A DNA stretch of 43,734 nucleotides from Pseudolabrys sp. (lineage in GTDB: Bacteria; Pseudomonadota; Alphaproteobacteria; Rhizobiales; Xanthobacteraceae), in assembly GCA_025929185.1 (NCBI GenBank), contig JAICMO010000006.1:1-43734 (forward strand), in the 5' to 3' direction. The first letter of the stretch is position 1, and each line of letters opens with the position of its first letter. The translations under genes and the position numbers were made by a program. The notes beneath the pieces were generated by a model. The model was not told where the DNA came from and did not search any database. It was given only the letters and a program-made list of their open reading frames with translations. Of the stretch, positions 1 to 43,734 are shown piece after piece.

Positions 1-1155
1 ATCGATCATGCGCTCGATGACGTAGGCGGCTTCGGGACGCCCGTTGCCGCGATAGGGGCGCACCGGGTTCGTGTTGGTGAAAACGGCCGTGATGTCGGCA
101 AAGATCGCCGGTGTGCGGTAGGTGCCGGCAAGCGTGCCTGCATTGAGGAAGAAGGCCGGCATATTGCTTTGCAGGTAGGCGCCGATCGCCGCAATCGTCT
201 TCACCCGCAGCGCCAGGAAATTTCCGTGCTTATCGAGCGCAAGCTCGGCTTCGGTGACGTTGTCGCGCGCGCCGGCGTCGCTGAGAAAGGCTTCCGTGCG
301 CGTGCTCATCCACTTCACAGGGCGGCCGGTGAGCTTGGAGGCAAACAGCACGAGCGGCGCTTCGTTGAATACCGGCGTCTTCATGCCGAAGCTGCCGCCG
401 ACCTCGGCACAGATCACCTGCACCTTGCTCTCGGGCACTTTGAGCACCTGTCGCGCAAGCTCGTTGCGGTAACCGTGTGCGCGCTGAACGGGCGAATGGA
501 TGATGTAGCGGTCTTCCGCGGGCAGATAGACGCCAACGGCGCCGCGCGGCTCCATGCATGCAGCGGTGACGCGATTGATGACGAAACGGTGCTTCACGGC
601 GTGCGCCGCTTTGGCGAAGGCGGCGTCGACCGCGTCCTTGTCCCCGAGCAGTTGGACGAAACTGATGTTGTCGACGCAATTGTCCCAAACGCGCGGCGCG
701 CCAGGCTTGCTCGCCTCGGCGGTGGAGACGACCGCGGGCAGCGGCCCGTAATCGACCTCGATCATTTCGGCGGCGTCCTGCGCCTGCGCAGTTGTTTCGG
801 CCACGACGAACGCGACCGGATCGCCGACCCAACGCACGCGATCGTCCGCGAGCACCGGGTAGGGCGGCTTGACCATCGGCGAGCCGTCGCGGAGCTTCAG
901 GCCGGCATGCGACGGCAGTTCACCGAGCCCGGCTTTCTTCCAGTCGGCGGCGGTGATGACGGCGAGCACGCCAGGGGCGGCTTTTGCGGCAGTCGTGTCG
1001 ATCGATTTTATCTTCGCGTGGCCGTGGGGCGAGCGCAGCACGACTCCGAAAGCCATGCCGGGATAGACCACGTCGTCGATGTAGCGCCCGCGGCCTTGTA
1101 CCAGTCGGGGATCCTCAAACCGCGGTACGCCTTGGCCAATCGCAAACTCGCCCAT
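1..1155 (-). CDS. Molybdenum hydroxylase large subunit (CoxL/xanthine dehydrogenase family), 3' part outside window
   Basis: The reading frame starts at an ATG at 1155 and stays open to the window edge, giving the first 385 residues of a protein usually about 750-790 long. The N-terminus (MGEFAIGQGVPRFEDPRLVQ, then GRGRYIDDV) is the standard opening of molybdopterin-binding large subunits of aldehyde oxidase/xanthine dehydrogenase/CO dehydrogenase-type enzymes. A glycine-rich cofactor segment (EVGGSFGMK) follows at about residue 270. PYRGNGRPEA at about residues 365-374 is the usual non-CODH active-site loop, so this is not a form I CO dehydrogenase, which has AYRCSFR. The partner FAD and 2Fe-2S subunits are not visible and may lie beyond position 1. 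It lies 105 nt downstream of hemB on the same strand, with no functional link evident. The substrate is unknown. Confidence 0.85.
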   Translation of the reverse strand, partial: MGEFAIGQGVPRFEDPRLVQGRGRYIDDVVYPGMAFGVVLRSPHGHAKIKSIDTTAAKAAPGVLAVITAADWKKAGLGELPSHAGLKLRDGSPMVKPPYPVLADDRVRWVGDPVAFVVAETTAQAQDAAEMIEVDYGPLPAVVSTAEASKPGAPRVWDNCVDNISFVQLLGDKDAVDAAFAKAAHAVKHRFVINRVTAACMEPRGAVGVYLPAEDRYIIHSPVQRAHGYRNELARQVLKVPESKVQVICAEVGGSFGMKTPVFNEAPLVLFASKLTGRPVKWMSTRTEAFLSDAGARDNVTEAELALDKHGNFLALRVKTIAAIGAYLQSNMPAFFLNAGTLAGTYRTPAIFADITAVFTNTNPVRPYRGNGRPEAAYVIERMID

Positions 1156-1260
1156 CGTTGTGGTCGCCTCGTGTTTGTCGGAAGTTGCGTCCGCGAACGC
1201 GGACGTTTCGGTCAGTGGGAGATTTTAGGTGGGAAACGGCGCCGCGTCAGTGGCGGAGGG

Positions 1261-3926
<2,666 letters not shown>

Positions 3927-4131
3927 TGGCTATGCTCCATTGCCCCGGACAGGCTTGATTTGTCTCATATTGGATGCGTCCTGCGCCAGAACGTTCCTTT
4001 AGGCAGGGGTGGACGGGCTCGCCGCTATCGGCGTCGGCAATATCGAATCCTTCAAAACTACGATCTGATACCTCCACGAGAAAGTCGTGCTGTTGCACCC
4101 GCCGGTGCGGGCTTGCTAACGGTTTCGGGCG

Positions 4132-5271
4132 ATGGATTTCGAGCTTTCCGAGGAGGAACGGGCCTTTCAGGCGACCGCGCGCACGTTCGCGCGCGAGCAA
4201 ATGATGCCATATGCCCGCGAGTGGGATGAGGCTGAGATTTTCCCGGTGCCCGCCTTGCGCAAAGCGGCGGAACTTGGATTTGGCGGCATTTACGTAAAAG
4301 ACGACGTGGGCGGTTCGGCCTTGTCGCGGTTGGACGCAGCGTTGATCTTCGAGGAACTGGCGCAAGGCTGCACGTCGACCGCGGCCTATATCTCCATCCA
4401 CAACATGGCGGCGTGGATGATCGACGCGTTCGGCAGCGCGGAACTGCGCAAGAGGTATTTGCCGACGCTCTGCACGATGGAGCATTTCGCGAGCTATTGC
4501 CTGACCGAACCCGGCGCGGGCTCGGATGCCGCAAGCCTTGCCACACGCGCGCGCCGTGACGGCGAGCACTACGTGATTGACGGCGCCAAGGCGTTCATCT
4601 CGGGCGGCGGCGTTTCCGACGTCTACCTGGTTATGGCCCGCACCGGCGAGAGCGGCCCGCGCGGGATTTCGTGCATCCTGGTGGAAAAGGGCACACCCGG
4701 TCTCTCTTTCGGCAAGCAGGAGAAAAAACTCGGCTGGAAATCGCAGCCGACCGCGATGGTAATTTTCGAGAATTGCCGCGTGCCGGTCGCAAACCGCGTC
4801 GGTTCGGAAGGGCAGGGATTCAAAATTGCCATGGCGGGACTCGACGGCGGGCGCATCAATATCGGCGCCTGCTCGATCGGGGGGGCCCAATTCTGTCTCG
4901 ACCGCACCGTCGCGTACATGAAGGAACGGAAGCAGTTCGGGTCTCGCCTTGCCGACTTTCAGGCCTTGCAATTCCGCATTGCGGACTTCGCCACAGAATT
5001 GGAAGCGGCGCGGCTACTGTTGCATCGCGCGGCGGCGGCAGTAAGCGACGGAGAGCCGTCCGCAACGCGGCTTGCGGCTCAGGCCAAGCGTCTCGCGACC
5101 GACACCGGATTCGAGGTGGTCAACGGCTGCCTGCAACTGCACGGCGGTTACGGCTACCTGCGCGACCACCCAATCGAGCGCGTGTTGCGCGACGTGCGCG
5201 TCCATCAAATTCTCGAAGGCACCAATGAGATCATGCGGCTGATCGTCAGCCGCCAGATGCTGGGCAATTGA
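4132..5271 (+). CDS. Acyl-CoA dehydrogenase, isobutyryl-CoA dehydrogenase (ACAD8)-like
   Basis: This flavoprotein oxidises an acyl-CoA to the 2-enoyl-CoA and passes electrons to ETF. It has 379 residues, normal for the family: an N-terminal helical domain ([10 protein letters not shown]), the beta-domain signature [15 protein letters not shown] at about 122-136, and a C-terminal helical domain with ARLLLHRAA and LHGGYGYL. The catalytic base is probably E362 in [14 protein letters not shown], as in medium-chain and isobutyryl-CoA dehydrogenases. Substrate assignment rests on neighbours: the next genes encode 3-hydroxyisobutyryl-CoA hydrolase and 3-hydroxyisobutyrate dehydrogenase, so isobutyryl-CoA to methacrylyl-CoA in valine breakdown is the likely step. 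It is the first gene of that operon. No strong Shine-Dalgarno is visible before the ATG. Confidence 0.93.
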
Positions 5272-5279
5272 TCGGTCAG

Positions 5280-6344
5280 ATGCCTGAAGCCGAGGGCGAT
5301 ATCCTCTTCGAAAGACAAGGCGCGGCGGGGATTGTTACGCTCAATCGGCCGAAGGCGCTCAACGCCGTCACGCATGGCATGGTGCGCGCGCTGCGCACGC
5401 AACTTGACGCCTGGGCGGAGGATGCCGCCGTTACGCGCGTCATTGTCACCGCGGACGGCGATCGCGCGTTTTCGGCGGGCGGCGACATTCGCGCACTCTA
5501 CGAGCTCGGCAAAGCAGGCAAATACGACGACGCTCTTCAGTTTTGGCGCGACGAGTATCCGCTCAACGCGGCGATCAAGAGGTTCCGCAAGCCATATGTT
5601 GCGCTGATCGACGGCATCGTCATGGGCGGCGGCGTCGGCGTATCGGCGCATGGCTCACATCGCGTTGCGGGCGACCGTTTTCAATTTGCCATGCCGGAAG
5701 TGGGCATCGGTTTTTTTCCCGATGTGGGTGCGACGTGGTTTTTGCCCCGCTTGCCGGGTGCGCTCGGCATGTATTGCGCGCTTACCGGTGACCGACTCAA
5801 CGCCGATGACGGCTGCGCAAGCGGCGTCGCGACGCATCGAATCAGTTCGGCGCGGTTTGCCGATCTGCTCGATGCGCTTTGCGGAACCGTTTCGGTCGAT
5901 GCCGTGCTCAATGCGTTTGCGGCCCCCGTGGCTGCCGGGCCGGTGTGCCTGCGGCGGGGCGCGATCGACCGGCTGTTCGCCGGCGACCGCGTGGAGGACA
6001 TTCTTGCGGCGCTCGATCGTGAAGCGGAGGGAGGCGGTCCGGATGCGGCGTGGGCTGCAAAAACAGCCGCAATTGTCCGCACAAAATCGCCGCTCAGTTT
6101 GAAGATTGCATTGGAGCAGGTTCGGCGCGGCAAAGGTTGGGATTTTGAGACGTGCATGCGGGCCGAATTCCGCATAGTTTCGCGCATCATTCACGGGCAT
6201 GATTTTTACGAAGGCGTGCGGGCGGTGATCGTGGACAAAGACAACAAGCCGCGTTGGGACCCGGCACGAATCGCCATGGTCGGGGACGCCGATGTCGAGC
6301 ATCATTTTGCACCGCGCGTCGGCGACGAATTGGTTCTGCCATGA
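5280..6344 (+). CDS. 3-hydroxyisobutyryl-CoA hydrolase (HIBCH family)
   Basis: This crotonase-fold thioesterase releases 3-hydroxyisobutyrate from its CoA ester in valine catabolism. The 354 residues are longer than a simple enoyl-CoA hydratase (about 260) and include the extra C-terminal part typical of HIBCH (FYEGVRAVIVDKDNKPRWDP). The oxyanion-hole segments are AFSAGGDIRALYE and DGIVMGGGVGVS. E140 and D148 in MPEVGIGFFPDVG are eight residues apart, like the catalytic Glu and Asp of human HIBCH. A TTG at 5268 would overlap the preceding stop; the ATG at 5280, 8 nt after that stop, is the simpler start. Its stop overlaps the next start (ATGA). Confidence 0.93.
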   Translation: MPEAEGDILFERQGAAGIVTLNRPKALNAVTHGMVRALRTQLDAWAEDAAVTRVIVTADGDRAFSAGGDIRALYELGKAGKYDDALQFWRDEYPLNAAIKRFRKPYVALIDGIVMGGGVGVSAHGSHRVAGDRFQFAMPEVGIGFFPDVGATWFLPRLPGALGMYCALTGDRLNADDGCASGVATHRISSARFADLLDALCGTVSVDAVLNAFAAPVAAGPVCLRRGAIDRLFAGDRVEDILAALDREAEGGGPDAAWAAKTAAIVRTKSPLSLKIALEQVRRGKGWDFETCMRAEFRIVSRIIHGHDFYEGVRAVIVDKDNKPRWDPARIAMVGDADVEHHFAPRVGDELVLP

Positions 6345-6784
6345 CGGACCCGGCCTACCACGACGAAACAACGGTTCTCGAGCCGGTCCACGAAGGAGAT
6401 GCCGCCCCGGTTCGCTGGACGCGCCGTCTCATCATATTCCTGCGGCTCATGGCCGTGTTATCGATGGTGAAGGGTCTCTACCATTGGTCCCGCGTGTGCG
6501 GCATTGGCATTCCCCACGGCGAAGCCTTCGAGACGCATTCGGTGGCCTGGCAGGCGGCGACGATTTTTTTCGCCGTCATCGACCTCGTCGCCGCGGTCGG
6601 GCTGTGGCTCGCGACCACCTGGGGCGCAGTGATCTGGTTGACCGCAGCCGCCTCCATGATCGCGGTCGATCTCTTCTTCCCACAGGTGTTTGGCGTTGGG
6701 GCATGGATTGACGCGGCGGAAGGCCTTTTGCTCGTTGCGTATTTGGTGCTCGCGCTGAAGGCCGCGCAGGAGCAGCCGCCGTGA
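6341..6784 (+). CDS. Small four-helix membrane protein, DUF6163-like, in the valine-catabolism operon
   Basis: The 147-residue product starts at an ATG whose ATGA overlaps the hydrolase stop codon. After a polar N-terminus (residues 1-25) there are about four hydrophobic segments: around 28-50 (LIIFLRLMAVLSMV), 66-88 (ATIFFAVIDLVAAVGLWLA), 89-107 (GAVIWLTAAASMIAVDLFF) and 118-140 (AAEGLLLVAYLVLAL). No catalytic motif is visible. My recollection is that such a protein sits next to mmsB in several Rhizobiales and is classified as DUF6163; no function is established. Coupling to the upstream gene suggests expression with valine breakdown, perhaps as a membrane or transport accessory, but that is conjecture. 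Confidence 0.8.
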   Translation: MTDPAYHDETTVLEPVHEGDAAPVRWTRRLIIFLRLMAVLSMVKGLYHWSRVCGIGIPHGEAFETHSVAWQAATIFFAVIDLVAAVGLWLATTWGAVIWLTAAASMIAVDLFFPQVFGVGAWIDAAEGLLLVAYLVLALKAAQEQPP

Positions 6785-6814
6785 GCGGCGACGTGAGTTG
6801 GTAGGGAGGACGAG

Positions 6815-7699
6815 ATGGCCAGAATTGGTTTTGTCGGTCTTGGCAACATGGGATTGCCCATGGCGCAGAACCTGCTCAAGGCAGGTCATCAAGTCGAAGG
6901 GGTCGATATCAATCCGGCGGCCGTTGCCAAGTTGACCGCTGCCGGCGGCTCTTCGGTTGAAACAGCGAAAGTAGCCGCCGCACGCGCGGACGTGGTGATC
7001 ACCATGCTGCCGTCCGGCAAGGAGGTGAGGGAGGTCTATCTCGGGGCGAGCGGGATCATCGAAAATGCCAACGAAGGAACGTTGCTGATCGATTGCTCGA
7101 CGATCGATGTCGAATCCGCGCGGGCGGTAGCCGCAGAGGCTGAGCGACGGGGGCTGCTGATGCTCGATGCGCCGGTTTCCGGCGGTACCGGCGGCGCGAC
7201 CGCGGGAACGCTGACCTTCATGGTCGGCGGCAGCACGCAGGCGTTTATGCGGGCGCAGTCGATTCTGGAGAAAATGGGCAAGACGATCGTGCACGCGGGC
7301 GGCGCCGGCAACGGACAGGCCGCGAAGATTTGCAACAACATGATCCTGGGCGTTTCGATGATCGCGGTATCGGAAGCATTCGTGCTCGCAGAACGACTCG
7401 GGCTCGATCATCAGAAGCTGTTCGACATTTCGTCGAGGTCGTCCGGCCAGTGTTGGTCGATGACCAGCTATTGCCCGGTGCCCGGACCGGTGCCGGCGTC
7501 GCCGGCCAACCGCGATTACCAGGCGGGCTTCACGGCGGCGATGATGCTCAAGGATTTAAAGCTGTCGCAGGAAGCCGCGAAGACGTCGGGCGCGCATACG
7601 GCGCTCGGGGCCGAGGCGTCAAAGATCTATTCGCGTTACGTGGAAAGCGGCGAGGGCGCGCGCGATTTTTCCGGAATCATCCGGTTCGTCCGCGGCTGA
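6815..7699 (+). CDS. mmsB: 3-hydroxyisobutyrate dehydrogenase
   Basis: MmsB oxidises 3-hydroxyisobutyrate to methylmalonate semialdehyde with NAD+. All 294 residues fit the beta-hydroxyacid dehydrogenase family. The Rossmann start is IGFVGLGNMGLPMA (GxGxxG at residues 8-13). The substrate-binding segment is DAPVSGGTGGATAGTL at about 118-132. The catalytic lysine is K171 in GNGQAAKICNNM, with N175 next to it. GGGAGG stands about 6 nt before the ATG. It is the last gene of the acyl-CoA dehydrogenase / hydrolase / membrane-protein / mmsB set. The enoyl-CoA hydratase step and methylmalonate-semialdehyde dehydrogenase (mmsA) are not in the window. Confidence 0.96.
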   Translation: MARIGFVGLGNMGLPMAQNLLKAGHQVEGVDINPAAVAKLTAAGGSSVETAKVAAARADVVITMLPSGKEVREVYLGASGIIENANEGTLLIDCSTIDVESARAVAAEAERRGLLMLDAPVSGGTGGATAGTLTFMVGGSTQAFMRAQSILEKMGKTIVHAGGAGNGQAAKICNNMILGVSMIAVSEAFVLAERLGLDHQKLFDISSRSSGQCWSMTSYCPVPGPVPASPANRDYQAGFTAAMMLKDLKLSQEAAKTSGAHTALGAEASKIYSRYVESGEGARDFSGIIRFVRG

Positions 7700-7775
7700 G
7701 CGCACGAGTCAAGGTGAATCAAAAGTAACGGCAGTATTTCGAATTGCTGCGGCAAGCAAATATTCACCGTTGCAA

Positions 7776-7792
7776 ATAAACCTAATGTTTAT
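7776..7792. promoter_or_regulatory. Inverted repeat ATAAAC-N5-GTTTAT upstream of ldtR
   Basis: A perfect 6-bp inverted repeat with a 5-nt spacer lies in an unusually AT-rich patch (about 7730-7815) of this GC-rich region, 111 nt before the ldtR start. Such a site is suited to a dimeric winged-helix regulator, so autoregulation by LdtR is possible. That is inference from position only. Confidence 0.35.
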
Positions 7793-7902
7793 GGTGTTAT
7801 TTAAGCCCATTTTAGAAGGCCCCGTTTAGGGTGCCACGCTGGAGCGGGGAAGACAGGGCCTCGCATCCAGGCAAGTACAAACGATAACAAGGGACGTCGA
7901 AC

Positions 7903-8415
7903 ATGAAAGCCGTCGTAAAGACGGCCGAACCGGCCGAGCGCGATGGGCGCTTCGACCACATTAGGCCGCTCTATCTCGAAGCCTTGACTCTGGTCGAGCG
8001 GCTGCATCGCCGGCTGCTGGACGTCATCAAGGACGAGTTCGATCGCCGCAGTCGCGCCGACATCAACTCGGTGCAAGCTCTTCTGCTGTACAACATCGGC
8101 GACAAGGAACTCACCGCCGGCGAGTTGCGCACGCGCGGCTACTATCTCGGCTCCAACGTTTCCTACAATCTCAAGAAGCTTGTGGAGATGGGGTTCCTCG
8201 ATCACCAGCGCTCGCGCGTCGACCGCCGCTCGGTTCGTATCCGGCTCACCGCGAAGGGCACCGAGGTGCGCGACATCGTCGAGGCGCTGTATCAAAAACA
8301 CGTAAAGACGGTCGAGCAGGTTGGCGGCATCAACGCCGACGAGTTCTCAACGCTGAACAAGTCGCTCCACCGCCTGGAGCGCTTCTGGACCGATCAGATC
8401 CTCTATCGCCTCTAA
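7903..8415 (+). CDS. ldtR: MarR-type winged-helix regulator LdtR
   Basis: The protein has 170 residues and the organisation of the MarR fold: an N-terminal dimerisation helix (LYLEALTLVERLHRRLLDVI), a winged helix-turn-helix (TAGELRTRGYYLGSNVSYNL, then KKLVEMGFLDHQRSRVDRRS) and a C-terminal helix. It resembles LdtR of Liberibacter and other Rhizobiales, which controls the adjacent L,D-transpeptidase gene and osmotic or cell-wall stress tolerance. That name is based on sequence and on ldtP being the next gene, 213 nt downstream. A strong hairpin with a T-rich tail just after its stop suggests that ldtR and ldtP are separate transcripts. Confidence 0.85.
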   Translation: MKAVVKTAEPAERDGRFDHIRPLYLEALTLVERLHRRLLDVIKDEFDRRSRADINSVQALLLYNIGDKELTAGELRTRGYYLGSNVSYNLKKLVEMGFLDHQRSRVDRRSVRIRLTAKGTEVRDIVEALYQKHVKTVEQVGGINADEFSTLNKSLHRLERFWTDQILYRL

Positions 8416-8439
8416 AGCGACGTACTGGCGGAAAGACTT

Positions 8440-8473
8440 GCCCTGGCCTTCGCCGGCCGGGGCTTTCTCTTTT
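8440..8473 (+). terminator. Rho-independent terminator after ldtR
   Basis: Arms GCCCTGGCC (8440-8448) and GGCCGGGGC (8455-8463) pair over 9 bp with one G-T wobble around a 6-nt loop. They are followed by a T-rich tract, TTTCTCTTTT (8464-8473). It begins 24 nt after the ldtR stop. Confidence 0.75.
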
Positions 8474-8628
8474 GCGTCATAAAAACGCCCGCTGCGCCCC
8501 ATAGACGCGCTCAAGCCCGCTTTCCGCAAGGTTTGTACTGGCAACAATCACGAATGTGCGAGGCCGTTGCGGCGGCGCTGCGTTCCGGTGCATCTGTGGT
8601 TTGCAAAACGCATTGAATAGCCTGGCGC

Positions 8629-9924
8629 ATGAGCAAAATACCGCCTCGACCGACCTATCGCCCAATCAGTCGCCGCCGCTTCCTGCATCGGACCGCGGGC
8701 GGCCTGCTGGCGGGAGGCCTGCTGGGGAGCGGGGCGCGCGCCGCCGAAGATTCCATCCTCCAGGGCCTGATCGAGCAGAACCAGAATCGCGGTTTCGGCA
8801 CCGAGTTCGACAGCGCATCGCGCACCATCCATATGCCACGGCCCTCGTTGCCGACCCTTTCGGCAGCGACTGCGGATTCCACCCAGGCGGCGGTCGGGCG
8901 GTATGAAACGATCCTGGCCAGCGGAGGCTGGCCGCAAGTGCCGCCGACGGACCGCCTGCGTGTCGGCAATCGTCATCCGAGTGTCGTGCCGCTGCGCAAG
9001 CGTCTCATCATCGGCGGCGACCTCGAAGCGAATGCCGGCTCGACCGATATATTCGATTCCTACGTCGAGGCGGCGGTTCGCCGCTTTCAGGCCCGGCACG
9101 GCATCACCGTCGACGGCATCGTGCGCAAGGAAACATTCGACCGGCTCAACATTCCGTGCGCGGTCCGGCTTTCCCAGCTCAAGACCAACGTGGCGCGCTT
9201 GCGCCAATTGAGCGGAAATCTCGGGGCTCGCTACGTCATGGTCAACATTCCCGCCGCGCAGGTCGAGGCGGTGGAGGATGGCGTCGCCGTCGGCCGCTAC
9301 GTGGCGATCGTCGGCCGGATCGACCGCCCGTCGCCCGAGGTGAACAGCAAGATCGTCGAAATCAATTTCAACCCATACTGGACCGTGCCGGTGTCGCTTG
9401 TGCGTCGCGATCTCATCCCGCTGATGCAAAAGGACCCGACCTACCTCGCCAGCGAGCACATCCACATCTACAACCCGCATGGCGAAGAGCTCACCCCTGC
9501 ACAGATCAATTGGTATTCGAACGACGCGGTGAACTACCGCTTCCGCCAAGACCCCGGCGCGCTTAACTCGCTCGGGGTTGTCCGCATCAATTTCCCCAGC
9601 AAGGACGGCGTGTACATGCATGACACGCCGGAGAAGGCGCTGTTTGCCGACGACATGCGTTTCGATTCGTCAGGCTGCGTGCGCGTGCAGAACGTGCGCG
9701 AGTTGGTCGCCTGGCTCTTGCGGGACACTCCTGGCTGGTCGCGCGAGCAGATTGATGCTGCCATCAAATCGGGCGATCGCACCGATGTACGGCTGACCAA
9801 GCCCGTGCCGGTCCACTGGGTCTACATCACCGCCTGGGCGACGCCGGACGGCGTCGTGCAATTCCGCGACGATATCTACAATCGGGACGGCCTCGGTCCC
9901 TACGCCGCGACCAGCAAAGGGTAG
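8629..9924 (+). CDS. ldtP: Tat-exported L,D-transpeptidase with peptidoglycan-binding domain
   Basis: The 431-residue protein begins with a twin-arginine signal (SRRRFLHR at residues 14-21, a hydrophobic stretch, cleavage likely after GARA near residue 39), so it is a folded periplasmic enzyme. A peptidoglycan-binding repeat (FDSYVEAAVRRFQARHGI, then TVDGIVRKETFDRLN) lies at about 140-180. The YkuD catalytic domain occupies the C-terminal half: H331 in YMHDTPEKALF and C350 in the SSGCVRVQN motif are the expected catalytic residues. It should form 3-3 cross-links or attach proteins to peptidoglycan. Pairing with ldtR supports the ldtP name. Replacing the usual S-x-G-C with SSGC is normal variation. 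Confidence 0.92.
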   Translation: MSKIPPRPTYRPISRRRFLHRTAGGLLAGGLLGSGARAAEDSILQGLIEQNQNRGFGTEFDSASRTIHMPRPSLPTLSAATADSTQAAVGRYETILASGGWPQVPPTDRLRVGNRHPSVVPLRKRLIIGGDLEANAGSTDIFDSYVEAAVRRFQARHGITVDGIVRKETFDRLNIPCAVRLSQLKTNVARLRQLSGNLGARYVMVNIPAAQVEAVEDGVAVGRYVAIVGRIDRPSPEVNSKIVEINFNPYWTVPVSLVRRDLIPLMQKDPTYLASEHIHIYNPHGEELTPAQINWYSNDAVNYRFRQDPGALNSLGVVRINFPSKDGVYMHDTPEKALFADDMRFDSSGCVRVQNVRELVAWLLRDTPGWSREQIDAAIKSGDRTDVRLTKPVPVHWVYITAWATPDGVVQFRDDIYNRDGLGPYAATSKG

Positions 9925-9973
9925 CGCGTTCTTCGGCCGAAAAGAGCCGTATCGCTAGATATTGCGGCAGCGC

Positions 9974-9991
9974 TTGGCGCTAGGGCGCCAA
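9974..9991. repeat. Inverted repeat TTGGCGC-TAGG-GCGCCAA between ldtP and glyA
   Basis: A perfect 7-bp inverted repeat with a 4-nt loop lies 50 nt after the ldtP stop and 68 nt before the glyA start. It has no T-run after it, so a factor-independent terminator is doubtful. It could be an operator or a 5'-leader hairpin of glyA. Confidence 0.4.
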
Positions 9992-10059
9992 TGTGGTATT
10001 TCGCCGACTTCCAACCTTTTCCGGTGTAGCGCCGACCGATGCGGCGTGAGGAGAACGTG

Positions 10060-11364
10060 ATGTCGGCGACCTCGCAGCCAGCGGCCAGCGCGCAAGATTT
10101 TTTCACGGCCAGTTTGCGCGAATCCGATCCCGAGATTGCCGACGTTGTGCGGTCTGAGCTTGGCCGGCAAAGGGACGAAATCGAGCTGATCGCCTCCGAG
10201 AACATCGTGAGCAAGGCCGTTCTGGAGGCGCAAGGGTCGGTGCTCACCAACAAATACGCGGAAGGATTGCCGGGCAAGCGCTATTACGGCGGCTGTCAGT
10301 TCGTCGATGTCGCCGAGCGGCTGGCGATCGAACGCGTCACCAGGCTGTTCGGCTGCAAGTTCGCGAACGTGCAGCCGCACTCGGGCGCATCGGCAAATGC
10401 CGAGGTTTTCTTCGCGCTTATGCAGCCCGGCGACACCTTCATGGGCCTCAATTTGGCGGCCGGCGGGCATCTTACGCACGGCTCGCCGGTCAACATGTCG
10501 GGCAAGTGGTTCGAACCCGTTCCGTACGGAGTACGACGCGAAGATCAGCGCATCGATCTCGCAGACGTGCGAAAGCTCGCCCATGAGCATCGGCCGAAGA
10601 TCATTATTGCCGGCGGGTCGGCCTATCCGAGGATCATCGACTTTCGCGGCTTCCGTGAAATCTGCGACGAAGTCGGCGCGTACCTGATGGTCGATATGGC
10701 GCACTTCGCGGGCCTCGTCGCCGGCGGCGCACATCCGTCGCCATTCCCTCATGCGCATGTCGTGACCACCACGACCCACAAGACATTGCGCGGGCCGCGC
10801 GGCGGCGTGATCCTGTCGGACGATGAGGAAATTGCCAAAAAGCTGAACTCGGCCGTGTTCCCTGGAATGCAGGGAGGGCCGTTGATGCATGTCATCGCGG
10901 CGAAGGCGGTCGCTTTTGGCGAGGCGCTGCGCCCCAGCTTCCGTGCCTACGCAAAGAGCGTCGTCGAGAACGCCAAAGCGCTCGCGGAAACGCTCAAGTC
11001 GCGAGGGCTCGACATTGTCGCCGGCGGCACCGACACGCATCTTATGCTAGTGGACCTGCGACCGAAGCGGCTGACCGGGAAGGTCGCGGAGCTCGCGCTC
11101 GGCCGCGCGCACATCACCTGCAACAAGAACGGCATTCCGTTCGATCCGGAGAAGCCGACGATAACGTCCGGCGTCCGGCTTGGCACGCCGGCCTGCACGA
11201 CGCGCGGCTTCGGCATCGCCGAATTCAAGCAGGTCGGCAATCTGATCGTGGACGTGCTCGACGTGCTGTCGCAAAAGGGCGCCGATGAAGACGCGCCGAT
11301 CGAAGCGACGGTGCGCGACAAGGTAAAATCTCTGATCGGCCGTTTTCCAATTTATCAGGCTTGA
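10060..11364 (+). CDS. glyA: Serine hydroxymethyltransferase
   Basis: GlyA interconverts serine plus tetrahydrofolate with glycine plus 5,10-methylene-tetrahydrofolate in the cytoplasm, using PLP. The 434-residue product has the usual length. Signatures are [19 protein letters not shown] at about 42-60, the YYGG segment at about 75-78, and the PLP-binding lysine K241 in [16 protein letters not shown]. The ATG at 10060 follows GAGGAG by about 6 nt and is preferred over an in-frame start seven codons upstream. nrdR starts 21 nt downstream, so glyA heads a glyA-nrdR-ribDEH-nusB-thiL gene string common in Rhizobiales. Confidence 0.97.
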
Positions 11365-11385
11365 ACAAGCCGGCGGGGGACTGCC

Positions 11386-11877
11386 ATGCGTTGCCCGAGC
11401 TGCGGAAGCCTCGATACCCAGGTGAAGGATTCGCGGCCCACGGAGGATTCAGCCGTCATACGGCGCCGCCGCGTTTGCCTGTCCTGCAATTTCCGCTTCA
11501 CCACCTTCGAGCGCGTGCAATTGCGCGAGCTGACGGTCATCAAGCGCAACGGGCGTCGCGTGCCGTTCGACCGCGACAAGCTCATGCGCTCGGTGCAGAT
11601 CGCCTTGCGCAAGCGCTCGGTGGACCCGGAGCGCATCGAGCAGATGGTGTCGAAAATCGTCCGCGAGCTCGAGAGCATGGGCGAGAACGAAGTTTCGTCC
11701 GAGGCGATCGGCGAAATCGTCATGGAGCATCTGCGCGCGCTCGACGACGTCGCTTACGTCCGCTTTGCCTCCGTCTATCGCAATTTCCGCGAGGCCAAGG
11801 ACTTTCGCGCGGCATTGGATGAGCTATCGGGCGAAGAAGAAGCGGAGCCGCAAGTCGTTTCGACGCCGCAAAAATGA
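11386..11877 (+). CDS. nrdR: Transcriptional repressor NrdR
   Basis: NrdR represses ribonucleotide reductase genes in response to bound ATP/dATP. The 163-residue product has the N-terminal zinc ribbon C3-x2-C6 ... C31-x2-C34 ([19 protein letters not shown]), followed by the ATP-cone domain ([20 protein letters not shown] to about residue 140). The C-terminal tail is acidic. It overlaps the ribD start by 4 nt (ATGA). No NrdR-box pair was found near it by eye. Confidence 0.97.
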
Positions 11878-12998
11878 TCGAGAACGCCGCCACAGCCGTT
11901 TCGATCGGCGACGATCATCGCTTCATGGCGCTGGCCCTCGCGCTCAGCCGCCGCGGCGTGGGCAACACGTGGCCCAATCCGGCGGTCGGCGCCGTCATCG
12001 TCAAGGATGGAGTGACTGTCGGCCGCGGCTGGACGCAGCCGGGGGGGCGGCCTCATGCCGAGATCGAAGCACTAAGGCGCGCCAAAAAAGCGGCGAACGG
12101 CGCGACGATGTACGTGACGCTTGAGCCGTGCTCGCACCACGGCAAAACGCCGCCGTGCGCCGATGCCATCGTCAAGGCCGGCATCGCGCGCGTGGTTTCG
12201 GCATTGGAGGATCCCAATCCGGAAGTGGCCGGCGCTGGGCACAAAAAACTGAGCGATGCGGGAATCCGCGTCGATGTCGGTATTGGCGCCGATGAAGCGC
12301 GTCAAATTCACGCGGGCCACATTACGCGCATGCGTGAGCAGCGTCCGCACGTGACGCTGAAGCTTGCCGTCTCCGCCGATGGAAAAGCAGGGGCTGCCGG
12401 GCGCAAGCCGGTTGCGATTACCGGCGAATCCGCGCGCGAGCGCGTGGGGTTAATGCGCGCCAAGAACGACGCGATCCTTGTCGGAATCGGGACCGTGCTC
12501 GCCGATGATCCGCATCTCACTTGCCGCTTGCCGGGAATGCTGGATCGATCGCCCGTCCGCGTCATTCTCGACGCGCGGCTGCGCGCGCCGCTGGCGAGTT
12601 ACGTCATTGCGACCATGCGCGAGAGTCCGACCTGGTTGTTCGCAGGCAAGAGCGCGTCTCCCGTTGCGGAAGAAATCTTGCAGGAGAGGGGCGCAAGAGT
12701 ATTTCGTGTATCGGGGCAGGACGCTCAGCTTGACCTGGCCGAAGCGCTTAACATTCTATCGGAGCAAGGCATCACGCGCCTGATGGTTGAAGGCGGCCCG
12801 AGGGTTGCTGCAAGTTTCGTCGCCGCAAGCCTCGTTGACGAGGCGGTGCTGTTTCGCTCGCCGAAGATCATCGGCGATGACGGCATCGACGCGCTCGAAG
12901 CCATGCCGCTCGAGGCATTGATCGGGTCGGACGGGTTGCGGCTCCTGGCGAGTGAGCAGCTCGGCGCGGACACGGTTGAGCATTTCGGGCGCGCGTAG
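11874..12998 (+). CDS. ribD: Bifunctional riboflavin deaminase/reductase RibD
   Basis: RibD catalyses the second and third steps of riboflavin synthesis from GTP. The N-terminal deaminase domain (about 1-150) has the zinc site H61-A-E63 (RPHAEIEAL), C86 and C95 ([16 protein letters not shown]). The C-terminal reductase domain (about 155-374) begins [15 protein letters not shown] and contains [13 protein letters not shown]. The 374-residue length is normal for the fused enzyme. The start overlaps the nrdR stop, and the stop is immediately followed by the ribE ATG. No FMN riboswitch precedes it. Confidence 0.97.
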
Positions 12999-13604
12999 AT
13001 GTTCACGGGCATTGTCACCGACGTGGGCGAGGTAAGGTCGGTCAAGCCGCGCGCCGACAACCTGCACCGGATCACGATCTCTTGCGCCTATCCGCGCGCG
13101 GCGCTGGTCGAAGGAGCCTCGATCGCGTGCTCAGGCGTGTGCATGACCGTCGTCGGCGCGGGCGAAGAAGACAACCGTCGCTGGTTCGCCGTTGATGCCG
13201 CCGCCGAGACTTTGGCGTTGACGACCGTTGGACGCTGGCGGCACGGAGCGCGCGTCAACCTCGAACGCGCGTTGAAGATGGGGGATGAACTCGGCGGCCA
13301 CCTGGTATCCGGTCACGTCGATGGACTTGCGAACGTCGTTGCGCGGGAAGACATGACGGAAATGTCGCGCGTCGTTTTGCGCGCGCCCGCGTCGCTTGCA
13401 CGGCTTATTTCCCCAAAGGGCTCTGTCGCGCTCGACGGCGTTTCGCTTACGGTCAACACGGTCGAGGACGAGACCTTCGCCGTGTTGATCATTCCACACA
13501 CGCTCAAGGTGACGACGCTGGGCACGCTTCGCATGGGTGAAGAGGTTAATTTGGAAGTTGACCAGATGGCGCGCTATGCCGCGCGCCTGTTGGAGAAACC
13601 GTAA
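12999..13604 (+). CDS. ribE: Riboflavin synthase alpha subunit
   Basis: This enzyme dismutates two 6,7-dimethyl-8-ribityllumazines to riboflavin. The 201-residue product contains two lumazine-binding repeats: the first starts [12 protein letters not shown], and the second starts near residue 100 ([15 protein letters not shown]). CSGVCMTVV in repeat 1 and LDGVSLTVN in repeat 2 are the matching substrate-binding segments. Its ATG directly abuts the ribD stop codon. Confidence 0.96.
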
Positions 13605-13663
13605 GACGCTTGTTTACCGGCGAGCCGCTTGCTACCACGCCGCCGAACAAGGACATTGCAGTC

Positions 13664-14146
13664 ATGGCTAAAAAGAGCCGCGCTCCAAAGCGCGCGGAAA
13701 AGAAGTTGCGCATGTTGATCGTGGAAGCTCGCTTCTATGAGCAAATTGCCGACAAATTGTTGCAAGGGGCAACGCAGGTTCTCGACGAAGCCGGTGCAAC
13801 ATACGACCGGATATCCGTGCCGGGCGCGCTCGAAATTCCCGGTGCAATCGCAATGGCGGTCGATGCGGCGCAGCGCAAACGCGCGCCGTATGACGGCGTC
13901 GTCGCGCTCGGGTGCGTTATTCAAGGTGAAACTTATCATTTCGAGCTTGTATCGAATGAATCGGCTCGCGGCCTGATGGATTTGACCCTCGAGCGCCAGC
14001 TCGCAATCGGCAACGGCATCCTGACGGTCGACACCGAATCGCAGGCGCAAGCGCGGCTGGGCGGCGGCAAGGGGCACAAAGGCGCCAGCGCCGCGCGCGC
14101 CGCGCTTGCCATGGCGAAGCTCAAACGCGAGCTCGGCGGCAAATGA
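13664..14146 (+). CDS. ribH: 6,7-dimethyl-8-ribityllumazine synthase
   Basis: RibH condenses 5-amino-6-ribitylaminouracil with dihydroxybutanone phosphate to make the lumazine precursor. The 160-residue product shows the family landmarks [15 protein letters not shown] (about 64-78), [16 protein letters not shown] (about 90-105) and [12 protein letters not shown] lysine- and arginine-rich N-terminal extension precedes the fold. The ATG at 13664 is preferred to an in-frame TTG at 13610. The stop overlaps the nusB start (ATGATGG). Confidence 0.95.
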
Positions 14147-14640
14147 TGGCCGCCGCGCACGCCCGGCCCGATGCAAAGGGCGGCCGCAAGGCAAACCGGC
14201 GCGGCGCGGCGAGGCTTGCAGCCGTGCAGGCGCTTTATCAGATGGACGTTGCGGGTACAGGGCTCAACGAAATTTTCGCCGAGTTCGAGAGTCACTGGAT
14301 CGGCCGCGAGGTCGAGGGCGAACAATATTTGCCGGCCGAGGCGACTTTCTTTCGCGATATCGTTTCCGGCGTGGTGCGCGAACAACGCGTGCTCGATCCG
14401 CGCATCGACGAAGCTTTGCAGAAAGCGTGGCCGCTCAAGCGCATCGAGGCGGTGCTGCGCGCCGCTTTGCGCGCCGGCGCCTATGAGCTCGAGCACCGCC
14501 GCGACGTGCCGGCGCGAGTCGTCGTTTCGGAATATGCCGATGTCGCCGCTGCTTTTGTCGAGCGCGATGAGACAGGCATGATCAACGCCGTGCTCGACCA
14601 GCTGGCGCGGCAAATACGAAGCGCTGAATTCGGCGGCTGA
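14143..14640 (+). CDS. nusB: Transcription antitermination factor NusB
   Basis: NusB works with NusE (S10) at boxA sites in rRNA antitermination. The 165-residue, all-helical protein has a basic N-terminus ([20 protein letters not shown]), as in RNA-binding NusB proteins, and the conserved C-terminal segment [15 protein letters not shown] followed by [12 protein letters not shown]. Translation is coupled to ribH by a 4-nt overlap. The ribH-nusB-thiL order is common in proteobacteria. Confidence 0.95.
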
Positions 14641-14644
14641 CAAT

Positions 14645-15643
14645 ATGGCCACGCATGACGATCAAGCATCCGGCGAAGATCGCTTGATCGCACGGTTCTT
14701 CAGGCCGCTTGCGACAAATGCCGGGGCGCTTGGACTAGGCGACGATGCGGCGTTCCTCAAGCCGCCGCCCGGGTGCGACCTAGTGCTGACGACCGATGCG
14801 CTCGTAGCCGGCATTCATTTCTTCAATGACGATGAGCCGCGCGCGGTCGCGCAGAAATCCTTGCGCGTCAACCTTTCCGATCTGGCCGCGAAAGGTGCAA
14901 AGCCGCTCGGCTACCTGTTGTCGCTGGCGCTGCCGGAGACGCATGACGAGAAGTGGCTCGCCTCCTTCACAAAAGGGCTACGGACAGACGCGGACCAATT
15001 TGGCTGTCCTTTGTTCGGCGGCGACACCGTTCGCACGGGCGGGCCGGTCACGATTTCGATTGCGATGTTTGGTTTTGTGCCGGAGGGCGGCATGGTTCGG
15101 CGCGCGGGCGCGAGCCCTGGTGACCTTATCCTGGTGACCGGTACGATCGGCGATGCAGCGCTCGGGCTCGCGCTCCGCCGTGCTGGAGGCGCCGATTGGA
15201 AATTGACGCACGCCCAACGTGAATATCTGCTCGCCCGCTATCTCATCCCGCAACCGCGTTGTGACCTCGCGGACGCTATTCGTGTGCACGCTTCCGCGGC
15301 GATGGACGTTTCGGACGGCCTCGTGGGCGATTGCGCCAAGCTCGCGCACGCGTCCGGGGTCGCTGCGGAGGTCAGGGTCGGGCAAGTACCGCTGTCGGAG
15401 GCGGCAAGAGCTGCGCTGGATGCAGATCCAAAGCTGCTCGAGCAGATCCTGACCGGCGGCGACGACTATGAAATTGTTTGCACGGTCAGCCCGTCCAAGA
15501 TCGATGCTTTTCATGCGGCGACGCGGAACGCGGGCCAGCCTTTAGCCACGATCGGCGAAGTAACGGCGGGCGAGGGGGTCACGTTCGCGGGCCGCGACGG
15601 CAAGCCATTGTCGTTCGATCGACCTTCGTTCAGCCACTTCTGA
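14645..15643 (+). CDS. thiL: Thiamine-monophosphate kinase
   Basis: ThiL phosphorylates thiamine monophosphate to thiamine diphosphate. The 332-residue product is of family length, with GLGDDAAFLKPP near the N-terminus, DALVAGIHFF and NLSDLAAKGAKPLGYLLSLA in the AIR-synthase-like N-domain, the Mg/ATP segment FGGDTVRTGG, DVSDGLVGDCAKLA, and TGGDDYEIVCTV near residue 275. It starts 4 nt after the nusB stop and is the last gene of the glyA-to-thiL string. Confidence 0.96.
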   Translation: MATHDDQASGEDRLIARFFRPLATNAGALGLGDDAAFLKPPPGCDLVLTTDALVAGIHFFNDDEPRAVAQKSLRVNLSDLAAKGAKPLGYLLSLALPETHDEKWLASFTKGLRTDADQFGCPLFGGDTVRTGGPVTISIAMFGFVPEGGMVRRAGASPGDLILVTGTIGDAALGLALRRAGGADWKLTHAQREYLLARYLIPQPRCDLADAIRVHASAAMDVSDGLVGDCAKLAHASGVAAEVRVGQVPLSEAARAALDADPKLLEQILTGGDDYEIVCTVSPSKIDAFHAATRNAGQPLATIGEVTAGEGVTFAGRDGKPLSFDRPSFSHF

Positions 15644-15709
15644 AAACAGCGAGACGTGGGACCCCAGGCAGCGGTATAAATCGACGGGTGATTGCAAGCG
15701 GGGAATGCC

Positions 15710-16945
15710 ATGCATGACGTGACGGCGAAAAAAGAGCACACGCATCTGCCGCATGGGATCGGCGCTAATTTCGAACGGCTTTACAAGCTTTATCCGACCT
15801 CGGCGTATTTGCGGCGTGCCGCCCCGCATAATGTGCCGCTGTTTTCGTTTGAGTACGGCGACACGGGAGCGGGGGCCGATGTCGGCATCGCGCACAACTG
15901 GGCGGCGTTCGATTCGATCAAAATAGTCCCCCGCTACGGCGGCATCACCGACCTGCCGCCGGTCGACGTCGAACTGTTCGGCACGCGCTATGCCGCGCCG
16001 ATTGGTATTGCCCCGATGGGTGGCCCCTCGCTGGTGTGGCCGGGCGCCGACGTGCTGCTCGCAAAAGCCGCGCAACGGGCGCGCGTTCCTTACACGTTGG
16101 GTGTGGCGGGCGGCGCGACGATCGAGGAAATCGCGAAGGTGGCGCCCGATGTTTTTTGGCTCCAACTCTATCGTTTTTATCAGAATGACCACGCCATCGG
16201 CTTCGATTTGATCAGGCGCGCGACCGCTGCCGGGGTGAAGGTCATGGCGCTTACGCTCGACGTGCCGGTGCGCACGACGCGCTCGCGCGAGGCCTATGCC
16301 GGGCTCGGCCGCGAATTCCATCCGAATATGCGCATGATCGGCGAGATGATCGTGCGGCCGAAGTGGCTGCTGGCGCTGCTGCGACATGGCTATCCGCGCT
16401 TTGCCACCATTCGGCAATACGTCGGCGAGCGCGCCGGCACGAACGAGGTCATTGCCTTCGCGCGCAAGAACATGGGCGGCGTCTTCTCATGGGAAGAAGT
16501 TGCGCGCTATCGCGACAAGTGGAAAGGCCCGATGCTGGTCAAAGGCATTCTGCACCCGGCCGACGCCGAGAAGGCGGTCTCCATGGGCATCGACGGCATC
16601 TGGGTATCCAACCACGGCGGCCGCCAGATCGAAGCGCTCGTGCCGTCGATCGATGCGCTCCCCGCCATCGTCAGCGCGGTCGGCAAGAAAGCGACCATCG
16701 TTCTCGACAGCGGCATCCGCAGCGGCCAGGACGTGATGCGCGCGCTGGCGCTCGGCGCCGAGGCCGGCTTTGCCGGCAAGAGCTTCCTGTGGGCGCTGGG
16801 TGCGCTCGGCGACGAGGGGCCGGCCCACCTCATCGATCTTTACATCGACGAGCTACGGTCCTCGCTCGGCCAGATCGGCGCCCGCTCCGTGGCAGACGCG
16901 CGCAAAGCGGTCGTGCGCCATCCGGGGGCGTGGAAGTTCGAGTAG
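15710..16945 (+). CDS. FMN-dependent alpha-hydroxy-acid oxidase/dehydrogenase
   Basis: The enzyme belongs to the glycolate oxidase / L-lactate dehydrogenase / mandelate dehydrogenase family and oxidises an L-2-hydroxy acid to the 2-oxo acid. The 411-residue product carries PIGIAPMGGPSLVWPGAD, FWLQLYRF, ALTLDVPVRTTRSRE and the active-site motif WVSNHGGRQ, with catalytic His at about 302 and Arg at 305. An FMN-phosphate segment (VLDSGIRSGQDVMRALALGA) follows. The ATG at 15710 is chosen over a TTG 18 nt upstream. A residue block at about 200-245 (NMRMIGEMIVRPKWLLALL) corresponds to the variable loop that associates with membranes in mandelate dehydrogenase. The substrate is unknown. An MFS transporter follows 90 nt later. 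Confidence 0.9.
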   Translation: MHDVTAKKEHTHLPHGIGANFERLYKLYPTSAYLRRAAPHNVPLFSFEYGDTGAGADVGIAHNWAAFDSIKIVPRYGGITDLPPVDVELFGTRYAAPIGIAPMGGPSLVWPGADVLLAKAAQRARVPYTLGVAGGATIEEIAKVAPDVFWLQLYRFYQNDHAIGFDLIRRATAAGVKVMALTLDVPVRTTRSREAYAGLGREFHPNMRMIGEMIVRPKWLLALLRHGYPRFATIRQYVGERAGTNEVIAFARKNMGGVFSWEEVARYRDKWKGPMLVKGILHPADAEKAVSMGIDGIWVSNHGGRQIEALVPSIDALPAIVSAVGKKATIVLDSGIRSGQDVMRALALGAEAGFAGKSFLWALGALGDEGPAHLIDLYIDELRSSLGQIGARSVADARKAVVRHPGAWKFE

Positions 16946-17035
16946 CAGCCGAATTCCATCAATCCACCATTGCGCTTTCGCCGCTGGCTCGCGCCGTCAA
17001 GGCCGCGTAAAAGGGCCAATCTCTGAGGAGCTGAA

Positions 17036-18253
17036 ATGTCGGCCTTGGCGCAGCCGGTCATCGAAAAGCACATCGACGACGATCTGGCACGCCGCAACGC
17101 CAAGGTGCTTGCGGTCGCGCAGGCGCTCGCCGGTGGCAACAACACGCTCATCGTCAGCACCGCCAGCATCGTCGGCGCCGTGCTTGCGCCGGATAAGGGG
17201 CTCGCGACCTTGCCGGTCACCTTCATGGTGTTCGGCATGTGGTTCGGGACATTGCCGATCGGCGCGCTGGCGCGGAATTTCGGCAGGCGTGTCGCGCTAC
17301 AATCCGGCTCGATGTGCGGCGTTCTGTCCGGGCTTATTTCGTTTACCGCCGTCATGCAGGGGAGCTTTTGGCTGCTGCTGGTCGGCACGTTTTGCGGCGG
17401 TCTTTATGCAGCGGCCCATCAATCGTATCGATTCGCCGCTGCCGATACCGCCAGCGAAACGTTCCGCCCCAAGGCGGTGTCCTGGGTTCTGGCAGGCGGC
17501 GTCTTTGCGGCGCTGCTCGGGCCGCAGCTTGTCATCCATACGAAAGACCTGCTGTCGCCGCATCTGTTCGCCGCGAGCTATCTCGGCCAATCGGCGTGCG
17601 CGCTGGTCGCGGCGATCGTTCTGGCCTTCGTGAATGTTCCGTCACCCGCGGCCGGGCGCATGCACGAAGGCCGCCCGCTCCTGGAAATTGTGCGGACACC
17701 GCGATTCGTGGTGGCAGTCGCCTGCGGCGTCGCGAGCTACTCCATGATGAACATGGTGATGACGGCCGCGCCGCTTGCGATGGTCGATTGCGGCCATTCG
17801 GTGACCGATGCGACGCTCGGCATCCAGTGGCACGTGCTGTCGATGTACGCGCCGAGCTTCATGACGGGGTCGCTGATTGCGCGTTATGGCGTCGAACGCA
17901 TTACCGCAGTCGGCCTCGGCCTTATCGCCCTGACGGGAATTGTCGGCATTTCGGGCATAAGCGTAGCCCATTTTTGGCTCGGGCTGTCGCTGCTTGGCAT
18001 GGGGTGGAATTTTTCCTTCATCGGCGCCACCACGATGGTGACCAAGTGTCACCGGCCGCAGGAGCGCAACAAGGTGCAGGCGTTCAACGATTTTCTTGTG
18101 TTCGGCGCCATGGCGCTGTCCTCGTTCGGCTCGGGACAGGTGCTCGACCGCCTCGGCTGGCCCGCGGTGAACGAGATGATCTTCCCGGTCATTCTCGCCG
18201 CCGGCGCGCTGTTGCTCTGGCACGCCATCAAGCAGCGGGTTCCGGCGCTATAA
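17036..18253 (+). CDS. Major facilitator superfamily transporter
   Basis: The 405-residue protein has about 12 hydrophobic segments. The loop after TM2 contains GALARNFGRRVALQSG, the classic MFS loop 2-3 motif. There is a longer central loop around residues 200-220 (VPSPAAGRMHEGRPLLEIV) and a repeat of the half-barrel after it. TGAGGAG stands about 5 nt before the ATG. The substrate cannot be inferred from sequence. It is downstream of the hydroxy-acid oxidase gene and may import that enzyme's substrate. Confidence 0.88.
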   Translation: MSALAQPVIEKHIDDDLARRNAKVLAVAQALAGGNNTLIVSTASIVGAVLAPDKGLATLPVTFMVFGMWFGTLPIGALARNFGRRVALQSGSMCGVLSGLISFTAVMQGSFWLLLVGTFCGGLYAAAHQSYRFAAADTASETFRPKAVSWVLAGGVFAALLGPQLVIHTKDLLSPHLFAASYLGQSACALVAAIVLAFVNVPSPAAGRMHEGRPLLEIVRTPRFVVAVACGVASYSMMNMVMTAAPLAMVDCGHSVTDATLGIQWHVLSMYAPSFMTGSLIARYGVERITAVGLGLIALTGIVGISGISVAHFWLGLSLLGMGWNFSFIGATTMVTKCHRPQERNKVQAFNDFLVFGAMALSSFGSGQVLDRLGWPAVNEMIFPVILAAGALLLWHAIKQRVPAL

Positions 18254-18442
18254 GCCACGGTGCGCACTCAAGTATTCAACATTGCGCGCGCTTCCGGCGT
18301 TGCTTTGCGGTGCCCTTTTTGGCTATATCGCTCCCGCTTTCCCGGTCGGGGTGAAGCGCCTCCAAGCGGCCATCCTCGACGTTCAGGCGCCGGCCAGGGA
18401 CAGTTTCCTGCCAGCTCCAAACAAAATCGAGGTTGAATCACC

Positions 18443-20563
18443 ATGACGACATTGTGGGTGATCGTCGGCTGTGGCGTGCTCGCTATTCTCTACGGCATTT
18501 GGGCGATCGGGTCGGTGCTGCGGGCGGATGCCGGCTCGGCGAGAATGCAGGAGATTTCCGCGGCCGTCCGCGAGGGCGCGCAGGCGTACCTGAAGCGCCA
18601 GTACACGACGATCGGCATCGTCGGGGTGGTGATCTTTCTGATCCTCGGCTTTGCGCTGGGCTGGCTGGTCGCGCTCGGCTTCGCTATCGGCGCGATTCTT
18701 TCGGGCGCGACCGGCTTTATCGGCATGAACGTCTCGGTGCGCGCGAACGTGCGCACGGCGCAGGCGGCGATCGGCTCGCTTGCGGGCGGCCTCGAGCTGG
18801 CATTCAGGTCGGGCGCGATCACGGGCATGTTCGTCGCCGGCCTCGCGCTGCTCGGCGTCTCGGCTTATTTCCTGTTTCTCACCGCGCACCTTCATCTTGC
18901 GCCCAATGACCGCACGGTGATCGACGCGCTGGTTGCGCTCGGCTTCGGGGCCTCGCTGATCTCGATCTTCGCCCGCCTCGGCGGCGGCATCTTCACCAAG
19001 GGCGCGGACGTCGGTGGCGATCTGGTCGGCAAGGTTGAGGCCGGCATCCCGGAAGACGATCCGCGCAACCCGGCGACCATCGCCGACAACGTGGGCGACA
19101 ACGTCGGCGATTGCGCCGGCATGGCCGCCGACCTGTTCGAAACCTATGCGGTGACCACCGTTGCTACGATGGTGCTGGCGGCGATCTTTTTTGCAGGGAC
19201 GCCGATCCTTGAGAATATGATGACCTATCCGCTCGGCATTGGCGGCGCCTGCATCATCACGTCGATCATCGGCACGTTCTTCGTGCGGCTCGGCGCCAGC
19301 CAATCGATCATGGGGGCGCTCTACAAGGGGTTTATCGCCTCGGCGGTGCTGTCGTTGTTTGCGATCGCGTACGTCACTTATGCGCTGGTGGGCTTCGGCG
19401 CGATCAACGGCGTGCCTTATACGGGGACGCAGCTCTTCGTTTGCGCGATCGTCGGACTGGTCGTGACCGGCCTCATCATCTGGATCACCGAGTACTACAC
19501 CGGCACCAACTTCCGTCCGGTGAAGTCGATCGCGGCGGCATCCGTCACCGGGCACGGCACCAACATCATTCAGGGCCTCGCCATTTCTCTCGAGGCGACC
19601 GCGCTGCCGGCGCTGGTCATCATTGCCGGCATCCTCGTTGCGTTCGGCATGGCCGGTCTCTTCGGCATTGCGATTGCCGTCACCAGCATGCTCGCGCTCG
19701 CCGGCATGGTCGTCGCGCTCGATGCGTTCGGCCCGGTTACCGATAACGCCGGCGGCATCGCCGAAATGGCGGGACTGCCGAAAGAGGTCCGAAAATCTAC
19801 CGACGCGCTCGACGCGGTCGGCAACACCACTAAAGCGATCACCAAAGGCTACGCCATCGGATCGGCGGGCCTGGGCGCGCTCGTGCTGTTCGCTGCCTAC
19901 AATCAGGACCTGACCTTTTTTACCAGTCACGCCGCGCAGCACCCATACTTCCAGGGCATCAAGCTCGACTTCGCCCTGACCAATCCCTACGTCGTTGTCG
20001 GCCTGCTGTTCGGCGGCTTGTTGCCGTATCTGTTCGGCGCCATGGGCATGACCGCTGTCGGCCGCGCCGCTGGCGCCATCGTCGAAGAGGTGCGCCGGCA
20101 ATTCCGTGAGAAGCCGGGGATCATGCAAGGCAAGGAAAAGCCGGACTACGGCCGCGCCGTCGATATTCTCACCAAGGCGGCGATCAAGGAAATGATTATC
20201 CCGTCGCTGTTGCCGGTGCTCTCGCCGATCGTCGTCTATTTCGTGATCTACGTCGTCGCCGGCGGCGGAGCGACTGGCAAGTCGGCGGCGTTCTCCGCGG
20301 TCGGCGCGATGCTGCTCGGCGTGATCGTCACCGGACTCTTTGTCGCAATCTCGATGACATCGGGCGGCGGCGCCTGGGACAATGCCAAGAAGTTCATCGA
20401 AGACGGTCACTACGGCGGCAAGGGTTCCGAAGCGCATAAAGCGGCGGTGACGGGCGATACGGTCGGCGATCCCTACAAGGACACCGCGGGCCCCGCCGTC
20501 AATCCGATGATCAAGATCACAAATATCGTGGCGTTGCTCCTGTTGGCGGTGCTGGCGCACTAA
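18443..20563 (+). CDS. hppA: Membrane-bound proton-pumping pyrophosphatase, K+-independent type
   Basis: HppA couples pyrophosphate hydrolysis to proton export across a membrane. The 706-residue product has about 16 membrane segments. The pyrophosphate/Mg site is [20 protein letters not shown] (about 187-206), followed by [35 protein letters not shown] places a lysine at about residue 464, the position that marks K+-independent enzymes (alanine in K+-dependent ones). The C-terminal acidic segment [18 protein letters not shown] completes the substrate site. It is monocistronic, with 189 nt upstream. Confidence 0.97.
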
Positions 20564-20603
20564 TGGCTTTAAACTGAATCAGCGCATGTTGAACATCAAT
20601 CCG

Positions 20604-20644
20604 TCATCCTGAGGTGCGCGGCGAAGCCGCGCCTCGAAGGATGA
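20604..20644. repeat. REP-like imperfect palindrome (TCATCCTGAGG type)
   Basis: The outer arms TCATCCT (20604-20610) and AGGATGA (20638-20644) are exact complements. Inside, GAGG pairs with CTCG-type sequence, and GCGCGGC pairs with GCCGCGC around a GAA loop. The motif resembles dispersed intergenic palindromes I recall from Bradyrhizobium/Rhodopseudomonas genomes. Only one copy was recognised in this window. Confidence 0.6.
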
Positions 20645-20716
20645 ACGGCGGCAGAGCGTGCGCTCAAGCTGAACTCATCAGGCTTTAGGCGCGTGCGGTG
20701 CAATACCTAAAGGCCA

Positions 20717-20743
20717 AAGGGCCCGCGTAGCGCGCGGGCCCTT
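20717..20743 (+). terminator. Strong GC hairpin downstream of hppA
   Basis: The arms AAGGGCCCGCG (20717-20727) and CGCGGGCCCTT (20733-20743) pair perfectly over 11 bp around the loop TAGCG. The 3' side is followed by only ATGCTTC, so the U-tract is poor. Because of the A and T ends it could act in both directions. It lies 154 nt after the hppA stop, with the REP-like palindrome between. Confidence 0.5.
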
Positions 20744-20755
20744 ATGCTTCTCGAC

Positions 20756-20776
20756 GCTTAAATGGATGTTTTAAGC
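20756..20776. repeat. Inverted repeat GCTTAAA-N7-TTTAAGC
   Basis: A perfect 7-bp inverted repeat with a 7-nt spacer lies 241 nt before the kinase start. The TTAA cores are 9 nt apart, not 7 as in a full CtrA box. It may be an operator or a weak hairpin. Confidence 0.35.
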
Positions 20777-21016
20777 AGAAGGCTGCGTTTGGCGGCCTTC
20801 ATCGCCGGCCGGAACGTCCGTGGCATGGCCGATCGATGGGCTGTCCGACCCGTGGCGAGTTCCGTCGCAGGCAAGTCGCCATGCATTAAAAAGTGTCGCG
20901 GGGGGGGGACTGTGCTTATGTAAGATTGCCTCAAAACTCTCGACCAATCACCTAATTGGAGGAAGAGGCCGCAAGTTCATCCCGGTGTTCCGCTGTTAGC
21001 GGCGTTAGGCGTGCCA

Positions 21017-24192
<3,176 letters not shown>

Positions 24193-24196
<4 letters not shown>

Positions 24197-24606
24197 GCGC
24201 AATACTAGGGGGAAACGGGTCAGGAGAGCGCTACCGCGTGTTGGTGGTCGAAGACGAAATGCTTCTGGCGATGCTGATGGAAGACACGATGGCCGATTTT
24301 GGCTGCGATGTGGTCGGGCCGGTCGCCCGCGTCGCCGACGGTCTGCGGCTTGCCAATACCGAACGGCTCGACGGAGCGATATTGGATATCAATGTGGCCG
24401 GCCGCGATGTTTTTCCGGTGGCGCGCGAACTGGCGAAGCGGAGCATTCCGTTCGTCTTTGTCTCCGGCTACGGCGCGGCCAATCTTCCGCAGGAGTGGCG
24501 GGACCGCCCGATGCTTCAGAAGCCGTTCAATCCGCGCGACCTGGCGCAGAGCATGGCAAAGGCGTTCGCGAAGCGCCGAAAGTCCGGCATGAGCGGACCT
24601 TCTTGA
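24193..24606 (+). CDS. Single-domain response regulator
   Basis: The 137-residue protein is a lone receiver domain: acidic pair E20-D21 (VLVVEDEMLL), phospho-acceptor D65 (GAILDINVAG), S91 (FVSGYG) and K110 (MLQKPF). There is no output domain; a short basic tail follows. It starts within the kinase stop (ATGA), so it is almost certainly the partner of the HWE kinase and probably passes the signal on by protein contact or acts as a phosphate sink. Confidence 0.93.
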
Positions 24607-24613
24607 TGGCGCG

Positions 24614-25102
24614 TTAAAGCGTCAGTTGCATGCCTTTGAACAAGCTGCGGAGGTAACTGAGCTCTTGGCCGCCGGTCGGCGTCGTCTGGGAGACGTAATC
24701 GAAAATCTTTCCGTCTTTGAGGCCGTAATTCGCGAGCCGCACCACGCGCCGATCCTTGTTGAAATACACCGCAACCACGCGCTGGTCGACGACTTCGTAA
24801 TGAAGGAAGGCAGCCTTACGCTGCGTCTTTTGCGAGATGTAGTAAAACGCCTCGCCGTTCACGGTGGCGATGGTCGATGGCGTGCCGAGAACGATGAGAA
24901 CCTGCTCCTGGGTCGCACCGATCGGGATTTGCTCAAGCGCGCCCTCCGGCAGCACGTAACCGCGCTGGAGCGTTTCGCCGAATTGCGTACAGCCGGCCGC
25001 AAAAAGAAACACGGCAAGCGCGAGGGCCGGCCGCGCAAAGCGGGAGATCGACCTTAAACGCGCGAACGCCAGCCACACGGGACGATTACGGGACGGCTTC
25101 AT
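24614..25102 (-). CDS. bamE: Outer membrane assembly lipoprotein BamE (SmpA/OmlA family)
   Basis: BamE is an outer-membrane lipoprotein of the BAM complex that inserts beta-barrel proteins. The 162-residue product has an N-terminal basic and hydrophobic signal ending in a lipobox-like AAGC with C38 as the lipidated residue. The SmpA/OmlA fold follows: PIGATQEQVLIVLGTPS (about 60-76), EAFYYISQ and VVAVYFNKDRRV. The ATG at 25102 gives a normal signal-peptide length; a longer open frame to 25222 runs into the divergent gene and is unlikely. It converges on the response regulator gene with only 7 nt between stop codons and is divergent from the ubiquinol-cytochrome c chaperone gene. Confidence 0.93.
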   Translation of the reverse strand: MKPSRNRPVWLAFARLRSISRFARPALALAVFLFAAGCTQFGETLQRGYVLPEGALEQIPIGATQEQVLIVLGTPSTIATVNGEAFYYISQKTQRKAAFLHYEVVDQRVVAVYFNKDRRVVRLANYGLKDGKIFDYVSQTTPTGGQELSYLRSLFKGMQLTL

Positions 25103-25172
25103 TTCGGTCTTGCATCGGTGAGCACGTTGACGTACCCGGCGGCACAGCCGCGGTAATCCACAGACATATCCG

Positions 25173-25736
25173 ATGATTTGGCCCTTCGTTCGCCGCAACC
25201 CGCGGTCCGATACCATTTCCACCCTCTATGGCATGATCGTGGCGCAGGCGCGAATGCCCTGCTTTTACCGCGACTACGGCGTTGCCGATACGATCAACGG
25301 CCGTTTCGATCTGATCGTGCTGCATCTTATGCTTCTGTTTCATCGGCTTGCCGCAGAACCGCCAAGACGGCGGGCGCTCGGGCAAAGCGTATTCGATTTC
25401 TTTTGCCGCGACATGGATCACAATTTGCGGGAGATGGGCGTCGGCGACCTTGCCGTCCCCAAGAAAATGCAGCGGATCGGTGCCGCATTTTACGGCAACT
25501 TACAAGCATACGAAGAGGCGCTCCAGGCGGGGACGAGCGAGGCGCTGAAGAAGGCGGTCATTCGGAATGTCGAAGGAGCCTCGGGAGATGAGCGTCTCGC
25601 GGCCGGCCGCTTCGCGGCATATATAACGGAAGCGATACGCGTTCTGGCCGGGCAACGGTATGATCTTCTGGCGGCGGGCGAGCTGAGCTTTCCAAATCCT
25701 GAGAATGTACACGAGTGGGATAGTCTAAGGGCTTGA
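25173..25736 (+). CDS. Ubiquinol-cytochrome c chaperone family protein (CBP3/UQCC1-like)
   Basis: The 187-residue protein matches the bacterial relatives of Cbp3/UQCC1, which assist assembly of cytochrome b in complex III. Typical segments are LYGMIVAQARMPCFYRDYGV at about 18-37, RFDLIVLHLMLLFHRL, and SVFDFFCRDMDHNLREMGVG at about 75-94, followed by VPKKMQRIGAAFYGNL. No signal or membrane segment is evident. It lies 3 nt upstream of the DUF177 gene and divergent from bamE, as in many Rhizobiales. Confidence 0.93.
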   Translation: MIWPFVRRNPRSDTISTLYGMIVAQARMPCFYRDYGVADTINGRFDLIVLHLMLLFHRLAAEPPRRRALGQSVFDFFCRDMDHNLREMGVGDLAVPKKMQRIGAAFYGNLQAYEEALQAGTSEALKKAVIRNVEGASGDERLAAGRFAAYITEAIRVLAGQRYDLLAAGELSFPNPENVHEWDSLRA

Positions 25737-25739
25737 CCG

Positions 25740-26279
25740 ATGGGAACTATAGGGCAGCTGTGGAACGTCCCGATTGTGGTGGACGCCATCCCGGATACAG
25801 GGGAGCATGTTGATCTCGAAGCGCCGGAACCCGTGCGTGAGTCGGTTGCGAAAGCGACCGGTTTGCGCGCGTTACCGCAGCTTTCGGCCAAATTTGACCT
25901 CATCCGGCGAGGGAATGACGTACACGTCAGCGGCGAAGTAAGCGCGCGGGTGGGGCAAACATGTGTCGTGACGCTGGATTCGATCGAGAACGAGATCAGT
26001 GAACCGATCGATTTGTTGTTTGCGCCGGACGCGGCGGCGAAAAAGAATGCGGCGAGCGGACGGGCAATACGCGCGTCCGCCGATGATGGCCCGGAGCCGC
26101 TGATCGGCGGCGTCATCGACCTTGGCGCGCTTGCGGTCGAATTTCTGTTGCTCGGCATCGACCCATATCCCCGCAAGCCTGGCGTGAAATTTACGCCGCC
26201 AAAAAGCGAAGACGCAGAGTCTCATCCGTTCGCCGCGCTGGAGGTCCTCAAAAAGCGTTCTGCGGGCCGTAAATCGTGA
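25740..26279 (+). CDS. DUF177 / YceD family protein
   Basis: The 179-residue protein has the family core VGQTCVVTLDSIENEI at about 77-92 and the C-terminal GGVIDLGALAVEFLLLGIDP followed by YPRKPG. YceD relatives are needed for normal 23S rRNA accumulation in plants and bacteria, and are often linked to rpmF-plsX. Here plsX follows after 132 nt and no rpmF is present. One of the two conserved cysteines seen in other members is present. Confidence 0.9.
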   Translation: MGTIGQLWNVPIVVDAIPDTGEHVDLEAPEPVRESVAKATGLRALPQLSAKFDLIRRGNDVHVSGEVSARVGQTCVVTLDSIENEISEPIDLLFAPDAAAKKNAASGRAIRASADDGPEPLIGGVIDLGALAVEFLLLGIDPYPRKPGVKFTPPKSEDAESHPFAALEVLKKRSAGRKS

Positions 26280-26411
26280 GAACCAAGGGCATTGAGGAGC
26301 ATCGGCCGACCCGGTTTTTTTCCCTGACGCGACCGGCTATGGTCGATCGTGCTTCATGCGGGCTCGGCAGTGGGCCTCTAACGTTCCCACCCACACTGCC
26401 AAGGTCGGTTC

Positions 26412-27473
26412 ATGTCCGATAAGGTTCGCATCGCGCTCGATGTTATGGGTGGGGATCATGGCGCTTCCGTCGTTATTCCGGGCGCTGAGATTTCTCTTGG
26501 CCGTCATCCCGACATTGAATTTACGCTTTTCGGCAACCGGGCAGCCGTCGCGCCGGTGCTGGAGGCGCATCCCAAACTGAAAGCCAACGCATCGGTCGTC
26601 CATACCGAGATTGCCATCCGCATGGACGACAAGCCGAGCCAGGCGCTGCGCTACGGGCGCTGGAAATCCTCGATGTGGCTTGCCATCGACGCGGTGAAGA
26701 AGAGCGCGGCCGACGCGGCGGTTTCTGCCGGCAATACCGGCGCCCTGATGGCAATGGCCCGCTTCAATCTGAAAATGCTGCCGGGCATCGAGCGGCCGGC
26801 GATTGCCGCGCTGTGGCCGACGCTGAAGGGTGAATCGATTGTGCTTGACGTCGGAGCCTCGATCGGCGCCGACGCCGACCATCTCGTTAGCCTCGCTGCC
26901 ATGGGCAGCGCGATGGCGCGCGTCCTGTTCGATATCGAGCGGCCGACTGTCGGCTTGCTCAACATCGGTGTCGAAGAGGTGAAAGGGCTTGAAGAGGTGC
27001 GGCAGGCCGGCCAGATCCTGCGCGAAGGGGATTTTCCGTATTTCGACTATGTGGGTTTCGTCGAGGGGGACGATATCGGCAAAGGCACGGTCGATGTCGT
27101 CGTGACCGAGGGCTTTGCCGGCAATATCGCGCTCAAGACGGCAGAGGGAACCGCGCGACAACTCGGCCAATATCTCAAGAGCGCGATGAGCCGGACGTGG
27201 CAGGCGAGGCTCGGTTATGTGCTGGCTCGGCAAGCCTTCAGGACGCTGCGTGAGAAGATGGACCCGCGCAAATCCAATGGCGGCGTTTTCCTGGGGCTCA
27301 ACGGCATCGTCATCAAAAGTCACGGTGGCACGGATGCCGAAGGTTTCGCCGCCGCCATCGATATGGCCTACGACATGGTGCGTTATGAGTTGCTCGCCAA
27401 AATCACGCAGTCGCACGCCCGCGACCGCAACACGACGATGACGGCGCGCGCGGCGGGTGGAGGGCGGCCGTGA
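26412..27473 (+). CDS. plsX: Phosphate acyltransferase PlsX
   Basis: PlsX makes acyl-phosphate from acyl-ACP for phospholipid synthesis at the cytoplasmic membrane. The 353-residue product has the N-terminal signature [33 protein letters not shown] at about 98-111, [20 protein letters not shown], and the C-terminal YGGAPLLG-type segment represented by [16 protein letters not shown]. The stop overlaps the fabH start (GTGA), the usual plsX-fabH arrangement. Confidence 0.96.
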
Positions 27474-28447
27474 CCGTCTTGCGTTCCGTCGTGCTCGGCT
27501 GTGGCAGCTATCTCCCGGCCAAGGTCGTCACAAACGCCGATCTGGCTCGTACGATCGATACGTCGGATGAGTGGATCGTCCAGCGCACCGGCATTCATCA
27601 ACGACACATCGCGGCGAACAATGAACTGACCTCCGATCTTGCGATTGCGGCGGCGCGGGCGGCTCTGGCCAACGGCCACGTCGATGCGCAGACGATCGAC
27701 CTCATCGTGCTGGCCACTTCGACTCCGGACAACACGTTCCCGGCGAGTGCCGTGACCGTGCAAACCGGGCTGGGCCTTACCCGTGGCGCCGCCTTCGATC
27801 TGCAGGCGGTCTGCTCCGGGTTTGTCTACGCGCTGGCGACAGTGGATGGGCTGTTGCGCACCGGTACCTACAAGCGGGCCCTGGTGGTCGGCGCCGAGAC
27901 GTTTTCACGCATTCTGGACTGGTCAGACCGCACCACGTGCGTGCTATTCGGCGACGGTGCCGGAGCGATCGTCCTGGAGGCCCAGCAGCAGCCGGGAAAT
28001 CGCGAGGACAGGGGCATTCTGACGACGCACTTGCGCTCCGACGGACGGCACAAAACGAAGCTGTATGTCGATGGCGGACCATCTTCGACGCAGACCGTTG
28101 GACACCTGCGAATGGAAGGCCGCGCCGTATTCAAGCATGCCGTGGCCATGATCACCGACGTGATCGAGGATGCTTTCCGCGCGACCGGCTATACCGCGGC
28201 CGACATTGACTGGTTCGTTCCCCACCAGGCGAACAAGCGCATCATAGACGACAGCGCGCATAAGCTCGGCATTGCGACCGAAAAAGTGGTGACGACCGTC
28301 GGGCAGCACGGAAACACCTCGGCCGCGTCGATTCCGTTGGCATTGAACGTTGCCGTGAAGGATGGCCGGATAAAAAAAGGCGATCTGGTGCTGCTCGAGG
28401 CCATGGGCGGCGGCTTCACTTGGGGAGCCACCCTCCTGCGCTGGTAA
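27470..28447 (+). CDS. fabH: Beta-ketoacyl-ACP synthase III
   Basis: FabH condenses acetyl-CoA with malonyl-ACP to start fatty-acid synthesis. The 325-residue thiolase-fold enzyme starts at a GTG within the plsX stop codon. The catalytic triad is C115 ([12 protein letters not shown]), H252 ([10 protein letters not shown]) and N282 ([10 protein letters not shown]). Other landmarks are [12 protein letters not shown] and [10 protein letters not shown]. It forms a translationally coupled pair with plsX. Confidence 0.97.
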
Positions 28448-28559
28448 GTTCCTGAGCCATCATATTCTCCTACCTCCCGGTTGACCCATGGGGATCAAGC
28501 TAATATCGTCGATAATTCAGCGGGATATCTTCGCCGAGTGGGCCAGGCGGGGGCAGGAG

Positions 28560-28868
28560 ATGACCGGAAAGACAGTCACGCGTGCGGACCTGTGTGAGGC
28601 CGTTTACCAAAAGGTCGGCCTTTCGCGGACGGAATCGGCGGCGCTGGTGGAGTTGGTACTCAAAGAGATTACCGACTGCCTCGAGCGCGGCGAGACCGTG
28701 AAATTGTCATCGTTCGGCTCGTTCGTGGTGCGGAAAAAAGGCCAGCGGATCGGCCGCAATCCTAAAACGGGCAAGGAAGTGCCGATTTCCCCGCGGCGGG
28801 TCATGGTATTCAAGCCTTCGGCGATCTTGAAGCATCGCATCAACGGGGCTGAGCACACCTCGTCCTAA
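28560..28868 (+). CDS. ihfA: Integration host factor alpha subunit
   Basis: IhfA bends DNA as a heterodimer with IhfB. The 102-residue form starting at 28560 matches known IhfA proteins ([20 protein letters not shown]). The DNA-binding arm [20 protein letters not shown] contains the intercalating proline in RNPKTG. An in-frame ATG at 28488 would add 24 residues without family similarity. The GGAG at the 28560 start is unusually close to the ATG, so the start is not certain. Confidence 0.93.
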
Positions 28869-28916
28869 TCTTTAGCGTAGGCGTCAGCGTTTAACCTTCT
28901 CAAGGAGGCCGCAGCT

Positions 28917-29567
28917 TTGGATAACAAGGCGCCGGACGCTTTCCGCACCATCAGTGAAGTTGCGGATGAACTCGATCTTCCGCAACACGTCCTGCGATTT
29001 TGGGAAAGCCGCTTTCGCGAGATCAAGCCGATGAAGCGCGGCGGTGGACGGCGATATTACCGTCCCGATGATATCGATTTGCTGCGCGGCATCCGCCACC
29101 TTCTTTATGGCGAGGGCTACACCATTCGCGGCGTGCAGCGCATTCTGCGCGAGCACGGCTCAAGATTTGTCGAGGAAGTTTGGCGCGAGGGTGCCGCGCA
29201 ACCTCCGCACGTCGCCGTGGACGGGCAGGATTACACCGACGAGGTTGAGCAGGAGTCGCCGGAGGAGGTGGACGCAGATGGCGGGGATGGCTTGGATCGC
29301 CTACCATCGTTCATCGACCGCGGGCGCGAGGGCGAGCGGCGCGAACCGCCACTGACCGGCGCACCGGTGCCGCGTGTCGATAACGACGACCGCGCCATTT
29401 ACGACCGCGCGGAAACGTCGGTTGCTCCCGCGTCCACGCCGGCGAGAGCGTCTGCGGGCCACGGCGAAAGCTTTACGCGCGACGATCTCAAAACACTGAG
29501 AGCGGCGCTGGATGAACTCGGTGAATGCCGCAAGCTCATCGACGAGGCGCTCGCCGGCGCCGGTTAA
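28917..29567 (+). CDS. MerR family transcriptional regulator downstream of ihfA
   Basis: The 216-residue protein has an N-terminal MerR winged helix ([20 protein letters not shown], then WESRF and [20 protein letters not shown]) and a recognition part ending near residue 75 ([10 protein letters not shown]). The middle (about 85-175) is acidic and low in complexity. A short C-terminal helix follows. The start is a TTG with AAGGAGG about 8 nt upstream, which outweighs the lack of an ATG. It always sits after ihfA in related Rhizobiales; the ligand and targets are unknown. Confidence 0.88.
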
Positions 29568-29615
29568 GCGGTGCGCGAATTGCGTCCGAGCCAGGCTCGC
29601 CCGTTCTCCGTACTT

Positions 29616-30398
29616 TTAGCCGCTCGTTGGATATTCAAGGCCCGAGCCGCGCACGGACCAGGCGGTGAAGCGGGTCTCCAGGGCGGCGAAGATTGCGTAC
29701 ATGCCGACGCCCATAACGCCGACGACGAGAAGCGCGGCGAACACCAGCGGAACGTTGAAATTCGAGCTGGCGATCAGCATCACGTTGCCGATGCCGTTAT
29801 TGCCGGCGACGATCTCCGCGATGACCGAGCCGACGAACGAGAGCGTAATAGCGATTTTCAGCGACGCAAAGAAATAGGGAAGGGAGCGCGGAATCCCGAT
29901 TTTAACGATCATGTCGAGACGGGTCGCGCCCAGCACGCGCAGAACGTCCACCAATTCGGGCTCCACCGTCGCAAAGCCGGTCGCGACGTTCACGACGACG
30001 GGAAAGAATGACAACAGGAACGCCGCAATAACGGCGGGCACGCTTCCGACGCCGAACCAGATCACAAGCACCGGCACAAGGGCGGCCTTTGGCACACTGT
30101 TGAATCCAATCAGCACCGGGTAAAGCGACACGTAAACGAGCCGGAACGAGCCGACGAGAATGCCGAGCAGCAGGCCGAATACGACGGCGATCGCGAAGCC
30201 GACAAGCGTGGTGCTCAGCGTCGCGAGCCCATGCTGGAGCAGGGCATAGCGATTGGCCCAAATCTGCTGGATCGCCTCGATTGGACTGGGCAAGACGAAG
30301 TTTTCCACGTGAAAAACCATGACGCCGAGCTGCCAAAGTATCAGCAGCAGCAAGGTGGTGACCCAGGGCGCCAGATTTTCGACGGTTGCCTTTTTCAC
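29616..30398 (-). CDS. ABC transporter permease (NitT/TauT type)
   Basis: This is an inner-membrane permease of 260 residues with about six membrane segments. The EAA loop, with ELVDVLRVLGATRLDMIVKI then GIPRSLPYF at about 168-196, contacts the ATPase. A GTG at 30398 is the likely start: it overlaps the ATPase stop (GTGA) and has GGGGAG about 6 nt upstream, while the longer open frame only reads into the ATPase gene. With the upstream ATPase and NMT1-like binding protein it forms a complete importer of the nitrate/sulfonate/thiamine-precursor/aromatic-acid class. It is the last gene of the minus-strand operon. Confidence 0.93.
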   Translation of the reverse strand: MKKATVENLAPWVTTLLLLILWQLGVMVFHVENFVLPSPIEAIQQIWANRYALLQHGLATLSTTLVGFAIAVVFGLLLGILVGSFRLVYVSLYPVLIGFNSVPKAALVPVLVIWFGVGSVPAVIAAFLLSFFPVVVNVATGFATVEPELVDVLRVLGATRLDMIVKIGIPRSLPYFFASLKIAITLSFVGSVIAEIVAGNNGIGNVMLIASSNFNVPLVFAALLVVGVMGVGMYAIFAALETRFTAWSVRGSGLEYPTSG

Positions 30399-31195
30399 GC
30401 GGCGCTCCCCGGCATGATGTGATGCCGGCATGCGTGCACCAACTCGACGAACTCGGCCTGATATGTCATGTCGAGCGTGCGGGGGCGCGGGAATGGCACA
30501 TCGCGCGAGGCGATGACGCGACCAGGACGCGGGCTCACCACATAAACGGTGTCGCAAAGATAAACGGCTTCGCGCAATTCATGCGTCACCAAGACGACGG
30601 TGCATTTACGCGTCAGCCAGAGATTTTGCAGCACCGCCCACAGCTCTTCGCGCGTAAAAGCGTCCAACGCGCCGAACGGCTCGTCCAGCAGCAGGACCGA
30701 GGGCTCGTGGATCAGAGCGCGGCATAGTTGGGCGCGTTGCTGCATGCCGCCCGAAAGTTGCCAGGGCATTTGGTCGCCGAAATCGGCAAGGCCGACGGTT
30801 GCGAGCAGTTCGTCCGCGCGCTGGCGCTTGAGCGCGGCCTCGCTGCGCGGCTGGCTGCGGTAAGGCTCGACGATTTCGAGGGGCAGCAGCACGTTGTCCC
30901 GCACGTTGCGCCACGGCAGCAGCGTCGAATTTTGGAATGCCATACCGACATTCTTGAGCGGCTTTTTGACGCTTTGGCCGCCGACGCGAACAACACCGCG
31001 TGTCGGCTTCACCAGACCGGAGATGAGCTTGAGCAGCGTCGACTTGCCGCAGCCGCTGGGGCCGACAACGGCAATGAATTCGTTCTGTCCGATCGACAGG
31101 GTTGCGTTCGCCAGCGCAAGCGTTCCGGCGCCATTCGCGGCGCCGGATTGCCGACCGTAGTGCAAATCAACATCGTCGATTTCGATGTAACTCAT
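30395..31195 (-). CDS. ABC transporter ATP-binding protein (NitT/TauT type)
   Basis: The 266-residue nucleotide-binding domain has Walker A GPSGCGKST at 45-53, Q-loop MAFQNSTLLPW, signature LSGGMQQR at 147-154, Walker B VLLLDEPFGALD at 167-178 and the H-loop VTHELREAVYL. A short insertion of uncertain role (GRQSGAANGAG) precedes the P-loop strand. The sequence class is that of nitrate/taurine/aromatic-acid importers. It lies between the binding-protein gene (34 nt gap) and the permease (4-nt overlap), so all three should be co-translated. Confidence 0.95.
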   Translation of the reverse strand: MSYIEIDDVDLHYGRQSGAANGAGTLALANATLSIGQNEFIAVVGPSGCGKSTLLKLISGLVKPTRGVVRVGGQSVKKPLKNVGMAFQNSTLLPWRNVRDNVLLPLEIVEPYRSQPRSEAALKRQRADELLATVGLADFGDQMPWQLSGGMQQRAQLCRALIHEPSVLLLDEPFGALDAFTREELWAVLQNLWLTRKCTVVLVTHELREAVYLCDTVYVVSPRPGRVIASRDVPFPRPRTLDMTYQAEFVELVHACRHHIMPGSAA

Positions 31196-31229
31196 CGCAA
31201 CGCGACCGGTCGTGGGTAAATGTGCCGCG

Positions 31230-32249
31230 TTACTTCACCATCCGGTCCTTTTCCGCCGGGAGAAAGCTGGGATCGAACACCTGGTCCGCCTTCGGCGTGT
31301 GGGGAAGCTTGTAGCTCGCCGCCAGGATGCCGATGCCTCGCTCGAGACGCGCCTTATCGACGCCGCCGAATCCGTGCTTCAGCACGTTGGGCGTAATGAT
31401 GCAGCACTCCATCGCAAGCTTGAGCCGGTCCCGCTCGATGTTGGCGTTGAGCAGCGGCTCGAATTTAAGCGTCATCTGCACCGCCTCCTCGGGATTTTTG
31501 ACCATGTCGCGCACTCCCTTGATGGTGGCGCGAATGAATCCCTTGACCGCATCAGGATGCTCTTTCAGGAAGGTCGGCGAAGCGGCGAGCCCGTTTCCGT
31601 AGAGGTCGAGGCCGTAGTCGCGATAGAGGAAGCCGACGACCTTGCTGGGATCGACGCCCTTGGCCTTGAGTTCCAGCTTGGTGTTGAAAATCTGCCCGAT
31701 GATCGCGTCGACCTGCCTTTTCGCCAGCAAGGTCTCGCGCAGCTTGGGATCGATGTACTGCACCTTCACCTTGCTGAGGTCGATGCCGGCGTGTTGCGCG
31801 AAGGTCGGAAACAGCTTGTAGGTGGCGTCATTGGCCGAGGCGCCGAGAACATGCCCTTCGAGCTGCTTCGGCGTGGTGATGTTGCTTTCCTTGAGCACGA
31901 CGATTGCGGCCGGTGCCTGCTCATAGCCCATCATGACTTCGGGAAATGCTTTATCCGGATTTTTGGCGTCGAAATCCGTCAGCACGCTGATATCCGGATA
32001 GCCCATGTCGTAGACGCCGGTCGCGAGTTGCTGAACCAGCGCAACGGAGCCCTTGCCGCGATCGATCGCCACATCGAGCCCTTCGGCTTTGTAGTAGCCT
32101 TTATAGAGCGCGATGAAGAACGGCGAATGGACGGACCCGGGGATCCAGTCGAGCGAGAAGCGGATTTTTGTCTCGGCATGAGCGTTGCCGGCGAGGGCCA
32201 CGCACAGAGCGAAAGCGACGAATGAAGCGAAGCGGCCGATGTATTTCAT
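31230..32249 (-). CDS. Periplasmic substrate-binding protein 1 (NMT1/THI5-like)
   Basis: The 339-residue protein has a Sec signal peptide (MKYIGRFASFVAFALCVALA, cleavage likely after NAHA) and an NMT1/THI5-like type II periplasmic binding fold (IRFSLDWIPGSVHSPFFIAL, then YKGYYKAEGLDV). AGGAGGGG precedes the ATG by about 5 nt. Members bind pyrimidines, riboflavin, aromatic acids or sulfonates. It closely resembles the binding protein at 35583: the same order of motifs from LYKGYYKAEGLDV to FLPAEKDRMVK. It sits between ubiD1 and the ATPase gene. Confidence 0.93.
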   Translation of the reverse strand: MKYIGRFASFVAFALCVALAGNAHAETKIRFSLDWIPGSVHSPFFIALYKGYYKAEGLDVAIDRGKGSVALVQQLATGVYDMGYPDISVLTDFDAKNPDKAFPEVMMGYEQAPAAIVVLKESNITTPKQLEGHVLGASANDATYKLFPTFAQHAGIDLSKVKVQYIDPKLRETLLAKRQVDAIIGQIFNTKLELKAKGVDPSKVVGFLYRDYGLDLYGNGLAASPTFLKEHPDAVKGFIRATIKGVRDMVKNPEEAVQMTLKFEPLLNANIERDRLKLAMECCIITPNVLKHGFGGVDKARLERGIGILAASYKLPHTPKADQVFDPSFLPAEKDRMVK

Positions 32250-32290
32250 AGTCCCCTCCTCATCGTTTGCGTTTATTTTCTCTCAGGCGC

Positions 32291-33697
32291 TCATAAGCTG
32301 ACGCCCGCAGACCTCAGGATGTCGCGCGCCCGATCGCGCTGTTTCTCGTTGATCATGAGACGCTCGGCGAAGTCGCGCCCCGCCGGGCGGGTGGCGTCGA
32401 TGCCCATCTTGGTCACGGTGAACGTCTCCGGGTCCGATGTCGGGTCAAGGATGGCCCCCTTCGCGCCGGGGATGAAGAAGATATCCTTCTCCGCCCGCAC
32501 GCGCGTCGCCAGGGCCCACATCACGTCGTTCATGTCGAAAATGTCGACGTCGTCATCGACCACGATCACGTATTTCGTGTAGAGTTCGGTGCCGAGCGTC
32601 GCCATGACCGCCATTTGCGGCTCGCCGTCGGCGGTTTTTTTCATCGAAATGAACGCCATGAAGGCGCCGCAGGTCGTATGCGGCACGTGCACCGCGCGCA
32701 CGTTCGGCAGGTTGCGCCTCAGCGTGTTGAGAATCTCGCCCTCGCGCGTGACGCACGAGACCAGAATGTGGTCCTTCGACATACCGGAGGTGACCGCCTG
32801 GTAGATGGCGTCGCCACGCATGCGGATGCGCTTGGCGACAAATACGTTTTGCGTGCTGCGGTAGGAGGCATAGCCGGTAAATTCGCCGAACGGACCCTCC
32901 GGCTCGTGCACGCCGGCAAGAATTTCGCCCTCGATGATAATCTCGGCGCCGGCGGGCACCTCGAGATCGGCGATGCCCGTCTTTGCCAGGCGATAGGGCT
33001 CGCCGAACAGACCGCCGATGATCTCGAATTTCCGCACGTTCGGCGGATAGGCGTAGACCATCGAACCCATGTAATGGAGCGGATGCGTGCCGATGGTGAT
33101 GACGGCCGGCAGCGACTCGCCGCGCTCCTCGGCGCGACGATGAAACTCGTACATGCGGCGGCGCGAATGCAACGACACGCCGAGGCGGTCCTTGCCCTTG
33201 AGCATTAAGCGATGAAAGCCGGTCGTGTCGACGCCGGTAACCGGATCGCGCGCCGAAATTTGGCCGGCCGTAATATAAGGCGCGCCGTCCACCGAAAATT
33301 GCAGAGGGATCGGCAACTTTGTCAGGTCGACCTCGTCGCCCTCGATAACGACGTCGTTCCATGCCGCCTGGGCGACGGTCTCGCACGGGATATATTTCTG
33401 GCAGCGCTCGCGAAACGCCGTCGGCAAATCGTGCGGGGCAACGCCGAGGCAAGTAGCCAGCAATTTCCGGTTGGCGGCGACATTGGTGACGATGGGAATT
33501 TTAAATCCATCCACGTTTTCGAGAACGACGACGGGATTTCTTCCGGCGCGCTCGAGTTCGAAGACGATTGAGGTCATATCGAAACGCTGATCGACCGGCT
33601 GCTTGATCCGAAGCAGTTCGTCCGGATATTTCGTTTCGACCATATGCAGGAAGCCGCGCAGGCTTTGCTTGTCGACGTTGTCCGCGGCCCCGCGCAT
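32291..33697 (-). CDS. UbiD-family prFMN-dependent decarboxylase (ubiD1)
   Basis: The 468-residue protein belongs to the UbiD/Fdc1 family that reversibly decarboxylates aromatic or unsaturated acids using prenylated FMN. R163 (GFHRLML), E267 and E272 (EPEGPFGEFTGYA) are 104 and 5 residues apart, exactly the spacing of catalytic R173, E277 and E282 in Fdc1. The metal-site glutamate of GEP is E233. The residue five before the arginine, an asparagine metal ligand in Fdc1, is T158 here. The ATG at 33697 has GAGGA about 6 nt upstream; an in-frame TTG at 33703 is too close. It heads a minus-strand operon with an ABC importer, divergent from ubiD2. prFMN must come from a UbiX encoded elsewhere. The substrate is unknown. 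Confidence 0.92.
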   Translation of the reverse strand: MRGAADNVDKQSLRGFLHMVETKYPDELLRIKQPVDQRFDMTSIVFELERAGRNPVVVLENVDGFKIPIVTNVAANRKLLATCLGVAPHDLPTAFRERCQKYIPCETVAQAAWNDVVIEGDEVDLTKLPIPLQFSVDGAPYITAGQISARDPVTGVDTTGFHRLMLKGKDRLGVSLHSRRRMYEFHRRAEERGESLPAVITIGTHPLHYMGSMVYAYPPNVRKFEIIGGLFGEPYRLAKTGIADLEVPAGAEIIIEGEILAGVHEPEGPFGEFTGYASYRSTQNVFVAKRIRMRGDAIYQAVTSGMSKDHILVSCVTREGEILNTLRRNLPNVRAVHVPHTTCGAFMAFISMKKTADGEPQMAVMATLGTELYTKYVIVVDDDVDIFDMNDVMWALATRVRAEKDIFFIPGAKGAILDPTSDPETFTVTKMGIDATRPAGRDFAERLMINEKQRDRARDILRSAGVSL

Positions 33698-33723
33698 CGC
33701 CAATCCTCAAAGAGACTATAGGC

Positions 33724-33739
33724 TAGAAAATAGTACCTT
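33724..33739. promoter_or_regulatory. Possible weak operator upstream of ubiD1
   Basis: CTA-G-AAAA-TAG followed by TACCTT lies 27 nt before the ubiD1 start. It shares ATAGTACCTT with the sequence upstream of the F420-reductase-like gene (43347-43356). Similarity to the ATCCTAA-N2-TTAGGAT palindrome is poor and requires a one-base shift. Confidence 0.2.
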
Positions 33740-33933
33740 TGAACTTTGCCGATTGGCAACCGCATTCCGCGGGCAGATGGCGCCGCGACACCCGCCGTGA
33801 ACGTCGCATGCGCACGGCACGCGCGGGTCAATTCTGACTGCGCGCCGGCCGAGGCGCGCGGTTGGCGCACGCATGCGTCGCGCCCTGCGTTTGCATGGCG
33901 AAGCCCTTGCCGAAGGGAAGAGGCTATTCCATG

Positions 33934-33949
33934 ATCCTAAACTTAGGAT
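33934..33949. promoter_or_regulatory. Operator palindrome ATCCTAA-AC-TTAGGAT at the ubiD2 start
   Basis: A perfect 7-bp inverted repeat with a 2-nt spacer ends 4 nt before the ubiD2 ATG. TTGCCG (33907-33912) and CATGAT (33930-33935) are 17 nt apart and could be weak -35 and -10 elements, so the palindrome would cover the promoter and the Shine-Dalgarno (AGGA at 33945-33948). A second near-copy lies before the Mo-hydroxylase operon. A GntR/UTRA regulator encoded at 36743 is the obvious candidate to bind it. Confidence 0.6.
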
Positions 33950-33952
33950 GTT

Positions 33953-35341
33953 ATGAAACAGGCGGATAGCTTGCGCGCGGTGTCTGCTCGGCCGACAAAC
34001 GAAGATTTTCGCGCCATGCTCGCGCGCATGGAGCGCGCCGGCCACTTGCGCCGCGTCAAAAAGACCATCCGACCCGAGCATATCACAGCGCTGTGCGGCA
34101 AGGCGCCGGCGGCCGTGATGTGCGAAGCGGTAGAAGGCTACGACATTCCCGTCGTCGGCGGGCTTTATTGGACGCGCGCGCGTATGGCTTCGGCGCTCGG
34201 CTGGCCGGAGGGCGAACTCGGAACGCGGTTTGCCGCGAGCGTCGCACGTCCGATCGCGCCGGAAGCCGTCGAGCGCGCGGCGTGCCAGGAGATTGTCGTC
34301 AGCGGAGACGACGTCGATCTCACCGCGCTGCCGATCCCGTTCATGCACGAGAAAGACGGTGGTCCGTACATTTCCGCTGGTGTGGCTTTCGCCAACGACG
34401 AGAAACTTGGGCCGAATGCCGGTTGCTACCGCATGATGTTCCGCACACGGCGTGAGCTCGGCATCGATCTGTTCACGGCGTCGGATTTGCGCCGGTATTA
34501 TCAGGCGAAGTTTGACCTCGGCCGCCCGCTGCCTATTGCGGTCGCGATCGGGGTGCACGTGTTCGAGCATATGGCGGCAGCCTACAAGGCGCCGGCCGGG
34601 CTGAATGAGATGCACATCGCCGGCGGCCTGCGCGGCGAGCCGCTGCAAATGGTCCGCTGCAAGACCGTCGACGTGATGGTGCCGGCGAATGCCGAAATCG
34701 TGCTGGAAGGGGAATTGCTGCCGAATGGATGGACCGCGGATGAAGGCCCCTTCGGCGAGTTCGCCGGCATGCAGGGCGATCTCAAGCGCAACCCGCTATT
34801 TCGGGTGAGCGCCATCACGCATCGGAAAAATCCCATCTTCTATGCCCTGCAAATGCCGTGGGAAAACGATTGGCTCAACGGTCCGGCGACGGAAGCCGCC
34901 TGTGCGCGCGTTCTTGGGCTCGCCGGCATCCAGGTTGCGGCGGTGCGCGCGACCGAAGGCGGCTGCTGCGGCTGGTCGGTGGTCGCCGCGATCAAGAAGC
35001 GCGCCGGCGAGGGGAAAAATGCCATCGCGGCGCTTTTATCCTTGCCGGTCGTCAAGCAAGTGATCGTCACGGACGACGACATCGATATTTACAACTCCGA
35101 TGAGGTGGAATGGGCGGTTACTTTCCGCTGCCAAGCGGACAAGGACATCGTCATTCTATCCGGCATGAAAGGAAAGCACGTCGATCCGAGCGTGCGGCCA
35201 TGGGATCTCAAGCCCGGTGAATTGCCGACCACATCGAAATTCGGCATCGACGCCACCATTCCCGAAGGCGTTCCCGCATTCCGCTATGAACGAATTGTGC
35301 CCGCATTTCTAAACGAAATCCGGGTGGAGGACTATCTGTGA
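33953..35341 (+). CDS. UbiD-family prFMN-dependent decarboxylase (ubiD2)
   Basis: This is a second UbiD/Fdc1-like protein, 462 residues. R160 (GPNAGCYRMMF), E264 and E269 (DEGPFGEFAGM) repeat the Fdc1 catalytic spacing of 104 and 5. Unlike ubiD1, N155 stands five before the arginine, matching the Fdc1 metal-ligand position; E229 in RGEP is the other metal-site candidate. Similarity to ubiD1 is only moderate, so the two are probably different in substrate or are two subunits of one enzyme, as the two UbiD-like subunits of phenylphosphate carboxylase are. The start lies just after an operator palindrome. The stop overlaps the start of a 65-residue protein (GTGA). Confidence 0.92.
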   Translation: MKQADSLRAVSARPTNEDFRAMLARMERAGHLRRVKKTIRPEHITALCGKAPAAVMCEAVEGYDIPVVGGLYWTRARMASALGWPEGELGTRFAASVARPIAPEAVERAACQEIVVSGDDVDLTALPIPFMHEKDGGPYISAGVAFANDEKLGPNAGCYRMMFRTRRELGIDLFTASDLRRYYQAKFDLGRPLPIAVAIGVHVFEHMAAAYKAPAGLNEMHIAGGLRGEPLQMVRCKTVDVMVPANAEIVLEGELLPNGWTADEGPFGEFAGMQGDLKRNPLFRVSAITHRKNPIFYALQMPWENDWLNGPATEAACARVLGLAGIQVAAVRATEGGCCGWSVVAAIKKRAGEGKNAIAALLSLPVVKQVIVTDDDIDIYNSDEVEWAVTFRCQADKDIVILSGMKGKHVDPSVRPWDLKPGELPTTSKFGIDATIPEGVPAFRYERIVPAFLNEIRVEDYL

Positions 35342-35535
35342 CGATGGAAACGGCAGATAGCGCGCTTGCGGCCGAGATTGAAGCGCTGCTGCGGAGGCCG
35401 GTGTTCTTCCGTGATGTGCTCGCCGCGCTTCGCGCTCATCCTTATCGCGTGATCTTGCGCGCGTGGAGCGATATACGCACGCGCCACGCGCTCGCCCGCG
35501 ACGAATTTGGACGCTACTGGCTGGAGAAGACGTAA
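35338..35535 (+). CDS. 65-residue protein coupled to ubiD2, function unknown
   Basis: I do not recognise this family. The GTG at 35338 overlaps the ubiD2 stop codon, and GGAGG lies 7 nt upstream, so it is translated with ubiD2; an ATG at 35344 is an alternative. The product is mostly helical and basic, with ALAAEIEALLRRPVFFRDVL, ALRAHPYRVILRAW and a C-terminal aromatic tail (FGRYWLEKT). It has no cysteines and no signal peptide. Position and size suggest a small subunit or chaperone of the UbiD enzyme, comparable in gene order, not in sequence, to the small proteins of vanillate/4-hydroxybenzoate decarboxylase or phenylphosphate carboxylase clusters. Confidence 0.75.
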   Translation: MTMETADSALAAEIEALLRRPVFFRDVLAALRAHPYRVILRAWSDIRTRHALARDEFGRYWLEKT

Positions 35536-35582
35536 GACGCTCGATGATGAGCAACGAAGAAACAAAAGCTTGGGAGGATTCC

Positions 35583-36605
35583 ATGTCGATAAGACACGCC
35601 GCAGTGCGTCTCGCCGCTTTCTTCGTTTTCACTCTGTCACTGCTGAGCGGTGCGCAAGCGCAGACGAAAATCCGCTTTACGCTCGACTGGTTGCCCGGCT
35701 CCTATCACGCGCCGTTCTTTATCGCTCTCTACAAAGGCTATTACAAAGCCGAGGGCCTCGATGTGACCATCGACGCCGGCAAGGGATCGGGCCGGGTCGT
35801 GCGGGAGTTGGCAACAGGCGTCTATGATATCGGCTATCCCGACATTAACGTCTTGACGGAATTCAATGCGAAGAACCCGAAGCTCGCGTTTCCCGAAGTG
35901 ATGATGGGCTACGAGCAAAATCCGTCGGGCCTGTTCTTCCTCAAGTCCAGCGGCATCAAGACCATCAAGGATATCGAAGGCAAGACGCTCGGCCCGGTAG
36001 CCAACGATTCGACCTATAAGACGCTGCCCGTATTCGCGAAGCTGAACAATCTCGATTTAAGTAAAGTGAAGATCGAGTACCTCGACCCGGCGCTGCGCGA
36101 AGCCATGTTGGTCAAGGGCCATGTCGACGCGATCACCGGCCAGTATTTCCGCTCCGTCATCGATCTGCACGGTAGGGGCGTGAAATACGAAGACATCGGC
36201 TCTTTCCTCTACAAGGATCATGGGCTCGATCTCTACGGCAACGGCGTGGCCGTCTCGCCGAGCTTCCTCAAGGAAAATCCGGATGCCGTGAAGCGGTTTG
36301 TGCGAGCGACCATCAAGGGCGTCAAAGACATGATCCACGACCCGAAGATGGCGGTCGACATGGTGGCAAAGGCGCAGCCGCTTCTCAAAAAGGACATCGA
36401 GCTGGAACGGCTGAAATTGGCTTTAAGCTGCTGCATTGCCACGCCGAATGTGCTGAAGAACGGATATGGCAGCGTCGATCGGGCGCGACTTGAGCGTGCC
36501 ATTGCGCTCATCAGTGATGGCTATGGGCTCCCGCGGAAGCCGCCCGTAGACGAGGTGTTCAATGGTTCGTTCCTGCCGCCGGAGCAGGAGCGAATGGTGA
36601 AATAG
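35583..36605 (+). CDS. Periplasmic substrate-binding protein 2 (NMT1/THI5-like)
   Basis: The 340-residue protein starts at an ATG with GGGAGGA about 5 nt upstream and a Sec signal (hydrophobic AAFFVFTLSLLSG, cleavage likely after AQA near residue 25). The mature part (IRFTLDWLPGSYHAPFFIAL, YKGYYKAEGLDV, FPEVMMGYEQNP, DLYGNGVAVSP) parallels binding protein 1 at 31230 along its whole length. No second permease or ATPase is present in the window, so it may feed the transporter encoded at 29616-31195. A strong hairpin follows its stop, separating it from the GntR gene. Confidence 0.93.
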   Translation: MSIRHAAVRLAAFFVFTLSLLSGAQAQTKIRFTLDWLPGSYHAPFFIALYKGYYKAEGLDVTIDAGKGSGRVVRELATGVYDIGYPDINVLTEFNAKNPKLAFPEVMMGYEQNPSGLFFLKSSGIKTIKDIEGKTLGPVANDSTYKTLPVFAKLNNLDLSKVKIEYLDPALREAMLVKGHVDAITGQYFRSVIDLHGRGVKYEDIGSFLYKDHGLDLYGNGVAVSPSFLKENPDAVKRFVRATIKGVKDMIHDPKMAVDMVAKAQPLLKKDIELERLKLALSCCIATPNVLKNGYGSVDRARLERAIALISDGYGLPRKPPVDEVFNGSFLPPEQERMVK

Positions 36606-36632
36606 GCCGCGGCCGATCACTCAGAAGGTCAT

Positions 36633-36660
36633 CCGGAATGCGCGAGGCCGCGTATTCCGG
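36633..36660 (+). terminator. Hairpin between binding protein 2 and the GntR gene
   Basis: The arms CCGGAATGCGCG (36633-36644) and CGCGTATTCCGG (36649-36660) pair over 12 bp with one G-T wobble around the loop AGGC. It begins 28 nt after the binding-protein stop. The following CAAATTT is only weakly T-rich, so termination may be partial. Confidence 0.5.
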
Positions 36661-36742
36661 CAAATTTACGGTTGCAATTGACGGCCGTAGGCACGATTAG
36701 ATAGGCGGAGTGCGAGGACCAGCGGGACGACAGATTGGCACG

Positions 36743-37522
36743 ATGTTTGAGCTTTCAAAGGTTTATGACCGCAGCCGGGTGCCCCTGTACATTCAGGTCG
36801 CCTCGGTTATGCGCCGCCGTATCGAGACGAAACAGTGGCATCCCGGACAAAAGATACCGACACTGGTCGAGCTCGAGCGCGAATTTCAGGTTGCCCGCGT
36901 TACCGTTCGCCAAGCCGTCGATATCCTCCGGGAAGAGGGATTGCTGCGCTCACAGCAAGGGCGCGGCACGTTCGCCGCGGAGAAGCCCGTCGATCGGCAC
37001 TGGTTCAAGCTCGCGACGACGTGGGATGTGCTGATCGAGTCGATCAAGAATAACGTCCTCAAACGCATCAAAGTGGACAACCCGCCCCAGTTTCCAACCT
37101 TGCGCGAGGGGGAAGGCGAACTGGCCGACAGCTACGTTTTCCTCCGCAGCGTTCAGTATAAGGACGCCGAGCCCTACGGCATCGTCAATTTGCATCTTGC
37201 GAAAGACATCTATAAGCGCGCTCCCGATGCCTTCCGGCAGCATCCGGCCTTGACCGTTATCGCGGAACGCAAAGACGTCGACATTCAGCACGCGCACCAG
37301 ACGGTGGTCATCGGCAGCGCGGACCCGGCCACGTCCGATCTGTTGCAAATCGCGCTCGGCGCGCCGACTGCCGAATGCCGCTGCGTGCTGATCGACCGCA
37401 ATAACGTCGCGATCTACATCGCCGATATCATTTACCGCAGCGACGCCATTCAACTGCACATCGATCTGCTTGCGCATTTGCGCAGTTCGTCAGGCGGCCG
37501 GACCAAAGCGGCGCGCAGATGA
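36743..37522 (+). CDS. GntR family regulator (HutC/UTRA type)
   Basis: The protein has 259 residues from the ATG at 36743; a GTG at 36710 would add 11. The N-terminal GntR winged helix is recognisable in VPLYIQVASVMRRRIETKQW, HPGQKIPTLVELEREFQVAR, TVRQAVDILREEGLLRSQQG and RGTF (about 10-80). The C-terminal UTRA ligand-binding domain (about 95-250) has SYVFLRSVQYKDAEPYGIVN and the closing ADIIYRSDAIQLHIDL. UTRA domains bind small effectors such as histidine intermediates, fatty acids or sugars. Lying between the transport/UbiD genes and the Mo-hydroxylase operon, it is the likely regulator of both. Whether it acts as repressor or activator is not visible. Confidence 0.92.
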   Translation: MFELSKVYDRSRVPLYIQVASVMRRRIETKQWHPGQKIPTLVELEREFQVARVTVRQAVDILREEGLLRSQQGRGTFAAEKPVDRHWFKLATTWDVLIESIKNNVLKRIKVDNPPQFPTLREGEGELADSYVFLRSVQYKDAEPYGIVNLHLAKDIYKRAPDAFRQHPALTVIAERKDVDIQHAHQTVVIGSADPATSDLLQIALGAPTAECRCVLIDRNNVAIYIADIIYRSDAIQLHIDLLAHLRSSSGGRTKAARR

Positions 37523-37535
37523 CACGGCAGCGGGT

Positions 37536-37541
37536 TTGACA
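37536..37541 (+). promoter_or_regulatory. Candidate -35 element TTGACA of the Mo-hydroxylase operon
   Basis: A consensus -35 hexamer lies 129 nt before the large-subunit ATG. No good -10 stands at 16-18 nt; the best, CAAGAT at 37561, is 19 nt away and overlaps the operator-like palindrome. This fits a promoter controlled at its -10 region. Confidence 0.35.
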
Positions 37542-37556
37542 GTTGCAACGCCGATC

Positions 37557-37572
37557 ATCCCAAGATTAGGAT
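37557..37572. promoter_or_regulatory. Second operator copy ATCCCAA-GA-TTAGGAT before the Mo-hydroxylase operon
   Basis: It differs from the palindrome at 33934 by one base in the left arm (C for T) and in the 2-nt spacer, leaving six of seven arm pairs. A further direct half-site-like ATAGGAT (37574-37580) follows at once. It lies 15 nt after a TTGACA and 97 nt before the gene start. Confidence 0.55.
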
Positions 37573-37669
37573 CATAGGATTAAATGGTTTTGCGGTGCCG
37601 CTTATGGCGGCATCGCGCGTCATTTGACTGAGCCGGACGTAATCCGGCGGCCTGCGGGAGTACGTTGCG

Positions 37670-40006
37670 ATGAAAGAGCAAGGCGTCGGGGCGCGCCTCC
37701 TCCGCAAGGAAGACGACCGCTTCATGCGCGGTCGCGGGCAGTATGTCGCCGATCTGCGTTTTGCCGGCATGAAGGACGTTGCTTTCGTGCGCAGTCCGGT
37801 TGCCCACGCACGCATCCGCAGCGTGCAGCCGCCGGAGACGCACAGGCATGCGGTGTTCACCGCTGCCGATCTTTCCGGCGTAAAGGCGATCCGCGCCGTC
37901 ACCACCATCAAAGGATTCAAGCCGTCCGAGCAGCCTCCGCTCGCCACCGACAAGGTACGTTACGTCGGCGAATTGCTGGCGATGTGCGTCGCGCCGACGC
38001 GAGCGGAGGCGGAGGATATCGCCGCAGCCGTCGTGCTCGATCTCGACGAGTTGCCGGCGGTGCACGACATGCTGGCCGCGCGCGACCAGCAATCCGTGTT
38101 GCTGCACGAGCAGTGGGGCGACAATATTTTTCTGGAATCGCTTGTCGAGATCGACATCGAGAAGGCGCTGGATGCACCGATCAAGGTGACGCGCGAAGTC
38201 CGCACGTCGCGGCAATGCATGGCGCCGATCGAAGGGCGCGCGGTGGTCGCAATGTGGGACACGCGCCTCGAGCAGCTTACCGTCTATTCGGCTTGTCAGA
38301 TGCCTCACATCGTGCGGACCGGACTTGCCGAATGCCTTGGCCTCGACGAGGGGCAGGTGCGTGTTGTTTCGCCCGATGTCGGTGGGGGGTTCGGATACAA
38401 GGGAATTCTGCTCGCCGAAGAGGTCTGTCTCGGCTGGCTCGCCATGCAATGTGGCCACCCGGTGCGCTGGATCGAAGATCGCCGCGAGCACCTGACGGCG
38501 AATGCCAATTGCCGTGAGCATTATTACCGCATCACGGGTTATGCCGATCGCGACGGCACGCTGCGCGGCATCGATTGCGAAGCGACCGTCGATTCCGGCG
38601 CTTATTCGGCTTATCCGTTCTCCGCCTGTCTCGAGGCGGCGCAGGTCGCAAGCATCCTGCCGGGACCTTACGATTTTCCGGCCTATCGCTGCCGCACGTT
38701 TTCGGTCGCGACCGATAAATGCCCGATCTTGCCATACCGCGGCGTGGCGCGGACGGGCGTATGCTTTGCGCTCGAACTGGTGCTCGATGCGATCGCGCGT
38801 GAAGCCGGCATAGAGCCATACGCGGTACGCGAGAAAATTTTGGTCAAGCGGGCCCAGATGCCGTTCACCAACATCACAAGGAAATACTTCGACAGTGGCG
38901 ACTATCCGGAATCGCTGCGGCGCGCGGTGGCGGCGATCGATCTCGAAGCCGTGCGCGCGCGGCAGCGCCGCGGAGAGCCGGACGGCCGCCTGATCGGGGT
39001 CGGGCTTGCGACGTACTGCGAGCAGGCGGCGCACGGCACGTCCGTTTATCACGGCTGGGGCATTCCGATGGTGCCCGGTTTCGAACAGGCGACAGCGCGG
39101 CTTACGCCGGACGGCGGCCTCGAATTGCGCGTCGGCGTGCACTCGCACGGTCAGGGGCTCGAAACGAGCTTGGCACAGGTTGCGCACGAGGTGCTGGGGG
39201 TCGACGTCGAGAAGATCAAGGTCGTGCACGGCGATACGGCGCTCACGCCGTATTCGACCGGCACCTGGGGCTCGCGCTGCGCGGTGATGGCCGGAGGCGC
39301 GGTGTCGGTTGCGTGCAAAGAGCTGGCGAAGCGCGCCGCCAAGGTCGGAGCACAGTTGCTGCAGACCGACGCCGATAAAGTATCGGTGCGTGGCGGCGAG
39401 GTGATCGGTCCGCGCGGCTCGATCACCCTCAAGGAGATCGCGGCGACCTGGTACTTAAAGCCGCAAAATCTGCCACCAGACGTTGACATGGGCGGCATGG
39501 AGGCAACCATTGGCTATCGGCCCAAGCCCGATACCGGCACGTTCAGCTACGCAACGCATGCGGCAGTCGTCGCCGTCGATGCCGAAATCGGCGGCGTCGA
39601 GATTCTCGACTACGTCGTGGTTGAGGACGGCGGCAAGCTGATCAATCCGATGATCGTTGACGGACAGATTCTCGGCGGGCTGGCGCAAGGCATCGGCACC
39701 GCGCTTTATGAGGAAATGCCGTTCGACTCCGCCGGCCAGCCGCTGGCCTCGACATTCGCGGATTATCTGTTGCCCGGTCCGACCGAGGTGCCGTCCGTGA
39801 AAATTGATCACATGGAGACGCTCGCACCGCACACCGAGTTCGGCGTCAAGGGACTTGGCGAAGGCGGTGCCATTCCGCCGCCGGCGACGATCGCCAACGC
39901 CATCAACGACGCGCTACGTCCGCTCGGGGCTGAATTGACGATTTCGCCAATCACGCCACGCCGCATTCTGGAAGCGATCGAGCACGCCGGCCGGAGCGGG
40001 ACGTGA
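37670..40006 (+). CDS. Molybdenum hydroxylase large subunit (CoxL-like, molybdopterin)
   Basis: The 778-residue subunit binds molybdopterin cytosine dinucleotide and holds the active site. It begins VGARLLRKEDDRFMRGRGQY, has VVSPDVGGGFGYKGI (about 238-252) and the catalytic glutamate E731 in GVKGLGEGGAIPPPATI. The loop equivalent to AYRCSFR of CO dehydrogenase or YRGxGRPE of other relatives is YRGVARTG at about 356-363, so it is not CO dehydrogenase and is unusual among relatives. It is the first gene of an operon with the FAD and Fe-S subunits (4-nt overlaps). It lacks a signal peptide, so it is cytoplasmic. Hydroxylation of an aromatic or heteroaromatic ring is the best guess. Confidence 0.93.
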   Translation: MKEQGVGARLLRKEDDRFMRGRGQYVADLRFAGMKDVAFVRSPVAHARIRSVQPPETHRHAVFTAADLSGVKAIRAVTTIKGFKPSEQPPLATDKVRYVGELLAMCVAPTRAEAEDIAAAVVLDLDELPAVHDMLAARDQQSVLLHEQWGDNIFLESLVEIDIEKALDAPIKVTREVRTSRQCMAPIEGRAVVAMWDTRLEQLTVYSACQMPHIVRTGLAECLGLDEGQVRVVSPDVGGGFGYKGILLAEEVCLGWLAMQCGHPVRWIEDRREHLTANANCREHYYRITGYADRDGTLRGIDCEATVDSGAYSAYPFSACLEAAQVASILPGPYDFPAYRCRTFSVATDKCPILPYRGVARTGVCFALELVLDAIAREAGIEPYAVREKILVKRAQMPFTNITRKYFDSGDYPESLRRAVAAIDLEAVRARQRRGEPDGRLIGVGLATYCEQAAHGTSVYHGWGIPMVPGFEQATARLTPDGGLELRVGVHSHGQGLETSLAQVAHEVLGVDVEKIKVVHGDTALTPYSTGTWGSRCAVMAGGAVSVACKELAKRAAKVGAQLLQTDADKVSVRGGEVIGPRGSITLKEIAATWYLKPQNLPPDVDMGGMEATIGYRPKPDTGTFSYATHAAVVAVDAEIGGVEILDYVVVEDGGKLINPMIVDGQILGGLAQGIGTALYEEMPFDSAGQPLASTFADYLLPGPTEVPSVKIDHMETLAPHTEFGVKGLGEGGAIPPPATIANAINDALRPLGAELTISPITPRRILEAIEHAGRSGT

Positions 40007-40836
40007 AACCGGTCCGTTTTGCGTACGAGCGTCCAACAGACCTTGCCGCCGCCTTCGCACTCGGCCGGCGCGAAGACATCGCGGTGAAATTTCTCGCCGG
40101 CGGTCAATCGCTCGGGCCGATGCTCAATTTGCGGCTGATCCAGCCCGAGCTTGTCGTCGACATTACGGCCATTGCCGAACTCAAGCACATCGAGGAGAAA
40201 CCCGAATCGATTGTGCTCGGAAGCTGCATCACGCATGCCGATATCGAAGACGGGCGCGTGCCGGACGTAACCAGCGCCGCGTTGCGCCGCGTTGCGTGCG
40301 GCATTGCCTATCGCGCCGTCCGCAATCGTGGCACCATCGGCGGCAGCGTCGCGCATGCCGATCCGGCGGCAGACTGGCTTTCCGCGCTGGCGGCGCTCGG
40401 CGCCTCGGCAATCGTAAAAGGTGAAAGTGGGCAGCGTGGTATTGCAATTGAAGACCTGATCGTCGGTGTCTTTGAGACGACGTTGAAACCGGGTGAGATC
40501 GTTACCGGCGTCGAGATCCCGCGGCAGTCGCGCGCCGCGCGCTGGGGATACTACAAGGCTTCGCGCAAGACCGGTGAATTTGCGCACGCCATCGGCGCGT
40601 TCATGCATGATCCGGAACGGTCGGTCTGTCGCGCGGTCATCGGCGCGACCGGCTCGAAGCCGATCGTGCTGACGGATATGCAAGAACTTTTTGTTGGCCG
40701 CGTGCCGAAACCTGAGGCGATGAGCGTGCAATTCGTGCGCCAGATGATGGGCGCGCGCGGCATGGGCGACGACATCGAGCAGAAGATTCATCTTGCGGTA
40801 TTGCGCCGCGCGATTGCACAGGCGCATGCTTCATGA
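40003..40836 (+). CDS. Molybdenum hydroxylase FAD subunit (CoxM-like)
   Basis: The 277-residue flavoprotein subunit carries electrons from the Fe-S centres to the acceptor. It starts at a GTG overlapping the large-subunit stop. FAD-binding landmarks are AGGQSLGPMLNLRLIQPE (about 32-49) and RNRGTIGGSVAHADPAADW (about 107-125). The C-terminal CO-dehydrogenase-flavoprotein domain (about 170-275) includes WGYYKASRKTGEFAHAIGAF. Its stop overlaps the next start (ATGA). Confidence 0.94.
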   Translation: MKPVRFAYERPTDLAAAFALGRREDIAVKFLAGGQSLGPMLNLRLIQPELVVDITAIAELKHIEEKPESIVLGSCITHADIEDGRVPDVTSAALRRVACGIAYRAVRNRGTIGGSVAHADPAADWLSALAALGASAIVKGESGQRGIAIEDLIVGVFETTLKPGEIVTGVEIPRQSRAARWGYYKASRKTGEFAHAIGAFMHDPERSVCRAVIGATGSKPIVLTDMQELFVGRVPKPEAMSVQFVRQMMGARGMGDDIEQKIHLAVLRRAIAQAHAS

Positions 40837-42017
40837 CTTCCGTTGCACTGACAATCAACGGCGAAGATGCGATTGCCGATGTCGAGCCGCGGATGCACCT
40901 CGCGGACTTCATACGCGAGACGCAAAATCTCACAGGAACGCACCTTGGCTGCGAGCATGGTGTTTGCGGCGCGTGCACGGTGTTAGTTGACGGCGTGCCG
41001 GTGCGCTCGTGCATTACATACGCCGTCTCCTGCACGAATGCCGTCGTGACCACCATCGAAGGGCTCGACAATGACGAGATTGCGAAGGAATTGAGGTCCG
41101 CATTTTCGCGCGAGCATGCACTTCAATGCGGCTACTGCACGCCGGGCATGCTGATTTCCGCGCGCGATCTCGTGCTGCGCGCGGCTGACGCGGACGAGCG
41201 GGCGATCCGCGTCGGCATGAGCGGTAACCTCTGCCGCTGCACCGGCTATCTGGGAATCATTCGCGCGGTGCAAAGCGTGATTGCCGAACGGCGAAGGCGG
41301 GGCGTCGCACCTTTGCCGGGCGCCGGGCGCAAGACGCTCGGTCCGGCCGGTGCAAGCAGTAAGGCGAGTGCGTCTCCGGTTGCGTCCGCTCAGGGAGGGC
41401 GGCCCATCGCGGATACGGCGTCCATTTCTGCTCGAACGGAAAGCCTTGCCGACTGGAAGCCGCAATCCACTTTCGAGCAGAGCTTTGCCGTGCACCAACC
41501 GCTTGAGGCGGTGTGGAATTTCTTCGGTCAGCTAGCGGAAGTAGCCGCCTGCTTACCCGGGGCGTCCCTGACCGGCGAAAGCCAGGGTAACACCGTGATC
41601 GGGAAGATGCGCGTCAAGGTGGGACCGATCGCCGCTGAGTTCCACGGAACGGCCGAAATCACGCGCAACGATGCCACGCATTCCGGCTCGATCAGCGGGA
41701 GCGGCCGTGACCAGCGCAGCACTTCCGCAACGCGCGGGATCGTCAATTATCGGCTTATGGCGGCCGACGATGGAGCGACCAAAGTCACGCTGACGGTCGG
41801 CTATCGCCTGACCGGGCCGCTGGCGCAATTTAGCCGTTCGGACTTGATGCAAGACATCGCCGGCCGCTTGGTGACGACGTTTGCGCAAAACGTCGAAGCG
41901 CGTCTGCGCGGCGATCCGGCGCCGGCGCAGGCGAGCGAACTGCGCGCGGGCACGCTCTTCTTTGCGGCGCTTGCGCGAACAATCAAGATGCGCATCAGCC
42001 GCCTGTTCGGCCGATAG
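40833..42017 (+). CDS. Fused 2Fe-2S subunit (CoxS-like) and CoxG-like SRPBCC domain
   Basis: The 394-residue protein is more than twice the length of a normal CoxS (about 160). Residues 1-152 are a complete 2Fe-2S subunit: plant-ferredoxin-type cluster C40, C45, C48, C60 and second cluster C99, C102, C134, C136 (QCGYCTPGML, GNLCRCTGYLG). A Ser/Ala/Gly-rich linker (about 153-212) leads to an SRPBCC/CoxG domain (about 213-360; FAVHQPLEAVWNFF, ACLPGASLTGE, MRVKVGPIAAEFHG). The tail (GTLFFAALARTIKMRISRLF) is hydrophobic then basic, which could anchor at the membrane as in CoxG. CoxG recruits CO dehydrogenase to the membrane in Oligotropha; here that role would be built into the enzyme. Confidence 0.92.
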   Translation: MTSVALTINGEDAIADVEPRMHLADFIRETQNLTGTHLGCEHGVCGACTVLVDGVPVRSCITYAVSCTNAVVTTIEGLDNDEIAKELRSAFSREHALQCGYCTPGMLISARDLVLRAADADERAIRVGMSGNLCRCTGYLGIIRAVQSVIAERRRRGVAPLPGAGRKTLGPAGASSKASASPVASAQGGRPIADTASISARTESLADWKPQSTFEQSFAVHQPLEAVWNFFGQLAEVAACLPGASLTGESQGNTVIGKMRVKVGPIAAEFHGTAEITRNDATHSGSISGSGRDQRSTSATRGIVNYRLMAADDGATKVTLTVGYRLTGPLAQFSRSDLMQDIAGRLVTTFAQNVEARLRGDPAPAQASELRAGTLFFAALARTIKMRISRLFGR

Positions 42018-42047
42018 AGACACTGCAAGCTCGACGGAAGGAACATC

Positions 42048-43319
42048 ATGAGCACGGAAAGCCGCCAGAAAGTGCTGAAGCAGATCGACAGCACGAAGGA
42101 GAAGTCGATCAAGTTTCTCCAGCAGATGATCGCGATCCCGAGCGTCACCGGCGACGAGGGCAACATCCAAAAATTCCTCGCCGACTACCTCACCAAGATG
42201 GGACTCGAGGTCGATATGTGGGAGAGCAACTGGGAGAAGCTCAAGAAGCATCCCGGCTATATTCCGGTCGATCGCGGTTACGAAGGCCGTCCGAACATTG
42301 TCGCGACCTGGAAGGGCGCCGGCGGCGGGCGCTCGCTGCTGTTCAACGGCCACACCGACGTTATTCCAGTCGGAAACGGCGAAGGCTGGAGCGACGATCC
42401 GTGGTCGGCGTCGATCAAGGACGGCCGCATCTACGGCCGCGGTTCGTGCGACATGAAGAGCGGGGTGGCCAGCCACATCATGGCGGTCGAGAACATGATG
42501 GCGGCCGGGCTCAAGCCGAAGGGCGACGTTTATATCGATATCGTCATCGACGAGGAAGTGAGCGGCCACGGGACGCTCGACACGGTGATACGCGGCTACA
42601 GGGCGGACGCCGGCATTTCCGGTGAAACGAGCGGGCTCGCGGTGCAGCCGGCGTGCATCGGCCGCATCTGGTTCGAGATCGAGATTCAGGGCAAGGCAGC
42701 GGGGATCCAGCGGCGTTATCAGGGCGTAAGCGGCATCGAGCTTGGCTACAAGATCACCAAGGCGGTGGCGGCGCTTGAAGAAAAGCGCGTCGCGACGGTG
42801 AAGCATCCGCTCTATCCGAAGCTGATCGATGCGATTCCGTGCATGATCGGCGCATTCCACGCCGGCAATTTCCCGAGCTCGTTTGCGGCGACGTGCCTGC
42901 TCAAGGGCAGCATGGCGACTGTGCCGGGTGAGGATCATGAGGGCGTGAAGCGCAGCCTCGTCGAGCACATCGCGCGCGTTGCGGCGGACGATCCATGGAT
43001 GAGGGATCATCCGCCGAAGGTGCGGTTTGTCGGCTACGATGCGCAAGCATCCGAAATTCCGCGCGATCACCAGATCGTCCAAGTCGTTGCCAAAAACTAC
43101 AAGGAGATCACCGGCAAGGAGCCGGAGATCAGCGGGCGGCAAGGTGCAGCCGATACGCGCTTCCTCAACCTCTACGGCAACACGCCGACGGTCATCTTTG
43201 GACCTGGCTCAACGGCCGTCATGCACTCGGATGACGAATACGTGGGCATCGACGACTACCAGACCGCGATAAAAGTGATGGCGCTCAGCATCTGCGATTG
43301 GTGTGGCGTCGCCGGCTGA
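42048..43319 (+). CDS. M20-family metal-dependent deacylase/peptidase (ArgE/DapE/ACY1 group)
   Basis: The 423-residue protein has the dinuclear metal site of M20 hydrolases: H102 and D104 (FNGHTDVIPVG), D135 (GRGSCDMKSG), general base E169 and E170 (DEEVSGHG), E193 (SGETSG) and H393 (AVMHSDDEYV). Such enzymes cleave an amide in N-acyl amino acids, dipeptides or carbamoyl compounds. The lid-domain His usually present in the GKxAHxS-type motif is absent; the matching segment reads GKAAGIQRRYQG. GGAAGGA lies about 6 nt before the ATG. It follows the Mo-hydroxylase genes by 30 nt and is probably co-transcribed, so its substrate is likely an acylated or amide compound handled by the same pathway. 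Confidence 0.92.
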   Translation: MSTESRQKVLKQIDSTKEKSIKFLQQMIAIPSVTGDEGNIQKFLADYLTKMGLEVDMWESNWEKLKKHPGYIPVDRGYEGRPNIVATWKGAGGGRSLLFNGHTDVIPVGNGEGWSDDPWSASIKDGRIYGRGSCDMKSGVASHIMAVENMMAAGLKPKGDVYIDIVIDEEVSGHGTLDTVIRGYRADAGISGETSGLAVQPACIGRIWFEIEIQGKAAGIQRRYQGVSGIELGYKITKAVAALEEKRVATVKHPLYPKLIDAIPCMIGAFHAGNFPSSFAATCLLKGSMATVPGEDHEGVKRSLVEHIARVAADDPWMRDHPPKVRFVGYDAQASEIPRDHQIVQVVAKNYKEITGKEPEISGRQGAADTRFLNLYGNTPTVIFGPGSTAVMHSDDEYVGIDDYQTAIKVMALSICDWCGVAG

Positions 43320-43337
43320 ATCAGGCAAGATATTGTG

Positions 43338-43353
43338 TTACTAAACATAGTAC
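43338..43353. promoter_or_regulatory. Third, weaker operator-like palindrome
   Basis: TTACTAAACATAGTAC contains the perfect inverted repeat TACTA-AACA-TAGTA (43339-43352) and matches the 33934 palindrome at 11 of 16 positions, including CTAAAC and TAG. It lies 37 nt before the F420-reductase-like start. Confidence 0.35.
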
Positions 43354-43390
43354 CTTAGGCTTGGCGCCCGCCGTCGCGGAGTTGAAACAT

Positions 43391-43734
43391 ATGGAAAGCG
43401 GCAAGCCGATTATCGCTGTGATCGGCGGGACAGGCGATCTCGGGTCCGGCCTTGCCCGGTTGTGGGCGGCCGCAGGTTATCGCGTGTTACTCGGCTCGCG
43501 CGATAAGCAGAAAGCCGCAGCGGCTGCACGAGAAATATCGGCGCAAATTGGAGCCGATGTTCGCGGCGACGATAACCTAAGCGCCGCCAAAGTCGCGGAA
43601 GTGGTCGTGCTTTGCGTGCCTTATTCCAATCACGATGCAATTGTCGACGACATCAAGCCGGCGATGACCGGCAAGGTGCTGGTCGACGCGGTGGTGCCAT
43701 TGGCGCCGCCGAAGGTCGCGGTCGTGCAACTGCC
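43391..43734 (+). CDS. F420-dependent NADP reductase-like protein (FNO/NpdG family), 3' end missing
   Basis: The frame starts at an ATG at 43391 and runs off the window after 114 codons (a full protein is about 200-230). The N-terminus IAVIGGTGDLGSGLARLWAA is the Rossmann NADP-binding signature of NADPH:F420 reductases, followed by VLLGSRDKQKA, VVVLCVPYSNHDAIV and VLVDAVVPLAPPK, all in the expected order. Some F420-independent dehydrogenases share this fold, so use of F420 is not proven. It is 71 nt after the M20 gene, with its own operator-like palindrome. Confidence 0.85.
   Translation, partial: MESGKPIIAVIGGTGDLGSGLARLWAAAGYRVLLGSRDKQKAAAAAREISAQIGADVRGDDNLSAAKVAEVVVLCVPYSNHDAIVDDIKPAMTGKVLVDAVVPLAPPKVAVVQL

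What the first reader, a model, noticed from the sequence alone, without database searches (positions are those of the whole stretch)
29616..43734. Uncharacterised import and breakdown cluster: two UbiD enzymes, NMT1-type importer, Mo-hydroxylase, M20 hydrolase, F420-type reductase
A single contiguous block combines an importer, two UbiD-family decarboxylases, a small coupled protein, a second binding protein, a GntR/UTRA regulator, a molybdenum hydroxylase, an M20 deacylase and an FNO-like reductase. From known families, Mo-hydroxylases insert OH into (hetero)aromatic rings and UbiD enzymes decarboxylate aromatic acids. I infer a pathway for an imported heteroaromatic acid or its acyl/amide derivative. 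I know of no described pathway with this exact set. HMF/furoate degradation uses a UbiD and a Mo-hydroxylase but also needs a CoA ligase, which is absent here.
Basis: partly seen in the sequence, partly recalled or inferred. Interest (0 to 1): 0.7.

Follow-up and report, generated by a model that had tools for sequence, protein, structure and literature searches.

The report
Twin-UbiD, F420-linked catabolic gene island
A soil-type bacterium carries an inserted block of genes that probably imports an unidentified ring-shaped acid and breaks it down using two decarboxylases together with the rare cofactor F420, whose purpose in this group of bacteria is not known.

Summary
Two corrections: the Mo-hydroxylase has three subunits (the third is a 2Fe-2S protein fused to CoxG), and the block does not end at FNO. 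The window is a whole contig whose last 141 bases equal the start of contig C42, where FNO runs on into CofE, CofD and CofC/CofG. Two further contigs, placed by a 236-bp overlap and by synteny, carry the rest of CofGH, a CoA-transferase, an F420-type luciferase-like enzyme and glycine cleavage.

Two modules are conserved separately: ubiD1-ubiD2-small protein with variable importers, and GntR/Mo-hydroxylase/M20/FNO/cof. In the family they co-occur (22 of 25 UbiD1 genomes have CofGH, against 78 of 296). Three other genomes from two genera join UbiD1 to GntR, Mo-hydroxylase, M20 and FNO; G326 has both modules on separate contigs. As one block the window's set was seen nowhere else.

The 65-residue protein is a predicted winged helix that overlaps UbiD2 by 4 bases and is fused to UbiD elsewhere: probably a new UbiD partner subunit.

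Best reading: import, decarboxylation, hydroxylation, F420H2-dependent reduction and hydrolysis of a heteroaromatic acid. The substrate is unknown and every reaction is inferred.

The parts
29616..30398 (-). ABC importer permease (nitrate/taurine type)
   Evidence: PF00528 E 7e-25; start codon chosen by the 4-base overlap with the ATPase stop (read)
30395..31195 (-). ABC importer ATPase
   Evidence: PF00005 E 1e-33; best NCBIfam models taurine/nitrate ATPase, all 25 shown below cut-off
31230..32249 (-). NMT1-type periplasmic binding protein 1
   Evidence: PF09084 E 1e-37
32291..33697 (-). UbiD1, prFMN-type decarboxylase; closest solved structure by sequence HmfF (6h6v)
   Evidence: PF01977/20695/20696; TIGR00148 over cut-off; PDB 252 bits; ERE residues kept, Mn-ligand Asn replaced by Thr
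33936..33947 (.). inverted repeat CCTAAACTTAGG just upstream of ubiD2; possible operator
   Evidence: weak
33953..35341 (+). UbiD2, prFMN-type decarboxylase, partner of orf65
   Evidence: PF01977 E 8e-60; TIGR00148 over cut-off; PDB HmfF 268 bits; ERE and Asn kept
35338..35535 (+). orf65: 65-aa predicted winged-helix protein, 4-base overlap with ubiD2; homologous to a C-terminal UbiD domain elsewhere
   Evidence: no significant Pfam, NCBIfam or PDB sequence match
35544..36605 (+). NMT1-type periplasmic binding protein 2 (start codon uncertain)
   Evidence: PF09084 E 5e-37
36710..37522 (+). GntR/UTRA (HutC-like) regulator
   Evidence: PF00392, PF07702
37670..40006 (+). Mo-hydroxylase large subunit (moL)
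   Evidence: PF02738, PF20256, PF01315; closest solved structure by sequence quinoline 2-oxidoreductase 1t3q
40003..40836 (+). Mo-hydroxylase FAD subunit (moM)
   Evidence: PF00941 E 5e-43
40833..42017 (+). Mo-hydroxylase 2Fe-2S subunit fused to CoxG domain (moS)
   Evidence: PF01799, PF00111, PF06240
42048..43319 (+). M20 metallo-hydrolase (ArgE/DapE-like)
   Evidence: PF01546 E 2e-34; closest solved structure by sequence 3pfo
43339..43352 (.). TACTA-N4-TAGTA inverted repeat upstream of FNO; also upstream of FNO in L187 and gntR in L153
   Evidence: weak
43391..43734 (+). FNO: NADPH-dependent F420 reductase, N-terminal part; continues on contig C42 (L213), followed there by CofE, CofD, CofC/CofG
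   Evidence: PF03807 66 bits; 141-nt exact contig overlap; cof genes over NCBIfam cut-offs

Best explanation
The block is the left part of an accessory catabolic island for an imported (hetero)aromatic acid, probably N-heterocyclic. Proposed mechanism: (1) NMT1-type ABC importers take up the acid. (2) UbiD1 and UbiD2, with prFMN from the genome's UbiX, remove carboxylate(s). UbiD2 works with orf65, a winged-helix subunit that stabilises or activates it as VdcD does for VdcC. (3) The Mo-hydroxylase hydroxylates the ring to a lactam and passes electrons to the membrane through its CoxG domain. (4) FNO makes F420H2 from NADPH, and the luciferase-like F420 enzyme of the island reduces the electron-poor ring. 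(5) The M20 hydrolase (or PxpA in relatives) opens or splits the amide. (6) The CoA-transferase and glycine cleavage system carry the fragments into central metabolism. GntR/UTRA senses the compound. Shown: gene content, contig linkage, conservation, co-occurrence, small-protein homology to fused UbiD tails, catalytic residues. Inferred: every reaction, their order and the substrate class.
For: Families. FNO-CofE-CofD-CofC/CofG continuous with the window through an exact 141-nt overlap. CoA-transferase, LLM and gcvTHP on contigs C224 and C41. The order GntR-Mo-M20-FNO-CofE-CofD-CofGH-PALP-CoAT-LLM in same-genus G486 (L149, L209). In 296 family genomes UbiD1 and CofGH together in 22 of 25 UbiD1 genomes, against 78 of 296, p=2e-11; UbiD1 and MoL 24 of 25, against 131 of 296, p=1e-8. 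MoL within 20.5 kb of CofGH in 35 of 60 genomes with both, and of UbiD1 in 7 of 24. UbiD1 with GntR, Mo, M20 and FNO in L165, L187, L202. Both modules in G326 on separate contigs. UbiD1-UbiD2-orf65 kept together through rearrangement. orf65 homologous to fused UbiD tails. CofGH in 24 of 29 genomes with UbiD2-clade loci, against 54 of 337 in the class.
Against: No substrate, expression or enzyme evidence exists. UbiD2-clade loci occur without a CofGH match in five of 29 genomes (L037, L039, L040, L048, L069, the last the isolate Skermanella stibiiresistens); four of these five carry UbiD1 as well, so CofGH is in only 6 of the 10 with UbiD1 but 18 of the 19 without. GntR-Mo-cof islands occur with no UbiD in the fetched stretch (L149, L153, L154). 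M20 orthologs at E<=1e-70 were found under only 2 of 30 handles, both the same genome G326. Three of 25 family genomes with UbiD1 lack CofGH. Contigs C42 and C224 do not overlap; their link rests on the split CofGH gene and synteny. Serine/glycine enzymes, PALP and CoA-transferase do not point to one known ring. The genomes compared are related, so p-values overstate independence.
Confidence: 0.5

Rival explanations
1. Two independent catabolic modules that happen to sit side by side: a twin-UbiD import operon for one aromatic acid, and a GntR/Mo-hydroxylase/M20/F420 operon for another compound.
For: Each module is found alone: UbiD1 with orthologous importer in L192, L193, L197, L203; GntR-MoLMS-cof with no UbiD in the fetched stretch in L149, L153, L154. 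Of the ten genomes with UbiD1 and UbiD2 loci together that were searched, four show no CofGH. In G326 the modules are on different contigs. As one block the window set was not seen elsewhere.
Against: UbiD1 with GntR, Mo-hydroxylase, M20 and FNO in three further genomes; UbiD1 within 20.5 kb of MoL in 7 of 24 genomes; strong co-occurrence with CofGH and MoL in the family.
Confidence: 0.27
2. The two UbiD proteins and orf65 form one multi-subunit enzyme (twin UbiD subunits plus a small subunit, as in phenylphosphate carboxylase), with UbiD1 in a structural or carboxylating role rather than as a second decarboxylase.
For: UbiD1 and UbiD2 stay linked through rearrangements; UbiD1 has Thr at the Mn-ligand Asn position in 51 of 51 rows; small UbiD subunits are known (VdcD, PpcGamma; PMC8379154, passages read).
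Against: The ERE catalytic residues are intact in both. UbiD1 occurs without UbiD2 and UbiD2-orf65 without UbiD1. Phenylphosphate carboxylase models score far below cut-off.
Confidence: 0.13
3. A furoate/HMF-type (Hmf) furan pathway.
For: HmfF is the closest solved structure of both UbiDs by sequence and of a fused homologue's model; a Mo-hydroxylase is present.
Against: No CoA ligase among the 13 genes of the block; F420, LLM, M20 and glycine cleavage genes are not part of the furan route as I know it (recalled).
Confidence: 0.04

Closest known systems
VdcCD / hydroxyarylic acid decarboxylases (UbiD plus small D subunit)
   Same: A UbiD enzyme with a tiny partner protein; VdcD is an integral allosteric activator (PMC8379154, passages read).
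   Different: VdcD is a four-cysteine zinc ribbon; orf65 has no cysteine and is a predicted winged helix, fused to UbiD in relatives. VdcC model scores 244 and 288 bits against a cut-off of 650.
LpdD prFMNH2-binding chaperone
   Same: Small UbiD accessory protein (PMC10865409, passages including the abstract read).
   Different: [quoted passage not shown] orf65 overlaps or is fused to the UbiD gene.
HmfF furan-2,5-dicarboxylate decarboxylase
   Same: Closest solved structure of both UbiDs by sequence.
   Different: Gene context differs; no CoA ligase in the block; F420 genes present.
Bacterial F420 systems (Fno, LLM reductases; for example picrate degradation, recalled)
   Same: FNO and CofC/D/E/G continuous with the window; CofH half and F420-type LLM on contigs placed by overlap and synteny.
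   Different: No F420 enzyme had been studied experimentally in bacteria outside the actinobacteria, and the role in Alphaproteobacteria was open, as of the 2021 review (PMC8498797, section 23 read).
Phenylphosphate carboxylase
   Same: Two UbiD-like subunits plus a small subunit.
   Different: NCBIfam alpha/beta models far below cut-off; no phosphatase or kinase family among the block's genes.

Membership tests
UbiD prFMN decarboxylase family | UbiD_N, Rift and UbiD_C domains; TIGR00148 over cut-off | tested here: met
   Both proteins
UbiD prFMN decarboxylase family | catalytic Glu-Arg-Glu triad | tested here: met
   Window proteins, 51 UbiD1 rows and 38 UbiD2 rows (rows include repeated genomes)
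UbiD prFMN decarboxylase family | Asn ligand of the Mn/prFMN phosphate site (Fdc1 N168; role and number recalled) | tested here: inconclusive
   Asn in UbiD2 (38 of 38 rows), Thr in UbiD1 (51 of 51 rows)
UbiD prFMN decarboxylase family | UbiX prFMN synthase in the genome | tested here: met
   Contig C197, L005:8514-9137, TIGR00421 over cut-off
UbiD prFMN decarboxylase family | prFMN binding and decarboxylation | not testable with these tools
   bench
VdcBCD hydroxyarylic decarboxylase | zinc-ribbon D subunit with four cysteines | tested here: not met
   orf65 has no cysteine; predicted winged helix
VdcBCD hydroxyarylic decarboxylase | VdcC model cut-off 650 | tested here: not met
   288 and 244 bits
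Hmf furoate pathway | CoA ligase HmfD in the cluster | tested here: not met
   none among the 13 genes; a CoA-transferase on C224 instead
Hmf furoate pathway | HmfF-type UbiD | tested here: inconclusive
   closest solved structure by sequence; substrate residues not tested
F420 biosynthesis and reduction | CofC, CofD, CofE, CofG, CofH | tested here: met
   TIGR03552, 01819, 01916, 03550 over cut-off on C42; CofH half on C224 by 68% identity to the L153 CofGH protein, itself over cut-off
F420 biosynthesis and reduction | NADPH:F420 reductase npdG | tested here: inconclusive
   window gene is cut and only its Pfam domain was scored (66 bits); relative L153 over the npdG cut-off
F420 biosynthesis and reduction | F420-dependent LLM oxidoreductase | tested here: met
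   L209 protein over TIGR03619 cut-off; own orthologue 89-90% identical, split over C224/C41; F420 use itself not testable here
Molybdenum hydroxylase (xanthine oxidase family) | large MoCo, FAD and 2Fe-2S subunits | tested here: met
Aerobic CO dehydrogenase form I | active-site motif AYRCSFR (recalled) | tested here: not met
   sequence reads PYRGVAR; CoxL models below cut-off
Phenylphosphate carboxylase | alpha and beta subunit models over cut-off | tested here: not met

The most novel reading that the evidence does not exclude
The island is a catabolic route in which prenyl-flavin decarboxylation (UbiD) and deazaflavin F420H2-dependent ring reduction act on the same imported N-heteroaromatic acid. 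It would be a dedicated physiological use of F420 in Alphaproteobacteria, with the genes for making the cofactor carried in the island itself. Its UbiD2 belongs to a clade with a winged-helix subunit (orf65), free or fused, of which I found no description.
Probability: 0.33. Interest if true: 0.8.

Novelty: new variant of a known kind. Interest (0 to 1): 0.62.

Why it matters
What F420 does in Alphaproteobacteria is an open question: the 2021 review says experimental work is required (PMC8498797, section 23 read). This island gives a concrete, genetically testable candidate, with synthesis, reduction and probable use of the cofactor beside an importer and catabolic enzymes, in a family where about a quarter of the sampled genomes carry CofGH (78 of 296). 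orf65 adds a predicted fold that differs from the small UbiD partners described in the papers I read in passages (VdcD, LpdD; PpcGamma is named without a fold there). It has a natural fusion form that can be tested by co-expression, in a field where activating recombinant UbiD enzymes is a practical problem.

Tried and rejected
Phenylphosphate carboxylase, VdcBCD and Hmf membership were tested and not met, or not fully met. Form I CO dehydrogenase was rejected on the motif and models. A plasmid search with UbiD2 found only relatives below 60% identity (the 20 listed rows 35-37%); I did not inspect their neighbourhoods. Literature searches for F420 with Alphaproteobacteria, UbiD, Azorhizobium, Bradyrhizobium, Rhizobiales or glycine cleavage, and for UbiD with winged helix, listed no paper that by title and start of abstract treats this combination. 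They cover only the held open-licence library. A shared operator was sought: TACTA-N4-TAGTA appeared in 3 loci, but so did three GC-rich patterns, against a maximum of 2 in 30 plain shuffles; too weak to claim. The substrate could not be fixed. Nicotinate, imidazole, pyrazine and purine-type routes were considered from memory only; none explains CoA-transferase, LLM and glycine cleavage together. The H191-equivalent position in UbiD1 and UbiD2 aligned unreliably and is not used. The fused-UbiD model (mean pLDDT 80) has low confidence in residues 254-263, 388-401 and 404-424, so no docking pose is claimed. Foldseek hits of orf65 are weak (none at E<=0.001) and support only a general winged-helix fold.
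Full report
OBSERVATION. The window is contig C7 of a 3.63-Mb, 281-contig genome. On the minus strand: permease (29616-30398), ATPase (30395-31195), NMT1-type binding protein (31230-32249), UbiD1 (32291-33697). On the plus strand: UbiD2 (33953-35341), a 65-codon ORF (35338-35535), a second NMT1-type binding protein (about 35544-36605), GntR/UTRA (36710-37522), Mo-hydroxylase large (37670-40006), FAD (40003-40836) and 2Fe-2S subunits (40833-42017, fused to CoxG), M20 hydrolase (42048-43319), and the start of an FNO-type reductase (43391-end).

THE BLOCK CONTINUES. The last 141 bases of the window are identical to the first 141 of own contig C42. On C42 the FNO frame goes on, followed by CofE, CofD and one ORF that reads CofC then CofG, each over its NCBIfam cut-off. 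C224 holds the second half of CofGH, a PALP enzyme, CoA-transferase alpha and beta, and the start of an LLM protein. C41 begins with the rest of that LLM (89-90% identical to the L209 protein), then a LIV-type ABC transporter and GcvT, GcvH and GcvP. C224 and C41 overlap by 236 bp at 99.15%. C42 and C224 do not overlap; their link rests on the split CofGH gene and on synteny with same-genus G486. In G486 the order GntR-MoL-MoM-MoS-M20-FNO-CofE-CofD-CofGH-PALP-CoAT-LLM-serine dehydratase-LIV lies on one contig, and the LLM is over the cut-off of the F420-dependent family TIGR03619.

TWO MODULES. Module 1 is UbiD1, UbiD2 and orf65 with an importer. Among 36 loci of the UbiD2 clade, UbiD1 lies beside or within a few kilobases of UbiD2 in ten: L037, L038, L039, L040, L041, L047, L052, L069, L070 and L074, in different orders and orientations, with NMT1-ABC, TRAP-TAXI or TctC importers and amidohydrolase, amidase or alpha/beta-hydrolase neighbours in several. 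Within the family, UbiD1 has the window's own type of importer (binding protein, ATPase, permease 53-69% identical) in L192, L193, L197 and L203, or TRAP-TAXI plus amidohydrolase in L163, L195, L199 and L204. Module 2 is GntR-MoLMS with M20 or PxpA, FNO and cof genes (L149, L153, L154, L187; L151 and L166 in part).

DO THE MODULES BELONG TOGETHER? For: in one sample of 296 family genomes, UbiD1 (E<=1e-150) is in 25, MoL (E<=1e-200, paralogues included) in 131 and CofGH (E<=1e-100) in 78. UbiD1 genomes have CofGH in 22 of 25 (Fisher p 1.8e-11) and MoL in 24 of 25 (p 1.4e-8). At genus level all 14 UbiD1 genera also have CofGH, against 22 of 47 genera overall (p 9e-7). MoL lies within 20.5 kb of CofGH in 35 of 60 genomes with both, and of UbiD1 in 7 of 24. 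UbiD1 lies within 25 kb of CofGH in 3 of 22 (its MoL positions cover 122 of the 131 genomes, because one search does not print all matches). UbiD1 together with GntR, Mo-hydroxylase, M20 and FNO occurs in L165, L187 and L202, three genomes of two genera (MoL in L202 reads in two pieces). In L187 UbiD1 is divergent from a GntR-M20-FNO-CofE-CofD-CofGH run. L047 has UbiD1, UbiD2, orf65, GntR and MoLMS. G326 has UbiD1-UbiD2-orf65 on contig C47 and GntR-Mo-M20-FNO-cof on contig C70 (L163, L160, L214). Across phyla, 24 of 29 genomes with UbiD2-clade loci (29 of the 36 loci were given) carry CofGH (E<=1e-60), against 54 of 337 in the class sample. Without the seven Rokubacteria it is 18 of 22 (p 1e-10); with ten of the positives counted as one, 9 of 13 (p 4e-5). 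A few of the 29 are also in the class sample. Relatedness makes these p-values optimistic.

Against: the five genomes without CofGH are L037, L039, L040, L048 and Skermanella stibiiresistens (L069). Four of them carry UbiD1 too, so CofGH is in 6 of the 10 genomes with UbiD1 and UbiD2 loci together but in 18 of the 19 with UbiD2 loci alone. Outside the family the link of UbiD1 to F420 is therefore not shown. No F420 gene was found in the held flanks of the 36 UbiD2 loci. M20 orthologs at E<=1e-70 were found under only 2 of 30 handles, which are one genome, G326. As one block the exact window set was not seen elsewhere.

AN ACCESSORY INSERTION. None of the 20 same-genus genomes listed has a UbiD2 (E<=1e-80) or UbiD1 (E<=1e-150) match. 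In 4 of 4 same-genus genomes inspected, fabH-ihfA-merR is kept, but in about 10 kb beyond merR none of the block's genes is found, apart from two ABC ATPases of 34% and 47% identity several kilobases on in L236.

THE SMALL PROTEIN. In 27 loci examined of 36 orthologous ones (nine left out: match broken, cut, fused or with unknown letters, or, for L049 and L057, not put in the list), a 58-75 residue ORF overlaps the end of UbiD2 by 4 bases, 27 of 27. Nine columns are invariant, counting the start Met. An HMM made only from free copies finds the tails of all 17 fused UbiD proteins tested (E 4e-8 to 4e-3), while the best non-UbiD hit printed among 12,077 background ORFs has E 0.067. The third UbiD of the own genome gave no hit. 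AlphaFold2 gives a winged helix at mean pLDDT 89; Foldseek matches to winged helices are weak. No significant Pfam, NCBIfam or PDB sequence match was found. Small UbiD partners in print are unrelated by sequence to one another: VdcD, a zinc ribbon that activates VdcC; LpdD, a prFMNH2 chaperone; and PpcGamma (PMC8379154 and PMC10865409, passages read). I infer that orf65 is a further kind of partner subunit, probably acting as VdcD does.

THE UBID ENZYMES. The closest solved structure of both by sequence is HmfF; the model of a fused homologue also matches HmfF best. Glu-Arg-Glu residues are intact in both. UbiD1 carries Thr instead of the Mn-ligand Asn in all 51 rows, while UbiD2 keeps Asn in all 38 (rows include repeated genomes). 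UbiX and a third UbiD lie on C197, so prFMN can be supplied.

MECHANISM AND SUBSTRATE. The Mo-hydroxylase is nearest to quinoline 2-oxidoreductase among solved structures by sequence. Together with UbiD, FNO, the F420-type LLM, amide hydrolases (M20 or PxpA), CoA-transferase and glycine cleavage, this suggests import, decarboxylation, hydroxylation, F420H2-dependent reduction, hydrolytic opening and entry of fragments into central metabolism. All reactions are inferred from family knowledge and the substrate is not identified. [quoted passage not shown]

VERDICT. Real, conserved in parts, and richer than reported: an accessory island in which a twin-UbiD import module meets an F420-linked Mo-hydroxylase module, with a new winged-helix UbiD partner. 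New variant of known kinds; interest 0.62.

Noticed in passing
L213:2226-3749 (own contig C42): CofC and CofG are read in one open frame, suggesting a CofC-CofGH fusion protein.
   Followed up: partly
L005:8514-10793 (own contig C197): UbiX next to a third UbiD of 548 aa that is distant from UbiD1/UbiD2 and has no orf65-like tail detected.
   Followed up: partly
window 43339-43352; L187 upstream of fno; L153 upstream of gntR: Shared inverted repeat TACTA-N4-TAGTA, a possible operator; a similar TACTAT..TCTAG block precedes ubiD1 in the window, L187 and L038.
   Followed up: partly
L047:11567-13171: A further UbiD with a fused orf65-like tail sits between UbiD2-orf65 and the Mo-hydroxylase genes.
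   Followed up: no
L042, L049, L057, L066: In two Rokubacteria, an alphaproteobacterium and a Burkholderiales MAG, an NMT1-type ABC importer lies directly upstream of UbiD2 (orf65 detected in L042 and L066).
   Followed up: no
L043, L051, L053, L054, L056, L058, L059, L060, L067, L078: Ten MAG loci share UbiD2 with TauE-like and MsrA-like genes nearby, and nine of the ten (not L058) an aldehyde dehydrogenase; a different context for the same UbiD2 clade.
   Followed up: partly
G333, G356, G499, G552: Each of these family genomes shows three CofGH matches, suggesting several F420 loci per genome.
   Followed up: no
L155-L159, L161, L162, L164: In other genera of the family a close Mo-hydroxylase (66-75%) sits with a LIV-type importer and mostly an amidohydrolase and an alpha/beta hydrolase, with no cof genes detected in the stretch.
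   Followed up: partly
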